The notes beneath the pieces were generated by a model. It had not been told where the DNA came from and did no database searches. It saw only the letters and a list, made by a program, of their open reading frames with translations. Both the position numbers and the translations under genes were made by a program. From Dyella halodurans (lineage in GTDB: Bacteria; Pseudomonadota; Gammaproteobacteria; Xanthomonadales; Rhodanobacteraceae): a DNA stretch of 64,000 nucleotides. Location of the stretch: assembly GCF_026283925.1 (NCBI RefSeq), contig NZ_JAPDPF010000008.1, positions 1-64,000 on the forward strand. The letters run 5' to 3'. Below, piece after piece: positions 1 to 64,000 of the stretch (position 1 is the stretch's first letter; every line of letters begins with the position of its first letter).

Positions 1-156
1 CGACTAGCTCATCAAGGCCCAGCATCCCCCGGAGTGAGGGTGGCGGAGGCCGGATATACGTTTGCAGTCGACACGGACGCCAGAGCTGCGGGATGCTTGC
101 AACAGGGGAGGAGTCCATATACGGACCCTTCGAATGGCATGAAGGGTAAGCGAAAC

Positions 157-759
157 ATGAGGAACGATATGGTCGACTGGCGCTGTTGGATGACCGTTGC
201 AGCATTGGCAATTGCCGTACTCATCAGTCCGGCAGTTCTCGCACAGGCGACGGAAAACCTGGATGCGAGGCAACTTTCGATCAAGTGTGTCGTTGAGCAC
301 CCTAAAGAAGGCGACGCTATGCCGGTCGGGGTCACTAGGAGTTCGGCCAAAGAAGCCTCGGGAAAGCCCTGCGTAGGGGTTGCCACGATGCTCGCTGACG
401 GCACAGTGGTGTTTCTCCTGGAGAACCAAGCCCCTGGGCACCCACTGCGTGAGATTGAATTGCACTACGCGCCCAGTTCCGTCGGCTACAAAGGAGCTTT
501 GGACCAAATGGGAGGCCTCAAGCCTGGTGAAACCAAGGCAATTGATCCCATTCCGCCAAGCATAGGCGTTGCCTCCATGTCAGCAGACGGCACGTTGTCT
601 CTCCAATTGCGGATGGTCTCAAGCGGGGGAGCAATCGGCGAAGGGCTCGAGGAGATTAAGCCCGGTGACCCAGGATACGAATCGACTGTGAAGCACATTG
701 GGATAAAGCCCGGAGAGGTAAAGCGCATCCCGCCTTGGCCTGCCGGCCCCAAGAATTAG
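157..759 (+). CDS. exported protein with internal duplication, unknown function
   Basis: About 200 residues with an N-terminal signal peptide (a hydrophobic run ending in VLAQA), so probably periplasmic. Residues from about 75 to the end consist of two diverged copies of a roughly 60-residue unit. Each copy starts GVA(T/S)M-ADGT and ends (G/I)GIKPGE-K followed by a proline-rich turn (first copy GGLKPGETK). The open frame extends upstream to a GTG at 34, but the signal peptide places the real start at 157 (or 139); an AAGGGTAAG stretch lies 5 to 15 bases before 157. It opens an array of small genes, and its TAG stop overlaps the first hairpin repeat. I do not recognise the family. Function unknown. 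Confidence 0.7.
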   Translation: MRNDMVDWRCWMTVAALAIAVLISPAVLAQATENLDARQLSIKCVVEHPKEGDAMPVGVTRSSAKEASGKPCVGVATMLADGTVVFLLENQAPGHPLREIELHYAPSSVGYKGALDQMGGLKPGETKAIDPIPPSIGVASMSADGTLSLQLRMVSSGGAIGEGLEEIKPGDPGYESTVKHIGIKPGEVKRIPPWPAGPKN

Positions 760-800
760 GTGTCATTCGGACGTCCGCTTCCGACCCGAAGATGACCTAA
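758..800 (+). repeat. YCGACCC hairpin repeat, copy 1 (extended)
   Basis: This copy begins on the TAG stop of the preceding gene. Outer arms AGGT(GT)CAT and ATGACCT enclose CCGCTTCCGACCCGA, which matches the core of the other copies. The right arm differs from the family form. Confidence 0.6.
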
Positions 801-805
801 CAGAC

Positions 806-836
806 TGCCTCAAATTTGCTGTAACACTTCGATAGG
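806..836 (+). repeat. 31-nt duplicated leader segment, copy A
   Basis: This segment begins TGCCTCAAATTT and ends CTTCGATAGG. It recurs at 2870-2900 with three mismatches. Both copies follow a hairpin repeat and precede the start of a small exported protein gene, so repeat and leader may have been duplicated as one unit. Confidence 0.65.
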
Positions 837-849
837 TATTGGGGGAATT

Positions 850-1452
850 GTGAAGCTGCGGCTATTCTTTCTGTTCGCGCTATTAGCGGGGATCAATGTG
901 GCGTGTGCAGCGGAATCTGCAGACAAGAAGGGTTGTCGGAACGATCCGGATTTCCTTGCTGCATTCGGAGAGCCAACATTGACGGCTCGCGGCAAGGGGC
1001 CAGATTACTTCGCCATTAGACTTGTTTACCTGCCCACATTTCGACATCCCATTTTGGTCCGTTATGAAGAGGATGGCCGCAAGAGGGTCCGTCGCGCGGT
1101 CGTTCTGTCGGGGAAGGCGGGTTACGACCTGGGCGAGATCGCATTCCAACATACCGACGAGGCGTCCGGCACCGAAATCGCAGACATAAAGAAGGGATTG
1201 GAGCGAGCGAGGTATTGGGATCTCACATCGAGTGACGCGACCTTCGGCGCGGATGGAGACACATTGACGGTGGAAGTGATCCGTAACGGCCAATGCAAGG
1301 CAATATCTCGCTGGGAGCCGGAGCACAAGGCAACGGCGAGAGGGTTAGTGCCGCTTGTCGATCTCTACGTGGGTCTATTTGAGCGAGCTGCCATTTGGCG
1401 CGACGTTGCGCCGATGGCTTTTGGAAAGGACGATTACGTACCTCGGCGTTAA
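850..1452 (+). CDS. exported protein, unknown function
   Basis: A 200-residue protein starting at GTG behind a GGGGGAA ribosome-binding site. The first 20 residues form a signal peptide with probable cleavage after VACA. The mature part is soluble, with no membrane segment or motif I recognise. It lies second in the small-gene array, 90 bases after the first gene, with a hairpin repeat and the duplicated leader segment in between. A further hairpin repeat follows its stop. It may be a periplasmic accessory protein; no function can be assigned. Confidence 0.65.
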   Translation: MKLRLFFLFALLAGINVACAAESADKKGCRNDPDFLAAFGEPTLTARGKGPDYFAIRLVYLPTFRHPILVRYEEDGRKRVRRAVVLSGKAGYDLGEIAFQHTDEASGTEIADIKKGLERARYWDLTSSDATFGADGDTLTVEVIRNGQCKAISRWEPEHKATARGLVPLVDLYVGLFERAAIWRDVAPMAFGKDDYVPRR

Positions 1453-1460
1453 GACGAGAA

Positions 1461-1484
1461 GTCGGCTTTCGACCCGTAGCGGAC
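1461..1484 (+). repeat. YCGACCC hairpin repeat, copy 2
   Basis: Arms GTCGGCT and AGCGGAC (one mismatch) flank TTCGACCCGT. It starts 9 bases after the stop at 1452. Confidence 0.7.
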
Positions 1485-1516
1485 AACTGAACGACCGAAA
1501 TAGGGGAAGTCTTTTC

Positions 1517-1972
1517 ATGCGCACTTTGTTTTGCCTTGCGTGCCTATTGATCGCCGGAGGCGCAGAAGCTTCACAGGAAGCCAGTCGGGTCCAAGTGAGT
1601 GTGATATCCACCGAGCAACCACTGCGGTACTCGGCCAATACGGATCCGACGTTTGTCGCCTCGCAGCTCCGCCTGGCCACTGCCTACGATCAGGCTATCG
1701 CCAGCTCCACCGAGCACCTTCTCGCCGATATTCGGCTACCAAAGGGTGAGCGCTGTGATGTCGTTTTGATACTTCTTCCAGGTGGCTACGTCGTGAGGGT
1801 CGAGCCAGGGCAGTGCCCCCTATCGCCGACCGAATTGAAGACTATCAGTGACGCACTGGCGAATAGAACGCTGCCATACGAAGGCTATGAATCTGTGTTC
1901 ATGAGGCAGGCACACATTGCCTTATGCTCGCCTAGAGCGTCGTGTGGGGAATCGACGGTCAAGGCAGACTAG
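1517..1972 (+). CDS. small exported protein with TolA/TonB-C-like fold
   Basis: 151 residues starting at ATG 1517, where a signal peptide begins (hydrophobic run ending GGAEA); a GGGGAAG site lies 8 bases upstream. The frame is open further upstream to 1355, but that part is not signal-like. The C-terminal half has a cysteine followed by hydrophobic strands (CDVVLILLPGGYVVRVEPGQC), then a helix and the short TLPYEGYE stretch. This matches the pattern of TolA/TonB C-terminal domains without the usual transmembrane anchor and proline linker. A periplasmic role in contact with Tol/Ton components is a guess. The TAG stop is part of the next hairpin repeat. Confidence 0.65.
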   Translation: MRTLFCLACLLIAGGAEASQEASRVQVSVISTEQPLRYSANTDPTFVASQLRLATAYDQAIASSTEHLLADIRLPKGERCDVVLILLPGGYVVRVEPGQCPLSPTELKTISDALANRTLPYEGYESVFMRQAHIALCSPRASCGESTVKAD

Positions 1973-1998
1973 GTCCGCTTCCGACCCGGAGCGGACCT
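1971..1998 (+). repeat. YCGACCC hairpin repeat, copy 3 (perfect arms)
   Basis: Perfect 9-bp arms AGGTCCGCT and AGCGGACCT enclose the 10-nt loop TCCGACCCGG. The AG of the upstream TAG stop is the first two bases of the left arm. This is one of the two best copies in the window. Confidence 0.85.
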
Positions 1999-2022
1999 AA
2001 AGAAACCTGACACGAGGCATCA

Positions 2023-2316
2023 ATGATCTTCGCGGAAAAGGACCATCCGGCTGAGTACTGGGACTTTCATGAGGAGCTGAAAGACTTTCTCTGTAGTCAC
2101 TTTTCACGCGTCGAGTCGGGCATGCAGACTGATTCGTGGTTTTGGATTTTTGATGGCGGAGAGAAGGTGGCAATCGACACGTTCTCTTCGATGAAGCACC
2201 AGGTTAAATCAGCGCGCGCGGGCTCACATGTCGAGCACGTCATCGGCGTCCTTCGGCTCAAATGTCCGGTGCGGATTTATCCCAAGCCTGAGCTCGAAGG
2301 GCATGAGGAAGCCTAA
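2023..2316 (+). CDS. small cytoplasmic protein, unknown function
   Basis: 97 residues, no signal peptide or membrane segment, acidic and aromatic-rich in the N-terminal half (WFWIFDGGEKVAID), ending with a proline-containing strand. The ATG lies 24 bases after the preceding hairpin repeat, and another repeat follows 9 bases after the stop. The size, fold-like strand pattern and position resemble the small immunity-type or adaptor proteins found in accessory gene arrays, but I recognise no family and no toxin partner is visible. Function unknown. Confidence 0.6.
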   Translation: MIFAEKDHPAEYWDFHEELKDFLCSHFSRVESGMQTDSWFWIFDGGEKVAIDTFSSMKHQVKSARAGSHVEHVIGVLRLKCPVRIYPKPELEGHEEA

Positions 2317-2325
2317 GAGCTTGGA

Positions 2326-2354
2326 AGGTCCGCTTCCGACCCGGAGCAGACATT
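2326..2354 (+). repeat. YCGACCC hairpin repeat, copy 4
   Basis: Left arm AGGTCCGCT, loop TCCGACCCGG, right arm AGCAGACAT (two mismatches). It sits 9 bases after the stop at 2316. Confidence 0.75.
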
Positions 2355-2396
2355 AGACACACCGAACTTCCTTGCCAAAATTGAGGGGGTAATTTG

Positions 2397-2834
2397 ATGG
2401 GATGGGGGACGCTCTTCCAAGTCACGGACACCGCTCGAACACTGATTGCTCAGTGCGGAAGTAAAGGTGAGTGGTATGGGGCCTTGGATCAACTTCGCGT
2501 AGAGGTGGCGCCGAAGTGCGACGCGGAAGATTCGATTCGCTTTTGGGGTCTAGCGCTCGAAGGTCAACCATATCCCCTGTCAAAGTTGTTCCTGGGGGAC
2601 ATTCATGCAGATCTTGACGGAGCGAGCGACCCAAACGTTTCCTTTTTCGGTCAGGCTACGGTCCGGGATATCTCTCAGGCGCTGGACTCGAACGGGAGGG
2701 GGTTCTTCGAGGGTCTATTTACTGGGAAAGATCACCTCGACGCCGGACAGATATGGTTCTTTGAGCCATTGCGAGACTTCTTTAAGGACGCGTCCGCAAA
2801 AGGCTTGGCAGTGATCGCTCTATGGGAATGCTGA
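2397..2834 (+). CDS. small cytoplasmic protein, unknown function
   Basis: 145 residues starting at ATG 2397 behind a GAGGGGG ribosome-binding site; a TTG directly in front (2394) is less likely. No signal peptide. The C-terminal part (a helix with LRDFFKDASAKGLAVIALWEC) is vaguely reminiscent of the end of DUF1877-type proteins, which is too weak to name it. It is one of two cytosolic members of the small-gene array. The A of the TGA stop is the first base of the next hairpin repeat. Confidence 0.6.
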   Translation: MGWGTLFQVTDTARTLIAQCGSKGEWYGALDQLRVEVAPKCDAEDSIRFWGLALEGQPYPLSKLFLGDIHADLDGASDPNVSFFGQATVRDISQALDSNGRGFFEGLFTGKDHLDAGQIWFFEPLRDFFKDASAKGLAVIALWEC

Positions 2835-2862
2835 TGTCTGCTTGCGACCCGTAGCGGACCTA
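2834..2862 (+). repeat. YCGACCC hairpin repeat, copy 5
   Basis: Arms GTCTGCT and AGCGGAC flank TGCGACCCGT. The copy begins on the last base of the upstream TGA stop codon. Confidence 0.75.
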
Positions 2863-2869
2863 AAAGTAT

Positions 2870-2900
2870 TGCCTCAAATTTTCTGCAACTCTTCGATAGG
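2870..2900 (+). repeat. 31-nt duplicated leader segment, copy B
   Basis: Second copy of the segment at 806-836 (28 of 31 positions identical). It again lies between a hairpin repeat and a small exported-protein gene, and it supplies the GATAGG-type ribosome-binding site here. Confidence 0.65.
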
Positions 2901-2906
2901 GGATCG

Positions 2907-3386
2907 ATGATGCGCATTCGACTTGCCAGCCTGTTGTGCGGCATGAGTGCCACGCTCTTCATGTCGATCGCGTTGGCCGATGAGCACGGTGCGCGGGCAC
3001 TTCTGGAGAGAAGCTCCGCAGGCAATGGCTGGGACAAGGCAAGCGCGGCGCAGGTCGATATCGATTCTGATGGAAAGCCCGACTATGTGTTTCTTCGTCA
3101 GGACGCCACATCGGCCACTGTGGCTCTGATTCTGGGGGCGCAAGAGCACAGGGTCATCACTCGGACCTTTAGGATTGGCGGCCAATCGCAAAGTGACCTG
3201 TGTTCCGGACCAGTGTCGATCACGGTGGAGTCCCTCGACTACGACCCAATGGATGAGCCCGGCGCAATTGGCGGATTCAGACGATCTAAGGCTGGGGTAT
3301 CTTTCGCGCTCGTTGATGGAGAGTGCGACGCCTTCCATTTCTACTGGGACGTGGCGAAAAAGGATCTTGCCTGGTGGCGACTTTGA
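2907..3386 (+). CDS. exported protein with EF-hand/VCBS-like motif
   Basis: 159 residues with a clear signal peptide cleaved near ALA-DEH. Residues about 50-60 contain DIDSDGKPD, the calcium-loop signature seen in FG-GAP/VCBS repeats, followed by a beta-strand-rich region with paired cysteines (near residues 110 and 145). The start is at 2907, with a second ATG at 2910, behind GATAGGGG. It is probably a small periplasmic calcium-binding protein; the role is unknown. A perfect copy of the hairpin repeat follows about 45 bases downstream. Confidence 0.65.
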   Translation: MMRIRLASLLCGMSATLFMSIALADEHGARALLERSSAGNGWDKASAAQVDIDSDGKPDYVFLRQDATSATVALILGAQEHRVITRTFRIGGQSQSDLCSGPVSITVESLDYDPMDEPGAIGGFRRSKAGVSFALVDGECDAFHFYWDVAKKDLAWWRL

Positions 3387-3431
3387 CGCGTGTGCACGGG
3401 ACCACATCCACTTGGGACACGGTTCGGCCTC

Positions 3432-3459
3432 AGGTCCGCTCCCGACCCACAGCGGACCT
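3432..3459 (+). repeat. YCGACCC hairpin repeat, copy 6 (perfect arms)
   Basis: Perfect 9-bp arms AGGTCCGCT and AGCGGACCT flank the loop CCCGACCCAC. It lies in the 255-base gap between two small exported-protein genes; I see no other feature in that gap. Confidence 0.85.
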
Positions 3460-3641
3460 TTCGACACGGTCTAAATTGGGCAACAGCGCAAGGTAACCAA
3501 CCCAAGCACGTTATTCAGGTCGCAGCTTACTCTCACCAAGCCCTCATTATTTTGTGCAAATCCCTCATGTCTTCTGGGGAGCAAGAGTTCAACATCGAGC
3601 CTGCCCAGGTGGGTGCATCCACGTCAGAGGAGGCCATCATC

Positions 3642-3947
3642 ATGAAGCGCTTGATTATCCCCGCGGTTATCGCCTTAGGCTTCGCCTTCATTGGACAGGC
3701 CAATGCAGCGATTGAAACCTACACCGTCGACTTGAATGGTTATGTGGTTGTGGCTTTCGTCGGAGCCACGCCAGCCGAAGTTGCCCAGGCGGAACACCTG
3801 GCGAAGAGCTGGGAAGCTCAGCGTCACCTGATGCTTAAGCCGCAATCGATGAAAGCAGTTGCGGTCCGCCAGTCGGCAACCGTTGCCCTGACGCAGGCTC
3901 AACTACGTAGTGCCATCGTCGGAGCCGCACTGGCAAAAGGACCATGA
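3642..3947 (+). CDS. small periplasmic protein, unknown function
   Basis: 101 residues starting at ATG 3642 behind an excellent AGAGGAGG site. The signal peptide ends in GQANA-AIE, and the mature protein has about 79 residues with two short strands then alanine-rich amphipathic helices. The frame is open upstream to 3390, but the ribosome-binding site and signal peptide fix this start. It is the last member of the 0-4 kb array. A strong hairpin and a further YCGACCC repeat follow. Not recognised. Confidence 0.7.
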   Translation: MKRLIIPAVIALGFAFIGQANAAIETYTVDLNGYVVVAFVGATPAEVAQAEHLAKSWEAQRHLMLKPQSMKAVAVRQSATVALTQAQLRSAIVGAALAKGP

Positions 3948-4006
3948 AAGCCCATTGCGGCAGGTGACCTTGATAAGCGCCACCGATTGGGCGCTACGGC
4001 AGGAAG

Positions 4007-4034
4007 GAAGCTCGCGAGCTGCCTCGCGAGCTTC
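4007..4034 (+). terminator. strong hairpin, possible terminator
   Basis: Perfect 12-bp arms GAAGCTCGCGAG and CTCGCGAGCTTC with a CTGC loop, about 60 bases after the stop at 3947. No clear T-tract follows, so it may act as an RNA-stabilising or Rho-linked structure instead of an intrinsic terminator. Confidence 0.5.
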
Positions 4035-4045
4035 GCTGTTGATTA

Positions 4046-4073
4046 GGTCTGCTAGCGACCCGAAGCTGACCTT
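4046..4073 (+). repeat. YCGACCC hairpin repeat, copy 7
   Basis: Arms AGGTCTGCT and AGCTGACCT (one mismatch) around AGCGACCCGA. Directly downstream of the 12-bp hairpin. Confidence 0.75.
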
Positions 4074-4130
4074 GGAAGATCGGGCCGTGATCACGCCTGC
4101 TGACTCGTGGTGAGGCTGGCGCCGTCCTGG

Positions 4131-4400
4131 CTAATCGACCAGCACCTCGCGCCATTCCTTCACGGTCCAACGGCCGACCACGCCTTCGGTCACGAACGGA
4201 TCGCCGCGAATGAATTCTTCGGCGGCTTCCCGGGTGGTGAAGATGCCTAGTGCGCCTTGGGTCGGGTCTGCAAATGGGCCGGCCATCAGCAGCACACCCT
4301 TCGCGTGGAACTCGCGAAGACGGGCGGCGTGGGCGGGACCTTGTTCCATGGCTTTGGGGAGGCCGCCCGGTGCAAGCTCGTAAGACATCACGTATTTCAT
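4131..4400 (-). CDS. YciI-like protein
   Basis: 89 residues, matching the YCII-related family over its full length: an N-terminal strand MKYVMSYEL, then HAARLREFHAKGVLLMAGPFADP, a glycine-rich strand, and the DPFVTEGVVGRWTVKEW block typical of the C-terminal half. Family members are small ferredoxin-like proteins, some with dehalogenase or lyase-like chemistry; the substrate here is unknown. It is transcribed away from the TetR gene, with a 327-base gap upstream that includes the near-palindrome CCCACGCGTGTGGG at 4422-4435. Confidence 0.85.
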   Translation of the reverse strand: MKYVMSYELAPGGLPKAMEQGPAHAARLREFHAKGVLLMAGPFADPTQGALGIFTTREAAEEFIRGDPFVTEGVVGRWTVKEWREVLVD

Positions 4401-4727
4401 GGTGCGTCACTCCGTAGGTGTCCCACGCGTGTGGGAGCAGGTGAGCCCGGCAGGTGATGACGGTTAGCAATCAAGCAAGAACGGCTGCAGCCTGAATCCT
4501 TGGCTTGGTGAAGTCTTGTTGCGCGCGAAGCAAGGACCTACGGGCAAGCTTTGACAGTTGTCGGAGGTTCCGTGTGGTCTGCTTCCCACCCATTATAGAT
4601 ACTCGGTTCCGCCTTCAATGACACTGGCTGTAGCCGGGGTTGGGGCATCAAGAGAGCATAGTGGGGCCTTCGACGTCATTCTCTCTCTGGAACGCATAGG
4701 TGCGCGTGATACAGGCGCGCCGCTAAG
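4401..4727. promoter_or_regulatory. divergent intergenic region between yciI-like and tetR genes
   Basis: 327 bases without a gene. It holds CCCACGCGTGTGGG at 4422-4435 (5-bp arms with a GCGT centre), TTGACA at 4551-4556, and a TATAGAT stretch at 4594-4600. The two hexamer-like elements are too far apart to be one promoter. No firm promoter can be assigned. Confidence 0.3.
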
Positions 4728-5414
4728 ATGCGTGAAGCCTTTCCTTTCGGTCTTGGCATGCCCAAATCTCCCCATTCCGCTTCGCCCCAATCCGCCCCCG
4801 GCGCCGATGCATCGCCGCCGCGCAAGCGCGGGCGTCCGGCGCAGGACGCCAACGAAGGCTTGCGCAGGGAGCTTATCGAGCAGTCGGCCCGGCTGTTTCG
4901 CGAAAAGGGCTACGGCAATACCACGGTGCGCGATATCGCCGCGGCGGCGGGCGTGCATGCGGGCAGCTGGTTTTACCACTTCAAAACCAAGCAGGACATT
5001 CTGCAGGCGGTGATCGAGCATGGCCTGACGGTGGCGCTGGCCGATATCGAAGCCATCGACGTGGATGGCCTGCCTCCCCGCGAAGCGATGCGACAGCTGG
5101 TACGAGCGCACCTTTACACCCTGCTCGCACCGAACCAGGACTTCATTCCGGTGATGCTGTACGAATGGCGCTCGCTGGACGCCTCGGCGCAGGAACACAT
5201 CATTGCGCTCAAGGATCGCTACGAGTCGATCTGGACGCGTGTCATCGAGCGCCTGCATGCATCGGGCGAATGGGTGCAACCGACGCCCGTAGACCGATTG
5301 CTGATGTTCGGCGCGCTCAACTGGACGGCCCAGTGGTATCAGGCCGGCGCCGGCATCAGCATCGACGCGCTCGCCGATCAGGCGGTGCGTTTCATCCTGC
5401 GCACGGCGCCGTAA
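4728..5414 (+). CDS. TetR/AcrR family transcriptional regulator
   Basis: 228 residues (218 if started at ATG 4758; neither start has a strong ribosome-binding site). After a basic, proline-rich tail (PRKRGRP), residues about 45-95 form the TetR DNA-binding domain with helix-turn-helix TTVRDIAAAAGVHAGSWFYH and the usual FKTKQDIL continuation. The C-terminal helical part would bind a ligand. The gene runs into the 3-prime end of the atu-type operon with a 38-base gap. It is a plausible repressor of that operon responding to an acyl-CoA or terpenoid, which is inference from position only. Confidence 0.9.
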   Translation: MREAFPFGLGMPKSPHSASPQSAPGADASPPRKRGRPAQDANEGLRRELIEQSARLFREKGYGNTTVRDIAAAAGVHAGSWFYHFKTKQDILQAVIEHGLTVALADIEAIDVDGLPPREAMRQLVRAHLYTLLAPNQDFIPVMLYEWRSLDASAQEHIIALKDRYESIWTRVIERLHASGEWVQPTPVDRLLMFGALNWTAQWYQAGAGISIDALADQAVRFILRTAP

Positions 5415-5452
5415 GGACAATGCAGCAGCGCTACGCTGGCGCGTGCCGCCGC

Positions 5453-7446
<1,994 letters not shown>

Positions 7447-7447
<1 letters not shown>

Positions 7448-8604
7448 CAGGCTTTCCTGTCGGGCAAGGTGTTCATGTATTTGCAGATGATGCTGAGCAT
7501 CACTTCATCCGCGCCGCCACCAATCGACGCCAGGCGTCCGTCACGGTAGAAGCGCGAGACCGGGTTTTCCCAGGTAAAACCCATGCCGCCCCAGAACTGC
7601 AGGCAGGCATCCGGCACGATACGCGCCAGGCGCCCCGCCTTGAGCTTGGCCATGGAGGCGAGTTCGGTCACGTCCTGGCCGCTGATGTAGAGCTCGCACG
7701 CCCGATAGGTCAGCGCCCGCAGCGCCTCCACCTCGGTCTTGAGTTCCGCCAGCTTGAAATGGATCCATTGGTTGTCGAGCAGGCTGGCGCCAAACAGCTT
7801 GCGTTCGCGGGCGTAGTCGATCGTGCTGTCGATGCACGCCATCAACATCTGCAGGTTGCTGGCAGCCGCCCACATGCGCTCTTCCTGGAATTGCAGCATC
7901 TGGTAAGTGAAGCCTCGACCCTCATCGCCAATGCGGTAGCGCTGCGGCACGCGCACGTCATCGAAGTAGATCAGGCCGGTGTCCGAGGCGTTCATGCCGA
8001 TCTTGCGAATCTTCATCCCCACGGACACGCCCTTGGCGTCCATCGGCACGATGATCAGCGACTTGTTGCGGTGCGCGGCGTCATCGGAGGTATTCGCCAG
8101 CAGGCACATCCAGTCGGCCTGCAGGCTGTTGGTGATCCACATCTTGCTGCCGTTGATGACGTAGTCGTCGCCCTCCTTGCGCGCGTAGGTCTTGATGGCC
8201 GCCACATCCGAACCGGCGCCTTGCTCCGACACGCCGATGCATGCCACCGCCTCGCCGCTGATCGCGGGCGCCAGGAACTGGGCGCGTAGTTCGTCCGAGC
8301 CGAAGCGCGCCAACGCAGGGGTCGCCATGTCGGTCTGCACGCCAATCGCCATCGGCACGCCGGCGCAGTGGATGTGGCCGAGCGTTTCGGCCATCGCCAT
8401 CGCATAGGAATAGTCCAGGCCCAGGCCGCCAAACTGGGTGGGCTTGGCGATGCCGAGGAAGCCCAGCGCGCCCATCTTCTTGAACAACTCCTTGGCGGGA
8501 AACATCTCTGCCGTCTCCCAGTCGTCGACATGCGGATTGATCTCGCTGTCGATGAAGCGCTTGAGGCTGCGTTGCAGCTCCTGGTGCTCGTGGGTGAACT
8601 GCAT
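7447..8604 (-). CDS. atuD: acyl-CoA dehydrogenase (citronellyl-CoA dehydrogenase type)
   Basis: 385 residues, full-length acyl-CoA dehydrogenase: an N-terminal helical domain, the middle beta domain with the flavin-proximal CIGVSEQGAGSDVAAI and WITNS motifs, and a C-terminal helical domain with RERKLFG and the QFWGGMGFTWENPVSRFYRD signature. These enzymes use FAD to make a 2,3-double bond in acyl-CoA esters and pass electrons to ETF. Length and neighbours fit AtuD (citronellyl-CoA) better than the LiuA isovaleryl-CoA enzymes, but the substrate is inferred. It lies 45 bases after the carboxyltransferase gene and overlaps the next gene by one base. Confidence 0.82.
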
Positions 8605-8649
8605 GCTGTCTCGCTCCGGTGGTCCTGGACGGGTTGATGGAAGACGGTG

Positions 8650-10269
8650 TTACGGTCGAGCGACGGCGAACTGAACGGGGTGCAGCTGGCGACGGCGTGC
8701 CTCTTCGCAAACGGCGAGCACGCAGGCCAGCACCTTGCGGGTGTCGCGGGGATCGATCACGCCGTCGTCCAACAGGCGTCCCGACAGGGTGAACGCATCC
8801 GCTTGCCGCTCGAAGGTATCGATGACCTTGGCGCGCATCGACTCGATGGCCGCGTGATCGACTGCCTGCGCCTTGCGCTGCATGCCGGCGGCCATCACCG
8901 TCGCCATGGTGTCGGCCGCCTGTTCGGCGCCCATCACGGCGGTCTTGGCGTTGGGCCAGCTGAAGCAGAAGTCCGGGAAGAAGCCGCGCCCGGACATGCC
9001 GTAGTTGCCAGCGCCAAACGAAGCGCCGCAATGCACGGTGATGCGCGGCACCGTCGCATTGGACATGGCCTGGATCATCTTCGCGCCGTGCTTGATCATG
9101 CCGCCCTGCTCGGAGGCCTTGCCGACGATGAAGCCGGTGGTGTTCTGCAGGTACAGCAGCGGCAGGTCGGACTGGCAGCAGGCCTGGATGAAATGCGTGG
9201 CCTTGTTGGCGCCGGCCGGGTCGAGTGGCCCGTTGTTGGTGATGATGCCCAGCCGCATGCCACAGATGGCCGCGTGTCCGGTGACGGTGGCCGGCCCGTA
9301 GTCCGGCTTGAACTCGAGGAAGTCCGAACCGTCGACGAGGCGCGCGATCACTTCGCGCATGTCCAGGGGCTTGCGGTGGTCGGGCAGTGCAATGCCGAGC
9401 AAGGACTCCGCGTCGAAACGCGGCGCCGGGTAGGGCCGATCGACAGGCGGGAGGTCGCGATTCCAGTCCAGTGCCGCGAGCAGCTCCCGCGTGATGCGCA
9501 GCGCATCCGCATCGTCCTCGGCGAGATATTCGGCCTGACCCGACAGGGTCGCGTGCATCTCGGCGCCACCGAGTTCTTCTTCCGTGGCCACTTCGCCGGT
9601 GGCCGCCTTGAGCAGGGGAGGGCCGGCCAGGAAGGCGCGCGCACGATCACGCACCATCACCACGTAGTCCGACAAGCCGGGCATGTACGCACCGCCTGCC
9701 GTACTGGAGCCATGCACCACGCTGATCACCGGTATGCCCGCCGCCGACAGCCGCGCAAGCCAGTAAAACGCGCTGCCGCCGTGAATGAAGGTCTCCACCC
9801 GGTACGCCAGCAGGTTGGCACCGGCTGACTCGACCAGGTGGATGAACGGCAGTTTTTGATCCAGTGCGATGCGCTGTGCGCGCTGGAATTTCTCGATGCC
9901 CATCGGCTGCACCGCGCCCGCATCGATGCCTGCATCGTCCACCACGATCATCGCGCGCACACCACTCACCCAGCCGATGCCCACGATCAGGCCGCCACCA
10001 GCGACGGAGCGTTCCGGATCGGCATGGTCCAGACAGAAGCCGGCCAGCGTGGACAGTTCAAGAAACGGTGCGCCGGCATCGAGCAGGCGGCCGAGCCGGT
10101 CGCCTGGCAGCAACTGGCCGCGCCGCTCGAATCGTTCGCGCGATGCCTCGGACTTTTCGCGCGTACGCGCCTCAAGGGCGCGCAATCGCGCGACGAGGTC
10201 GCTGAGTGCGGCGTGGTTTTGCCGGTAGGTTTCGCTCTGCGGAACAGCGCGTGATTCAAGCGTGGGCAT
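8650..10269 (-). CDS. atuC: acyl-CoA carboxylase beta subunit, carboxyltransferase (AtuC-type)
   Basis: 539 residues with both crotonase-fold carboxyltransferase halves. The first carries STAGGAYMPGLSDYVVMV and the second GASFGAGNYGMSGRGF, which form the acyl-CoA and biotin oxyanion sites. It transfers CO2 from biotin, carried by the alpha subunit encoded downstream, to an unsaturated acyl-CoA. The segment around HGSSTAGG and AFLAGPPLLKAATGE looks like geranyl-CoA carboxylase beta more than methylcrotonyl-CoA carboxylase beta (from memory of the families). A strong GGAGGAGG site precedes the ATG and lies inside the 48-codon ORF that overlaps this start. Confidence 0.83.
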   Translation of the reverse strand: MPTLESRAVPQSETYRQNHAALSDLVARLRALEARTREKSEASRERFERRGQLLPGDRLGRLLDAGAPFLELSTLAGFCLDHADPERSVAGGGLIVGIGWVSGVRAMIVVDDAGIDAGAVQPMGIEKFQRAQRIALDQKLPFIHLVESAGANLLAYRVETFIHGGSAFYWLARLSAAGIPVISVVHGSSTAGGAYMPGLSDYVVMVRDRARAFLAGPPLLKAATGEVATEEELGGAEMHATLSGQAEYLAEDDADALRITRELLAALDWNRDLPPVDRPYPAPRFDAESLLGIALPDHRKPLDMREVIARLVDGSDFLEFKPDYGPATVTGHAAICGMRLGIITNNGPLDPAGANKATHFIQACCQSDLPLLYLQNTTGFIVGKASEQGGMIKHGAKMIQAMSNATVPRITVHCGASFGAGNYGMSGRGFFPDFCFSWPNAKTAVMGAEQAADTMATVMAAGMQRKAQAVDHAAIESMRAKVIDTFERQADAFTLSGRLLDDGVIDPRDTRKVLACVLAVCEEARRRQLHPVQFAVARP

Positions 10270-10402
10270 TGGCGGCCTCCTCCATGCGCGGCATTGGCCA
10301 CGGGCTGATCAGGTGGCGCGCAGCCCCGCCAAGGACAGGATGCCGCGCAAGGCCGCGGGATAACGGCAGCACATCCACCATGATGATCATTTCGCTACTC
10401 AT
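10256..10402 (-). CDS. 48-codon ORF coupled between atuA and atuC
   Basis: A short frame that starts inside the atuA stop (ATGA overlap) and ends 14 bases inside the atuC gene. It fills the otherwise empty 129-base gap exactly. The product would have 48 residues, starting MSSEMIIMVDVLPLSRG and ending EEAANAHA, with no signal peptide. It carries the atuC ribosome-binding site near its 3-prime end. It may be a real small protein, a translational-coupling leader for atuC, or a remnant of a lost gene. Nothing in the sequence is recognisable. Confidence 0.4.
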   Translation of the reverse strand: MSSEMIIMVDVLPLSRGLARHPVLGGAARHLISPWPMPRMEEAANAHA

Positions 10403-12177
10403 GCGTGATCGGCCGGAATCCGCACCGGCATCGCCAGCAGTACCTGCGCCATGCCCTTGCCCAGCGCGTCATGGCGCAACGAGGCCATGCCACCGCCACC
10501 CAGCGCCTGCTCGCAGACGAAGTTGAGCGCGTGGATACCCGGCAGGTCGTAACGTGTGACGCGCCCCTTCACCACGTGGGCGAGGTAGGCGGCCACGGCC
10601 TCTTCAGTCAATTGTGCGCGAAGCAACGGGAGGTCCTCGGGACGGCGCGCCATCACGCCGATATTGACGGTGTCACCCTTGTCGCCACTGCGTGCGTAAG
10701 CGAGCTCGATGAGCGGAACTTCTCGGCCTGGGCCGGCGAGTGACGCAGGCGATGAGGGGGTAGCCGCTACGGATGGTGTTTCAAGCGGTGCGCCGCCGCT
10801 GGGCACGCGTACTTCAATACTCTCGCCACCCAACAGCGTCAGCTGCGGACGCACCCTCGCCTTGTCGAGCAGGAAGGCAAATTGCTTGATTGCGGGCGTC
10901 ACGCTGGGGCGTCCGCCGGCGCCCGTCGTGCCGGGTGCCCATGAGGTGGCAGCAGGGGCGATTTCGCGCGCGAACAGTTCCAGCGCTTGCTTTTCTGGGT
11001 GGGTAACTGCCAACCACATGACCGATTCGAAACGCGGCACCTGTGGCTGGTGCGGCCCGAACAGATAGGCGGAACCCAGCGTATCGACATGCGTGTCGCT
11101 GTAATCCGCGAGGCCCAGCTGGCGAAAAAGTCCGCGCGTGCGCTCCAGGATGGCGTCGGCCGTGCGCCGAGCCTTGCGCTCCGCATCGAAGCCAATCACG
11201 GTGAGCTGCCCGGTCGCGCGGTAACCGTCGGCATAGGTGGCGCTCACCTTGTAAGTCGACGTCGGCGCGCGACCGCGGGCGCCACGCACGTCCACGCGAT
11301 GCTCGCCGGTCTGCGTCAAGGTGACTTGCGTGAAATCGCAGATCACGTCGGGCAGCACATAGCGCGCAGGATCACCGATTTCGTAGAGCAGCTGCTCGCC
11401 CACCGTCGCCGGGGTCACAAGGCCACCGCTGCCCTCGGGTTTGGTGACGGTGAAGCTGCCGTCGGCGCGGCATTCCACGATGGGGTAGCCGCTGTGTGCC
11501 CAGTCGGGCACGGACTCCCAGTCGGTGTGCAGGCCGCCGACGCCCTGGCAACCACATTCGATGATGTGCCCAGCGAGGCTGCCGGCCGCCAGGCGTTCGT
11601 AGTCATCGGCGGCCCAGTCAAACGCATGCATCAGTGCGCCAAGCGTGACCGCGCTGTCGACACAGCGCCCGGTAATCACCACCTGCGCGTCTGCATCCAA
11701 GGCCGCCTTGATCGGCAACGCGCCGAGGTAGGCATTGGCGCTCAACACCTTGGGCGGCAGCGGGCTGTCACTCTGCCATTCGCGCACGCCCTCGTCGCGC
11801 AGCGCAGGCAGCAACGGCATTACGTCGTCGCCTTCCACCACGGCGATACGCACCTGCACACCCCATTCGTCGGCCAGCGCCTGCAGCGCCGCAGCGCAAC
11901 CGCGCGGATTGACGCCGCCCGCATTGGCGATGATGCGGATGTTCTGCGCCAATGCATCCCTGAGTACCGCGCGCATCGCCACGCCAACGAAGTCCGTGGC
12001 GTAGCCCAAGGACGGGTCTTTCATGCGGGCCGTGGCCAGCAGCGACATGGTCAGCTCGGCCAGGTAATCGAACACCAGAAAGTCGATACGACCCGAGGCG
12101 ACCAGTTGCATCGGCCCGGTGACGCTGTCACCCCAGAAGCCGCTGGCGCCGCCAATGGAGACGGTGTCCCTGCGCAT
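10399..12177 (-). CDS. atuA: acyclic terpene utilization AtuA family protein
   Basis: 592 residues. The DUF1446 domain spans roughly residues 5-450, beginning with the glycine-rich GGASGFWGDS and FDYLAELTMSLL motifs that mark the family. A separate C-terminal domain (about residues 480-585, LAYARSGDKGDTVNIGV to the conserved NFVCEQALGGGG) is the AtuA ferredoxin-fold extension. AtuA is needed for citronellol/geraniol breakdown in Pseudomonas, but its reaction is not established. It is the promoter-proximal gene of this operon. The upstream AT-rich stretch probably contains the promoter. Confidence 0.88.
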   Translation of the reverse strand: MRRDTVSIGGASGFWGDSVTGPMQLVASGRIDFLVFDYLAELTMSLLATARMKDPSLGYATDFVGVAMRAVLRDALAQNIRIIANAGGVNPRGCAAALQALADEWGVQVRIAVVEGDDVMPLLPALRDEGVREWQSDSPLPPKVLSANAYLGALPIKAALDADAQVVITGRCVDSAVTLGALMHAFDWAADDYERLAAGSLAGHIIECGCQGVGGLHTDWESVPDWAHSGYPIVECRADGSFTVTKPEGSGGLVTPATVGEQLLYEIGDPARYVLPDVICDFTQVTLTQTGEHRVDVRGARGRAPTSTYKVSATYADGYRATGQLTVIGFDAERKARRTADAILERTRGLFRQLGLADYSDTHVDTLGSAYLFGPHQPQVPRFESVMWLAVTHPEKQALELFAREIAPAATSWAPGTTGAGGRPSVTPAIKQFAFLLDKARVRPQLTLLGGESIEVRVPSGGAPLETPSVAATPSSPASLAGPGREVPLIELAYARSGDKGDTVNIGVMARRPEDLPLLRAQLTEEAVAAYLAHVVKGRVTRYDLPGIHALNFVCEQALGGGGMASLRHDALGKGMAQVLLAMPVRIPADHA

Positions 12178-12557
12178 CTCAGCGGCCCGTTCCGTTGCAG
12201 GGACGCCACGCCAGGGCCGTGAAATGATTATCCGTGCTCACGCGCTGCTTGCCTCGCCAGAGAGAGTCGTTGGGACAGCCTTCCGGGGATACTAAATCAT
12301 TTGCTTGAATAAATAACCATCATCACACATGATCGCCAGGCCGCCACGCCGCCGCTTCGCAGTAGCGCTTTGAAGACGCGATGGAGCACCGCGTGCAGGC
12401 AGGGTCCGCCCCGCCATTCGAAGCGGACATAATCAATGACAGTCGGTCACGCTTTGATGGCTCAGGGGGAGTCAATGCTGATCACGCTTGCTTTGCAACG
12501 TTCTGGCCTGGAAGGCTCCGTTCCATCCGAGAGCGATGGGATGAGAGGGGGCGGCTT
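12178..12557. promoter_or_regulatory. divergent promoter region of atuA and the GH1 gene
   Basis: 380 bases without a convincing gene. An unusually AT-rich patch lies at 12290-12340. AAATGATT at 12222-12229 and its inverse AATCATTT at 12295-12302 form a widely spaced inverted pair; AAATCATTT at 12294-12302 is itself near-palindromic. These are candidate operator elements for the TetR regulator, but no spacing or footprint evidence supports this. Confidence 0.35.
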
Positions 12558-14126
12558 ATGACCGGGCGTACCTGGAAGGGCGTGGTCATCGGCGTATTCG
12601 CGCTGCTCGTTCTCGGTGGCATCGCGCTGAGCCTCGCCCTGCCGGGGCGTGGCGAGCCGCGCCAGACCCCGGCTCCGGTGCAGGCGATGAATTTCCCCAA
12701 GGGCTTCCTGTGGGGCGTGGCGATCGCTGGGCAGCAGACGGAAAGCGTGCCGGCCAGCGACTGGACGGCATTCGAGGCCGAGGTGTTGCGCGACCATCGT
12801 TTTGCCGCTGGCGACAAACTCGGCGCGACCTCGCCCGGCAATCTCCGCGATTTCGGCCGATGGCCCGAGCAGGTGCGAACGCACAAGGCAGGATTCGATC
12901 TTCGCTACGACCAGGATATCGAGGCCGCAGCCGGTCTCGGTCTTAATGCGTTCCGCGTCTCGATCGAATGGGCCCGTTTGTTTCCGCGCGCCGGCATGAC
13001 CCAGCCCGACCCCGAGGCGATTGCGTATTACCACCAGATCTTTGCGGCGATGAAAAGTCGTGGCATCGAGCCGGTGGTGACCCTGTTCCACTATGTGTCG
13101 CCGGCCTGGTTCTTCGAGGCGGACGCGAAGGGCAAGCGTGGCTGGGAGCGCGCCGATGCGATGACGCTCTGGCACGCCTATGTCGAGGCGGTAGCGCAGA
13201 ATTTCATACCCGAGGTGCACATCTGGTGCACGCTCAATGAACCGATGGTCTATCTCTACGACGGTTATGTGCTCGGCTCCTACCCGCCGGGCGAGAAGCG
13301 CGGTGACTTCGCCGCCGCCCAGGACGTATACGCTGCACTGCTACAGGCGCATGTCGACGCTTATCGGGTCCTGCATCGTGTCGCCAGCTCGCGCGGCACT
13401 TCGGTGTCAGTCGGCTTGACCCAGAATCTCGAAGTCTTCGAACCCTATGACCGCTACTCGCCCCTGGACCGGGCGCTCGCCTGGGTCGTCGACAAGAGCT
13501 GGAACTGGGATTTCCTGGACGCGGTCGCCAGCGGCCGCATGCGCATCACCACGACCGGCATCGACCGCCCGATCGAGGGACTGGCTGGGACCGAAGACTA
13601 TGTCGGGGTCAATTACTACAGCCGAAACTATGTGCGCGGCGACTGGCGACATCCGTTCGCCCCCGATGTCGGCAATGTCGCGCCTGACCTGCCTGACGAG
13701 GAACGCAACGATCTCGGTTGGCCGTCTTATCCGCACGGCTTCTACGCGATGCTGACCAAGGTTGGAAAGCGTTATGCGAAGCCGGTGATGATCCTCGAGA
13801 ACGGCACGGCCGACGGCGCCGTCGACGACAAGGAAAGGCAACGCTATCTGGTCGCGCATATCCGCGAAGCCTGGCTCGCGCGTCGGGATGGCGTCGATAT
13901 CCGCTCTTATGTCCACTGGTCGCTGATGGACAATTTCGAATGGAATGAGGCGTTCGACGCGAAATTCGGCTTGTTCGCGGTGGATTACGAGCACGACTTC
14001 CGCCGCACGCCACGTCCTTCGGCCGCGCTCTATGGCGAAATCGTCCATGCCAACGGACTGAGCGCAACGATGCTGAAACAGTATTCGGCGGATCCGGGGG
14101 CGGCCGCCGATGTGCTCGGCCGATGA
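12558..14126 (+). CDS. membrane-anchored or exported GH1 glycosidase
   Basis: 522 residues. ATG 12558 follows a GAGAGGGGG site, and residues 8-29 form a single hydrophobic segment, so the enzyme is exported or anchored by its N terminus. The rest is a complete glycoside hydrolase family 1 barrel: acid/base Glu228 in TLNEP, nucleophile Glu414 in ILENG, and the YVHWSLMDNFEW aglycone-side motif. Such enzymes release glucose, galactose or related beta-linked residues by a retaining mechanism. GH1 enzymes are mostly cytosolic, so the leader is notable. The frame is open upstream to 12381 without a signal. It sits with an exported GH30 gene 55 bases downstream, suggesting joint extracytoplasmic glycan use. 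Confidence 0.88.
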   Translation: MTGRTWKGVVIGVFALLVLGGIALSLALPGRGEPRQTPAPVQAMNFPKGFLWGVAIAGQQTESVPASDWTAFEAEVLRDHRFAAGDKLGATSPGNLRDFGRWPEQVRTHKAGFDLRYDQDIEAAAGLGLNAFRVSIEWARLFPRAGMTQPDPEAIAYYHQIFAAMKSRGIEPVVTLFHYVSPAWFFEADAKGKRGWERADAMTLWHAYVEAVAQNFIPEVHIWCTLNEPMVYLYDGYVLGSYPPGEKRGDFAAAQDVYAALLQAHVDAYRVLHRVASSRGTSVSVGLTQNLEVFEPYDRYSPLDRALAWVVDKSWNWDFLDAVASGRMRITTTGIDRPIEGLAGTEDYVGVNYYSRNYVRGDWRHPFAPDVGNVAPDLPDEERNDLGWPSYPHGFYAMLTKVGKRYAKPVMILENGTADGAVDDKERQRYLVAHIREAWLARRDGVDIRSYVHWSLMDNFEWNEAFDAKFGLFAVDYEHDFRRTPRPSAALYGEIVHANGLSATMLKQYSADPGAAADVLGR

Positions 14127-14181
14127 AGGTTTTGGATGGACATGCTGACCTGGGGCCCACAACGTGCGGTTTGGATCGGTC

Positions 14182-15657
14182 ATGAATTCTGCTCAGCGCG
14201 CGATGCTGCGCTTCCTGGTTGTTGTTTTTCTTGTCGTCGGCAGTGTCGGTGCCTCTGCCGATGATCTTGTCCGGATCGATCCGTCCCAGCGATCGCTTCC
14301 GTTCGAGGGGTGGGGAGTCTCGCTGGCCTGGTGGGCCAAGGTCGTAGGCGATTTTCCGGACGCCTATCGAGACGACTACATCGAAAAGATCTTCGACGCA
14401 GAGAAGGGGCTCGGCCTGACCGTTGTTCGTTACAACATCGGCGGTGGCGAAAATCCCGCTCTGCACATGCTGCCTTTCCGCGCCGACATGGAAGGGTTCG
14501 AGCCCGCACCCGGGCATTGGAACTGGAGCGCCGACGCAGGGCAGCGTTGGGTGTTACGCCAGGCGAAAGCCCATGGCGCCACGCTTTTCGAGGCGTTCGC
14601 CAATTCCCCTCCCTATTGGATGACGGTCAGTGGCAGCGTCAGTGGTGCCAAATGCAGTTGGCGCGTGGCGGGCTTGTGTGCCTGGGCCGTGATAGCGCCC
14701 GAAAAGCTGAACAATCTTGCGCGCACGCATGAGGATGACTTCGCCCAGTACCTCGCGACCGTCGTGGCGCACATCGAACGGCAGGACGGCATCGTGTTTC
14801 GAACCCTGGAACCGCTGAACGAACCCAGTTCGATCTGGTGGTGGTATGGCCACGACCAGGAGGGATGCCATGTTGATCGTGAGGCGCAGTCCCGCCTCGT
14901 GCAGGATACGAGTCGGGCCCTGGCGTCGCTGGGGCTCACGACCACGGTCAGCGCGTCCGATGAAAACGACATCGACGAAGCGCTTGCGACCTTCCGCAGC
15001 TTCGACCACGACGCACGCTCTTCGCTGAGCCAGGTCAACACCCACAGCTACAACGGCAGCAAGCGCCAGGTATTGGCCGATAGCGTCGCCGCGGCAGGCA
15101 AGCGGCTGTGGCAATCCGAATATGGCGATGGTGATCCAACCGGCATGACGCTGTCCGAGACGATCCTGGCCGACTTGCGGCAGATGCATCCCGCGGCGTG
15201 GATCTACTGGCAGGCCGCCGATGGCCCAGATTGGGGTCTGCTCACCAACACCATGGACGGCAAACCCTCGCCGCCGCAACGGGGCAGGAAATACTGGGTC
15301 ATGGCGAACTACAGCCGGTTCATCCGGCCCGGCGCGAACTTTCTCAAGACCGACGACGAACAGAGCCTGGCTGCGCTGAATGCCAAGAACGGGAGCTTGA
15401 TCGTGGTGACCACCAACGCGTCCAGCCACACCAGGCACGTTCGTTACGATCTTTCGCGCCTATCGCCTGGGGGAGCCAGCGTCACGGCGGTTCGCACCTC
15501 AGCCACGGAGAGCCTGGCTCCCGTCGCGGGTGTCGTCTTGTCGAATGGCATCCTGACGGCCAGCCTTCCCGAAGATTCGGTAACGACGTTCGTTGTCCAG
15601 GGAGTCGGGGTAGCGGATGGCCACACAAACGAATCAGCTCCGACCATTCGAAAATAA
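14182..15657 (+). CDS. exported GH30 family glycosidase
   Basis: 491 residues with a signal peptide (cleavage near GASA-DD). The catalytic barrel begins with FEGWGVSLAWWA and contains acid/base Glu214 in PLNEPS and nucleophile Glu313 in WQSEYGDGD. A C-terminal beta-sandwich follows the barrel, the usual GH30 architecture. Family members cleave beta-1,6-galactans, beta-1,6-glucans or xylans; the subfamily is not fixed by what I can see, though the barrel resembles the endo-beta-1,6-galactanase type. A GTG at 14164 is an alternative start. It is probably co-transcribed with the GH1 gene. Confidence 0.85.
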   Translation: MNSAQRAMLRFLVVVFLVVGSVGASADDLVRIDPSQRSLPFEGWGVSLAWWAKVVGDFPDAYRDDYIEKIFDAEKGLGLTVVRYNIGGGENPALHMLPFRADMEGFEPAPGHWNWSADAGQRWVLRQAKAHGATLFEAFANSPPYWMTVSGSVSGAKCSWRVAGLCAWAVIAPEKLNNLARTHEDDFAQYLATVVAHIERQDGIVFRTLEPLNEPSSIWWWYGHDQEGCHVDREAQSRLVQDTSRALASLGLTTTVSASDENDIDEALATFRSFDHDARSSLSQVNTHSYNGSKRQVLADSVAAAGKRLWQSEYGDGDPTGMTLSETILADLRQMHPAAWIYWQAADGPDWGLLTNTMDGKPSPPQRGRKYWVMANYSRFIRPGANFLKTDDEQSLAALNAKNGSLIVVTTNASSHTRHVRYDLSRLSPGGASVTAVRTSATESLAPVAGVVLSNGILTASLPEDSVTTFVVQGVGVADGHTNESAPTIRK

Positions 15658-15802
15658 CAAGGCGTCTGACTCCGATGCCCGCGGCCCTGTTCTCTGGGCG
15701 CATTCCATTGAATCCAGCAAGGCCTCGGCGACTTGCTTCGATTTCCGAAGGGCGGTCCAGCCCTGGGCATGGAGCCCGCCTTCAACCCGCAGCAGATACT
15801 GC

Positions 15803-16123
15803 CTAGGTCAAAGTGACGGCCAAAACAAAGGTGATGACCCATAGTGACAACTGGATCGCGAGCGTAGGCAGGACTCTTCGACCGCGGTGGCGCCAAGGAG
15901 CCGTGAGCCAGAACATGATCGGGATCTGACCAAACATGAGCAGCATGGCGATATGGTCTGCCGTGCCTTCATCGTGATGAGCCGGATGAAGCCCATGTCT
16001 CCAGAGATCGACGATGACCATTAGCAGCACAACGATCGACATGAGTATCGGCATCGCGCCGTCCCATTGTCGGATGGGAGCGTTATTCGGTGAGTCTGAA
16101 TGAGATGAAGGTTCAGAGGGCAT
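15803..16123 (-). CDS. small membrane protein, unknown function
   Basis: 106 residues with three hydrophobic segments: MPILMSIVVLLMVIVDLW, IAMLLMFGQIPIMFWL and LPTLAIQLSLWVITFVLAV. A histidine-rich loop (HGLHPAHHDEG) lies between the first two. A GGGGAATACATCC leader precedes the ATG. It lies on the strand opposite the glycosidases and converges with them. I recognise no family. The histidine cluster could bind metal, which is speculation. Confidence 0.6.
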   Translation of the reverse strand: MPSEPSSHSDSPNNAPIRQWDGAMPILMSIVVLLMVIVDLWRHGLHPAHHDEGTADHIAMLLMFGQIPIMFWLTAPWRHRGRRVLPTLAIQLSLWVITFVLAVTLT

Positions 16124-16264
16124 GGATGTATTCCCCGACCGGCATCAAGACCATGCAGTCGCCCTATGGCAGGGCGATGACCATGATCTGGAACATAACG
16201 GTTCTTTCGCTCTGAACACTAGACGTTCGCGTTCAGCCAGCCGTGTTGGCCTGTTGCCTTGATC

Positions 16265-16291
16265 GGTCGAAGTCGCGACCCAGCGCGGACC
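16265..16291 (+). repeat. degenerate YCGACCC repeat
   Basis: GGTC at the left edge, GCGACCC in the centre and GGACC at the right edge align with the family consensus, but the arms no longer pair well. It lies between two minus-strand genes. Confidence 0.3.
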
Positions 16292-16336
16292 ATGGAGAAG
16301 CCGGCCGCCATGGACGCCGCCGGCTCTCCGGACTGA

Positions 16337-17170
16337 TCAGAACGAGTAGCTCAATGTCGCGCCCACGCCCCAGTCCGGGCTGCCGTCGGTGAAGCCCTTG
16401 GTGACGTAACCCTGGGCCTTCCACGCGCTGGCGAACTTGTAGGAGTAGTAACCCGTCAGTTCGTTGCGGGCAAAACTCGTGTTCGAGGCCTTTTCGCGAT
16501 AGTCGAAGTACGCGCCGAAACTGCTATGGCTGTCGAGCTTGTAGCTGGCGCCGACATTCGCGCCAAACACATCGTTCAGGCGGATGTACTGCGAGCTGCC
16601 GAGCCACGTGTAGCTCACGCCGCCAAACACGGTCCACGCACCAAAGCCCTTATAGCTGTCCACGGCGATGGTGTAGTCGTTCTTGCCGGTGCCCAGGCCC
16701 TGGTCGGCGTCGGCGGTACCGAACTTGACCTTGCCCGTCAGGTCGATGCCGAAATTGGCCGCCTTGTTGCTGTAAGCCTCGTAAGTGGCAGCAGCAGTGA
16801 TGTCGCCAAGGCCGGAAGCCGAGCCGGTGGATGTGGGCGTCGGTGTCGGCGTGGTCTGGCCATTCTTCTTGCCTTTGCCGCGGCCCTTGGGATTGGTATT
16901 GACCACCGGGCCGACGCCCGGAATCACGTTGTCGGCACCGCTGACGTGGATATACGGCACCGCGAGCTTGAACGACCAGTCGCCGACGTCATAACCGAGG
17001 GTGACCGGCACCTCGGTGATATCGGTCGTGGTGGAAGTGCCGTATTTGCCGGAGGTGTAATCGATGCCGGCGCCCACCTTGATGGTGGAACTGTCGTCTG
17101 CATGGGCCGTCTGCGCGAGCAGGCCGAGCACGCTTAGCGCACAAAGGGTGCTCGTATTCTTGATGTTCAT
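16337..17170 (-). CDS. outer-membrane beta-barrel protein
   Basis: 277 residues with a signal peptide (cleavage after TAHA) and alternating beta strands throughout, ending in the C-terminal LSYSF aromatic signature recognised by the BAM machinery. Residues about 90-115 form a low-complexity loop (KGRGKGKKNGQTTPTPTPTS) that probably protrudes from the cell. It resembles transporter-type barrels of the phenol-degradation MetA family in strand pattern. A CAGGAAACG site precedes the ATG. It lies 71 bases after another exported-protein gene on the same strand, with a hairpin between them. Confidence 0.75.
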   Translation of the reverse strand: MNIKNTSTLCALSVLGLLAQTAHADDSSTIKVGAGIDYTSGKYGTSTTTDITEVPVTLGYDVGDWSFKLAVPYIHVSGADNVIPGVGPVVNTNPKGRGKGKKNGQTTPTPTPTSTGSASGLGDITAAATYEAYSNKAANFGIDLTGKVKFGTADADQGLGTGKNDYTIAVDSYKGFGAWTVFGGVSYTWLGSSQYIRLNDVFGANVGASYKLDSHSSFGAYFDYREKASNTSFARNELTGYYSYKFASAWKAQGYVTKGFTDGSPDWGVGATLSYSF

Positions 17171-17195
17171 GACGTTTCCTGGGGCGTAACAAAGC

Positions 17196-17217
17196 GGGAG
17201 GCCCTCATGGGCCTCCT
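17196..17217 (-). terminator. intergenic hairpin between two minus-strand envelope genes
   Basis: Arms GGAGGCCC and GGGCCTCC with a TCAT loop. It lies between the charged-tail protein gene and the barrel gene. Only a weak T-run follows, so partial termination or processing is the more likely effect. Confidence 0.45.
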
Positions 17218-17241
17218 CGGGTTTAAATCATCGGGTGGAAA

Positions 17242-17952
17242 TCAGCGGCCGACGTGTTCGGGCTTGTCGGGTCGCTCGGGCTTATCGGGGCGATCGACCT
17301 TGTCCGGATGATCGGCCTTGTCGGGCCGATCGGTCTTGGCGACCTTGTCGCCCTTATCGTCCTTGTCGGCCTTATCGGCTTTCTCGTCCTTGCCCGCGTG
17401 GGCGAAATCGTCGCGATCAGGCAGCGGGCCGCGCGCCTTCGCTTCGTGTTCGATGGTGCCGAGCTTGAAGCCGAGCGTCTTGGAGATTTCACCCCAGCCC
17501 TGGCCTTGGCTGCGCAAGGCAAGCACACCGGGCATGGTTACCGGGCCGTGAGTGCCCGCGACGGTGCCGCCATTCAACGCCGCTTCTATTTGCGCGGCTG
17601 TCGGCTGGGTGATGCCGGCATTGGTCAGCTCAGCCTCTGCCAGGGTCAGTGCAATATTGACGTTGCCGTAGCCGAGCTTGCCGGTGTCGGGCGTGAAACT
17701 CGTTTGCAGGGCGGGGCTGGTGGCCGTGGCGGGTGTCACCAGCACAATCGTGCCGCCGGTGCGAAGCCCGGTCACCAGCGCTTGCGCATTGGCGCTGGAG
17801 CCGGCAAAGGTGTCGTACGAGCTTGCCAGTTTGCTGCTTTCCCGGGCGCTCGTACTGGCTGACGATGCGTCGTCGGCCAAGGCCATGGAGGAGCCCATGC
17901 CGAGGCCGATGGCGATGCTCAATACGGAGAATGCAAGCCGTTGTCTTTTCAT
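17242..17952 (-). CDS. exported protein with Asp/Lys/Pro-rich repetitive tail
   Basis: 236 residues starting at ATG 17952 with a signal peptide (GLGMGSSMALA-DD); the frame is open further upstream, but without a signal. The mature part has a folded region with TAAQIEAALNGG and GWGEISKTLGFKLG helices. About 50 residues of tail follow, built from repeats of the DKADK and RPDKPERPDKPE type. This tail is reflected in the DNA as a degenerate tandem repeat. It sits just upstream of the outer-membrane barrel gene on the same strand. The function is unknown; a cell-wall or metal-binding role for the tail is conceivable. Confidence 0.7.
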   Translation of the reverse strand: MKRQRLAFSVLSIAIGLGMGSSMALADDASSASTSARESSKLASSYDTFAGSSANAQALVTGLRTGGTIVLVTPATATSPALQTSFTPDTGKLGYGNVNIALTLAEAELTNAGITQPTAAQIEAALNGGTVAGTHGPVTMPGVLALRSQGQGWGEISKTLGFKLGTIEHEAKARGPLPDRDDFAHAGKDEKADKADKDDKGDKVAKTDRPDKADHPDKVDRPDKPERPDKPEHVGR

Positions 17953-18411
17953 GATGCGCCCTTGGTGAGTGGATGGACCGGTTCCTGCCGAGGTGCCCAA
18001 GGGGGTATCAGATGAACTCCGCATCTGCCTCTGACTGATGCAGGGATGCATTCACTCGAGGCCTCGGTGACGGATGCTCGCCGACTGCCGGTCGCAAGAA
18101 AAGAGTGAAATGACGCAAGTTCAGCTAAGCGCCATCGTGGCTTCAGGTGGCGGTTAGATAGGCGTCCATTGTGTGCTCGATCTCTCAAAAACGCGGGACT
18201 TTCCTGACGTTTGACTGACGTTGGAAGCGCGATCCTGAACACGAAACATGACTCGATTCCCAACCGCGAAGACGCTGCGCGTTCGATGAGGGCGCATTTT
18301 CGTGCGATGGTGGCTGCGCTCGGCAGGTTGGCGTGGCGGTAACGACACCGCGCCGACATGCGGTGCATGACGCGTTGCCCCTTTTCATCCACCGCCATGT
18401 ACGGAGGCCTC
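17953..18411. promoter_or_regulatory. divergent intergenic region
   Basis: 459 bases between two oppositely transcribed exported-protein genes. The only pattern seen is a TGACGTT motif repeated directly at about 18204 and 18215. No credible gene. Confidence 0.3.
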
Positions 18412-18798
18412 ATGAAGCGCCTGATCATCTTTGTCGTCACGGCCACGCTGTTCGCTGGAAGTGCACTGGCTGTTGCAGGCCCGCAGGACGAGCACGGACA
18501 CGGCGATGACAAGCACTGGGATGACAAGCACGCGGACGATGGCGAGCATGGTCATAACCCCAAGGACGAGGGGCGGCACGACAACGGCAAGCACAAGGGT
18601 TGGGACAAGCAGGCTTATCGCCGCGGCGATCGCTTGCCCGACCGCTATTACTCCCGCGAGTACTACGTGACCGACTATCAGCGTTACCACTTGCGTCGCC
18701 CGGATCCCGGCTATCGCTGGGTGCGCAGCGATGATGGCCAGTTCTTTCTCACCGTCGCTACCAGCGGCATCATCGTCGACATCGCCTTGCATCCCTGA
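18412..18798 (+). CDS. RcnB family periplasmic protein
   Basis: 128 residues starting at ATG 18412 behind ACGGAGG. After a signal peptide (cleavage after ALAVAG) comes a stretch very rich in His, Asp and Lys (about residues 25-70). The conserved C-terminal domain then has RRGDRLPDRYY, a YYVTDYQRYHLRRPDPGYRWVR block and a final strand GIIVDI. The C-terminal domain is that of RcnB, a periplasmic protein linked to nickel and cobalt homeostasis in E. coli. The His/Asp-rich insert could bind metal directly. No rcnA or rcnR lies nearby. Confidence 0.85.
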   Translation: MKRLIIFVVTATLFAGSALAVAGPQDEHGHGDDKHWDDKHADDGEHGHNPKDEGRHDNGKHKGWDKQAYRRGDRLPDRYYSREYYVTDYQRYHLRRPDPGYRWVRSDDGQFFLTVATSGIIVDIALHP

Positions 18799-18987
18799 GC
18801 CGATGGACCGTGAGCCCCGTTGCGGGCTTCGGCCAGCTTGAGGGGGTGGCGGGGCGCCTCCCGCCGATCACCCAGATCAAGGCGGCGATCGCTACGCAAC
18901 GGGAGCCAATGCAAATTACTATGGCCGCAACTCCCGTAGGGTGTGTACCGGTCCGAGGGGGCTCTCAAAGGCGAGGGGGGACAAGCG

Positions 18988-19854
18988 GTGGATGCATCTA
19001 TCGACTTTCAGGCGATTCCGCGAGTCGCAGCCGGCCGCTCCCTTGGGGGACGGGAGACCCAGCAAGACGATCTGGTTTGTTTTCATGATGCGAGCGAGGA
19101 CGTCCATCTGCTGGTGCTGGCGGACGGCATGGGCGGGGATGGTGCCGGCGAGCTGGCCTCGGAAGGTGTCGTGCACATCGCCCGCCGGCTGTGGGAATCG
19201 CGTCTTTGGCAGGAACAGCCGAGCTCGTTGTTTCTGGAATCGCTGTGCCAGCAGGCGCACGAAGAGCTGCGGCGCCGGCGCATGGGCCTGGCCGACGGTG
19301 AGCCACATTCCACCGTGGTGGCCATCCTGGTGCGGGGTGGCCAGGTTTCCTGGGTGCACGTGGGCGACAGCCGCCTTTACCGCTTTCGGCGTGGACGCCT
19401 CATCGGCCGGACCGAAGACCACAGCGTGGCGCAGCTCAAGCGCCAGCGGGGGGAGCTGACGGAGCGCGAGCTCGCCAATGATCCTGATCAGCACAAGCTG
19501 CTGCGCGGCCTGGGCGGGTCGGAAGCGCCGGTGGTCGAGCACGGTTGCGCGCTGCTGCGCGCCGACCAGACGTTCGTGATGTGCAGCGACGGCGTGTGGG
19601 AGCAACTGACGACGGAAGAGCTCGGTCGTCTATCATCGCGTCGTGATCAGCACGACGCTTTGCGGGAAGCGCTGGCGCTGGCGGTCGAACGCGGCGGCAT
19701 GCATGGGGATAATGTCGCACTCATTTTTGCCCGTCTTGGCCCCGATGGTTGGATACGCCGGTGGTGCGATGGTTTCTGGTCGGTGGTCAGGCGCGCGGTA
19801 GCTACCAGGCGCCGGACAGGTGAACACGCCGCCACCTTGCGTAACGAGGTATGA
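18988..19854 (+). CDS. PP2C-type protein phosphatase
   Basis: 288 residues from GTG 18988, which follows GCGAGGGGGG; an earlier in-frame GTG at 18943 lacks such a site. It contains the bacterial PP2C motifs in order: RETQQDD, LADGMGGDGAGE, HSTVVAILV, VHVGDSRLYRFRRG, CSDGVWEQL and DNVALIFARL, which bind the two catalytic metals. It would dephosphorylate Ser/Thr-phosphorylated proteins in the cytoplasm. Its stop overlaps the next gene (ATGA), and a kinase and FHA protein are encoded on the opposite strand just beyond. This makes it the likely counter-enzyme of that kinase. Confidence 0.9.
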   Translation: MDASIDFQAIPRVAAGRSLGGRETQQDDLVCFHDASEDVHLLVLADGMGGDGAGELASEGVVHIARRLWESRLWQEQPSSLFLESLCQQAHEELRRRRMGLADGEPHSTVVAILVRGGQVSWVHVGDSRLYRFRRGRLIGRTEDHSVAQLKRQRGELTERELANDPDQHKLLRGLGGSEAPVVEHGCALLRADQTFVMCSDGVWEQLTTEELGRLSSRRDQHDALREALALAVERGGMHGDNVALIFARLGPDGWIRRWCDGFWSVVRRAVATRRRTGEHAATLRNEV

Positions 19855-20822
19855 CTTTGGCTCTTTCGTTTGATTTCAGGCGCCGCTGGTCCGGGCGACT
19901 GGCACCGGCTGTCGTTTCGCTGCTGCTGTTGGGTATGGCAGGTTGTGCGCAGGTGAGCGCGATCAAGTCCAAGGTGAGCGACACCTTCGGCGGGTCCTCC
20001 TCGACACAGACTCCCGCTGCGAGCGCCGATGACGGCTCGCAGGACACCGGCAAGCTGCTCTCATTGAGCGCCATTACCAACACCTATCTGCTGCATGGCC
20101 GCTATGCCGAGGGCGAGCAGCACTTGCGCCGCTACCTGGCGAAGTACCCCGGCGATCGGGCTGCCCAGAGCTTGCTGCGCCAGCTCACCGCCGATCCCAG
20201 GACGGTGCTGGGTGCGCAGTCGCGTGGATACGTCGTGCAGCAGGGCGATTCGTACAGCACGCTGGCGGCGCGCAACCTGGGTGATTCGAACCAGTTTCTG
20301 ATCCTGGCCCGCTACAACGGCTCGACCAATCCCTCCGCCTTGCACGTCGGCGATACGGTGCGTCTGCCGCTGGCTGGCACACGTAGTCCTTCGACCTCAG
20401 GCACATCGTCGACCAAGACGGCTGTTGCCAGCCGTGCTGCCACGGCCAGCCCGGCGACCGATACCGCCCCGGCAGCGGCTGCGGAAGCGGCCCCGCTTGG
20501 CGAGTCGGCGACTGCCAGGGCGCAGCATCTGCAAACTGAAAGCACCACCCTGATGAAGCAGGGGCAGCAGGACCAAGCCTTGGCCCGCCTGGACGAGGCA
20601 CTGACGCTTGATCCCCACCTCAAGCCCGCAGGAAACCAGGCCCTGCGCGACCAACTGCTGGGCTCGTATCACGAGCGCGCCGTGGTGCTGTATCGCGACC
20701 AGAAACTGGACCAGGCGATTGCGCTGTGGGACCACATTCTGGCGATCGATCCAGGCTACGAGCGCGCGGTGATCTATCGAGCGCGCGCCGTCGATCTGCA
20801 GCACCGGCTCCAGCAACTTTGA
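19851..20822 (+). CDS. LysM and TPR lipoprotein
   Basis: 323 residues. The lipobox LGMAGC puts the lipidated cysteine at about residue 32. TPR-like helices follow at about 75-110, then a LysM domain (YVVQQGDSYSTLAARNLG to HVGDTVRLP, about 125-172), an Ala/Ser/Thr-rich linker, and a second pair of TPRs ending at the C terminus. LysM would hold it on peptidoglycan and the TPRs would bind a protein partner. It is translationally coupled to the phosphatase, so it may report envelope state to the phospho-signalling set. That link is inferred from position. Confidence 0.88.
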   Translation: MTLALSFDFRRRWSGRLAPAVVSLLLLGMAGCAQVSAIKSKVSDTFGGSSSTQTPAASADDGSQDTGKLLSLSAITNTYLLHGRYAEGEQHLRRYLAKYPGDRAAQSLLRQLTADPRTVLGAQSRGYVVQQGDSYSTLAARNLGDSNQFLILARYNGSTNPSALHVGDTVRLPLAGTRSPSTSGTSSTKTAVASRAATASPATDTAPAAAAEAAPLGESATARAQHLQTESTTLMKQGQQDQALARLDEALTLDPHLKPAGNQALRDQLLGSYHERAVVLYRDQKLDQAIALWDHILAIDPGYERAVIYRARAVDLQHRLQQL

Positions 20823-20868
20823 AGCAGGGGCGTCCCTGACAGGGAGCTCGACGAAACTTGTTTATTCC

Positions 20869-20896
20869 CGTCATTCCCGCGTTCGCGGGAATGACG
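20869..20896. terminator. bidirectional palindrome between convergent genes
   Basis: Perfect 13-bp inverted repeat CGTCATTCCCGCG with a TT centre, placed between the ends of the lipoprotein and kinase genes. Similar ATTCCCGC...GCGGGAAT elements are common dispersed repeats in proteobacteria. Here it may serve as a two-way transcription barrier. It is the only copy I see in the window. Confidence 0.65.
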
Positions 20897-20912
20897 AGTC
20901 TTTCGAATTTCC

Positions 20913-22607
20913 CTAACGTGACTGGTCAGGCGGCGACATCACCCGCGTCGGCTGCATCGCTGAATCCGCCGCTGCGCGCTGCGCTGGCGGCTCTTCCGAA
21001 GGCTGGCGCGCCTGCAGCGCGCTATTCATCACGTTGAAGGCGGCAAACAGCCGTCCAAGTTCATCGCGACGGACCAGGCGGATCCGGTAGCCGTAGTCTC
21101 CGCCGGCCACGCGCAACAGCGCGTCGCCCAGCATGCCCAGCAGCGCCAACGGGCGCCGAAACAGCCAATAGGCAGCGCCTACCATGGCCGTCAGGGTGAC
21201 GATGAGCACGGCGACGATGACCCAGAACGTCGTTCGCTGGGCGGCGATCAAGGGCGCCTTGCTAACGCCCAGGCGCAGCTCGCCCACGGTCTTGGCCTGA
21301 TAACGAATCGGCACATCGAACAACAGCATTTCGTGGTCCTGGGTGCCGTCGATGACCTCGCCAACGTAACTCTCGACGCCGTCGGCCAGCGTCAGTCGAT
21401 GCTTTTCATCAAGCCTCGCCAGCCCGTGGCCCACATCGCTTGGCAAGGTGCTCGCAATCACCTCACCCTGCCGATTGGCGATGGCCAGGTAATGGATCTG
21501 CTGGTTGCGCGAGATCCCTTGTACCAGCGCGCGCGTGGCCGGGTCGTCGCCTAGCAGCAGATTTTCGGCGGACTCGTTGGCCACCATGCGGCCCAGCGAA
21601 CTGCCGAAATCCGTGGCCAGCCCGGTCACCGCCGTGTTCTGCTTGGCGTAGATCGCCGCCAGCCCCAGCAGCAGGACCAGGCAGAGGATCGCGCCAAGCG
21701 CACCGATCCAGCGCAGCCGCAACGAGATGATGCGGGTGGCCAGCGACGTGTCGTGCGATCGTTCGTATTCGCGACGGGCCAGGCGCAGATCGTCAATGAC
21801 CTCGGCGCCGCTTTGGTAGCGCGCATCCGGCATAGGCGACAACAAGGTGCGCACGATGCTGACGAGGATCGATGGCGTGGTCGGATCGAGCGGCGCGATC
21901 GCAGGCTGCGGCTGGCGCTGACGTTCCCGGATCAGGCGCTTCAGGTCGGTCGTTTCCGGCCATGGCAGCTTGCCGGTGATCAGCCAGCACAGCACGACAC
22001 CGAGCGAGAACAGGTCGCTGCGCGCATCGGCCTTGTCCCCGCGCAAGCGTTCAAGCGCCATGTAGGCGGGGGTGCCGCCGATCTCCTTGGCGTCGCCGCG
22101 TTCCGTGCCCTGCTGTGCCCGACGCTCAGCAATACCGAAGTCGCTGAGCTTGGCGTAGTGCCAATCGTCGGCGAGCATGATGTTCTCGGGCTTCACGTCG
22201 TGATGGAGGACGCCCTGGCCGTGCGCATAGTCCAGCGCTGCCGCCATCTGCGACGCCAACTCGATGGTGACCGCCAGGGAGGGCAGGCCCTCACGTGCCA
22301 CCCGGCTGGCGAGGGTTTCGCCCGAAAGTCGCTCCATCGCGATGTATTTGCGACCGTCGGCCATGTCCCCGGTATCGAAGATCGTGACGATGTTCGGATG
22401 CACCAGGTGCCCGGAGGCGCGGGCCTCCAGCAGCAGCCGGTCGCTGGTGCCTGGATCGCCAGCCATCTTGCGATGCAGGCATTTGATCGCCACCGGTCGA
22501 TCCATCTCGGGATCGTAGCCGGCGTACACCACGGCCATGGCACCCTCGCCAAGGATGCCGTCGATGCGATAGCGGCTGATGGCGGCGGGCGTAGGGCGCG
22601 CGCTCAT
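20913..22607 (-). CDS. receptor-like serine/threonine protein kinase with HAMP
   Basis: 564 residues. The N-terminal kinase domain (about 13-275) has a Gly loop GEGAMAVVY, Lys42, a catalytic loop reading HHDVKPEN in place of HRD, DFG at 156-158 and ALE in place of APE at 184-186. Transmembrane helices at about 299-321 and 460-483 enclose a roughly 140-residue extracytoplasmic sensor. A HAMP domain (484-535) and short tail complete the protein. HAMP at the end, after the kinase, is an unusual order. The FHA gene lies immediately upstream (10-base gap). The kinase should be active, since all catalytic residues are present. Confidence 0.9.
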   Translation of the reverse strand: MSARPTPAAISRYRIDGILGEGAMAVVYAGYDPEMDRPVAIKCLHRKMAGDPGTSDRLLLEARASGHLVHPNIVTIFDTGDMADGRKYIAMERLSGETLASRVAREGLPSLAVTIELASQMAAALDYAHGQGVLHHDVKPENIMLADDWHYAKLSDFGIAERRAQQGTERGDAKEIGGTPAYMALERLRGDKADARSDLFSLGVVLCWLITGKLPWPETTDLKRLIRERQRQPQPAIAPLDPTTPSILVSIVRTLLSPMPDARYQSGAEVIDDLRLARREYERSHDTSLATRIISLRLRWIGALGAILCLVLLLGLAAIYAKQNTAVTGLATDFGSSLGRMVANESAENLLLGDDPATRALVQGISRNQQIHYLAIANRQGEVIASTLPSDVGHGLARLDEKHRLTLADGVESYVGEVIDGTQDHEMLLFDVPIRYQAKTVGELRLGVSKAPLIAAQRTTFWVIVAVLIVTLTAMVGAAYWLFRRPLALLGMLGDALLRVAGGDYGYRIRLVRRDELGRLFAAFNVMNSALQARQPSEEPPAQRAAADSAMQPTRVMSPPDQSR

Positions 22608-22617
22608 GCTGCTGCCG

Positions 22618-23142
22618 TCACAGCCGCCACCAGGCCAGCGCTATGAGGCCAGCCAGCACGGCAAGGCCGAGGCCCAGCCAGGCCAGACTGACGTGTACCC
22701 GCTTGCCGGGTTCCTTGGTCAGGAAGACGAACTCGACCTGCCCGAACCGAAGGCGGTCGCCGTGCTTGATGATCGCTTCATGGACACGCTTGTTGTTGAC
22801 GAAGGTGCCATTGGTGGAAAGCGTGTTCATGACCACATAGTGGCCTTGCTGATTCATGATCCACGCATGCGTCGAGGAAACGCTGACGTCGCCGATCACA
22901 ATGTCGTTGCCGTTGCCGCGGCCAATGGTTTGCCGGCCCGGACGCAGCGAGAACCGGCGGCCCTCCCAGCCGGCAGTGACCCCTTCGATCACAGGCTCAT
23001 GCACGCTGGCGCGGCCATCGTTCGCCGGGCCCGCCTCGACAGCGAGCTCACTCAGTTCCTCGGCCGAAAAAAGTCGCGTTCCCTGCGGACCCGAGGAGCG
23101 CCTCCCTGGCGCAGATGGCGGAGTGTTGCGAGGGGGTTCCAT
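22618..23142 (-). CDS. FHA-domain membrane protein
   Basis: 174 residues from ATG 23142; a TTG at 23160 is possible but unlikely. A Pro/Arg-rich N terminus is followed by a forkhead-associated domain (about 65-145) with the phosphothreonine-binding signature IGRGNGNDIVI, SVSSTHAWI and NTLSTNGTFVN. One C-terminal membrane helix (about 152-170) ends in WWRL. FHA domains dock phosphorylated partners, and the kinase gene follows 10 bases downstream in the same direction. The protein is a probable adaptor or substrate of that kinase at the inner membrane. Confidence 0.9.
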   Translation of the reverse strand: MEPPRNTPPSAPGRRSSGPQGTRLFSAEELSELAVEAGPANDGRASVHEPVIEGVTAGWEGRRFSLRPGRQTIGRGNGNDIVIGDVSVSSTHAWIMNQQGHYVVMNTLSTNGTFVNNKRVHEAIIKHGDRLRFGQVEFVFLTKEPGKRVHVSLAWLGLGLAVLAGLIALAWWRL

Positions 23143-23720
23143 CGAACGCCTTTGACTCAATTCACGTGGACAATATAGCCAACTAGTCGGCCAAGATGGC
23201 CCAAACCTGTTCCCTGCAGCCTGGCCTAGGGCTGTCTTGCTTAAGGCTGACGAACCGGGGTCATGGACAGGTGACAGCAGCTTGATGGTACGGGTGAGCC
23301 AACATTAGACCGTGCCGCGCTCGTGGTGCAGCCGAAACCGAGCCACCTAGCCCGCCGATGTCCGCCCCATGTTGCCCCCTTCTACCACCTTCAGTTTACG
23401 GCATGGGCAGGGCGCGCCAGGGACGATAGGCGTGGCCCGGTTGCGTGGGGCCCGAGGCGGACACTTCTGCAAAACGGGATGGATCGACCCCGGCGGGGCA
23501 TGCCAGGCAAGTCCCCTGCGTCCCGGCTGGTGGAAGGTGGCCGCACTCTGGTCGACCGTTGACCTTGCGACTAAGGTTATCGCTGGACTAGCGGGGAATA
23601 CCTGCTGCCGACCGGGGTGTACATGATGGATTCGGTTTGCGTTACGAAGCATCCATGCCACCTGGTGGCCTTTCGCGGCCTGGCGCGTCTTCAAGTCATT
23701 CACCAATGCCGGGGGCAGCA
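23143..23720. other. intergenic region, no gene supported
   Basis: 578 bases between the FHA gene and the esterase. Short frames on both strands lack ribosome-binding sites, signal peptides or family features. No repeat or strong hairpin was seen. Promoters for both flanking genes presumably lie here. Confidence 0.4.
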
Positions 23721-25409
23721 ATGATCGCTGGGTTGATTGACGCGCAGGGATGGACGAAGCGGTTCACTACGCTGGTCCTGATCGGAGTCCTTGCCGCCTT
23801 GATGCCGGCTACCGGCGCAAGCGCCACTCCTGTGCGCATCGACACCGGGCTGATCGAAGGCGTGCCGGAGCATGACGTCTTCGTCTACAAGGGCATTCCT
23901 TTTGCGCAAGCCCCGGTGGGCGAGCTTCGCTGGCGTGCACCGCAGCGGGCGCTCTCCTGGCAGGGCGTCCGCGAGGCGAATCAGTTCGCGCCGGTGTGCA
24001 TGCAGGACGGCACCTATCCTCCTGACGCGCCCACCGAGCCAAGCAGTGAGGACTGCCTCTACCTGAATGTGTGGCGCCCCGCCGATGCTGGCCAGCAGAA
24101 GTTGCCCGTCATGGTGTGGATCTACGGTGGTGGCCTGGAGAACGGCAGTGCGTCCACGCCGCTCTACGCCGGCGACAAACTCGCGCAGAAGGGCGTGATC
24201 GTCGTGACCTTTAACTATCGGCTCGGCGTCTTCGGGTTTCTGGCGCATCCGGAACTCAGCCGGGAGGCCGCTTACCACGCGTCCGGCAACTATGGTTTGC
24301 TGGATCAGATCGCCGCGCTCGCGTGGGTCCATCGCAACATCGCTGCATTTGGCGGCGATCCTGATCGGGTGACGGTGTTTGGACAGTCATCCGGAGCCAT
24401 TTCAATCAGCGCCCTGGTGACGTCACCTTTGACCAAGGGTCTGTTTCAACAAGCGATCGGCCAGAGTGGTGGACTATTCGAACCGATGGACATCGCGCCG
24501 GACTTCAAGCTGGCGGGTGCCGAGCAGGACGGCGCGTACTTTGCCTCCGAGGCTAAGGCTCATTCGATATCCGACCTGCGAAAGATGCCGGCCGCCGAAT
24601 TGATGAAAGTATCGTTCGATCCACACCTCATCATCGATGGCTACGCCCTGCCGACATCGCCCTACGAGGCGTATCAGAAAGGGCAGCAGAATCCGGTTTC
24701 GATCCTGATTGGCTCAAACGCTGATGAAGGTCAGGCCTTCATCGCGGGCCATACCATTACCCGCGCCAACTTCAGGCAGGAACTCGGCCATAGTTTTCCC
24801 GATGTTCTCGTGCGCTTGATCGGCCCCGAGCCGGGTGCAAGCGATGCGCAGGCCAGGGCATCCGCCGCCGCCTTTGAGCGCGACATGCGTTTTCGCTGGG
24901 ATATGTGGACCTGGGCGAAGTTGGGCGCGGATGCCCATGCAGGCAAGGTCTTCCTTTATCGGTTCTCGCGAACGCCACCGTACCAGCCAGGGGACAAGTA
25001 CTTCGGCTGGGGTGCGAGCCACGGGATGGAAATGCCGTATGTCTTCGATCACCTGGAGCAGCAAGCCTTGCCGTGGACGGCGCAGGATCACCAGCTCGCC
25101 GCGACCATGACCTCGTACTGGACGAACTTTGCCAAGACGGGTGATCCGAACGGCCCGGGTTTGCCGGTGTGGTCGCCGTTCGACTCATCGAGTGCGTCCG
25201 TGATGCAACTTGGGGATCGCATTGCAGCGGCGCCGATGGACGATACTCAGTCACTACGCAAGATCGATCGCGTCTACGCGACGGCGCGCTTCGTGCTGGG
25301 GCATGTATATCTCCTGGGCGCGGCGATCATGGCGTTGGTGCTGGCTACCATCGTGGCGATCGTCATGCGCTTGCGGCGGAGGTGGCGCAGGGCTGCTGCC
25401 GACGCCTGA
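23721..25409 (+). CDS. type-B carboxylesterase with C-terminal membrane anchor
   Basis: 562 residues from ATG 23721 (GGGGGC upstream; the open frame starts earlier). A signal peptide ends near TGASA. The alpha/beta-hydrolase catalytic triad is Ser223 in GQSSGA (the family usually has GESAG), Glu336 in SNADEG and His434 in GASHGMEM. The oxyanion loop is WIYGGGL. After the catalytic domain, residues about 525-548 form a membrane helix followed by an Arg-rich tail, so the enzyme would be tethered to the inner membrane facing the periplasm. This C-terminal anchor is unusual for the family. Substrate unknown. Confidence 0.88.
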   Translation: MIAGLIDAQGWTKRFTTLVLIGVLAALMPATGASATPVRIDTGLIEGVPEHDVFVYKGIPFAQAPVGELRWRAPQRALSWQGVREANQFAPVCMQDGTYPPDAPTEPSSEDCLYLNVWRPADAGQQKLPVMVWIYGGGLENGSASTPLYAGDKLAQKGVIVVTFNYRLGVFGFLAHPELSREAAYHASGNYGLLDQIAALAWVHRNIAAFGGDPDRVTVFGQSSGAISISALVTSPLTKGLFQQAIGQSGGLFEPMDIAPDFKLAGAEQDGAYFASEAKAHSISDLRKMPAAELMKVSFDPHLIIDGYALPTSPYEAYQKGQQNPVSILIGSNADEGQAFIAGHTITRANFRQELGHSFPDVLVRLIGPEPGASDAQARASAAAFERDMRFRWDMWTWAKLGADAHAGKVFLYRFSRTPPYQPGDKYFGWGASHGMEMPYVFDHLEQQALPWTAQDHQLAATMTSYWTNFAKTGDPNGPGLPVWSPFDSSSASVMQLGDRIAAAPMDDTQSLRKIDRVYATARFVLGHVYLLGAAIMALVLATIVAIVMRLRRRWRRAAADA

Positions 25410-25455
25410 CTCGTCGCGGTCAGCGGGACCCGACGCGCGGTGATTCTACCCGGGG

Positions 25456-26181
25456 TCAGCCGACTTTCTTAAATTGAATGCCGTGCCCTTCCCGTCGTGA
25501 CGAGAAGCCGATCACCTTGCCATGGCTGTCGCGCTCGAACACGCGGCGCGCACGTGCCTGGCCGGGCGTAAAAAGCACATCGCGGACCTCGGCCAGCAGC
25601 GGCGTGGGTGCGGCGCCATTGGTGGCGCTCAAGAGCTGATCGCCCTGACGAGTGATCGTGACGGTGAAGTCCGGCGACGCCCGATAGCTGCCTACATACT
25701 CGTCCAGCTCATCCGGCCTAAGCGATTTGGCCGGCGGGTCATCGGATAGCGCGACGGTTTGACTCGAAATCACGCGCCACGCATCACCCTCGTCCAGCCA
25801 TACTTCCGTGGAACGAAAGCGTGGCGTCATCGTCTGCTCGCCGACGTGCACGGTCGCGTTGTCGGTAAAGCTGGTTACGGCGACCTTGCCATGGATTTCG
25901 ATGTTGAAATCTGTTTGCACCAGGCGATTCGTGACACCCTTCGGCCCCGCCGCCCCGGGCTTGGTGATGTCCTTCTTGGTGGCAAACTCCCCACCCTCGT
26001 TGATGAAGATCACGTGATCATCAAGGTATCGCGCCAGCGTCGCGGTGTCGCCGGAGGCCGAGGCGTCGGAAAACTCCTGTGACTGGCGCCTGATCCTGCT
26101 CGCGACATCTTCATTCGCGAACACGGGTCCGGCGACAAGCGTGGCAAACAGCATCATCGCGTAGGGCAGGGCGCGTTGCAT
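25456..26181 (-). CDS. exported NTF2-like (SnoaL/DUF4440) protein
   Basis: 241 residues from ATG 26181 with a signal peptide (cleavage after PVFA). Residues about 25-135 match the cone-shaped NTF2-like fold (FSDASASGDTATLARYLDDHVIFINEGGE, later STEVWLDEGDAWRVIS). The C-terminal 90 residues form a second beta-rich domain (LDEYVGSYRASPDFTVTITRQGDQL) like those attached to periplasmic beta-lactamase-type hydrolases. No catalytic residues can be named. It converges with the carboxylesterase gene. Confidence 0.78.
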   Translation of the reverse strand: MQRALPYAMMLFATLVAGPVFANEDVASRIRRQSQEFSDASASGDTATLARYLDDHVIFINEGGEFATKKDITKPGAAGPKGVTNRLVQTDFNIEIHGKVAVTSFTDNATVHVGEQTMTPRFRSTEVWLDEGDAWRVISSQTVALSDDPPAKSLRPDELDEYVGSYRASPDFTVTITRQGDQLLSATNGAAPTPLLAEVRDVLFTPGQARARRVFERDSHGKVIGFSSRREGHGIQFKKVG

Positions 26182-26288
26182 GGCAATCTCCCGTGTCTGG
26201 CGCTCAATGTATATCGTCAGCAAGGCCTTTCATGTGCCGGTCGTCGTGCTCCCATGAGGCAGGGAGACGTCCGTGGGTCGATCAGGAT

Positions 26289-27182
26289 CTAGAGTTCTGC
26301 TGCCGCTTCACGGCCCTGCTGCCGGATCAATGCTTCTTCACGCGCATCATTGATGGACTGACGGATGCTATCGAGGTCGACCTCGGATTCGTCGGGTTCG
26401 AACTCGCCGGTCAGCTCCGTATCGGGTCGCAGTTCGCCGGCCTGGAACAACGCCCACATCTCTTCGCCGTACCACGTATCCAGCAGCTCGGGTGCCCAGC
26501 GTCCAAGATGTGCGGTGAGGTTGTTGACGTCACGCAGCAGCATCGTGCGCGCCGCGTTGTTGCCACCGGCACTGACGACTTGCGGGAAATCGATCACCAC
26601 CGGCCCGTCCGGGCCGACCAGCACGTTGTAAGCGGACAGATCGCCATGGATCAATCCGCAGCACAGCATCAGCACCGCCTGCCGTACCAGCACGCGATGG
26701 TAGTCACGCGCCTGCTCCGCGCTGAGTTCAATTTCACCCAGACGTGGCGCGGAGTAGCCATCGGCGTCGGTGACCAGCTCCATCACCAGTACACCGTGAA
26801 AATAGCCATACGGTTCGGGCACACGAACGCCAGCGTCGCGCAATTGGTAGAGCGCATCGACTTCAGTGTTCTTCCAGGCGACTTCCTGCTGCTTGCGCCC
26901 GTACTTGCTGGCCCTGCCGATCGCACGCGCCTCGCGACTGCCCCGTACCTTGCGACCTTCCTGATACTGCACGCGTTGCTGGAAGCTGCGCTGGGCCATG
27001 TCCTTGTAGACCTTCGCGCAGCGTATTTCGTCGCCACTGCGGACAACGTATACCGCCGCTTCCTTGCCGCTCTTGAGCGGGCGCAACACTTCATCAATGA
27101 CGCCATCATCGATCAGCGCCTGCAAGCCTTCGGGGGTCTTCACGGTGTCTCTGGAGGGGGGTGGCGCAGCGAGGGCGGCCAT
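26289..27182 (-). CDS. RIO1-like serine kinase (PA4780 type)
   Basis: 297 residues from ATG 27182; ATG 27221 and a start at 27278 are also open, with no good ribosome-binding site for any. The RIO-type kinase core has SGKEAAVYVVR, CAKVYKD, the metal/catalytic segment LIHGDLSAYNVLV and DFPQVV. Bacterial members of this group phosphorylate serine residues; their targets are poorly known. It is free-standing between an NTF2-like gene and a divergent TonB-like gene. Confidence 0.85.
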   Translation of the reverse strand: MAALAAPPPSRDTVKTPEGLQALIDDGVIDEVLRPLKSGKEAAVYVVRSGDEIRCAKVYKDMAQRSFQQRVQYQEGRKVRGSREARAIGRASKYGRKQQEVAWKNTEVDALYQLRDAGVRVPEPYGYFHGVLVMELVTDADGYSAPRLGEIELSAEQARDYHRVLVRQAVLMLCCGLIHGDLSAYNVLVGPDGPVVIDFPQVVSAGGNNAARTMLLRDVNNLTAHLGRWAPELLDTWYGEEMWALFQAGELRPDTELTGEFEPDESEVDLDSIRQSINDAREEALIRQQGREAAAEL

Positions 27183-27441
27183 GGACCGCAAATTTTCGCA
27201 TTTTCGGGCTGGCGTGGCCATTAAAAGATGGACGCGTTCATTCAGAAACACGGTTCTGGCGCTTCCAGCCGAGCGCAAGAACTCTCGCAGTGAGTAGATC
27301 GAGCCTCGTTTTCTGCTTCTTCTGATCGATGCGGACCAGGGGAACCCTGGATGAAAGCACCTGTCTACTCAGGCTTGTCGCAACACGCGCTGACGGCATC
27401 CGCATGCTTGGCGTGAGTGATTGGCTTGAATTAGGGATGTC

Positions 27442-28518
27442 ATGGAGCAGCTGGGGCAGGTTGGAGAGCGACAGGAGTGGGATAGTGCGCGCGGCCTGGC
27501 ATTACTCGACCACGAAACCCGTGAGACCCTGGGTCGCAGGCGCTGGCGACAGCCGCCGCTGACGCGCCCGGCGCTGGCACTGGCGCTGACCCTGGTATGG
27601 GTGCTGCACGTGTTGTTCGTGCTGGCGCTGTGGTACGAGATGCAGCCCAAGCCGCTCCACGTGGCGTCGGTGAACATCGATAGGGACCAGGCGCTGAAAG
27701 TGCGTCTGATCCAACGCTCCAGCAAGCCGCGCGCCGCCCAGCCGACTGAACCACCCGCGCCGCCCGAAAAATGGGTGCCGTCGCGGCCGCTGTCGACCAC
27801 CCGCGTGAATCCGGTCACGGGCGAGAAGCCCCGTCGTGACGCCATGGTCGCGCAAGATCATGAGGCAATTCCCGCGCCGCCGGCTTCCGTGGCTACGCCG
27901 TCCGCCACGAGTTTGTTTGCGCAAGATGGTTCGGTGCGGCTTCCCTCCACGACGGGCGCCAGCTCGGCCACCGCAAGCGCCAACGCCGAACCGCCCAAGG
28001 CCGCGGACGATCGCCAGATCATGCAGCACGACAGCAACCGGATGCACTACAAGGCCACCCGCTTCGAAAAATACTTCCCGCCACCGAACGAGACCGCTGG
28101 TGGTGCGCTGGGGCGCCATATAGGCGATGCGATCAAGGACATGGCCAAGAGCGTCTGCGATCCTGCCAAGAGCAGTACGGCATTCAACCCGCTATGCAGC
28201 GCGCCGCCTCCACCCGCATCGCCCATGGATCAGGACGAGCGCCTCAACCTGCCGCCGCCGTCCCTGGCCGACAATCCGAATCCGCCCAAGGGGCCGCCGC
28301 TATCGAGCTGCATCGACGAGTACAGGGAAGGCAAGCCGCTGTCCTCCGGCTGCCCGGTGGACACGCCTGATCTGGCCTTCAAGGCCGAGATGCGCGAATG
28401 CATCGATCTGTTTCGTACGGGCAAGCGCCTCAAGACATGGTGTCCTCTCGATACGCCCAAGCGCGCAGCAGCGGAGTCGTCGACGCCAGCAGATGGCACG
28501 AGCCCGGGAGCACCTTGA
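27442..28518 (+). CDS. proline-rich inner-membrane protein, TonB-like layout
   Basis: 358 residues. A basic cytoplasmic stretch of about 43 residues precedes one membrane helix (ALALALTLVWVLHVLFVLAL), then a long periplasmic part rich in Pro, Ala and Ser. Four cysteines near the C terminus sit in two related blocks (SCIDEYREGKPLSSGCPVDTP and ECIDLFRTGKRLKTWCPLDTP), an internal duplication. The segment ALKVRLIQRSSKP to EKWVPS resembles ALKVSLTSLP to KGWVPPS in the protein encoded at 33978, so the two are probably paralogues. No TonB C-terminal domain is recognisable. Role unknown. Confidence 0.72.
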   Translation: MEQLGQVGERQEWDSARGLALLDHETRETLGRRRWRQPPLTRPALALALTLVWVLHVLFVLALWYEMQPKPLHVASVNIDRDQALKVRLIQRSSKPRAAQPTEPPAPPEKWVPSRPLSTTRVNPVTGEKPRRDAMVAQDHEAIPAPPASVATPSATSLFAQDGSVRLPSTTGASSATASANAEPPKAADDRQIMQHDSNRMHYKATRFEKYFPPPNETAGGALGRHIGDAIKDMAKSVCDPAKSSTAFNPLCSAPPPPASPMDQDERLNLPPPSLADNPNPPKGPPLSSCIDEYREGKPLSSGCPVDTPDLAFKAEMRECIDLFRTGKRLKTWCPLDTPKRAAAESSTPADGTSPGAP

Positions 28519-28696
28519 CCACGGTCGAGCACCCAAGTCGTGTGGAAGCCGGCTGAGATCGAGCGGCACGCCGTTCGCGGCGGCCAACGGAGCAGCTACT
28601 CTTCGCGAAAACAGTCATGGAACTGCATCAGGGCATTGCCGCAGAGTTCCCTGATGGGTCTAAGGCCAGTTCGCTCCAGACGAAAGGATGGACCAC

Positions 28697-29881
28697 ATGA
28701 TCATTTCGGCACCCACCGATTATCGCGAGGCGGCACGGCGCAGACTGCCTCGATACCTGTTCGACTATATCGATGGTGGTGCCAATGCCGAATACACGCT
28801 GCGCAGAAACGTTGACGACCTGACTCATATCGCGCTCCGCCAGCGCGTGCTCAAGAACGTTGCCGATCTGAGCCTGGAAACGGAACTGCTTGGTGAGAAG
28901 CTGGCGCTTCCTATTGCCCTGGGTCCGGTAGGCATTACCGGCATGTACGCTCGCCGGGGAGAAGTTCAGGCGGCTCGGGCGGCGGCGTCAGTCGGTATTC
29001 CCTATACCTTGTCCACCGTGTCGATCTGCTCGATGGAAGAGGTGCAAGGCCACTGCGATCGACCGATCTGGTTTCAGCTCTATGTGCTGAAGGATCGCGG
29101 CTTTCTGCGCAACGCGTTGGATCGCGCACAGGCAGCAGGCATCACCACGCTGGTATTCACCGTCGACCTGCCGGTACCAGGCTCGCGCTATCGCGACCGG
29201 CATTCGGGCATGTCCGGGCCGGCGGCGTCCTGGCGTCGCCTTGGCCAGGCGCTGTTCAAGCCAGCCTGGGCGTTTGACGTGGGGCTGCGCGGACGGCCGC
29301 ACGATCTTGGAAATATCTCGGCCTATCGGGGGCGCAAGACCAGCCTCAACGACTATATCGGCTGGATTGCATCCAACTTCGATCCATCCATCGGCTGGAA
29401 GGATCTCGAATGGATCCGCGACGCCTGGAAGGGAAAGGTGGTCATCAAGGGCATCCTGGACCCGGAAGACGCGCGTGACGCCGTACGCTTCGGTGCCGAT
29501 GGCGTGGTGGTGTCAAATCATGGCGGTCGGCAACTGGATGGCGTGCTTTCGACCGCGCATGCACTGCCAGGCATCGCCGATGCCGTGGGCAGTGACCTGA
29601 CTGTCCTGGTCGACTCCGGTATCCGTTCGGGCCTGGATATCGTGCGCATGCTGTCGCTTGGTGCGCGCGGCGTACTGCTGGGGCGTGCCTACATCTACGC
29701 ATTGGCTGCAGGTGGCGGAAAAGGTGTAAGGAATCTGCTGGATCTGATGGCCACCGAGATGCGCGTCGCCATGACCCTGTGCGGCGCACGTTCGATCGCG
29801 GAGCTCACCCGCGACAACCTGGTATCGGCAGCGAGCTACGCCGGCGATGACCCAAGGCGCTGCCCGCCATCGAATCATTGA
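28697..29881 (+). CDS. lldD: L-lactate dehydrogenase, FMN-dependent
   Basis: 394 residues from ATG 28697 (AAAGGATGG upstream; an ATG at 28688 is less likely, since [15 protein letters not shown] matches the known LldD N terminus). It is a full alpha-hydroxyacid oxidase barrel with [15 protein letters not shown]-like FMN site ([13 protein letters not shown] here), [20 protein letters not shown] and the catalytic [10 protein letters not shown] loop. It oxidises L-lactate to pyruvate and passes electrons to the quinone pool at the inner membrane. No lldP permease or lldR regulator is adjacent. Confidence 0.94.
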
Positions 29882-29890
29882 GGCGGCAGC

Positions 29891-29917
29891 GACGCCCGCT
29901 TCCGACCCATGGCAAAC
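29891..29917 (+). repeat. degenerate YCGACCC repeat
   Basis: CCGCTTCCGACCCATGGC matches the left arm and core of the family, 9 bases after the lldD stop; the right arm is eroded. Confidence 0.45.
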
Positions 29918-30041
29918 AGTGCTTGCTAGACAGAGTCCTGGTGATGGCGCAAGCGCGATTCGTCACCAGGCCAGACAGTAGTCGCGTCGCCGACTCCGCC
30001 TTCATACTGCGGGGCACCCTTGGTATCGGTCCGGAGTCGTC

Positions 30042-31316
30042 ATGCGTCGTCGCGAGTTTCTCACTGGAGCTGTAGCCGCCACGGCCGCCGCGTCCACCGC
30101 CCTCATGCTGGCCGGCCGGTCCGCGCAGGCCGCGCCCGCTGCGCCGACCGGGGTGGCCGGATTGACCCCCATGACCGGCGGCGCCAAGCCGATTTCGGTA
30201 GAGGAGCGCATGGCGCGGATCGCCAAGCTGCAACGGTTGATGGTCGAGCAGAAGATCGGCGCCTTGATCCTGGAGTCGGGCTCGAGCCTGGACTACTTCA
30301 CCGGCGTCCAGTGGCATCGCTCGGAGCGTACGACGGCCGCCGTGATCCCGGCCCGGGGCGACATCGTGGTGGTGACTCCGGCTTTTGAAGAACCCTCGAT
30401 CCGCGAGACCCTGGCGGTGAGCGGCGATGTGCGGCCCTGGAATGAGCATGAAAGCCCATTCGCCCGCCTGGTGGGCGCGCTTCGCGACCGCGGCGTGAGC
30501 TCCGGCCCAATCGCCTTCGAAGCCACCACGCGCCTGTTCATCGTCGACGGGGTGCGTGAGGCAAGCGCTGGCGCCTATAGCGTGGTTTCCGGCGACGCCC
30601 TGGTGAAAGCCGTTCGGCTGATCAAGTCGCCGGCGGAACTCGCCCTGATGCAAACCGCCAACGACGTCACCCTGGCGGCGCTGCGTTATGTTCATGGCAA
30701 CGTCCGCCCCGGCATGCGCCCGGACGAGATCGCCACCATGATGAACACGGCCACCGTGGCCCTGGGCGGCTCGCCGGAGTTCGCCCTGGTGCTGATCAAC
30801 GAGGCCAGCGCCTATCCGCACGGCTCGCACCAGCCGCAGACCCTGCACGAGGGGTCGGTCATCCTGATGGACGTGGGTTGCACCGTGCATGGCTATCAAT
30901 CGGACATCTCGCGCAGCTGGGTGATGGGCCAGCCGACCGCGAAACAGCGCAAGGTCTGGGACACCGTCAAGCGGGGCCAGCAGCTCGCCTTGGCCACCGC
31001 CAAGCTGGGCACCCCGGTCGGCGCCATCGACGACGCCGTGCGCGCCTACTACGAAAAGGAAGGCTGGGGCCCCGGCTACCACTTGCCCGGTCTTCCCCAC
31101 CGCACCGGCCACGGCATCGGTCTGGACGGCCACGAGCCGCCTTATCTTGTGCATGGCGACGCCACGCCGCTGGCAGCCGGCATGTGTTTTTCCGACGAGC
31201 CGGGGATCTATATTCCCGGCGAATTCGGCATCCGGCTGGAAGACTGCTGGCACATGACCGAGACCGGCCCGAAACTGTTCACCGCGCTCGCCAAGTCGAT
31301 CGAGGACCCGATCTGA
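30042..31316 (+). CDS. Tat-exported M24B (Xaa-Pro) peptidase
   Basis: 424 residues starting with a twin-arginine signal RRREFLTGAVAATAAAS. An aminopeptidase-P-like N-domain (about 55-190) is followed by the pita-bread domain with the five metal ligands visible: Asp in MDVG, Asp in SDISR, His in HRTGHGIG, Glu in DEPGIY and Glu in RLEDCW. It removes N-terminal residues before proline, here on the periplasmic side. Folding and metal loading before export fit the Tat signal. A perfect palindrome follows at 31352. Confidence 0.9.
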   Translation: MRRREFLTGAVAATAAASTALMLAGRSAQAAPAAPTGVAGLTPMTGGAKPISVEERMARIAKLQRLMVEQKIGALILESGSSLDYFTGVQWHRSERTTAAVIPARGDIVVVTPAFEEPSIRETLAVSGDVRPWNEHESPFARLVGALRDRGVSSGPIAFEATTRLFIVDGVREASAGAYSVVSGDALVKAVRLIKSPAELALMQTANDVTLAALRYVHGNVRPGMRPDEIATMMNTATVALGGSPEFALVLINEASAYPHGSHQPQTLHEGSVILMDVGCTVHGYQSDISRSWVMGQPTAKQRKVWDTVKRGQQLALATAKLGTPVGAIDDAVRAYYEKEGWGPGYHLPGLPHRTGHGIGLDGHEPPYLVHGDATPLAAGMCFSDEPGIYIPGEFGIRLEDCWHMTETGPKLFTALAKSIEDPI

Positions 31317-31351
31317 TCGGGTCCACCAGCGCTTTCCGGCGGTCTTGAAGC

Positions 31352-31375
31352 GTCTGCCTCGGATCCGAGGCAGAC
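31352..31375 (+). repeat. perfect 24-bp palindrome, possible repeat variant or terminator
   Basis: GTCTGCCTCGGA followed directly by its exact inverse. It begins 35 bases after the M24 stop. The outer GTCTGC...GCAGAC arms match those of YCGACCC copy 15, but the conserved loop is missing. Confidence 0.6.
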
Positions 31376-31525
31376 AAAGCCACATGACTCCGGGACTGAT
31401 CCCCGGCGCGTTGAATAGAGCGGCCTGTAGCTTGCGCGTTCTCGACGTTGGACATTCTGATGGATAAGGTCCACTCCCATCGAGAAGCGGAAGTTACGGA
31501 CATACCCCGTCACTGCGGAATCAGC

Positions 31526-31984
31526 ATGGACATTCGAACACTCGGTATCGATGACCTGGAACTCATCTGTCGGCATCGCGAAGCGATGTTTCAGGATGCG
31601 GGCAGGTCCGACGATGTCTTGTTGCCCATGACCGAGAACTTCCGCGAGTGGGTTAGGCCACGCTTGCTGGATGGTTCCTATTTTGGCTATGTGATCCTGG
31701 ACGACGGAACCCCTGTTGCTGGCATCGGTTTGATGCTCATCGACTGGCCGCCACACCCGGAACACCCATGGCATGACAAGCGTGGATACGTCTTGAATGT
31801 CTTTGTGGAGCCCGACTACAGGAAACGTGGCTTGGCTCGTGAACTGATGAAGCTGGCAGAAGCGGAATTCGTCGCGCGCGGGGTTTGTTTTGCGGTTCTG
31901 CATGCGACGGAGAAGGGCCGGCCGCTCTATCAGGGCTTAGGTTGGAGCAGTACCACCGAAATGGCCAAGACGTTGCCACTATAG
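31526..31984 (+). CDS. GNAT family N-acetyltransferase
   Basis: 152 residues from ATG 31526. Other in-frame starts lie upstream (31460, 31448 TTG), but MDIRTLGIDDLELI is the natural beginning of the fold. The acetyl-CoA binding motif A is RKRGLARELMKLAE, preceded by the strand GYVLNVFVEP and followed by CFAVLHATEKGRPLYQGLGW. The acceptor is unknown. A variant hairpin repeat overlaps its TAG stop. Confidence 0.85.
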   Translation: MDIRTLGIDDLELICRHREAMFQDAGRSDDVLLPMTENFREWVRPRLLDGSYFGYVILDDGTPVAGIGLMLIDWPPHPEHPWHDKRGYVLNVFVEPDYRKRGLARELMKLAEAEFVARGVCFAVLHATEKGRPLYQGLGWSSTTEMAKTLPL

Positions 31985-32010
31985 GGTTCGCTTCCCTTCC
32001 GAAGCGGACA
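31983..32010 (+). repeat. YCGACCC hairpin repeat variant, copy 10
   Basis: Arms GTTCGCTTC and GAAGCGGAC (one mismatch) overlap the TAG stop of the GNAT gene, as in other copies. The loop is CCTTCC, so the conserved core is lost while the stem is kept. Confidence 0.55.
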
Positions 32011-32047
32011 CAACGGATTCCGTGGTGATCAAGGGCAAAGGGAAGCT

Positions 32048-33607
32048 ATGGAGCAGTCCAGGATTCACCGGGATGGGGACGTCGCAGTCAGGGCCGATTT
32101 GCGCGAACGGCGCATAAGCCACGAGGCGTACGCCGCGGTATTCGCGGACCAGTCCACAAGTCGGAAACCGTCTCGTCCCCGCCGCCTACGCATGGCGCTA
32201 ACGGTTGCCGGGATGTTGTGCCTGTGTGCCATCACGGTGGCGCCGCGCGTCCACGCGGGCGCCGCAGATGCTTCGCCTTGGGTGCTGTCGCTTGGCAATG
32301 CGGGCTATGTGCTCGACGCACGCGGAAGCGCGATGGATGGCGAAGGCGCGCATGTCGAACTCGCCTCTTCCCCTGGTCGTACATCGCCTGCGGGCAGCTC
32401 GATTGCCGGCGTGGACGCCACGGCCTACCGCGGGCATACCATCAAACTCTCCGGGTTGATCAGCACGACGGATGCAGCTGGCGGCGCAGGCCTCTGGCTT
32501 CGCGCCGATGGCCCGCATGGCAGGCTCGCGTTTGCCAGCACACAGGCATCGCTGGTCACTGGCACGGCATCCGCGCAGGAGCGGGAGGTGGCGATAGCCG
32601 TACCGCCCAATGCTACGGCGATCGTGTTCGGCACGCTGCTGTTCGGCGATGGCCGCGCTTCGGTCGATCATCTATCGCTGATTCGTGATGCCGCGATTTC
32701 GCCGGAAGGCATCGTCGTTGCGCAGGCGGAGCTGGATGTTGCCATCGGCATCGTCAAGGAACATGCCTTGCGCTCCTCGTCCGTCGACTGGGACACCTTG
32801 GTGCCGAAGCTGCGCGCGCAGATTGCCAAGGATGACAGGTCGCCGGATGCGTACCCGTCGATCCGCGAACTGCTGGCCGCACTGCAAGACCATCACAGCC
32901 ATCTGCTCCCCGCCGCGGAAGCCACGGCGACGCATTCGGCAGCGACGACCATCGTGTTGCCGACCGTCGCCCAGTGGCCGCAGGGCGTGGGTTACATCAC
33001 GCTGCCGAGATTCAACAACACGGAATCGCACAACGTCGCGTCCTATGTGGAAAGCGCTTCGGCCGGCATCGCGAAAATCGCCGACAGATCGCACAGCGGG
33101 TGGATTATCGACCTGCGCAACAACGAGGGCGGCAACATGTGGGCGATGCTGGCGGCCTTGCGTCCCTTCCTCGGCACCGCGCCGCTCGGCTATTTCAAAG
33201 GCAATGCCTGGCTTTCCACCTCGTGGAAGACCCAGCTCGACGAATTGCTTCCGGGACAAGGCTTCCTGGACCTGAGTGTCGCGCCGCTGGCCGTGCTCAC
33301 CGGCCCGCACACGGCAAGCGCAGGCGAAGCCGTGGTGATCGCGCTAAAGGGGCGTCCCCATACGCGCTTCTTTGGTCTGCCCACGGCCGGCGTGCCCACC
33401 GGAAACCAGTCGTTCAAGCTGCCCGATGGCGCGGAAATCGCACTGACGACGACGGTCGAGCTTGATCGCAACCACGCAGAGTACGACGGCCCCATCGCGC
33501 CCGACGTGTTGGTGGCGGCCAGCGCACCGCCCGGCGCGGATGCCGACGCGGCGCTGGACGCGGCGCAGCAGTGGCTGCGCGAGGGCTCAGATAGCCGAAA
33601 CGAATAA
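32048..33607 (+). CDS. exported S41 family peptidase
   Basis: 519 residues starting at ATG 32048 behind AAAGGGAAG. A 48-residue basic N terminus precedes the membrane/signal segment (MALTVAGMLCLCAITVAP). Residues about 75-215 form a beta-sandwich-like domain. The tail-specific protease core follows, with a helical bundle containing LLAALQDHHSHLLP, a strand WIIDLRNNEGGNM, the nucleophile Ser in GPHTASAGEAVVIAL with a Lys 8 residues later, and the closing PTAGVPTGNQSFKLPDGAEI. Substrates are probably periplasmic protein C termini. No PDZ domain is evident. Confidence 0.85.
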   Translation: MEQSRIHRDGDVAVRADLRERRISHEAYAAVFADQSTSRKPSRPRRLRMALTVAGMLCLCAITVAPRVHAGAADASPWVLSLGNAGYVLDARGSAMDGEGAHVELASSPGRTSPAGSSIAGVDATAYRGHTIKLSGLISTTDAAGGAGLWLRADGPHGRLAFASTQASLVTGTASAQEREVAIAVPPNATAIVFGTLLFGDGRASVDHLSLIRDAAISPEGIVVAQAELDVAIGIVKEHALRSSSVDWDTLVPKLRAQIAKDDRSPDAYPSIRELLAALQDHHSHLLPAAEATATHSAATTIVLPTVAQWPQGVGYITLPRFNNTESHNVASYVESASAGIAKIADRSHSGWIIDLRNNEGGNMWAMLAALRPFLGTAPLGYFKGNAWLSTSWKTQLDELLPGQGFLDLSVAPLAVLTGPHTASAGEAVVIALKGRPHTRFFGLPTAGVPTGNQSFKLPDGAEIALTTTVELDRNHAEYDGPIAPDVLVAASAPPGADADAALDAAQQWLREGSDSRNE

Positions 33608-33977
33608 AGACGGCTCAAGTCCATTCAACGTTTTCGCAAAGTGGACCTGCCGCTTGTTCGCGCGCCAGCACGGCGGCGCGGAGGTTGCCGTTGAGAGATC
33701 GTTGCGCAGGTGCGCTCCCGGCCCGCAGTGGACATGCCTCGACCAGGCACCTCCCGCCTTAGTCAGAACTTTGCCGGGTCGGCACGGTCCCATTCCCGTT
33801 GCTCGGTGCTTGAAGAGCGTCCTGCCTACACCGCTTGCGCCTGTCGGCACTTGAGCAGCCAGTGACCATCGACCAGGCATGGCGTTTTTCCGCGGGCACA
33901 CCTGCCGTTTAATGGAAGCGAAACAGACGTTCATGGCAGCACGGGGCATGAAGCCTACTGCCCAAGGGAGCTCGCTG
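33608..33977. other. intergenic region with one repeat copy
   Basis: 370 bases holding a YCGACCC-type repeat at 33708-33735 and nothing else I can support. Minus-strand frames here are shadows. Confidence 0.4.
33708..33735 (+). repeat. YCGACCC repeat, diverged copy 12
   Basis: AGGTGCGCT, core CCCGGCCCGC and AGTGGACAT align with the consensus with several changes; pairing is partial. Confidence 0.45.
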
Positions 33978-34688
33978 ATGGGATTGCTGGGAGGGAAATC
34001 TGAAGGCCTTCCCTTGTCGGCTCGCCGGATCTCGGCCATGGTGGTGGCGATCGGCTGCCATCTCGTTCTGTTGATGGCACTGTTGCGACCGGCAGGCCCC
34101 AGTACGGATAGGCCACCGCAACTGAAGGATGATGAGCCTGCGCTCAAGGTGTCGCTCACCTCGCTGCCGCGGCCGAGCTCCATGCCGCCTGCGTCACCCG
34201 CGCTCCGTCCCGTTGTTCCTCCGGAGGCATCAGCGAAAGGCTGGGTACCACCATCAGCCCAACGCGAGGTGCGTGTTGCGGCACGGGCTCACGAAGCCGA
34301 TGCCATCAGCGCGTCGCCCCCATATGTCGCCCCTGACTCGTCTGCCACCACCGATCGGTACACGAACCATCCATCCCCCATGGGAGATGGAGGATTTCGA
34401 GATCGGATGCTCGACGCTCAGCACTCCCAGGGCATTCGAGGGGTCCCCGGGTCCGGTAGAGCCGTCGCGCCCGGCTTCGAGTTGACCAACCCCATGGATC
34501 AGGGCATCGGTTCGGTGATGCGCAGCGCGCAGCGTCTTTTCGGCGTTACGAATCGCCATTGCATCGACGTCGATGTGTGGCAGCACCTTTCGCCGGACGA
34601 ATTGAAGGATAGACACCTCACGGCGGCTGACGTAGAAAGGGAATCCGAGAAATACAACTGCAACCGCCCGCTTGGACTCAACTTCTAG
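33978..34688 (+). CDS. proline-rich inner-membrane protein, TonB-like layout (paralogue)
   Basis: 236 residues from ATG 33978, which follows AAGGGAG; ATG 33948 is an alternative. One membrane helix (ISAMVVAIGCHLVLLMALL) near the N terminus is followed by a Pro/Ser-rich periplasmic region. A C-terminal helical part reads MDQGIGSVMRSAQRLFGVTNRHCIDVDVWQHLSPDEL. The sequence just after the helix resembles that of the protein encoded at 27442, suggesting a small family with TonB-like topology but a different tip. Its TAG stop overlaps a hairpin repeat. Function unknown. Confidence 0.68.
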   Translation: MGLLGGKSEGLPLSARRISAMVVAIGCHLVLLMALLRPAGPSTDRPPQLKDDEPALKVSLTSLPRPSSMPPASPALRPVVPPEASAKGWVPPSAQREVRVAARAHEADAISASPPYVAPDSSATTDRYTNHPSPMGDGGFRDRMLDAQHSQGIRGVPGSGRAVAPGFELTNPMDQGIGSVMRSAQRLFGVTNRHCIDVDVWQHLSPDELKDRHLTAADVERESEKYNCNRPLGLNF

Positions 34689-34715
34689 GTCTGTTTTCGA
34701 CCCGTTGCGGAACTT
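34687..34715 (+). repeat. YCGACCC hairpin repeat, diverged copy 13
   Basis: AGGTCTG, core TTCGACCCGT and GCGGAACTT. The left arm contains the AG of the upstream TAG stop. Confidence 0.6.
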
Positions 34716-34778
34716 CTCTCGCATACTAAAGAGTGACGCGCCCTGCGGGTGCTGGTGGTCAAGTACAGGGAGGTGATC

Positions 34779-35030
34779 TTGAAGTCGTTTAAGTCATTTG
34801 GCACGTCATTCCTTGGTGCACTGGTCGGTGTCCTTTTGCCGATGCTCGTCCTTATGCTCTTTGGAATTCACTCCCTGCAACCCTTGGTTGCGATAGGCAT
34901 TGCCGTAGGCATCGGGCTGGCTGGTGCAATCCGCCAACGAAAGGAGTTGCCCTCGAGTGTCTTTGCATTGCTCGTTGGTGTGCTCGCGGCACTCGGTTCC
35001 ACCGTGGGACATTGGCTCTCGAATGGATAG
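34779..35030 (+). CDS. small integral membrane protein
   Basis: 83 residues starting at TTG 34779, chosen because GGGAGGTG lies 5 bases upstream; a GTG at 34749 in the same frame lacks such a site. Three hydrophobic segments: FGTSFLGALVGVLLPMLVLMLFGI, PLVAIGIAVGIGLAGAI and SVFALLVGVLAALGSTVGHW. A positively charged loop RQRKE lies between the last two. No family recognised. Confidence 0.6.
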   Translation: MKSFKSFGTSFLGALVGVLLPMLVLMLFGIHSLQPLVAIGIAVGIGLAGAIRQRKELPSSVFALLVGVLAALGSTVGHWLSNG

Positions 35031-35060
35031 AAGTATTCAGACCGGAAACTGACGCGGGCG

Positions 35061-35096
35061 AGGTGGCCTGTGCGCTCCCGGCCCGCGGCGGGCCTC
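35061..35096 (+). repeat. YCGACCC repeat, strongly diverged copy 14
   Basis: TGCGCTCCCGGCCCGC resembles copy 12 at 33708. It sits about 30 bases after the membrane protein stop and before the next gene. Low confidence as a separate unit. Confidence 0.35.
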
Positions 35097-35168
35097 CTGG
35101 ATTGGGCGTCACTGGTGTCCGTGTTTTTTTTTTGCTTACTATCGCCCAGAGGGAACGGGGGAAACTGC

Positions 35169-36488
35169 ATGCATCACTGGATGAAGGGATTGCTGTGGGC
35201 GCTGGCCTGTGTCGTGGGCAGCGTGTTCGTCCTGTTTGCCTGGGGACGCTTTCGACCACCGTCGTCTGAGCAGGCCGGAGCGCTGGCGCTGTTGCAGCAG
35301 GACCTTAAACCAGCACAGGGACGCAATGCGTTTCCCTGGCTGTGGTTTGTCGATATCGCGGTACCGGATGACCGCATGGATGAGGTCTACGCCGCGGATC
35401 GTGCACGTCTCCTCGCGGGCTTCGCCATCATGGCGCCAGGCAAAAGTGAGCTGCCCACAGCGCAGGCGCCATTCCCCCGTTTGGCTTCGTTGTCAGCGGC
35501 GGATCGGTCGCTGTTGTGCAAGGCGGACGAGGCCGATTGCCTCGGCAAGGTGCGCAGCCATCGCGACGAAGTGGCGGGCCTGCTGGAGCGCCACGCCGAG
35601 CGGCTCAGGCGTGACCGTGCGTTGAGCGATTCCGCTTACGCCTGGGACGATCTGCTGGAGCGGGGTCCACTGGCCATACCCGCCTACGCCGCGTCGTCGG
35701 GTCTTTGGCAGACGGCAATTGCGGCAGACTTCATCGATGGACGTCCGGCACAGGCGTTGGCATCCGCTTGCACGCAGGTCGCGACCATGCGTCGCCTGCA
35801 TGCTCACAGCAACACGCTGATTGGCACCATGGTATTCGCAGCACGTTTGCGCGGCGCCGTGCATCTGTTCACGCAGTTGCTGGCGTCATCCACCGCTGGT
35901 GCGCCCATGCCGGCTTCCTGTGCCGCCGCGTTTGCACCGACCACGGTCGAGGATGTCGATCTCTGCCCGGCCATGCAGGGCGAATTTGCCTTCGTGGCCT
36001 CGCCCGTGTTGTTCGGTGAGCCACAGCACTGGTATGAGCATTGGAAGCTCTCGATACGGAATACCCGGCGCATGCTCGCGGTGAGCTATGGCGCTGTGTG
36101 CGAGGCCAGCCGTTCAGCGCCGATGCTGGCCGATGAACGCCTCAACCTGCAGCTGCAACCGCCGCCTTGGGACATATTTGATCTCGTCTCCAACAGCATC
36201 GGTACCATCTTGTCGCGCATGTCCGCGCCGGCTTTCGAAGCCTATCTGGTGCGCCAGCAGGACACGGCGGCCACCCTGCGCATCGGCGCGCTAATGCTTT
36301 GGTTGAACGAGCACCGCGACGGCAGCATGCCGTTGCCGCAACGGCTGGCTTTGCGTCCCGCCTGGATACATTTCGCCGACGATCGCCAACTGAGTGTGAA
36401 TGCGGATGGCCACGAGCTTACGCTGCGAGCCCGCGGCAACGAGGGCAAGGCATGGATGACGGACTGGCCGTTGCCGGCGGGGTATTGA
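35169..36488 (+). CDS. membrane-anchored protein, unknown function
   Basis: 439 residues from ATG 35169 behind GGGGGAAA. A single N-terminal membrane helix (LLWALACVVGSVFVLFAWG) is followed by a large, mostly alpha-helical domain facing the periplasm. It includes helices with LLERHAERLRRDRALSD and TMRRLHAHSNTLIGTMVFAARLRGAVHLFTQLL, and five to six cysteines, several in pairs that could form disulfides. The C-terminal 60 residues are beta-rich. I do not recognise the family, though proteins of this kind are common near envelope genes in the order. Confidence 0.65.
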   Translation: MHHWMKGLLWALACVVGSVFVLFAWGRFRPPSSEQAGALALLQQDLKPAQGRNAFPWLWFVDIAVPDDRMDEVYAADRARLLAGFAIMAPGKSELPTAQAPFPRLASLSAADRSLLCKADEADCLGKVRSHRDEVAGLLERHAERLRRDRALSDSAYAWDDLLERGPLAIPAYAASSGLWQTAIAADFIDGRPAQALASACTQVATMRRLHAHSNTLIGTMVFAARLRGAVHLFTQLLASSTAGAPMPASCAAAFAPTTVEDVDLCPAMQGEFAFVASPVLFGEPQHWYEHWKLSIRNTRRMLAVSYGAVCEASRSAPMLADERLNLQLQPPPWDIFDLVSNSIGTILSRMSAPAFEAYLVRQQDTAATLRIGALMLWLNEHRDGSMPLPQRLALRPAWIHFADDRQLSVNADGHELTLRARGNEGKAWMTDWPLPAGY

Positions 36489-36684
36489 AGAGCGTGGTCG
36501 TGAGTTGCGAATTCCGGCCAAGTTGATCATCAAGATGCAGTGGAGTAGCCGGCATGACGACGCGGAATCGTGGCCGGCTTGACCTCGGAAACCCATTTTG
36601 CCGCTCCTGTCGATTTTCCCCATCCTCACTCGTCGGTAAGATGCCGCGGCAATCCTGCCTCGGTTATACAAATATAGGGACATA

Positions 36685-37101
36685 ATGATGAGCAAACTGA
36701 TCTTCGTTAACCTGCCGGTGACCGACCTAAAACGATCCAAAGCGTTCTACGAGGCCATTGGTGCGGCCAACAATCCCGCATTCACCGACCATACCGCGGC
36801 GTGCATGGTGTTCTCCGAAACGATTCACGCGATGCTGCTCACGCACGACAAGTGGCGCCAGTTCACCAGCAAGCGGATCGTCGATGCGCACGTAGACGCA
36901 CAGGTACTGCTGTGTCTGTCAGCGGATAGTCGCGAAGACGTGTCCAGCCTGGTCGAAAAGGCGAGTGGCGCCGGTGGCAAGGCGGACCCCACGCCGGTGC
37001 AGGACTACGGCTTCATGTATGGCCGCAGCTTTGAGGACCCGGACGGTCATATCTGGGAAGTGATGTGGATGGATCCAAACGCCATCCCGCCGCATGGCTG
37101 A
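36685..37101 (+). CDS. VOC (glyoxalase-like) family protein
   Basis: 138 residues with the two beta-alpha-beta-beta-beta modules of the vicinal oxygen chelate superfamily: FVNLPVTDLKRSKAFYEAIG at the start, then a long central loop, and YGFMYGRSFEDPDGHIWEVMWMD at the end, where a metal-ligand Glu is expected. Members include lactoylglutathione lyases and dioxygenases; this subgroup (PhnB/YaeR-like layout) is mostly of unknown substrate. AGGGAC lies 6 to 11 bases ahead of the start; ATG 36688 is an alternative. Confidence 0.85.
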   Translation: MMSKLIFVNLPVTDLKRSKAFYEAIGAANNPAFTDHTAACMVFSETIHAMLLTHDKWRQFTSKRIVDAHVDAQVLLCLSADSREDVSSLVEKASGAGGKADPTPVQDYGFMYGRSFEDPDGHIWEVMWMDPNAIPPHG

Positions 37102-37253
37102 GTACGCCTGCAACAGGCAGGCATCTCGCGACTAGTCGCCTTGGCCGGAAATGCCCGCTTGCGCCCCTTGGCGATCATGGAATGCCATGACCCTTGCCCA
37201 CGAGACATCCGCGGCAATGGGCCTGCTTCCTCGTCAAGCGATGTGGTTACATG

Positions 37254-37282
37254 CATAAGTTGGCCGTTTGCGCCAACTTATG
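37254..37282. other. 11-bp inverted repeat
   Basis: Arms CATAAGTTGGC and GCCAACTTATG with a 7-base loop, in the 291-base gap between the VOC gene and the convergent diguanylate cyclase gene. It could be a bidirectional terminator (no T-tract on either side) or a protein-binding site. Confidence 0.5.
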
Positions 37283-37392
37283 TCTTACGGGAAAGCACGG
37301 TCCTGCCAGTTCGGGCCGCGCTTGGTGACAAACGTGCTTGGGCCAGTTTGGCGCAGGCCTCCAAGGGCAGGCCACTTGCACGTGCCCTCGAC

Positions 37393-39570
37393 TCAGAGCC
37401 CTTGCGTGGTCATGCGATAGCAGGCGCGTCCGGCTTCCTTGGCCTGGTAGAGCGCTTCGTCCGCGTGCTGCAGCAGCGCGTCGCCGGAGGCGGCGTGGCG
37501 GCATAACGCCACGCCCAGGCTCAGGGTGACCTTGAGCTCCGTCGTGCCGATCGACACCGGCGCTTCCATCGCATCGGTGATCTTCTGGGCCAGTTGCCGG
37601 GCTGTGTCGGGCCCCTCGATGTCACGGCAAAGGATCACGAACTCGTCACCACCGAGGCGGGCAAGCAGATCGGTCTTGCGTATATTGGCCTTGAGCCGTG
37701 TCGCGACCTCGTTGAGGGCGATGTCGCCGGCGGCGTGACCGTAGGTGTCGTTGATCTGCTTGAAGTGATCGACGTCGATCATCATCAGCAGCAAAGGCTC
37801 GTGCGTGATCGCTGCACGCTCGACTGCGAGGGTGACTCGTTCCCGGAACGTCAGCCGGTTGGCGATGCCGGTGAGCGCGTCATGATGGGCGAGGAAGTCC
37901 AGTTTCTGCTCGGCCAGCTTGATGCGGGTGATTTCGGTGGTCAGCGTGTAGAAGCCGCTGGCCGTGCCGTCGGCGGTGATCGCGGGCACATAGGTAGCCT
38001 GAAAGTAGCGAGTCTGGCCGCCCAGCTGCACGTCGTACTCGAAGGTAGTGCCGGTGCCGCGCAAGGCCAGCTCGATATGTGGCTTGAGCAAGGCATAGAC
38101 GACCGGTCCGCGCATCTGTTCGACGGTGCGCCCGATGTTCGACGACGCCTCGATGCCGACGATTTCGGCCGCATAGGCGTTGACAAAGGTGTAGCGCTGC
38201 TCGGTGTCGACATGGGCAATGACCGCGGGCACGTGGTCCGTGATCGTGCGCAGACGTTTCTCGCTGTCGGCCAGCGCCTCTTCGGCCAGCACGCGCTCGG
38301 TGACGTCGCGGGCGGAGTAGACGATCTCCGTCTCGCCGGGATGATCGGGACTTGGCGCGAGTCTGCCCATGGCTTCGAACCATTGGTATCCACCCCGGGA
38401 ATTGCGAACCCGATAGCGCACAAAATCCGGCTTGCCGGTCGTCCGCAATCGCCAGAGTACAGCCTGCACCCTATCCCGATCGTCCGGATGGATCGCGTCG
38501 CCCCTTTGGGCCGCGAACTCCTCAGGCGTCCAGCCCAGTATCTCCTTCACCGAGGGCGAGACGTAGCGGCGCGTGCCATCGTCGGCGATGCGCACGATCA
38601 GGTCGCTCGCGTAGTCGGCCAGCAGGCGGTAAAGACTCTCGCTCTCGACGACTTTCCTGGCCAGGCGTTGCCGGTCGGCCAGCGCCAAGGTCACGGGCAC
38701 AGCCACCAGGCAGATCACGCCCAGGAAGGCTTGCGCGACCAGTGCGCGCGCTGTGCCATTGGCACCGGGAATCAGCGCGAACGTGCCCAGGCCCATCGCC
38801 GTGGCCACAATGGTGACCAGGGTCACGATGGACACGCCCAGCACCAGGCCCGGGAAGCGGTAGCGGAAAACCAGGTACATCAGCGGTGCGAAGATGGGGA
38901 ACCCCATGGGATAGCGTGTTTGGGCGAACACGCCGACGGTGACCGCGACAAGCAGCAGCACGTCGCACAGCATGCGGATCCGCCGCCCCGGCACGCCCAG
39001 CATGCGCCAGCGTTCGCGAAATGCCACCAAGGTAAGCATGCCGACGACCATCATGCCCAGCAGGTGGGCGCGGAACCATTCATCCGCGGTGCCGATGAAG
39101 GCGCCTCCGTTCGTCAGCGCTTGGGCGATGCCCGCCAGCAAGGTGGAAACGAGGCAGCCGGCCAGGGCCGCGCCGATCGCGATGCGACCGAGTCGCAGGT
39201 AACCGCTTGCCTGGCCGGTAATGGTCGGAAAGTGGCGGTGGATGATGGCCGTCACGATGAAAATCTCCACCAGGTTCACCGGCACCTGCAGCAGGTGCAG
39301 GTTGGCCAGGGTGCCCCAGGTGGCGTAGTGCCCGGCCACGAAGCCGGCGACGATGGCCGTGATCAATACGGTCCAGTGACGGCGCGGCACCGACAGCAAG
39401 GTGCCGGCGGCGATGCCGTTGGCGATCCACACGGAGGCCATCGCCCCCCCGTGTCGCGCCAGCAACAAGCCGGCCGCGCTCGAGGCGAGGATCACCAGGA
39501 ACAACACGGCGGACCCGGCCAACAGGGCCCTTCGTTCGCCGACGGATTGGGATCGTGCATGCGTGACCAT
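37393..39570 (-). CDS. diguanylate cyclase, MASE1-PAS-PAS-GGDEF
   Basis: 725 residues. The N-terminal 310 residues carry about eight membrane helices of the MASE1 sensor type (ASVWIANGIAAGTLL and VNLVEIFIVTAIIHRHFP are typical). Two PAS domains follow at about 320-440 (SPSVKEILGWTPEEFA) and 450-560. The GGDEF domain (about 565-720) has an intact active site GGDEF and an RKTD inhibitory site five residues upstream, so it should make cyclic di-GMP and be product-inhibited. The C terminus has no EAL domain. It should link an envelope or cytosolic cue to c-di-GMP, which typically controls motility and biofilm. Confidence 0.93.
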   Translation of the reverse strand: MVTHARSQSVGERRALLAGSAVLFLVILASSAAGLLLARHGGAMASVWIANGIAAGTLLSVPRRHWTVLITAIVAGFVAGHYATWGTLANLHLLQVPVNLVEIFIVTAIIHRHFPTITGQASGYLRLGRIAIGAALAGCLVSTLLAGIAQALTNGGAFIGTADEWFRAHLLGMMVVGMLTLVAFRERWRMLGVPGRRIRMLCDVLLLVAVTVGVFAQTRYPMGFPIFAPLMYLVFRYRFPGLVLGVSIVTLVTIVATAMGLGTFALIPGANGTARALVAQAFLGVICLVAVPVTLALADRQRLARKVVESESLYRLLADYASDLIVRIADDGTRRYVSPSVKEILGWTPEEFAAQRGDAIHPDDRDRVQAVLWRLRTTGKPDFVRYRVRNSRGGYQWFEAMGRLAPSPDHPGETEIVYSARDVTERVLAEEALADSEKRLRTITDHVPAVIAHVDTEQRYTFVNAYAAEIVGIEASSNIGRTVEQMRGPVVYALLKPHIELALRGTGTTFEYDVQLGGQTRYFQATYVPAITADGTASGFYTLTTEITRIKLAEQKLDFLAHHDALTGIANRLTFRERVTLAVERAAITHEPLLLMMIDVDHFKQINDTYGHAAGDIALNEVATRLKANIRKTDLLARLGGDEFVILCRDIEGPDTARQLAQKITDAMEAPVSIGTTELKVTLSLGVALCRHAASGDALLQHADEALYQAKEAGRACYRMTTQGL

Positions 39571-40122
39571 GGACCTTCCCGATGCCTTGCAGCTGGCGTG
39601 AAGTCGAGGGACCAGCGAAGCCCGTCACGCGTTCCATGCATGGGCGAGCCATCGCCACGATCAACCACTCAATCTTACGCGTCCATCCGCTTCTTCGCTT
39701 CCGGCGAGGTGCGAATGGAAGCCTGGAATTCGAACGGGGACGGGGCGCACTTTCGCCAAAAGCCAAAGGTCGAGTCCGAACCCGTCTTTGCCACGAGGCT
39801 GCCACTCAGTGCCTCTATTCTATTCTCAAGCGGGCGCTACGGCCGACCTTAAAGATATAGGGAGTCTCCTCGCAACGACTCCCCAAGCAGACGATCCGAT
39901 TCTTCAGGATCGCGCAGAGCCGTCTAAAAGGTGAGTCGGCTTCCATCAGTAGAAGCCCTGACGCGTACGGCGGATGCATTGAACATGGCGCCCGAGGCGG
40001 CGGGTACGCCACGGTGCCTGCGGCCTGGGAATCCCGGGATTGCTGTGCAAAGGCATTACCGCCAAGCTTGAACGGTGCTCTTCCCATCCAGGGCAGAGCT
40101 TACTCAGGCCGGAGGCTTAAAC
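39571..40122. other. intergenic region, no gene supported
   Basis: 552 bases between the cyclase and a divergent exported-protein gene. It contains the imperfect hairpin GGGAGTC...GACTCCC at 39860-39883 and a short AT-rich patch near it. Frames on both strands look like shadows. Confidence 0.35.
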
Positions 40123-40599
40123 ATGCTGACCAACATGCGGGCGCGACATATCACCAACACCTTGCTCTTGGCCGTCGTCATCGGCATGAGCCTGCTGACT
40201 CCATCATTCGCAGCCGCGCCGGCCACCGACCAGGACAACGTCATAGCAGCCATGCGCACCATGTATGTCGCAGCGACCCATGACGACCTCGCCAAGTTCA
40301 ACACGGTGGCGGCTCCGGATTTCTATGCCTTTGACAATGGCAGGAGGTTCACCGGTGATGCCCTGATGGAGCTCATAAAAGGCGCTCATGCTGCCGGCAA
40401 GGTCTACGTGTGGGAGGTGACGGAGCCCGAGGTCCATATCGATGGTGATACGGCATGGATTACCTACACCAATCGAGGCTCGGTCCAGGATCAATCGGGC
40501 ACAAAGAATCTGAGCTGGCTGGAGTCCGCCGTGCTTCGAAAGGTGAGCGGCAGTTGGCGCATTCAGTTCTTCCACAGCACCCGTGTGCCATCGGCATGA
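40123..40599 (+). CDS. exported SnoaL/DUF4440-like protein
   Basis: 158 residues from ATG 40123 behind CCGGAGG. The signal peptide ends near PSFAAAPA, then comes an NTF2-like fold: AAMRTMYVAATHDDLAKFNTVAAPDFYAFDNG, the central EVHIDGDTAWITYTNRGSV strand pair and the final WLESAVLRKVSGSWRIQFFHSTR. Family members are often isomerases, ligand binders or enzymes of unknown action. It converges with the metallophosphatase gene. It is the second exported NTF2-like protein in the window after the one at 25456. Confidence 0.82.
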   Translation: MLTNMRARHITNTLLLAVVIGMSLLTPSFAAAPATDQDNVIAAMRTMYVAATHDDLAKFNTVAAPDFYAFDNGRRFTGDALMELIKGAHAAGKVYVWEVTEPEVHIDGDTAWITYTNRGSVQDQSGTKNLSWLESAVLRKVSGSWRIQFFHSTRVPSA

Positions 40600-40698
40600 T
40601 GGATCGTGACCTGCCGCGCCGGCAGGTCGCCCACCTGCCTCGGCGCGCGAGCCGAACAAGCCGAACATCCGGCTTGGAAGATAGTCCGCTCGCAGGAG

Positions 40699-42120
40699 TC
40701 AGCGACGGCCCCCTTTCTTTGGCTTCGCCTGGTCCTTCTGCAATGCCCCAATCTGTGCCGCAGCCGCTGGCATCCCGAGGTCATTGGCGACGTAATGCTC
40801 CAGCATGCGCGTCGCGAGGTTGACGGTCACGAAGTCATCCGGCGTCTTGGTGTCCTTGCCATCGGTCGCAGGGTGATATTCGATACGCAATTGCTTGTCG
40901 TCGACAATGACCCGCAGATAGCCGTAATTCGTGTCGTCGTAACTCTCGAGGACGATCTTGTCGGCATTGCGCGCTGCGTTCTGGATGATTTGCGGGGCGC
41001 GAAGGCCTGAGATATTGAGCTTCTGGACGTTATGTCCGCCGTTACCGCAAACCACGTACGGGATCTGCGAACCATCCGGTCGCGTGCGCGTGAAGCGCTG
41101 ATAGTTGTGTGCATGACCCGACAAGAACGCGTGTGGCCACACGCCCGTCTTGTTGCACAGATCGTCCAGCTGCTTCTGAAGTTCGATGCTCCAGCCGTGG
41201 CGAGACACCGTATAGGGCGGGTGGTGATCGAGGAACAGCAGCGCACCCTTGTACTTCTCCGCCTTGACTCGCTTGAGCGCTGCCTCGACAAAGGCGAGCT
41301 GGCTGTTGCCGACATTGGCATCGGCGATGACGCCCGGATCCTCCAGCGTATTGCTGTAGAGCGCGATGATGCGCACGAATGGCGCCTCGAAAGTAAAGAA
41401 CACCCCGGGCTGTACTTGCGCCGTACGTGACAGACCGCCGGCTTCCGGGGTCACGGTAAACGCCTCGGCGCAGAAATTGCGCAGGAACGCTTCGAGCGAC
41501 TTCGCATGCGCCAGCGGCGAGACCATGCCGTCATGATTCCCAGCCACGGCAAGTATCGGTGCCGGGTAGTCACGATACGGCTCATAGAACTGATCGTAGT
41601 AGTAGGTGACCTCACCAAAACTGTAGACAATGTCGCCGAGCAGGAAATTGAATTGTGGAACCTCTTCTCGCCGGGTCTCGTTGAAGTCGCTGACCATCTT
41701 GTCGGTGACGGCGTTTTGCTCCTTGGGTCCGCGCGTGCTTCCGCAATCTCCCGTCGAATGGAAGACAAGTTGCCCGGCCGTGACGATGTCTTGCACGATG
41801 GCGTCGTTGCCGCCGAGGACGTCCGTCATGGTAAGGCGCGGTTCGACGCCTCCGCGTGGCGTCGGAAACGGCAACGCATGCAGCTTGTGGGCGGCGTTGA
41901 GGGCGTCGATGGCTTTGTAAGCTGCCGCATCCGAGGCGTTTGAATGGCTGACCCGAAAGTAGGTGGGATCCGGCGTCGGTTGCGGTTGGGCAAAGACGGG
42001 GTAGCCGATATTCCTGTCGACCGAACGATGCGTCGAGGCCGCTTGATCAGCGACTACGGATGCATTGGCACGGGCCTGCGGACTCTTGCCGCCGCCCGAC
42101 TTGCTCTTTTCGCGCTTCAT
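40699..42120 (-). CDS. metallophosphatase (calcineurin-like)
   Basis: 473 residues from ATG 42120, which follows AAAGGGGCTCCC; the frame is open further upstream. A basic, Gly/Ser-rich N terminus of about 30 residues has no signal. The catalytic domain shows the dinuclear-metal motifs GDCGS, LGDIVYSFGE, AGNHDGMVS, LFLDHHPPY and SGHAHNYQRF, typical of purple-acid-phosphatase-like enzymes. It ends in a Lys-rich tail (KDQAKPKKGGRR). It is likely a phosphomonoesterase or diesterase, substrate unknown. The lack of a signal peptide is odd for this group. Confidence 0.85.
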   Translation of the reverse strand: MKREKSKSGGGKSPQARANASVVADQAASTHRSVDRNIGYPVFAQPQPTPDPTYFRVSHSNASDAAAYKAIDALNAAHKLHALPFPTPRGGVEPRLTMTDVLGGNDAIVQDIVTAGQLVFHSTGDCGSTRGPKEQNAVTDKMVSDFNETRREEVPQFNFLLGDIVYSFGEVTYYYDQFYEPYRDYPAPILAVAGNHDGMVSPLAHAKSLEAFLRNFCAEAFTVTPEAGGLSRTAQVQPGVFFTFEAPFVRIIALYSNTLEDPGVIADANVGNSQLAFVEAALKRVKAEKYKGALLFLDHHPPYTVSRHGWSIELQKQLDDLCNKTGVWPHAFLSGHAHNYQRFTRTRPDGSQIPYVVCGNGGHNVQKLNISGLRAPQIIQNAARNADKIVLESYDDTNYGYLRVIVDDKQLRIEYHPATDGKDTKTPDDFVTVNLATRMLEHYVANDLGMPAAAAQIGALQKDQAKPKKGGRR

Positions 42121-42596
42121 GGGAGCCCCTTTGGCTGACTGTGACTGACGAAACGCCGTGCCGTCCGCGACCGTCATGAAAATGCGGCAGATGCTGCTCC
42201 CGAGCGGATAAATGCCAAGTGAAATGGCTGACCCCGTCACCCTGGCCGCACTCGCACACATGGCGAGGTAGGGAGCTGCCTTGACTTGGCTGATGTCGGC
42301 TCGGGAGCCGCAACGCGAGGCGCGCGCGCTCGAAGGCGCTCGCTCTAGCACAAGGCCGAAATGATTCGCTCATGAGGACGTCGTTACGCATGGAGTTGCA
42401 GAGGTGCCGCACACAACATCGTGCCCAACCCCTACAAATCCAACCTTTTGGCTTTGCTACCGTCGGCCCGTCGCCTACGCCGTCTCTCCCGGGGCTACGT
42501 AGGTGGCCATTGCAGTGATGCAGTGAAGTAGCGCGGATCGCATAGGCGGCAACCCATACGACCCGCTGACCATCAACAACTACATCGGAGTTGATC
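42121..42596. other. intergenic region, no gene supported
   Basis: 476 bases between the metallophosphatase gene and a divergent small ORF. No repeat or strong hairpin. Promoters for both directions are expected here. Confidence 0.35.
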
Positions 42597-42923
42597 ATGG
42601 CTACACCAGATCATACGGCACTCGCTCGCCCGCCGAATCCCCTTGGCGGCAAATCCACCCCATCGCTCGGTCGTCCGCGTCGTTCTCCGGACACGGCCGA
42701 GAAATCGTGGCGACAGGTTGCGTTCAAGCTTGTGGCCATCCAAGAGGCGATGAACGAGATTTCTTCGTTGGTCGTCGAAAGCGAAGTGGCTCGCAAGGCG
42801 CATGCCCGCGGAGATTCCATGCGGCCGGGCTGTTGGCCGCTTCGGCAGGCTTGCGTGGAGAGCCGAGTCGCCGCGATACGGCTTCTCGACCACTACGCCG
42901 AGCTGCTCCGACGTGAGCCATAA
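42597..42923 (+). CDS. small helical protein, unknown function
   Basis: 108 residues from ATG 42597, six bases after a GGAG site. The first 35 residues are Pro/Arg-rich and probably disordered. The rest is helical, with SWRQVAFKLVAIQEAMNEISSLVVESEVARKA and a C-terminal helix VAAIRLLDHYAELLRR. No signal or membrane segment. A competing minus-strand frame overlaps it, but the ribosome-binding site and amphipathic helices favour this one. Unknown. Confidence 0.45.
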   Translation: MATPDHTALARPPNPLGGKSTPSLGRPRRSPDTAEKSWRQVAFKLVAIQEAMNEISSLVVESEVARKAHARGDSMRPGCWPLRQACVESRVAAIRLLDHYAELLRREP

Positions 42924-43107
42924 GTGGAACCCAGAGTCCGATGATCACCCCGCGGCGTACCGCGTTATGAGCACGGCACGCCGCACCTGGGCGAGGGTCC
43001 TCCGGCTTCCCACGCCCGTGAATGCTTCGACTGACATCGCATCGGCGCTGCGGACATCAGAGCTTGCTCAAGCTCTGTTTGACGAGTCGGAAGCGGCACT
43101 CACCTGA
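42913..43107 (+). CDS. possible small ORF overlapping the previous gene
   Basis: 64 codons from GTG 42913, which overlaps the end of the upstream small gene by 11 bases; ATG 42967 is an alternative. The C-terminal half (ALRTSELAQALFDESEAALT) looks like a helix. It would be translationally coupled to the preceding ORF. Weak evidence; it may be noise. Confidence 0.25.
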   Translation: MSHKWNPESDDHPAAYRVMSTARRTWARVLRLPTPVNASTDIASALRTSELAQALFDESEAALT

Positions 43108-43574
43108 TCTTTGCGCAGACTTTGAACGGTCGCCTAAGGCAAATATCTAGCGCTTCCAGCCCGGGGCGGCCCCAAGTACTCTCACGTGGGTCATCCTGGT
43201 TCTGCTGGATGTTTCGAATTATTGGGGACTGGACTAGTTTCGGCCTTCCGAGAGAAAAAAGGCGACTTGAGCCGACCAACAGGCCGTGGGCGTGCCGCGC
43301 CCGAACGGGTGCGATTCCCGTCAAATGACAAACCTGAGAACTGCGCCGGCAAATTTGAGTTAAATCTCGATGACCTTGTGAAACTTCAACGTATGATCCT
43401 GATGCATACGCGCCGAAGGTGGCGAAGGCGCGGCGAATCGGGCGCTTTGTAACTTGTTCGGGGACGTAAGGCATTGCATGGGACGCGCTCAGGTCGATCG
43501 AGCAAATGCACGCCCTTGGCGTGTCGCGGTTCGGTCATAGCCACGGGTCATCAGTATCGTACTGGAAGGTCAGC
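43108..43574. other. intergenic region, no gene supported
   Basis: 467 bases before the response regulator gene. It contains an ACGGG-TGCGATT-CCCGT stem-loop near 43312-43330 that resembles a tRNA T-arm, but no acceptor or anticodon arms are found. An AT-rich stretch lies around 43200-43265. Otherwise nothing is seen. Confidence 0.35.
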
Positions 43575-44291
43575 ATGAGCAGCACTCAAGCTTGCATCCC
43601 TGTTGAGAGAGCGGCGCTTCACGTCCTCATGGTTGAGGACGACGAGCTGCTGAGAGATCACGTGCTGGTTCCCCAGCTGCAGCGGTTCGGCTTTGACATG
43701 GCAGCGGTTGGCAGTGCGGCGATGATGGATGCCTATATCCAGTTACGGCATCCGGACATCCTGGTCGTCGATGTCGGGTTGCCCGACGCCGATGGATTCG
43801 ATCTGGTGCACCGGCTGCGCGCACGGATGGGCAACATCGGCATCGTCATGCTCACGGGCCGAAATGGCAACATCGATCGCGTGCGAGGTCTCAACGAAGG
43901 TGCGGATGCCTATCTGGCCAAACCAGTGGATGTCGATCTGTTGGCGGCGACGCTCTACAGCCTCGCGCGCCGCCTGCGCGCGCCCGCGCCTGTGACCCAG
44001 GGGCACTGGCGTCTCGATGCGGACGACTGGTGCCTGTTGTCTCCGACGGGAGGTGTCGTCGCGCTGACGAAAACCGAGGGGCGCCTGCTCTCCAGATTTT
44101 TCGAAAAGCGCAACCAGCTGATTCAACGCGACGAGCTGATCGCGACCTTGGCCCCCAATGTCTACGATTTCGATCCGCATCGCCTCGATTCGCTGATCCA
44201 CCGGCTACGAAAGAAAGTCCATCGCGTGCTGGGTACGCCGCTCCCGCTGAACTCGGTTCATGGTGAAGGCTATGTGCTCGTCGTGATCTGA
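43575..44291 (+). CDS. OmpR-family response regulator
   Basis: 238 residues from ATG 43575 behind GGAAGG (the frame is open upstream). The receiver domain has the acidic pair VEDD (about 20-23), phospho-acceptor Asp66 in VVDVGLPDADG, Thr in VMLTG and Lys116 in LAKPVD. The C-terminal winged helix (about 140-235) has the OmpR-type end VHGEGYVL. It converges with a histidine kinase gene 23 bases away, so the two probably form one two-component system even though they are not in one operon. Confidence 0.92.
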   Translation: MSSTQACIPVERAALHVLMVEDDELLRDHVLVPQLQRFGFDMAAVGSAAMMDAYIQLRHPDILVVDVGLPDADGFDLVHRLRARMGNIGIVMLTGRNGNIDRVRGLNEGADAYLAKPVDVDLLAATLYSLARRLRAPAPVTQGHWRLDADDWCLLSPTGGVVALTKTEGRLLSRFFEKRNQLIQRDELIATLAPNVYDFDPHRLDSLIHRLRKKVHRVLGTPLPLNSVHGEGYVLVVI

Positions 44292-44314
44292 CCGGCCATC
44301 AGCCGAAGCGCGGA

Positions 44315-45724
44315 TCAGGCAATGACCGGCAACCGGATGCGAAACGACGTGCCGTTGCCGATCCTGCTTTGCACGCTGATGTATCCGCCCACGCTGCGTA
44401 CGATGTTATAGGCTACCGTCAGTCCGACACCGGTACCGCGGTCTATCGGCTTGGTCGTGAAATAGGGCTCGAAGATTCGCGTCCGCACTTCTTCGGACAT
44501 GCCGACGCCGTTGTCGCAAAGTGTCAGCTCCACGGTAGCGGGTCCGGCGCGCGTTACCATCATGCCAAAGGTGCCGCCGGAAGGCATGGCATCGCGGGCA
44601 TTCGAGGCAATGTTCAAGATGGCGAGGGTGAACTGGCTGGCATCGAACTTGATGAGCACAGTCTCGTCGGGTACCTGGATGTCCAGGTGCACGGATGACG
44701 AAAACAACTGGTGGAGCATAAGGCGCATGTCCCTTACCGCTTCCACGAGATCGATCGTCTGTATGTCCGTCGCATCATTGCGACTGAAGTTGAGCAGCCT
44801 GCGGCTGATGTCATGTGCACGCTTGGCGGCGGTCTCCACGCCACGCAGCGAATTGGCCAAGGCCTGAGTGTCGGCGTTGGGCTGCGCCTCGGGTTCGTCC
44901 ATGCGATAGCGCTCACGCGTGAAACCAAGGATAACGTTCAGCACGTTGTTGAAATCGTGTGCTACGCCTTGTGCCAAGCGGCCAATGGCGTCCATTTTCT
45001 GCGAATGCAGCAGTTGCTCTTGTGTTCGCTCGCGCTCGGCCATCTCCAGTTGGAGCAATTGGCGATGCATGTCCGACTCAGCCAGCGCGTCACGAAGCGC
45101 GCCGATGCTTCGATCGAGAATGATGGCTATCAAGGCATAACTGAAGGTGCGAAACAGCAACGCGTTGTACGCCGCGAACACGCTGCGCGTCTGCGCCGGC
45201 GCGTGGAGATAGTCGCTGGTCATGCCGGTGGCGAAGATCAGCAGGATCGATAGGTAGATGATCCAGAGTGCTCGCCGGCCGAGCATCAATCCACCGAGTG
45301 CGAGGGTGATGATGAGGATGGAGTCACCGGGAGACACCCTGTAGCCAAAAGTCGCGTAGGCGAGCAGGCCTGATACGAGTTGGGTCGCAAGAAATTGCTC
45401 GACTGCGCGGCGGAAGCGACCTCCCCGAATGAGATAGAAGCCGACCCATGAAGAAATGGTGATCGCGAGATCGGTGCCCAGATCGACGGCGATGGACAGT
45501 CCCTTGCCCGACACGGTGTTCGCGAAGAACGAATCCGTCATGTACGTCCATTCGGACGCGAGCAGGTAGAGCTTGATCAGCGGCGTACGCAGTCCCTGAT
45601 AGGCAAGCAGCAGCTGCATGAAGACCGCATTGCGCCGGTCAACCGGATCACTGATGGGTAGGTAATTCAGCCAGCGATTCAGCCGTTGCCACATGAAAGG
45701 GTTCGATCCATGGACTAGCGCCAC
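44315..45724 (-). CDS. sensor histidine kinase, multi-pass membrane
   Basis: 469 residues from GTG 45724 (ATG 45694 is equally possible; neither has a strong site). Five to six membrane helices occupy residues about 35-210. A coiled coil (DMHRQLLQLEMAERERTQEQLLHSQ) leads into the dimerisation/phosphoacceptor helix with His256 in GVAHDFNNVL, and then the HATPase domain with NIASNARDAM, DNGVGM, FTTK and GTGVGLTV boxes. The AHDFNN type of H-box is typical of kinases without extra relay domains. It should phosphorylate the convergent response regulator. Signal unknown. Confidence 0.9.
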   Translation of the reverse strand: MALVHGSNPFMWQRLNRWLNYLPISDPVDRRNAVFMQLLLAYQGLRTPLIKLYLLASEWTYMTDSFFANTVSGKGLSIAVDLGTDLAITISSWVGFYLIRGGRFRRAVEQFLATQLVSGLLAYATFGYRVSPGDSILIITLALGGLMLGRRALWIIYLSILLIFATGMTSDYLHAPAQTRSVFAAYNALLFRTFSYALIAIILDRSIGALRDALAESDMHRQLLQLEMAERERTQEQLLHSQKMDAIGRLAQGVAHDFNNVLNVILGFTRERYRMDEPEAQPNADTQALANSLRGVETAAKRAHDISRRLLNFSRNDATDIQTIDLVEAVRDMRLMLHQLFSSSVHLDIQVPDETVLIKFDASQFTLAILNIASNARDAMPSGGTFGMMVTRAGPATVELTLCDNGVGMSEEVRTRIFEPYFTTKPIDRGTGVGLTVAYNIVRSVGGYISVQSRIGNGTSFRIRLPVIA

Positions 45725-46025
45725 TGAGCGCCTGGAGGAAAAACGTCAGTCCATCGACAGCTAGTCCCTGCCTTGGCCATGTGCCCAGGAAAAGGGGGCC
45801 AAAGATGCCGCCCAATATAGCGGTGAGATTCGGTAAGTCCAGGCGAATTGTTGTGCGTGACGGCGAACGGTCCGTTCCTCTAGTTTCCTGACGTGTTCCG
45901 GCATGTCATTGCGATGTCATCGCAGTGTGGCGTAGGGGGAGGAACCACATCGCCAAAAGTGTGACCGCCGAGTCTTTTCGCAAGGCTCGGATGGGATCGC
46001 TTTTCCCAAAAGAGAGGGGAGGACT
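45725..46025. promoter_or_regulatory. upstream region of the S53 peptidase gene
   Basis: 301 bases between the kinase and peptidase genes, which are divergent. An imperfect hairpin at 45968-45990 (CCGAGTCTT and AAGGCTCGG) lies in the probable leader, followed by a GAGAGGGGAGG ribosome-binding site. I looked for a cyclic di-GMP riboswitch, which sometimes precedes such genes, and did not find its motifs. Confidence 0.4.
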
Positions 46026-49000
46026 ATGCACACGAAATTTCGTTACGAGGGCGTCGCGCTGTGGGCGGTCGCACTGGCATGCACCTTGGGAGGGCCAGTG
46101 GCCGCGCATGCAGCCGGCGCACAGATTGCGGCAAGCGCCGGGATCACGCCGGACACGCCGCGCATTACCAAGGTCATCGACAACTCGCACTTGAACACCG
46201 TCGCGGGAAGTCGTTCGCTCAAGACCGACATAGCGACCGACAAGGGCGTATTGCCGAATGGCACGTTGATTCACAACATGACCCTGATGCTGAAACGTAG
46301 CACCGACAAGCAGGCGCGCTTCGATGCGTATGTGAATCAACTCAACAATCCAAGTTCATCCGTGTATCACAAGTGGCTTAGTGCCAGCCAGATCGGAACC
46401 ATGTTCGGACCGGCCGAAGCGGACATCAAGCAGGTCACCAACTGGCTGGCCTCGCAGGGTCTGAAGGTGGACCAGGTGATGCCGTCGGGCGTCATGATCC
46501 GCTTTTCGGGAACCGCAGGGACGGTCAGTCGCGCGTTCCACACGCAGCTCCACAATTACGCCCTGGACGGTCGGGAGCATTTCGCCAACGCCAGCGAGCA
46601 GCAAATTCCCGAGGCGCTCTCGGGTGTCGTGATCGGCGTGGCCTCGCTCGACAACTTCTTTGCGAAGCCGCTGCATCACGATGTGGGCTTGGTCCGAAAA
46701 GACAAAAAGACCGGCAAGTGGTCACAGGTCGCCAGCAGTCCTGAGTTCACCGTGCCGCCCGGCACACTCGACCCGAACACCGCGTATGACGTCGTGCCTG
46801 CGGACTTCAACACGATTTATAACGTGATGCCGTTGTGGGGTCAGTCGACGCCGATACGTGGTGCTGGCCAGACCGTGGCGGTGCTCGAGCGCACGGACGT
46901 GCTTCCGGCGGACATTGCCACGTTCCGCAAGGCCTTCCTGCCTACTAACGCCACGGGCGTCGTCAATTACGTCAATCCGGTCGCGTTCGCCGGTGATACG
47001 AGCTGCCCTGATCCGGGTACCAATGGCGATGAAGGCGAGGCCGCGCTCGACACCGAGTGGGCCGGTGCCGCAGCGCCCGATGCGACCATCGTGTTTGCGT
47101 CTTGCGATGACAGCAACAGCCCTGGCTTTGGTCCCTTCACCGCAGCGCTGAACATGCTCAACAACCCGGCCGGCCCGCAGCCTTCCGTGTTTAGCTTGAG
47201 CTACGGTGAATGCGAAATCCTGAGCCTCACCAATGTTGTTGACCAGGTCGGCCTGATCTGGGAACAGGCGGCTGCACAGGGCGTCACCGTTTTCGTTTCG
47301 TCGGGCGATGCAGGTTCGGCGGGGTGCGACCAGAACGAGAAGGCGGCGCTGTTCGGCATCAACGTCAACGCGATGGCCTCTACACCCTTCAATGTGGCGG
47401 TCGGCGGAACGGACTTCGACGATTACAAGAAATACAGCCAATATTGGACCTCGACGAACTTGCCGTATGGCCAGTCTGCCATTGGCTATATCCCCGAGCA
47501 GACATGGAACGATTCATGCGCCAGCAGCAAGCTCGATGCGGTGCTGAAGTTCGCCAATGGCGTGGTGGCCTGCAATAACGCCGCCGGACAGCGGTTCCTG
47601 ACGACGGCCGGTGGCAGTGGTGGTCCAAGCGTGCTGTGGTCACAGCCGATCTGGCAGCAAGGCATCCATGGCGCGCCGGAAAGTTCCGGTCGCATGCTCC
47701 CCGACGTGTCACTGTTTGCCGCTAACGGCGTCTACGGGCACGCGCTGGTGTTCTGCATGTCCGATCGCGCGGCGGGCGGAATGCCCTGCGACTACAGCAA
47801 CCCGAACAACGTGCTGTTCAACTCGGCCGGTGGTACCTCGTTTGCGGCACCAGCCATGGCCGGCATCCAGGCCTTGATCAACCAGGCCGCGGGCCAGAGT
47901 CATGGCAACGTCGCCCCGGCGCTGTATGACATCGCCACCAAGCAGTACGGCACCAAGGCTTCGCCCAACGTGGCCGGCCTCAGCGCGTGCAACTCGTCGA
48001 AGGGAGCGACGACAGGCGGTGACTGTGTATTCCACGACGTCACCCAAGGCGACATCGCCGAGCCGTGCGTTGCCGGATCGTCTTCCTGCTACACGGGTAC
48101 AGGCGGCAAGGCGTACGGCGTCGTCAGCCATGGTGGCGATGTTTCACTCGCCCCAGCGTGGCTGACCAGTGCAGGCTACGACTATGCCACTGGCCTGGGC
48201 ACCATCAATGCGGCCAACCTGGTGAAGGCCATGGTGTCCTACGACACGCCGCGTCAGCGGGGCTATGCCTCGCCCGCCGACTACCTGAGCCCGTATGATG
48301 GCGCTGCAGATGGCTACAGTGACATCGCCTTGGTTGATCCGGTCGCGGGTATCTTTACGGACATCGCCATGCAGGGAAGCGTGGCGCTGAAGGTTCAGTC
48401 GCAATCGGTTGCCAAGGGCTACACGATTGGCGCCATCGGTGCGTTCTATCACCATGTGGATGCCACGACGGAAACCCCTCCGTTCCTGCTCCCGGGGTTC
48501 AACCTGGCGAGCCTGGCCTGGACCGGCCCGGACAACACCCTCGCTGTGTGGCTTTCCGATGGCCGTGGCGGCAAGGGCAGTTACTACGCCCAGAACGTCA
48601 GCGCGTACTCCCCCGGTTGGTCCTTGATAGGCGCCGGTGATTTCGATGGCGTGGGCAGGGACGAATTGCTCTGGTGGAACCAAGGCACGGGTGAAGTGCA
48701 ATGGTGGCAGCTCAACCTTGTGTTGACCTTCAAGCTGGGCGCCCGCCAGTACCACTTCAGTGTCGAGCCCGAGATGTCGCCGCTTGCCGCGGTGTCGGGT
48801 TACGTGCCGACCATCGCCGACGTCAATGGCGACGGTTACGCCGATATCGTGTGGACCAGCCCCACCACCAACAGCGTGTATGTGTGGATCAACAATCAGG
48901 CCGGCGACTTCGTGCGTCAGCGTGTTGCGGATCATCCAGCCGGCTTCGTGCTTTACGGCGCGGGCGATCTCAATGGCGACGGCAAGACGGACCTCATCTG

Positions 49001-49313
49001 GACCAACCCGGCCAAGCACGAAATGAGCTGGTGGCTCATGAACGGCTTCACCGTCGTCAGCCAGGAGACCCGCAGCGTGCCTTCGGGCTACACGATGTCC
49101 TCGATCGCCGACTACGACGGCGATGGCCTGGCGGACATTCTGTGGGTCGGTCCGGCCGGCAAGGTCTATCAGTGGAGGAGCACGGGCAACGGCTTCCAGT
49201 CGTTCCAGGTGACCGACCCCAATGGCGTGCCGCTGGCGCTGCCGGCGGGGGCTCAAGTGCAGGCCACTCGCCTGCAAGGTGCCGCGACGGGGGGCTACAC
49301 ACGGACGCAGTGA
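46026..49313 (+). CDS. secreted S53 (sedolisin/kumamolisin-type) peptidase with FG-GAP repeats
   Basis: 1095 residues. A signal peptide ends near AHAA-GAQ. A pro-kumamolisin activation domain spans about 65-205 (SSVYHKWLSASQIGTMFGP). The S53 catalytic domain (about 225-735) shows Glu338 and Asp342 in EAALD, Asp428 in SSGDAG and the nucleophile Ser605 in GGTSFAAPAMAG. Several cysteines suggest disulfides. The last 340 residues are FG-GAP/VCBS-like beta-propeller repeats (GAGDFDGVGRDELLWW, DVNGDGYADIVW, DLNGDGKTDLIW, DYDGDGLADILW). It would be an extracellular acid-active endopeptidase, with the propeller perhaps binding substrate or surface. A strong terminator follows. Confidence 0.93.
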   Translation: MHTKFRYEGVALWAVALACTLGGPVAAHAAGAQIAASAGITPDTPRITKVIDNSHLNTVAGSRSLKTDIATDKGVLPNGTLIHNMTLMLKRSTDKQARFDAYVNQLNNPSSSVYHKWLSASQIGTMFGPAEADIKQVTNWLASQGLKVDQVMPSGVMIRFSGTAGTVSRAFHTQLHNYALDGREHFANASEQQIPEALSGVVIGVASLDNFFAKPLHHDVGLVRKDKKTGKWSQVASSPEFTVPPGTLDPNTAYDVVPADFNTIYNVMPLWGQSTPIRGAGQTVAVLERTDVLPADIATFRKAFLPTNATGVVNYVNPVAFAGDTSCPDPGTNGDEGEAALDTEWAGAAAPDATIVFASCDDSNSPGFGPFTAALNMLNNPAGPQPSVFSLSYGECEILSLTNVVDQVGLIWEQAAAQGVTVFVSSGDAGSAGCDQNEKAALFGINVNAMASTPFNVAVGGTDFDDYKKYSQYWTSTNLPYGQSAIGYIPEQTWNDSCASSKLDAVLKFANGVVACNNAAGQRFLTTAGGSGGPSVLWSQPIWQQGIHGAPESSGRMLPDVSLFAANGVYGHALVFCMSDRAAGGMPCDYSNPNNVLFNSAGGTSFAAPAMAGIQALINQAAGQSHGNVAPALYDIATKQYGTKASPNVAGLSACNSSKGATTGGDCVFHDVTQGDIAEPCVAGSSSCYTGTGGKAYGVVSHGGDVSLAPAWLTSAGYDYATGLGTINAANLVKAMVSYDTPRQRGYASPADYLSPYDGAADGYSDIALVDPVAGIFTDIAMQGSVALKVQSQSVAKGYTIGAIGAFYHHVDATTETPPFLLPGFNLASLAWTGPDNTLAVWLSDGRGGKGSYYAQNVSAYSPGWSLIGAGDFDGVGRDELLWWNQGTGEVQWWQLNLVLTFKLGARQYHFSVEPEMSPLAAVSGYVPTIADVNGDGYADIVWTSPTTNSVYVWINNQAGDFVRQRVADHPAGFVLYGAGDLNGDGKTDLIWTNPAKHEMSWWLMNGFTVVSQETRSVPSGYTMSSIADYDGDGLADILWVGPAGKVYQWRSTGNGFQSFQVTDPNGVPLALPAGAQVQATRLQGAATGGYTRTQ

Positions 49314-49353
49314 AGCGCGTGTCGATGGCTTAGCGAGCTGGTAGCGGAGACTC

Positions 49354-49383
49354 AAAAGGCCGGGCCATGGCGCCCGGCCTTTT
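49354..49383 (+). terminator. rho-independent terminator of the S53 peptidase gene
   Basis: Perfect 12-bp arms AAAAGGCCGGGC and GCCCGGCCTTTT with a 6-base loop, 40 bases after the stop. It has a T-run on the plus strand and an A-run on the other side, so it can act both ways. Confidence 0.92.
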
Positions 49384-50090
49384 GATATCTACTCTAGTGA
49401 TCACTGAAATGCCGCCGGCCCCGTCCAAGCATCCACCGGATGTCGGCCGCTGGTGTTCCCAACGGTCTCTTTCGACCGCGCTTTCCATCGGTCAACGCAG
49501 CAAGGCGGCACCGTGCGTGCAGACCGCGTGTTGCGACCGCATTCGGAAAACGATGCTTCGCCGGAATCAAGAAAGCCGGAAGCGCCCCCACTTCAGGGCG
49601 AACCCGGCATGAGTGGCGTAGCAGGAACATGGGGCGGGGCGCCGAGCAAGGCGAGACACCGCGATATGCCATCCCTACGGCTTCATCAACGGGTCCGATT
49701 TACCGGTGGAAATCGCAAGCCGAAACGGACGTTTTCGCATCGTCGGCAGGAATCCTTTCGGGTACCCTCTTGGGCTAGCCGCGAAGGGCTGCGGCTTGGG
49801 TCCACAGGGGGATCTATGAGCTCCGAAGCGTTGTGGCAAGCGAAGCCGGCAAGCGATCGCTTCGGATTGCTGATACTCACAAGGTTTGTCGCCTTGATGC
49901 CAACCCATTTATGGGTAGTGCGTCCTGTGGCAAATGCCCCGGCGGCTCAGTACATAGCAAGCTATCCGGCGAAGCCTCGCCATTTCCCGCTTTTCGCGTT
50001 GCCGGTGGCTCTTGGCCGGCTGTTCGCGAGGACGCACCAGGCTGCCGACCCGGGGCGGTCCCTTCATCATGGGGCAACAAGGAGATGTCG
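49384..50090. other. 707-base region without a supported gene, several inverted repeats
   Basis: It holds the palindrome AGTGATCACT at 49396-49405, a long-range pair CCGAAGCG/CGCTTCGG (49823-49830 with 49858-49865), AGCCGC...GCGGCT around 49780-49800, and ACCCATTTATGGGT at 49903-49916. The long plus-strand frame across it lacks a plausible start and a protein-like composition. A structured RNA or a decayed gene are both possible. Confidence 0.4.
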
Positions 50091-50282
50091 ATGGCCTATC
50101 TGGAGTTTTCGTGCTTTCTCGCCGGCCTGTTGGCGCTTGTGGTCGGGTATCGCCGACACAAGCGAAACCTGCTCTTGATCGGAGCCTTTGCCTGGCTTCT
50201 TGCTGGAGGACTCGGCGATTTCTCCCAAGGCCTTGCTGACGGCCTTGCTACCCCGCGGCCATCACTGAGCCACACAAAATAA
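50091..50282 (+). CDS. small membrane protein (63 residues)
   Basis: Start at ATG 50091, six bases after GGAG (AAGGAG at 50079-50084); an in-frame ATG at 50085 is too close to that site. One or two hydrophobic segments: MAYLEFSCFLAGLLALVVGY, then RRHKRN and LLLIGAFAWLLAGGLGDF. The positively charged hairpin between them suggests an N-out/C-out topology. Family unknown. Confidence 0.5.
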   Translation: MAYLEFSCFLAGLLALVVGYRRHKRNLLLIGAFAWLLAGGLGDFSQGLADGLATPRPSLSHTK

Positions 50283-50387
50283 CCCAGGTTCGATGCCGGT
50301 CCGTGGCGGGCAACGCAGGTGGTGTACTGGAGCCAATAGCAACGTTCCGTTGTAGATATGAGTCTTTCAATACCAAGGAGATAGTTC

Positions 50388-50921
50388 ATGAAGCATCGTT
50401 TTTCGCTGCTGCTCGTGTTGGCTACGCTGATTTCGCCGGCATGGAGCACCGATGCACCGCCCAGTGATGCCTCCATCCATCAACTGATGGATGTCATGCA
50501 GGCGCAGAAGCTAGTCGATGGGATGGCAGGCCAGTTGAACGGCATGATGTTGAAGTCTGCAGAACAGGCCAACGGGGGCGCCCCTCTGGATGCAGAAGAA
50601 CAGAAGATCGTCGCGCGCGGCGTGGGAAAGATGTCGGATCTCGTAAGGCAGCAAATCGCCTGGTCCCAGCTGGAACCCATGATGATCGACATTTACAAAA
50701 AGTCTTTTTCGCAGAAAGAAGTGGATGACTTGCTCGTGTTCTATCGCTCGCCGTCGGGACAGGCGGTGATTCAGAAGATGCCGACGGTCATGCAACAGTC
50801 GATGGCGGCGAGCCAGGCAAAAATGCAGGCGATGCTGCCGCAGATACAGCAAATCAGCGCTGACATGGTGAAGGAGCTTCGTGCCTATCGTGATGCACAT
50901 CCTTCACCGAGCAAACAGTGA
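50388..50921 (+). CDS. exported DUF2059 protein
   Basis: 177 residues from ATG 50388 behind AAGGAGAT. The signal peptide ends near PAWS-TDA. The mature protein is helical with the DUF2059 hallmark near the C-terminal half: MMIDIYKKSFSQKEVDDLLVFYRSPSGQAVIQKMPTV, that is, a helix ending in Y-k-FS-xxE followed by L--FY-SP-G. Members are periplasmic proteins of unknown function, widespread in proteobacteria. The first part (SIHQLMDVMQAQKLVDGMAGQL) matches the family pattern too. Confidence 0.85.
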   Translation: MKHRFSLLLVLATLISPAWSTDAPPSDASIHQLMDVMQAQKLVDGMAGQLNGMMLKSAEQANGGAPLDAEEQKIVARGVGKMSDLVRQQIAWSQLEPMMIDIYKKSFSQKEVDDLLVFYRSPSGQAVIQKMPTVMQQSMAASQAKMQAMLPQIQQISADMVKELRAYRDAHPSPSKQ

Positions 50922-51046
50922 CTAGTGTCATAGGGGCGTGCACCCGGGGCGAATCTCAGGTGCCCATGCTGCCGTGGCATGTGCTGGAACGACCGGCTGA
51001 AGCCGCAACATGCAGTAGATGTTGCGATGCTTAAGGAGGACGAGAC

Positions 51047-51352
51047 GTGACTCAAGGATTGAAACTTCTGTGGCTTTTCCTCGTCCTTTCTATTCTCGCT
51101 GGTTGCTCGAGGTCGTTTTCAGCAGGTCCGGCAGGAACCTCAGCAGACGGACAGCCCTACTTCGTCATTTACGACGGACCGGCCAGGACGTGCCAGCCGC
51201 CACGGTTTGACGGCGCAGCTTGGACTGGTGGGTATGGCACGGCAGTGCCCGTCGCTGCCGGGATGCATCGCTTCGAATGCGACGGCACTGTTATTACGCT
51301 GAACATGCCCAAGGGCATGATTTACCGAGTGGACTACCGCCAGCTGCAGTAG
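51047..51352 (+). CDS. small lipoprotein, unknown function
   Basis: 101 residues from GTG 51047 behind AAGGAGGAC. The lipobox LSILAGC places the lipidated cysteine at about residue 20. The mature part is beta-rich, with paired cysteines (RTCQPP and HRFECDG) and ends VDYRQLQ. It is probably an outer-membrane-linked periplasmic protein. The TAG stop overlaps one of the best hairpin repeats. Confidence 0.7.
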   Translation: MTQGLKLLWLFLVLSILAGCSRSFSAGPAGTSADGQPYFVIYDGPARTCQPPRFDGAAWTGGYGTAVPVAAGMHRFECDGTVITLNMPKGMIYRVDYRQLQ

Positions 51353-51378
51353 GTCTGCTGCGGACCCTGGGCAGACCT
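51351..51378 (+). repeat. YCGACCC-family hairpin repeat, copy 15 (perfect arms)
   Basis: Perfect 8-bp arms AGGTCTGC and GCAGACCT with the loop TGCGGACCCTGG. Compared with copies 3 and 6, one stem pair has changed on both sides (C to T and G to A), so pairing is preserved. The left arm overlaps the upstream TAG stop. Confidence 0.8.
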
Positions 51379-51413
51379 TATTGCGGCCCACAAAGAGGCC
51401 AAGGAGCAAGTGG

Positions 51414-52295
51414 ATGCATCGCCGTAACGTATTGAAGGGAACTGCCCTGGGCTTGGCGGCTTTGGCGTCGCTGCCGCTGACCTCATTGGCAAAGACCAGT
51501 CCAGTCAAACCGAGCAAGATCGCTGCCTTGGAACATCAATTCGGCGGCACGCTCGGCGTGGCGGTTTATGACATGGAGACCGGGGGACGATCGGGTTATC
51601 GGGCGGATGATCGATTCCTGATGTGCAGCACGTTCAAGCCGCTGGCCGTCGCTGCGGTTCTCAGGCGAGTGGATGAGGGCAAGGAGGCGCTTGATCGTCG
51701 CGTCATATACGGGCGCGAGTCGCTGCTTGCACATGCCCCTGTCACCAGCCTGCATGCCACTGGAGAAGGGATGACCGTAGCTGAGCTGTGCCAGGCAGCC
51801 ATCACGGTAAGTGACAATACGGCAGGAAACCTATTGCTCACGAGCCTTGGTGGTCCCAGTGGCCTCAACGCTTTCTTGCGGGACATAGGCGACATAGTCA
51901 CTCGACTCGATCGAGTCGAGCCCGTATTGAACACGGTGAGTCCAGACGGCCCGCTTGATACGACATCGCCGAACGCCATGCTCCACGACGTCGAAAAGAC
52001 GCTTTTCGGGGAGGTTTTAACAAGGCAGTCCCGCGAACTGCTTACCGACTGGCTCTGCAATACGACCAACGGCCTGAGCATGATCAGGGCAGGGCTTCCC
52101 AAGGCATGGCGGGGCGGAGACAAGCCGGGTCGGGGTGGTGATGGCTCAACGAACGATGTTGCCGTGGTCTGGCCGACGGGTCGAAGGCCGCTTCTCATCG
52201 CTGCCTACTACTTCAATCCTGCTATGGAGGTAAATGACCGAGACCAAGTCCTGGCGGACGTCGGTCGGGTTATCGGCCGCGATTTCGCGGCCTGA
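51414..52295 (+). CDS. class A beta-lactamase, Tat-exported, L2-like
   Basis: 293 residues from ATG 51414 behind AAGGAG, starting with a twin-arginine signal RRNVLKG. Active-site motifs: Ser72-Thr-Phe-Lys75 (Ambler S70xxK, preceded by Cys as in L2), Ser133-Asp-Asn (SDN) and Glu169 in EPVLN (E166). The usual K234-T/S-G triad reads Lys237-Pro238-Gly239 here, so the hydroxyl at Ambler 235 is lost. It resembles Stenotrophomonas L2 along its length. It would hydrolyse beta-lactams in the periplasm, but the KPG change may alter activity or substrate range. No ampR-type regulator is adjacent. Confidence 0.93.
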   Translation: MHRRNVLKGTALGLAALASLPLTSLAKTSPVKPSKIAALEHQFGGTLGVAVYDMETGGRSGYRADDRFLMCSTFKPLAVAAVLRRVDEGKEALDRRVIYGRESLLAHAPVTSLHATGEGMTVAELCQAAITVSDNTAGNLLLTSLGGPSGLNAFLRDIGDIVTRLDRVEPVLNTVSPDGPLDTTSPNAMLHDVEKTLFGEVLTRQSRELLTDWLCNTTNGLSMIRAGLPKAWRGGDKPGRGGDGSTNDVAVVWPTGRRPLLIAAYYFNPAMEVNDRDQVLADVGRVIGRDFAA

Positions 52296-52309
52296 CAATA
52301 GCTGGAAGC

Positions 52310-52335
52310 ATGCGCCTCCGACCCGAAGCAGGCAT
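52310..52335 (+). repeat. YCGACCC repeat, diverged copy 16
   Basis: ATGCGCCT, core CCGACCCGA and AGCAGGCAT; 14 bases after the beta-lactamase stop. Outer ATGC and GCAT still pair. Confidence 0.55.
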
Positions 52336-52432
52336 CGTAAGGCGAGCCACTGGTGAGGCTGTGGCTATCGATCAACGCGCCCAAGGGAATCCGCCGAAAA
52401 CCATGTTCGGCGGATCCACGAGCGTCAGCTTT

Positions 52433-52741
52433 TTAGCCGCAGCTGCCGCAACAGTCACCATGCGCATGCTTGTCTCGTGCCTTGGACGAGTCAACAAGGC
52501 TGATGTCGATGACAGTCAGATCGGGATGGGTCTGCCGATAGTTGAACGTCAGGTTGTCGCCGAAACGGTCGCGCAGTTGGGCAAGAAGCGGCAGTGGATT
52601 GTGGTCGTTGAAGAAGCGCATGGTTTCGCCAGGATGCAAGGCGTCAAGGGCGCCAAATATTGCCGCATGGCGAAAGCGGCGAGCCACGCCTCGGGCGTCA
52701 AAGCTATGAATGTTGGCTTCGAGGGGGGTGTCTATGGACAT
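52433..52741 (-). CDS. DUF2249 domain protein
   Basis: 102 residues. The DUF2249 fold covers residues about 13-80: FDARGVARRFRHAAIFGALDALHPGETMRFFNDHNPLPLLAQLRDRFGDNLTFNYRQ, then a strand VIDISLV. The extreme C terminus HGDCCGSCG has three cysteines and could bind a metal. Such genes are frequently linked to nitrogen-oxide or low-oxygen metabolism in other bacteria. Consistent with that, an FNR/DNR-like palindrome lies 66 to 79 bases upstream of its start. A longer plus-strand frame over the same DNA is rejected. Confidence 0.85.
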   Translation of the reverse strand: MSIDTPLEANIHSFDARGVARRFRHAAIFGALDALHPGETMRFFNDHNPLPLLAQLRDRFGDNLTFNYRQTHPDLTVIDISLVDSSKARDKHAHGDCCGSCG

Positions 52742-52806
52742 AGCGGTACGGTAAGGCCTGTTGACTACGGGAGTTTCAACGTACGCTACCGGCTTGCTCG
52801 ATGTCC

Positions 52807-52820
52807 CTGACTTAAGTCAG
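52807..52820 (-). promoter_or_regulatory. FNR/DNR-like palindrome upstream of the DUF2249 gene
   Basis: CTGACTTAAGTCAG is a perfect 14-base palindrome matching the TTGAC-N4-GTCAA type of site used by CRP/FNR-family regulators such as DNR/NnrR, with one changed base at each end. Its centre is 72 bases from the start codon; a -41.5 position would give a leader of about 31 bases. Confidence 0.55.
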
Positions 52821-53031
52821 CACAATCATCAGGCGGGCCGTTGGGATCGTGCAGATTGATGCGGATCCCGGTCAGCCTCGAGCGCGGCGCCGGTCCGAAC
52901 CCGATAAGGACTTGGCGGCTGCTGATCCGCGGGTGTTGCTGGCACGTTTTCAGGCTTGCTTTCGAACCATGGCGAACGCTTGCGCGGCAGGTTCGATGTC
53001 CGTTTTTCAGGTAGTTGGATCAGGGGATTCC

Positions 53032-53604
53032 ATGCAAATGTCCAAGGCTTTCTGGATGGGACCAGCCGCATTGGCGCTGTTGTTTTGTAGCCAAGCGGCG
53101 TCTGCCGATCCCGCTGCAAACGCCGCGGGACACTTGTTCATGCAGGTCTGCCGTGCCGACAACCTGGCCCATCCCGAACGTATCCGTGCGTGGGCGGCTG
53201 AGCATCATCTTCCAGAGGTTAGCAACCCCAAGGGCCGCGCCGTCTTCGTCGGCGACGGGCCGAATGGCATCGCGTGGCATATTCACGACGACAACACCGA
53301 ACTGGTTTTGGCTATCCGCAGTAAGACAGGTGGTTGCGCCGTTTATGCGGAGCCACTCGATCCAGCGGCACTAGGCCAGATCTACAGCATGTTGATCGCG
53401 GGCTACGCCAAAGAGTTTTCCGTGACGACCCCGCTTCCGGACAAGGCACAGCCGGGTCCTTACGGTACGGCCACCGGCAAAGTGCGGCTGGTTGATGGTC
53501 CAGACAGCAAGTCTCAGCTACTGCTCACTCTGATCACCCATGAGAAACCGGGTGGGCCATATCAAGGAGCGCTTCAAATCACGCTTACACATCGGTCAAG
53601 CTGA
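53032..53604 (+). CDS. exported protein, unknown function
   Basis: 190 residues from ATG 53032 (AGGGGA upstream). The signal peptide ends near AASA-DPA. The mature protein has two cysteines (FMQVC and GGCAVYAEPLD), a central glycine-rich strand region (FVGDGPNGIAWHIHDDNTELVLAI) and a beta-rich C terminus (LLTLITHEKPGGPYQGALQITL). The layout recalls the NMCC_0638-type family of small exported proteins, from memory and with low confidence. It stands alone between the DUF2249 gene and another exported-protein gene. Confidence 0.68.
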   Translation: MQMSKAFWMGPAALALLFCSQAASADPAANAAGHLFMQVCRADNLAHPERIRAWAAEHHLPEVSNPKGRAVFVGDGPNGIAWHIHDDNTELVLAIRSKTGGCAVYAEPLDPAALGQIYSMLIAGYAKEFSVTTPLPDKAQPGPYGTATGKVRLVDGPDSKSQLLLTLITHEKPGGPYQGALQITLTHRSS

Positions 53605-53794
53605 TGCGTCGTCCAACTATGGCCCACGTCGTCTCGATCAACGTCCGCTTCTGTCTGTCAGTGGAGCTTGGCGATGGCCTAGCAGCTGACCCCCAGCGAA
53701 AGATCCGATGCCGACCCGGATGGGGCACCTCATCGCCAGGTTTTTCCAATGGAATCCATCAAAAGTGAGACTTCGCGGAATGGAGTGGTGTCTG

Positions 53795-54484
53795 ATGGCG
53801 CGTAGGTTGTTTGGGAAGGTCATCAAACTGGCCACGTTGGTCTTCTTTCCCGCAGCGATGTGTTCTTGTGCCACCGCATATGACGCGATGAAGTCTCCGG
53901 TCGATCATGACTACCCGGCGGCGAATCCGTCCGCCATTCAAACCCTTCTACTGACGGGCGAAGCCGATCCCGCCTTTCGGATAAGAATGGCGATGCGCTG
54001 GGTCGCAAGAAATCCCGACTGCTCTGTCAATATGAATTGGCTTGAAGGCGTGCGTGGCGCCTATTACGCGGACGTGCCGCTCGATCTGAGCTGGAAAGGT
54101 ACCCACTATGCGACGCTTGTTCCTCTCGATGGACGTGCCCCAGGACGTTGCAATTGGTCGTTCAGGTCAATCGTGGTTTCCGGTGTAGACGACCGGGGTC
54201 GGATTTTGGAACTGGCGGAGTGGCGGCACCCCTCACCCGATGAGAAGAAGGCCTACTCGGCCCAGGAGGTCTGGGGTGACCTGGTCATGCTATCGACTGC
54301 GCCGCTGCAAAAGAAGGACGAATCCGGCGTGCGCAATCTGATCTGCGTACCGAGCCATGAAAACCCTTATCGTCCGGCTGTCCTGCACTGCGGAATGAGG
54401 GTTCTTGAGTCGGGATGGACCGTCGGTTCTACGCTTTGGATAGCACCTTCGACGACGCAGGCTCAGGTCAACTTTCGGTATTGA
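53795..54484 (+). CDS. probable exported lipoprotein, unknown function
   Basis: 229 residues from ATG 53795 (GGAG 9 bases upstream; in-frame ATGs at 53780 and 53708 are open). The hydrophobic leader ends FFPAAMCSCATAYD, so one of its two cysteines may be lipidated, though the lipobox is poor. The mature part has about five cysteines, a helical segment FRIRMAMRWVARNPDCSVNMNWLEG and a beta-rich C-terminal half with ILELAEWRHPSPDEKKA. Not recognised. A small inverted repeat follows its stop. Confidence 0.6.
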   Translation: MARRLFGKVIKLATLVFFPAAMCSCATAYDAMKSPVDHDYPAANPSAIQTLLLTGEADPAFRIRMAMRWVARNPDCSVNMNWLEGVRGAYYADVPLDLSWKGTHYATLVPLDGRAPGRCNWSFRSIVVSGVDDRGRILELAEWRHPSPDEKKAYSAQEVWGDLVMLSTAPLQKKDESGVRNLICVPSHENPYRPAVLHCGMRVLESGWTVGSTLWIAPSTTQAQVNFRY

Positions 54485-54505
54485 TGGGAACGTAAGATTC
54501 CCATC
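54483..54505. terminator. weak inverted repeat between convergent genes
   Basis: GATGGGAA and TTCCCATC with a 7-base loop. It overlaps the stop of the lipoprotein gene and lies between it and the convergent lipocalin-like gene. No T-tract; the role is uncertain. Confidence 0.35.
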
Positions 54506-54590
54506 CCGAGAGGATATCCGCCATATCCGGGAAACTGCCTTTTCCCGGCGCGTCGCCATGCGATCGCCGCCGCTACGCCAACATGCGCTT

Positions 54591-55136
54591 CTATGAGTGG
54601 ACGCGACGCCACACGACTTCGCCATGGGCGCCTTCAGCCGCGCCACTCGATGGCTTGGCGACGATATAGGTCAGCTCGTCGCCATGGATGGTGTAATGCG
54701 AGTCGCCGATCCGGCCGTCCCAGTTGGGGAACGACGCGTGCACGATTTCGCTGCGCATGACATTGGCGTCGGCGCTCACGTGACCGTAGTGGGCATTGCT
54801 GTCCATCGAAGCGGCCCGATACTCCTCAGGCGTGCCCTTGGATTTGTCGTTGGCTGCAAATGGCATGCGCTTCGCGCGCACGATCTGCATCATGTAGTCG
54901 CCCTGCGCGTCGATAAGCCACATGCCCGTGGGGTTGGGGCCGTAGAGCTCCACGCGGTGGCCATCGGGATAGACGTTGTCGCAACGGACCAGCGTCCACG
55001 CGCCGACCAGTTCCTTGGGAACCATGCCGTGGCTGGCGCTTTCGCCAGGCTTCATGGCGTCCTGGGCGGCCAGGATCGGTGATGCGGCTGCGGCGACGAA
55101 GAGGCAGGAAACGAGCAGGCGTTTGGCGAATGACAT
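54591..55136 (-). CDS. exported lipocalin-like protein
   Basis: 181 residues from ATG 55136 with a signal peptide (SCLFVAAAASPILA). The mature part fits the lipocalin-like domain: the entry motif ELVGAWTLVRCDNVYPDG, NPTGMWLIDAQGDYMMQI, a central loop rich in charged residues, and the final strand GDELTYIVAK with VVWRRVH. Members form small beta-barrels that may bind hydrophobic ligands. It is transcribed divergently from a LysR gene with a palindrome in between, so it is the likely regulated target. Confidence 0.82.
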   Translation of the reverse strand: MSFAKRLLVSCLFVAAAASPILAAQDAMKPGESASHGMVPKELVGAWTLVRCDNVYPDGHRVELYGPNPTGMWLIDAQGDYMMQIVRAKRMPFAANDKSKGTPEEYRAASMDSNAHYGHVSADANVMRSEIVHASFPNWDGRIGDSHYTIHGDELTYIVAKPSSGAAEGAHGEVVWRRVHS

Positions 55137-55216
55137 GGCGACACCTTCGGTGGAGCGGTGGATCGGATACTCGCTCATGGGTTTGGTTTTGATAATGGGC
55201 CTCCATGTTTATTGAC

Positions 55217-55235
55217 CTTCAAATGCTATTTGAAG
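55217..55235. promoter_or_regulatory. palindromic operator candidate between lipocalin-like and LysR genes
   Basis: CTTCAAATGCTATTTGAAG has 8-bp arms around GCT. It lies in the 138-base divergent intergenic region, 40 bases before the LysR start and 81 before the other gene. It contains the T-N11-A layout typical of LysR-type binding sites. It could serve both autoregulation and target control. Confidence 0.6.
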
Positions 55236-55274
55236 ATGATCCAGCTCAAGCCCTACGCGCCAGGACCGGGACTC

Positions 55275-56204
55275 ATGAACCGCTTCAGCGACATGCAGCT
55301 TCTAGTCGACGTGGCCGACCTCGGCAGCCTCTCGGCGGCCGGGCGTCGAGCCGGGCTTTCACCTGCTGCGGCCAGCGCCTGCGTGCAACGCGTGGAGACG
55401 ATGCTTGGGGCACGGCTGTTCGAGCGCACGACGCGTCAATTGCGCCTGACGGATGAGGGACGCATCTACATCGCCTCCTGCCGGGTCGCCATCGAAACCA
55501 TGAAGGAGGCTGAGCGCGCGGTGCGCAGCGGCACCGACGCGGTCAGTGGGACGCTGCGGGTGTCGGCGCCGTCGGATCTTGGGCGCAACCTGCTGGTCCA
55601 TATCCTCAACGGCTTCATGGAGCTTCACCCCGACGTGCGCGTTGTGCTGACGCTGTCGGATTCGCTCTCGCGCTTCGTGCCCGACGATGTCGACGTCGCC
55701 ATCCGCGTTGGTCCTTTGGAGAACAGCGATCTCGTCGCGCGCCACCTTGCCGATAGCTGGCGTGTGGTGTGCGCATCGCCCGCATGCATCGAGATCCATG
55801 GCATGCCAGCACAACCCGAGGAACTCGCCGAGCTGCCCACCCTGGTATTGACCACCCATGCGGGACCCAGAAATGAGTGGCAACTCGGCGCGGATGTCGT
55901 ACGCGTGCGGCGATATCACGAGTGCACTGACAGTGAGGTGATACGCACCTGGGCTGTATTGGGACGCGGATTTGCGTACCGGCAGCTTTGGGCAGTCACG
56001 GCGGATGTAAGCGCTGGCCGGCTGCAGCTCGTCCATGCGCCGGCCTGGTCCGCTCCCTCTCCCATCCACGCGATGTATCACCCCAGCGTGTTTCAGCCGC
56101 TACGCGTACGCCGCTTCGTCGATTTCCTTCAGGCAGAGTTTTCCCAGCGGCTTGCGATCAAGGGCCAGAACGGCTTCGCGTCGGCATTCAAGCGGGAGCC
56201 ATGA
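55275..56204 (+). CDS. LysR family transcriptional regulator
   Basis: 309 residues from ATG 55275 (the frame is open further upstream). The N-terminal winged helix has DVADLGSLSAAGRRAGLSPAAASACVQRVETMLGARLFERTTR, which is the LysR DNA-binding signature, and the effector domain follows at about 90-295 (SGTLRVSAPSDLGRNLLVHIL to the end). The sequence is of the group with short-chain aromatic or unknown effectors. It is divergent from the lipocalin-like gene, which is its probable target. No other regulator-linked gene is close. Confidence 0.92.
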   Translation: MNRFSDMQLLVDVADLGSLSAAGRRAGLSPAAASACVQRVETMLGARLFERTTRQLRLTDEGRIYIASCRVAIETMKEAERAVRSGTDAVSGTLRVSAPSDLGRNLLVHILNGFMELHPDVRVVLTLSDSLSRFVPDDVDVAIRVGPLENSDLVARHLADSWRVVCASPACIEIHGMPAQPEELAELPTLVLTTHAGPRNEWQLGADVVRVRRYHECTDSEVIRTWAVLGRGFAYRQLWAVTADVSAGRLQLVHAPAWSAPSPIHAMYHPSVFQPLRVRRFVDFLQAEFSQRLAIKGQNGFASAFKREP

Positions 56205-56972
56205 TCTGAGGGGTCCGCTGTCGACTCCGGCTTCAGTGGGTCGCCGCAACACTCTGCGGACGTTGCCAGCTCCAGAAATTCCGCGATGACCATCATCTGA
56301 GGTCGAACCCGATAGGCATGGCCCGACCATGGTCCGTGATGCTTGCCATGAGTGCGCGTCAGGAGAGTCCGCAACCTTTGAGATGTCGGCGCGCAGGGTA
56401 GCCAACCTCGGGCTCGGCATGCCGCCGGTCCTACGCGACTACTTTCTCGCGTTCGAGAGATTCAGGGCCCGACGGTCGCTAGCTTCTTCCATGCCCCGAT
56501 CATCCGGTCGGGTGACCCTGGCCTTCCGTCCCGAAGATTGCTTCGCCCGGTTTCTGCACAGGGCTTGCGCTTGGCGACGACGGCAAGGGATCTTGTCGGC
56601 CCCATCGCCTCGATCAGCCAGATGCCATCGTTCAGTGGGATGCTGAATGGGGCGAAGCGCTGGAGGCGCAGCAGGGGACTCTGGCGGACATTTGGCCAGC
56701 CCAGAAGGCAGATTACGCTAGGATCGGGGGCAGCTTCGTGACAGTCAAAGCGTCTGCTTCCGACCCCTGGCGGACATGGCAACCCTGCCAAGAAAGTTCT
56801 TGCTATGGCTCGCCATGACGCGCACACCTCGAAGTAGCGAATGTAAGCATAGATCCTGACCAACGAATCCAGGTCGTAAACTGGAGCGGGCACCAAGTTC
56901 GACTGATGCGAAAAGGCAGCGACCGGACTTACTTCGGGCCGTGCGGTTTTCTATAAGAGGAGGCTTGCATCG
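56205..56972. other. 768-base region without a supported gene
   Basis: Contains one repeat copy at 56751-56774. Several frames of 60-144 codons on both strands lack ribosome-binding sites and protein-like features. A degenerate repeat-like stretch near 56211 may be present. It could be a decayed gene or a regulatory desert. Confidence 0.35.
56751..56774 (+). repeat. YCGACCC hairpin repeat, copy 17
   Basis: GTCTGCTT, core CCGACCCCT and GGCGGAC. Core intact, arms partly paired. No gene ends next to it, which is unlike most other copies. Confidence 0.6.
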
Positions 56973-57665
56973 ATGTCCTATTCAATGAGTGACGCACATA
57001 AGCTTGGAAGAAAATCGTATGTTTCGCTCCGCCTCCGACTTTTCTTCGGTCTGGTGGCAGCGCTCGTATTGTGGTGCGGCTTCGTGTTGCTCCCGTTCGC
57101 GGTTCCGGGTTATGACTCGATCAGGCAGACCGTAAGCGAGATTGGACAGGTGGGGTCCCCAGCCAGGGTCCCTTTCACGGCCACGCTCTGCGTCGTTGCG
57201 ATCTGCGTGTTGCTGTTTGCATGGGGTCTTCGGGACGCTTCGCGCAAGCTTGGACGATCGTCGGTGGCGGCTTATCTGACCGGATTCATGGCCATTTCGT
57301 CGGTTGGTGTCGGCGTATTTGCCTATCCGCATCCGCTGCATGGCGTGTTCGGACTATCGGAATTCGTCGGCTATCAGGCTCCTTGGGTTCTAGCGCTCAC
57401 GTGGCGTCGCGAAAAGTCGATACGCGGACTCGTGCCGTTCTCGTGGACGATGGGCGCGCTCTTGTGGGTTTCGATCATTGCGAATCTGAGTGTGCTCGAT
57501 TTGCACAGTTGGCTTTGGCAGTTTGAACGGCCTGTCTACGGCATCGTTCAACGCTCGCTATTTTTCACGTGGTGTCTTTGGCTTGCTGGCATCAGCCTGA
57601 TGTTGGTGAAAAGCCGCATCATCTCGGAAGACACTGCACAGAACGCCTTGCCGGCAACGGACTAG
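56973..57665 (+). CDS. DUF998 family membrane protein
   Basis: 230 residues with six hydrophobic segments, beginning LRLFFGLVAALVLWCGFVLLPF. The YDSIRQTVSEIGQVG loop after the first helix is the typical DUF998 signature, and the third segment carries MAISSVGVGVFAYPHP. Start ATG 56973, with GAGGAGG about 15 bases upstream, which is a little far. The family is unassigned biochemically. Genes on both sides are unrelated. Confidence 0.8.
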   Translation: MSYSMSDAHKLGRKSYVSLRLRLFFGLVAALVLWCGFVLLPFAVPGYDSIRQTVSEIGQVGSPARVPFTATLCVVAICVLLFAWGLRDASRKLGRSSVAAYLTGFMAISSVGVGVFAYPHPLHGVFGLSEFVGYQAPWVLALTWRREKSIRGLVPFSWTMGALLWVSIIANLSVLDLHSWLWQFERPVYGIVQRSLFFTWCLWLAGISLMLVKSRIISEDTAQNALPATD

Positions 57666-57752
57666 CACGGGTGAGCGAAAGATCACCACCGAAAGTGGCT
57701 GATGGGCGACCCTGATAGGGGTCCTTCATAGAGGAGGATGGATCCGGGGCTG

Positions 57753-58415
<663 letters not shown>

Positions 58416-58833
58416 ACGGGATCTCCACGCGTGCTCGCCCTTGCCTGACCCATGGATCGCGTACAGGCCGAGCGATGAGGCAGGCGCCATGGTGGGTGCA
58501 AGCGATACCGAAACATATTACGACGATTGCGCAAATACGGCGCTCGACCGATGGCAGTCATCTGGATCGTCTCCATGTGCGCAGCCATGCAGCAGCGATT
58601 CGCCTGCGGCCAGCTTGAAGGGACGCGCGACACGTCCAATCGGATGAACGCCGTCTAAATCACGCCCGCTAGCCGATCAACCATTGCGCAAGGTGGGGGG
58701 AATCACCTTTGGCAGTGCACATCTCCGCCGTCCGACCCACCGTTGGATGGCGCTTCGGCATGACCTTCACCCGGACCGCGCACTCAGGGGAATGGACAGG
58801 TCCTGGTGTCCCCGACTGAGACAGGAGACAACC
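58416..58833. other. divergent intergenic region
   Basis: 418 bases between the GST gene and an exported protein gene. No repeat or hairpin of note; promoters for both are presumed to lie here. Confidence 0.3.
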
Positions 58834-59964
58834 ATGAGCGTGAATCTTCGAAAGATGGCCCGCAGCTCCACGATCGGGCTCGCGTACCTATGCCTTTACT
58901 CCATCAATATGGCGCAAGCCGCGGATGCGCAGGATGCTTTCCTGCCGCCCAGCATCACGACGTCGACGATCCCGGCCAACGGCGACTTGAACCCATACGG
59001 CGTGGCCTTCGTGCCGCAGAACTTCCCACGCGGCGGATCCATCGCACCCGGTGACGTGCTGGTGTCGAATTTCAACAACATCAATAACCTGCAGGGCACG
59101 GGAACGACCATCATCAAATTCACGCCCACGGGTGACCTGGCGCCCGGTGTCGTCGCAGGCACGCCCGGTAACGCCACGACGTTCTTCCTGAGCCACTACC
59201 AGGGTCTGACCACGGCACTGGGTGTGCTGAGCCGCGGTTTTGTCGTCGTTGGCAACGTGCCTACCACCGACGGCACGATAGGCACGATTTCGCAGGGAGC
59301 GCTCCAGGTCATTGATGGCCATGGCCACCTGGTGACTACGCTGTCCGACAGCACGTACCTGGATAGCCCATGGGATCTGGCCATCAACGATCAAGGCAAC
59401 CATGCGCAGATCTTTGTCTCCAACGTGCTCAGCGGGACGGTGTCGCGATTGGATGTCACGGTTGGCGGCTCGGGGCTCGTGGTCACCAAGAAGGTGCAGA
59501 TCGCCATCGGCTATTCCCATCAACCCAATTCGTCGGCGCTGGTCTTGGGGCCAACGGGGCTCGCATACGACGAATCCTCGGACACGCTGTTCGTCGCCTC
59601 GACCGCAGACAATGCGATCTTCGCGGTACCCAACGCGGGCGCGCGCAAGACGGCTGTGACGCAAGGCCGCGTGGTTTTTGTGAATCCCCATTTACGCGGC
59701 CCCCTGGCGCTGACCTTTGCCCCGAACGGGCATCTGCTCACCGCCAATGGTGACGCGGTCAACGGCGATCCCTTGCATCCCAGTGAAATCGTGGAGTTCA
59801 CGCGCGCCGGTCACTACGTCGGCGAAGTGAACGTCGACGCTTCACAAGGCGGCGCCTTCGGCGTGGCGACGGTACTGTCGCCTCAAAATGCACCATTCAA
59901 CTATGCGGCAATCGACGATGTCCCCAACGACCTCGTCGTCACGCTCGTACCGACCGGGCAGTAG
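58834..59964 (+). CDS. exported NHL/beta-propeller-like protein
   Basis: 376 residues from ATG 58834 behind ACAGGAGACA. The signal peptide ends near NMAQA. Residues 35 to the end are made of repeated beta-strand units of the NHL/SMP-30 propeller type: PYGVAFVP, GDVLVSNFNNINNLQGTG, DSPWDLAINDQGNHAQIFVSNVLSGTVSRLD, GLAYDESSDTLFVASTADNAIFAV and ALTFAPNGHLLTANGDAVN. No catalytic residues stand out, so binding or scaffold roles in the periplasm are more likely than enzyme activity. A strong hairpin follows. Confidence 0.82.
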   Translation: MSVNLRKMARSSTIGLAYLCLYSINMAQAADAQDAFLPPSITTSTIPANGDLNPYGVAFVPQNFPRGGSIAPGDVLVSNFNNINNLQGTGTTIIKFTPTGDLAPGVVAGTPGNATTFFLSHYQGLTTALGVLSRGFVVVGNVPTTDGTIGTISQGALQVIDGHGHLVTTLSDSTYLDSPWDLAINDQGNHAQIFVSNVLSGTVSRLDVTVGGSGLVVTKKVQIAIGYSHQPNSSALVLGPTGLAYDESSDTLFVASTADNAIFAVPNAGARKTAVTQGRVVFVNPHLRGPLALTFAPNGHLLTANGDAVNGDPLHPSEIVEFTRAGHYVGEVNVDASQGGAFGVATVLSPQNAPFNYAAIDDVPNDLVVTLVPTGQ

Positions 59965-59980
59965 GAGTAAACATCCCGGT

Positions 59981-60011
59981 GCCGCCGTGCCAGCAAGTCA
60001 GGCACGGCGGC
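59981..60011 (+). terminator. hairpin after the propeller gene
   Basis: Perfect 11-bp arms GCCGCCGTGCC and GGCACGGCGGC with a 9-base loop, 17 bases after the stop. No T-tract follows, so it is terminator-like but may need Rho. Confidence 0.65.
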
Positions 60012-60396
60012 CCGCTGGTTCCATGCCTGTTGGAGTCAGCCCGGGACCGGACGGCATCGCGTCCGTCCCGGAGATGGCGCGTTCAAGACAGAAACGGGTC
60101 GATTTTCCCGGTTTCCTGAAGCGGCCGAGCGCGCGGGGAAATGAGATTAAGCATGCAGGACGGCCATTGCCGCTGTTGGGGAACAGACGTCCATGCTTCC
60201 AACCGGGCCGTATCCAGTCCACCAGCCCCGCATCCCGTCATCTGACGCCAGCCCAGCCGGGGGCGGATGTCGATTTGCGAGTCCCAGATTCGTCGTTCAG
60301 ATGGAAGGCCTTTGATGGGCCAGGCGTGGCGTCAGGCCCCCTGGGGCGGGCGCGCCTCAAACACCTTGCACGCGAATCGCCCAAGGGAACCAGGAA
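60012..60396. other. intergenic region, no gene supported
   Basis: 385 bases up to the next start codon. The frame at 59888-60400 overlaps it but has no start signal or protein features. Presumed promoter of the next gene. Confidence 0.3.
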
Positions 60397-61110
60397 ATGA
60401 AGAGAAAAATCAAACGTTTCAGTTGCTTGGTCGCGATTTGCATGCTTGCCGCGGTGGTGGCCAGCGCCGTTGCGGCGGATCAACCACCGCGACCAGGTTA
60501 CCCACGCATGGCATCGCTGACCGAATACCTGATGGCTGACCGTGCCGAGGAAATAGCCTTGGCGCGCAGCGCTGCGCCTGCGGCGATTTCCGATGCTGCC
60601 ACCGTCCTGGTGCTCGAAGCGCATGGCTATGTAACCGCCGTCGAGGGCAAGAACGGCTTTGTGTGCGCCGTCGAGCGAGCCTGGATGTCGCCATTCGATG
60701 CGCCCCAGTTCTGGAATCCAAAATTACGTGGGCCCATCTGCTTCAATCCGGCGGCGGCGAGATCGATCCTGCCCATGACCTATAAAAGAACCGCCCTGGT
60801 GCTGGCCGGGCAATCCAGAGAGGCCATCAAAGCCGACATCGAGGCCGCGCTTGCCGCCAGGCAACTGCCGCCACTGGAGTCGGGAGCCATGTCTTACATG
60901 ATGTCCAAGCAAGCGTTTCTGGACGACCGGGCGGGTCACTGGATTCCACACCTGATGTTTTATACGGCCACAAACGTGGACTGGGGTGCCGACCAGGCAG
61001 GGTCCCCGATCATGCTGAATCCACAGTTTCATGGCTCCCCTGAACCGGTAAACGTGTTCATGATTCCCGCCGGCAAATGGTCCGACGGCACGGTTGCGCC
61101 CAGCAGGTAG
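60397..61110 (+). CDS. exported protein, unknown function
   Basis: 237 residues from ATG 60397 (GGAACCAGGAA upstream). A signal peptide ends near SAVAA-DQP. The mature protein has an alpha-helical N-terminal part (YLMADRAEEIALARSAAP) followed by a mixed domain with two cysteines (GFVCAVERAW and GPICFNPAA), a helix MTYKRTALVLAGQSREAIKADIEAALAARQL and a Met-rich loop SYMMSKQAFLDD. It ends in a domain with HLMFYTATNVDWGADQAGSPIMLNP. I do not recognise the family. It precedes the CadC-like regulator gene by 181 bases. Confidence 0.7.
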   Translation: MKRKIKRFSCLVAICMLAAVVASAVAADQPPRPGYPRMASLTEYLMADRAEEIALARSAAPAAISDAATVLVLEAHGYVTAVEGKNGFVCAVERAWMSPFDAPQFWNPKLRGPICFNPAAARSILPMTYKRTALVLAGQSREAIKADIEAALAARQLPPLESGAMSYMMSKQAFLDDRAGHWIPHLMFYTATNVDWGADQAGSPIMLNPQFHGSPEPVNVFMIPAGKWSDGTVAPSR

Positions 61111-61291
61111 GCGTCGTGGTGCTGGAGGAGCCTCAGGCTGGCGAGCTGGAGTGCCCGCTTTTGATGATGGCTGCGCCAGCGCCTGATCCGGATGGCACCG
61201 AAATGTTGTTCAGCCAACAACGGAATCCACACTCGAGCCACACCGTGGCTGCGACAGACTTGGAGTAACCTGAACGGTGACAGGAGAGGTC

Positions 61292-63574
61292 ATGGAGGTC
61301 GGACAAATGGCTGCAGAGCCTGCCTCTGCTGCGTGGATTGCGTTCGGTGCGGTCGAGATCGACACCCAGGGCCATCGCCTGTTCGTCAATGGCGAAGAGG
61401 TTGGGCTCGAGCGCAAGGCGTTCGCTGTCCTCGTCCTGTTGGCGCGCGAACCCGGCCGCGTCTTGAGTCGCGACGAGATTCTCGACGTGGTGTGGGGACA
61501 TACCCACGTGACCCCTGGCGTACTCAGTCGCGTCATCGCGATGTTGCGCCACGCGCTCGGGGAGAGCGGTGAGGAAAGCCACTATCTGCATACCGTGCAT
61601 GGCGTTGGCTTTCGCCTCGATGCCCAGGTGCGATCCGCCGCGTCGCGTGAGCAGTTGACGGCGGGCAGGGTATTGCCAGCCAGGAAAGCTGCCTTCGTAC
61701 CGATCCTCGCCAGCGATGTTGCCGCGCCACCGGCCGCATCGACCGCGCCGCCAGCGAGTGCGGCAACGCCCGAGCGACCCGGCAAGACAGCTTGGTTCGG
61801 TGGACGACTCGCTGCCGTGGCCTCGGGCTTGCTGGTGGTGGCGGCCATCTTGCTGGGCTGGCACCAGTTCGCACGTCACCCTGCAGACACGGTGTCGGCG
61901 ATCGATCTCAAATCGATCGCGGTGCTGCCGTTCGAGAATCTCAGCACAGACCGGAACAACGCGTATTTCGCCAGTGGCATGCAGGACATGATTCTGACCC
62001 AGCTGGTGGGTATTGGCGGACTCAAGGTGATCTCGCGCACCTCGACCGAGAAGTACCCGAGCCACCCGGAAGACATCAGAACCATCGCGCGGCAACTGGA
62101 TGTGGCGACGCTGCTCGAGGGCACGGTACAAAGGGCCGGCGACCAGGTGCTGATCAATGTGCAGTTGATCGATGCGACCAGCGGCAACCATCTCTGGGCG
62201 AAAGCCTATACGCGCACGTTGGACAACGTCTTCAGTGTGGAAGGCGAGGTCGCGCAGAACGTGGCGGAGGCGCTGAAGGTGCAGCTGACGTCCGCGGAAA
62301 CCGCGCGTATCGACCGCGTGCCGACCTCGAATGCGGAAGCCTACGATTTCTACCTGCAGGCCAGCGCGCATGCGAACCGCGCTTACGATGATCCCACGCT
62401 GACATCGTCCGAATTGCCGCAGGCAATCTCGCTGTATCAACAGGCACTGGCCAGGGATCCGAACTTCGCGCTGGCCGCGGCTGCGCTGGCGCGCGCGCAC
62501 ATGCAGATGTATTTCTTCGCGCCCGATCGCACGAACACGCGGCTGGCCGAGGCGAAGACTGCCGCCGATCGTGCGCTGGCGTTACAGCCGAATCTGGGTC
62601 AGGCGCATTACGCAATGGGACTGTATGACTACTGGGGCCATCGCGACTACGCCGGTGCCATCACCCAGTTGAAGCTGGCCCGGCAGGCCTTGCCCAACAG
62701 TGCCACGGTCGAACTCCTGATCGCCGCGATTGCCCGGCGCCAGGGGCGCTGGGACGAAGCGGTAACGCGCTTTCACACGGCCACCGTGCTTGATCCACAT
62801 AGTGAATTCGCGTTCAACCAGCTCGGCGTGACCTATCAGAGCATGCGCCGCTACGCTGACGCCGACCAGGCCTATGCCGCCGCCCTCGCCGTGAGTCGAA
62901 ATCCTTTTGCCGAACGTATGGCGCGGGCCTTCAACGAGGTGACGTGGAAGGGCAATCCTGGGCCGCTGCGCAGCGAACTGGCGACGCTGACGCCGGGCAG
63001 CGAAGCCTACGCCGGCAATGTCATGGCGATCTATTTCGAGCGCGAGCTGGCGCACGATTTTGCCGGGGCCGCCAAGGTGGCCGAGACGGACAAGGCAGAC
63101 AACTGGGACGATCCGGACAATATCGTCTTGCCCCGAATCCTGTTTGTGGCTTGGGCCTCGCAGGCGGCGGGAGATACGGCCAAGGCGGCTGCAGCGTATA
63201 CGGAGGTTGCCACGCGTGCTCGCGCCGGTCTCGTCGAGCGGCCGGACGATGCGGACCTGCATCTCACCCTGGGCTATGCCTATGCCGGACTCGGCCGAAA
63301 AACCGAGGCCGTCACCGAGGGCGAGCGCGCCGTCGCCTTGATGCCGGTCTCTGAGGACGCCCTCACCGGAGTCGATATGCTCGAGCACCAGGCGCAGCTC
63401 TATGTCCTGGTCGGCCAGCCGGACCAGGCCATTGCCCTGATCGAACGCGTACTGTCCCTGCCTGCTGGCGGCATCATGTCGAGCGCGTTGCTGCGGCTGG
63501 ACCCGGTCTGGGATCCGTTGCGCGACGACCCTCGATTCAAGGCGCTGCTGCTGAAGTATCCCAGCGCCAGCTAG
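61292..63574 (+). CDS. CadC-like regulator with TPR domain
   Basis: 760 residues from ATG 61292 behind CAGGAGAGG (a GTG at 61277 is less likely). The winged-helix DNA-binding domain of OmpR/CadC type lies at about 15-110 (RKAFAVLVLLAREPGRVLSRDEILDVVW and YLHTVHGVGFRL). One membrane helix (LAAVASGLLVVAAILLGW, about 173-192) follows. Then a TolB/FlgO-like domain (SIAVLPFENLSTDRNNAYFASGMQDMI and IDATSGNHLW, about 205-310) precedes at least five TPR units. DNA binding on the inside and TPR sensing on the outside give a one-protein signalling layout. Target genes unknown. Confidence 0.9.
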   Translation: MEVGQMAAEPASAAWIAFGAVEIDTQGHRLFVNGEEVGLERKAFAVLVLLAREPGRVLSRDEILDVVWGHTHVTPGVLSRVIAMLRHALGESGEESHYLHTVHGVGFRLDAQVRSAASREQLTAGRVLPARKAAFVPILASDVAAPPAASTAPPASAATPERPGKTAWFGGRLAAVASGLLVVAAILLGWHQFARHPADTVSAIDLKSIAVLPFENLSTDRNNAYFASGMQDMILTQLVGIGGLKVISRTSTEKYPSHPEDIRTIARQLDVATLLEGTVQRAGDQVLINVQLIDATSGNHLWAKAYTRTLDNVFSVEGEVAQNVAEALKVQLTSAETARIDRVPTSNAEAYDFYLQASAHANRAYDDPTLTSSELPQAISLYQQALARDPNFALAAAALARAHMQMYFFAPDRTNTRLAEAKTAADRALALQPNLGQAHYAMGLYDYWGHRDYAGAITQLKLARQALPNSATVELLIAAIARRQGRWDEAVTRFHTATVLDPHSEFAFNQLGVTYQSMRRYADADQAYAAALAVSRNPFAERMARAFNEVTWKGNPGPLRSELATLTPGSEAYAGNVMAIYFERELAHDFAGAAKVAETDKADNWDDPDNIVLPRILFVAWASQAAGDTAKAAAAYTEVATRARAGLVERPDDADLHLTLGYAYAGLGRKTEAVTEGERAVALMPVSEDALTGVDMLEHQAQLYVLVGQPDQAIALIERVLSLPAGGIMSSALLRLDPVWDPLRDDPRFKALLLKYPSAS

Positions 63575-63798
63575 CGTGCCGTTCGCACCGCTTGCTCACG
63601 CAGGCTTCAAAAGGGGCCGGTGATCGTTGAGGCCGTTGCACCAAGGTCACGCCAACCAGCGTCGCGTGCGGGGCGGATGCAAGTTGAACCGGGTCTACGC
63701 CGCCCCCTGGTCGAAGTGTTCCAGGCACGAGCCTGAGCAAGGCCCCGTGCTTCTCATGATGTCTTTGCGCCATCGCATGAACTCAACAGGAGGTCAGC

Positions 63799-64000
63799 GT
63801 GTACCGAACGATATCGACAGCGTCGAAGCTCGCCATCTGCTTGCTGGTCGGGACGGCATCGTTGGTCGGCAGCATGCCGTCGACGATGGCAGCCGATGCT
63901 CCAACCGATCCAACCGCGGTATTCGCCGCGCCGCAACGTGACGGGTCCCGGGATTTCGATTTCCTGATCGGCGATTGGAAAGCCCATGTTCGCCGCCTGC
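63799..64000 (+). CDS. exported protein, 5-prime part (cut by window end)
   Basis: At least 67 codons, continuing beyond the window. GTG 63799 follows an excellent CAGGAGGTC site. A signal peptide (LAICLLVGTASLVGSMPSTMAA) is followed by a spacer and then DFDFLIGDWKAHVRRL, which is the opening of DUF1579-type or similar lipocalin-like small domains. The rest cannot be seen. Confidence 0.6.
   Translation, partial: MYRTISTASKLAICLLVGTASLVGSMPSTMAADAPTDPTAVFAAPQRDGSRDFDFLIGDWKAHVRRL

What the first reader, a model, noticed from the sequence alone, without database searches (positions are those of the whole stretch)
758..56774. A dispersed hairpin repeat with a conserved loop and fixed orientation
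About fifteen copies share arms of the AGGTCCGCT/AGCGGACCT type around a YCGACCC loop (good copies at 1461, 1971, 2326, 2834, 3432, 4046, 51351; weaker ones at 758, 33708, 34687, 35061, 52310, 56751). All read in the same direction on the plus strand. Stem changes are paired (copy 15 has TG/CA where others have CG/CG), and the loop is at least as conserved as the stem, which suggests recognition of the folded RNA or DNA. At least six copies overlap the stop codon of a small gene. There is no T-tract, so they are unlikely to be simple intrinsic terminators.
Basis: seen in the sequence. Interest (0 to 1): 0.8.

Follow-up and report, generated by a model that had tools for sequence, protein, structure and literature searches.

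The report
Integron-like gene-cassette array with palindromic sites
The repeated 'hairpin' looks like a DNA cut-and-join site separating exchangeable one-gene cassettes, probably swapped by a small Xer-like recombinase: an integron-like gene-shuffling system that does not use the known integron parts.

Summary
The repeat is real, but it is not an RNA element. It is a 28-bp site: two 11-bp inverted arms around a 6-bp asymmetric centre, CGACCC. It separates single-gene units in long arrays with fixed orientation. In 58 fetched loci (56 with sites, from 14 genomes) there are 526 sites; 399 of 414 neighbouring pairs share orientation, median spacing is 512 bp, and in 353 of 387 units the longest ORF points toward its site. 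The arms hardly covary in 484 sites. The same cassette recurs in different neighbourhoods and species, with identity switching inside the site centre: the footprint of site-specific cassette exchange. The best candidate enzyme is a 207-aa Xer-like tyrosine recombinase encoded where two arrays diverge. In 38 of 80 named relatives the gene has outward-pointing site centres on both sides. No integron integrase reached its cut-off in 12 genomes. It thus works like an integron, with a different enzyme and a dif/loxP-like site. Main weakness: many array-bearing genomes lack the recombinase, and recombination was not tested directly. Ten literature searches found no description.

The parts
1..127 (.). 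end of an IS110-family element; other copies of it lie in the left arm of a site, and it probably explains why the contig starts here
   Evidence: matches the element's end in L034, L035, L036 and L039; junctions read; transposase NF033542 1.4e-102 in the L034 copy
771..798 (+). cassette recombination site 1
850..1452 (+). cassette ORF, 200 aa
1459..1486 (+). cassette recombination site 2
1517..1972 (+). cassette ORF; stop codon overlaps site 3
1971..1998 (+). cassette recombination site 3 (10 of 10 arm pairs)
2023..2316 (+). cassette ORF, 97 aa; its cassette (1971-2352) recurs at 95% in G049, with both ends at sites and other outer flanks
2326..2353 (+). cassette recombination site 4
2394..2834 (+). 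cassette ORF; stop codon overlaps site 5
2834..2861 (+). cassette recombination site 5
2907..3386 (+). likely cassette ORF, 159 aa; a longer frame (2874-3467, 197 aa) is open on the other strand
3432..3459 (+). cassette recombination site 6
3642..3947 (+). cassette ORF; its cassette (3432-4073) recurs at 98.6% in contig C22 of the same genome and 97% in G102, with unrelated outer flanks
4045..4072 (+). cassette recombination site 7; last site of this array
29892..29919 (+). degenerate site (3 mismatches)
33708..33735 (+). degenerate site (3 mismatches)
34687..34714 (+). degenerate site overlapping the stop of ORF 33879-34688
35068..35095 (+). degenerate site (4 mismatches)
51351..51378 (+). 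cassette recombination site; the following stretch 51415-52329 is 86% identical to part of the G124 array (one end at a site)
52308..52335 (+). degenerate site closing the 51-52 kb unit
56750..56777 (+). cassette recombination site (1 mismatch)

Best explanation
Each repeat is a double-stranded site for a tyrosine recombinase: two 11-bp inverted arms that would bind recombinase protomers, and a 6-bp asymmetric strand-exchange centre (CGACCC) that gives the site its direction. Directly repeated sites bound single-gene cassettes; each cassette starts with a right half-site and ends, just after its stop codon, with a left half-site. Recombination at the centre would excise cassettes as circles, reinsert them at other sites, and so build and shuffle arrays. 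The enzyme is most likely the 207-aa Xer-like recombinase at C1:123406-124026, a gene that in many relatives lies between outward-facing platform sites, and from which arrays run in both directions. Shown: array anatomy, cassette reuse with breakpoints in the centre, near absence of arm covariation, outward sites around the recombinase gene. Inferred: excision as circles, this recombinase as the enzyme, possible inversion of its gene, any fitness value of the cassettes.
For: Arrays: 526 sites in 58 loci (2 of them without a site), 399 of 414 neighbours co-oriented, median spacing 512 bp, 20 in base-shuffled sequence; longest ORF in site direction in 353 of 387 units, median 137 aa and 82% of the unit. 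Exchange: of 79 untruncated alignments near arrays, 73 of 158 ends fall at a site in both partners (3.1% of positions lie that near a site), 26 at both ends, some between species and genera; all 63 boundaries examined are orientation-consistent and identity switches between N9 and N17. Arms assort nearly independently in 484 sites, as expected if halves are reshuffled. Recombinase at the divergence point: sites outward 17 of 17 and 12 of 12 in G124, 17 of 17 and 2 of 2 in G081, 3 of 3 and 3 of 4 in G000. Relatives: outward centre within 200 bp upstream 50 of 91, against 8 of 91 inward and 15 of 87 at 1 kb; downstream 59 of 89 against 17 of 89 inward (Fisher 1e-11, 2e-7, 2e-10). The best downstream match to centre plus cassette-type outer half has 0 or 1 mismatch in 49 of 89, against 1 of 89 inward and 2 of 85 at 1 kb. 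Both flanks outward in 38 of 80 named loci (28 groups labelled by me), both inward in 1. R58, K86, H155, R158, Y190 invariant and H181 at least 90% in 57 sequences (catalytic roles recalled); nearest solved structures XerH-difH and XerA.
Against: Only 16 of 147 family genomes have the recombinase at E 1e-20, while 68 of 147 have model matches to the site at E 1e-4, many in genomes without it (e.g. G113, G102, G013, G049, G064). G102 still holds one cassette three times at 95-99% identity. Across 274 genomes of the class, genomes with at least 3 sites are 3 of 15 with the recombinase and 11 of 259 without (counted by hand): a weak link. Most of the 80 named recombinase loci have no array beside them. 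In G000 and G124 the downstream site is about 890 bp from the gene, not close. No excision product or activity was seen. Positions N9, N16 and N17 are poorly inherited on either side, so exact cleavage points are unresolved.
Confidence: 0.8

Rival explanations
1. Cassette exchange at these sites is real but another enzyme does it (host XerCD or an unrelated recombinase); the short recombinase is only a small mobile element that inserts into such sites.
For: Array-rich genomes without the short recombinase; in G113 a 298-aa tyrosine recombinase lies about 10 kb from an array; distant recombinase genes mostly stand alone; in many relatives the gene is bounded by inverted half-sites, as an inserted element would be.
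Against: Of the other tyrosine recombinases examined near arrays in G000, G081 and G102, all are longer, two of the three are related to each other, and none is shared by all (prophage-type by my reading). In G124 and G081 arrays run outward from the short recombinase, and its outer half-sites are of cassette type in many relatives.
Confidence: 0.15
2. A true integron with unusual attC sites: IntI recombines folded bottom-strand hairpins.
For: Cassette arrays, one gene per cassette, site at the 3' end of the gene, and an IS110-family element that targets the site, as IS1111 elements do for attC (passages of PMC11187229).
Against: No TIGR02249 match over cut-off in 12 of 12 genomes; the short recombinase scores 22 bits against a cut-off of 265; 28-bp sites almost without covariation; crossover in the middle of the site.
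Confidence: 0.03
3. An RNA hairpin at gene ends (terminator, processing or stability element) or a REP-type repeat.
For: Position just after stop codons on the coding strand; palindrome.
Against: Little or no covariation, no T run, no Rfam match in the window, arrays rather than dispersal, breakpoints at the centre.
Confidence: 0.02

Closest known systems
Integrons (IntI, attI, attC, gene cassettes; arrays without integrase are called CALIN)
   Same: Arrays of mostly single, unrelated genes, same orientation, site at the 3' end of the gene, tyrosine recombinase beside some arrays, many arrays without the enzyme, IS110-family insertion into sites.
   Different: No IntI over cut-off; recombinase is a short Xer-like protein; site is 28 bp, dif-like, hardly covaries and is recombined in the middle; arrays leave the recombinase in both directions.
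Xer-dif (pdif) modules of Acinetobacter
   Same: Genes bounded by Xer-type sites; seen in passages of PMC7399989; 11-6-11 geometry recalled.
   Different: Those use host XerCD and dif-like sites, reported as inversely oriented around modules (a reference title); here sites are directly repeated in long arrays, and the arms do not resemble dif (recalled).
Simple tyrosine recombinases, e.g. XerH/difH, XerA
   Same: Fold and catalytic residues.
   Different: About 207 aa, no separate N-terminal core-binding domain evident in the model; linked to cassettes rather than to chromosome dimer resolution.
IS1111-attC group insertion sequences
   Same: An IS110-family element repeatedly inserted at one position of a recombination site.
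   Different: The target is this site, after GTCYG in the left arm, not attC.

Membership tests
Integron | integron integrase IntI | tested here: not met
   0 of 12 genomes over the TIGR02249 cut-off
Integron | array of co-oriented single-gene cassettes with a site at the gene's 3' end | tested here: met
Integron | attC site that travels whole with its cassette | tested here: not met
   28-bp site split between neighbouring cassettes, breakpoints in its centre, little covariation
Integron | recombination of a folded single (bottom) strand | not testable with these tools
   needs biochemistry
Integron | attI-like primary site next to the recombinase | tested here: met
   outward sites next to the gene, many with a lineage-specific inner half and a cassette-type outer half; function inferred
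Integron | IntI-specific insertion in the catalytic domain | tested here: inconclusive
   IntI chains 2a3v match the model with larger E-values than XerH; the insertion was not compared directly
Tyrosine recombinase, Xer-like | catalytic residues and fold | tested here: met
   PF00589 2e-21, conserved residues, XerH/XerA best matches; the full-length XerC/XerD/XerA cut-offs are not reached
Xer-dif (pdif) module | dif-like XerC/XerD sites used by host XerCD | not tested
   only the 11-6-11 geometry was compared, from memory
REP/RAYT repeats | dispersed extragenic repeats with a RAYT transposase | tested here: not met
   copies form ordered arrays and move as cassette ends; RAYT genes themselves were not searched
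Intrinsic terminator | GC hairpin followed by a T run | tested here: not met
   sequence read; the site profile shows no T run

The most novel reading that the evidence does not exclude
A second, independently evolved integron-class system: a short Xer-like recombinase with dif-like double-stranded sites and a two-sided platform shuffles single-gene cassettes in many Proteobacteria, on chromosomes and plasmids, and has been overlooked because its site resembles an ordinary hairpin repeat.
Probability: 0.6. Interest if true: 0.92.

Novelty: new variant of a known kind. Interest (0 to 1): 0.82.

Why it matters
Integrons are the textbook bacterial system for collecting single genes as exchangeable cassettes (recalled). 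A parallel system with a different enzyme, a different site and a two-sided platform would show that gene-cassette shuffling evolved more than once, would explain large sets of unexplained small genes in these bacteria, and gives a compact recombinase and a 28-bp site that can be tested directly. Relatives of the recombinase also occur on 388 of 72,556 plasmid records at E 1e-30; of these only the surroundings of two were looked at, and not for arrays.

Tried and rejected
RNA family reading: no Rfam match in the window. Folded-hairpin reading: covariation at or near shuffle level. REP/RAYT reading: rejected on array order and breakpoints; RAYT genes not searched; the paper search for it returned nothing. 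Other recombinases beside arrays: longer and not shared by all. A model search of the window's genome gave 115 matches at E 1, many of them the same place on both strands. In 25 distant recombinase genomes a relaxed pattern gave 255 matches against 114 for the reversed control (summed by hand); a clear excess only in some (27 vs 2, 31 vs 8, 17 vs 4), none in others (5 vs 13, 8 vs 11). De novo search for arrays beside the 80 named recombinases: clear only in L156 (Dyella), mixed in L158, near shuffle level in the rest (top 40 printed). First structure model poor (pLDDT 50.1); the second, with 57 sequences, good (84.6). Defence content: only two PADLOC families were hit, by one member each, among 100 cassette proteins, so 'defence island' was not pursued. 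Literature: ten searches listed no paper that, by its title or abstract start, describes this system; subscription journals and preprints are not held.
Full report
What is in the window. The first 4.1 kb hold seven copies of a 28-bp palindromic site (771, 1459, 1971, 2326, 2834, 3432, 4045), all on the + strand, each preceded by an ORF. More copies, mostly degenerate, lie at 29.9-35.1 kb and 51.3-56.8 kb. Twelve copies at up to 3 mismatches compare with 0.11 expected. The first 127 bp are the end of an IS110-family element. The genome has 25 contigs; 81 matches at up to 3 mismatches (reversed control 8) cluster, many at contig ends, probably because IS110 copies inside sites break the assembly (inference).

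Anatomy of the site. The profile of 482 sites shows an arm GTCYGCT, a variable pair, the asymmetric centre CGACCC, a variable pair and the arm AGCRGAC, with weaker A and T outside: 11 + 6 + 11 bp, the geometry of tyrosine-recombinase core sites such as dif (recalled). A structural hairpin should covary. With 67 own-genome copies 78.7% of cells pair against 77.0% shuffled (14 of 500), the covariation score is reached by 42 of 500 shuffles, and pairs changed on both sides are fewer than in most shuffles. With 484 copies observed and expected Watson-Crick pairs agree, including 311 against 311.0 at a variable pair; the largest departure is 453 against 449.9 (11 of 300 shuffles). Two outer pairs have a weak excess.

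Arrays. I compared 58 fetched loci from the window's genome and 14 relatives; L111 (G040) and L128 (G081) hold no site and were kept in the counts. They hold 526 sites against 20 in base-shuffled sequence; of 414 neighbour pairs closer than 2 kb 399 share orientation; median spacing 512 bp. The loci were mostly chosen because they hold sites, so this density is not a genome average. In 387 units with an ORF of at least 50 aa the longest ORF follows the site direction in 353; its stop is a median 17 nt before the site and it fills a median 82% of the unit. For 100 proteins picked by hand from units of three genomes, most of them from the list of ORFs of at least 110 aa plus two further window ORFs, 53 Pfam families are hit, none by more than 2 members, and two PADLOC families by one member each. 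Smaller arrays with the same or a TGACCC centre occur in other families of the class.

Exchange. All-against-all comparison of these loci gave 128 alignments of at least 150 bp and 80% identity; 79 lie near arrays and are not cut by locus ends. Of their 158 ends 73 fall within 20 bp of a site centre in both partners (3.1% of positions are that close to a site), and 26 alignments have both ends there. Some alignments are listed from both directions, so they are not all independent. Cases include window 3432-4073 with contig C22 (98.6%) and with G102 (97%), window 1971-2352 with G049 (95%), and pairs between genera at 84-86%. Aligning 30 upstream and 33 downstream boundaries, all orientation-consistent, shows random-level identity on one side and high identity on the other, switching inside the centre; two upstream rows are out of register. 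Cassettes thus end in half-sites, which also explains the nearly independent arms.

The recombinase. Contig C1 encodes a 207-aa protein with Phage_integrase (PF00589, 2e-21); its start lies about 60 bp from a site. It resembles Xer proteins without reaching their full-length cut-offs and scores 22 bits against 265 for the integron integrase model. A model from 57 sequences (pLDDT 84.6) is nearest to XerH bound to difH and to XerA. The genome also has a decayed fragment at C19:456948, and G035 and G040 have remnants. In G124 all 17 and 12 sites, and in G081 (Dyella sp. OK004) all 17 and 2 sites within the 20-kb locus point away from the gene; in G000 6 of 7 do, the exception having 4 mismatches.

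Conservation of the pairing. The search for related loci kept the 80 best of at least 594 relatives, so these are the nearest relatives, not a random sample; 76 of 80 have an intact frame. In these 80 plus 11 family loci the centre, read outward, is found within 200 bp upstream in 50 of 91, against 8 of 91 inward and 15 of 87 at 1 kb; downstream in 59 of 89 against 17 of 89 inward (tests). Averaged over groups that I labelled from record titles, upstream is 27.8 of 56 against 3.7, downstream 37.6 of 55 against 13.5. Many downstream sites have an inner half that is constant within a lineage (GTCGCTAAC in several Pseudomonas rows) and an outer half of cassette type; a centre CGGCCA was scored two mismatches better, in the controls too. 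In G000 and G124 no good downstream site lies this close; the next is about 890 bp away. The loci are related by descent, so the tests overstate independence.

What speaks against. Only 16 of 147 family genomes have the recombinase at E 1e-20, and many site-rich genomes lack it; integron arrays too can lack an integrase (CALIN, named in an abstract listed), but this leaves the enzyme unproven. G102 has recent-looking cassette copies without it. Class-wide co-occurrence is weak. Most named recombinase genes stand without an array, and in 25 such genomes site counts exceed the control only in part.

Comparison with the known. It works like an integron: cassettes, arrays, platform sites, a tyrosine recombinase, and an IS110-family element that targets the site. 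It is not filed as an integron: no IntI over cut-off in 12 of 12 genomes and the site is recombined at its centre. Papers seen only in passages: PMC11187229, PMC8138268, PMC8352920, PMC7399989; all others only as search listings. The passages seen do not describe this system, and ten searches listed no paper that does.

Noticed in passing
L034:13665-14963 (C1), window 1-127, and ends of L035, L036, L039, L043, L046, L047: An IS110-family element repeatedly inserted at one position of the site: five left junctions read GTCYG|TATATGGACTCC, right junctions CATTG|CTTNCGACCC; right junctions also in other species (L138, L143). A natural case for a guide-RNA target study.
   Followed up: partly
window 806-836 and 2870-2900: Two otherwise different cassettes begin with a 90% identical 31-nt stretch just after the site, hinting at composite cassettes or a shared expression signal.
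   Followed up: no
window 4007-4034: Perfect 12-bp inverted repeat just before the last site of the array; part of it is seen again in the other copies of the cassette.
   Followed up: no
L236 5801/5883, L237 3886/3968, L239 4685/4767 (G190); L040 6734/6794 (C18): Divergent pairs of sites 60-82 bp apart.
   Followed up: no
L242 (G313), L249 (G374): Arrays in other families use the centre TGACCC instead of CGACCC.
   Followed up: no
L034:10749-12953: A 734-aa protein with a TIR domain and tetratricopeptide repeats lies between two sites.
   Followed up: no
plasmid and phage collections: Relatives of the recombinase occur on 388 of 72,556 plasmid records (E 1e-30) and on 3 of 50,697 phage records (E 1e-20).
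   Followed up: partly
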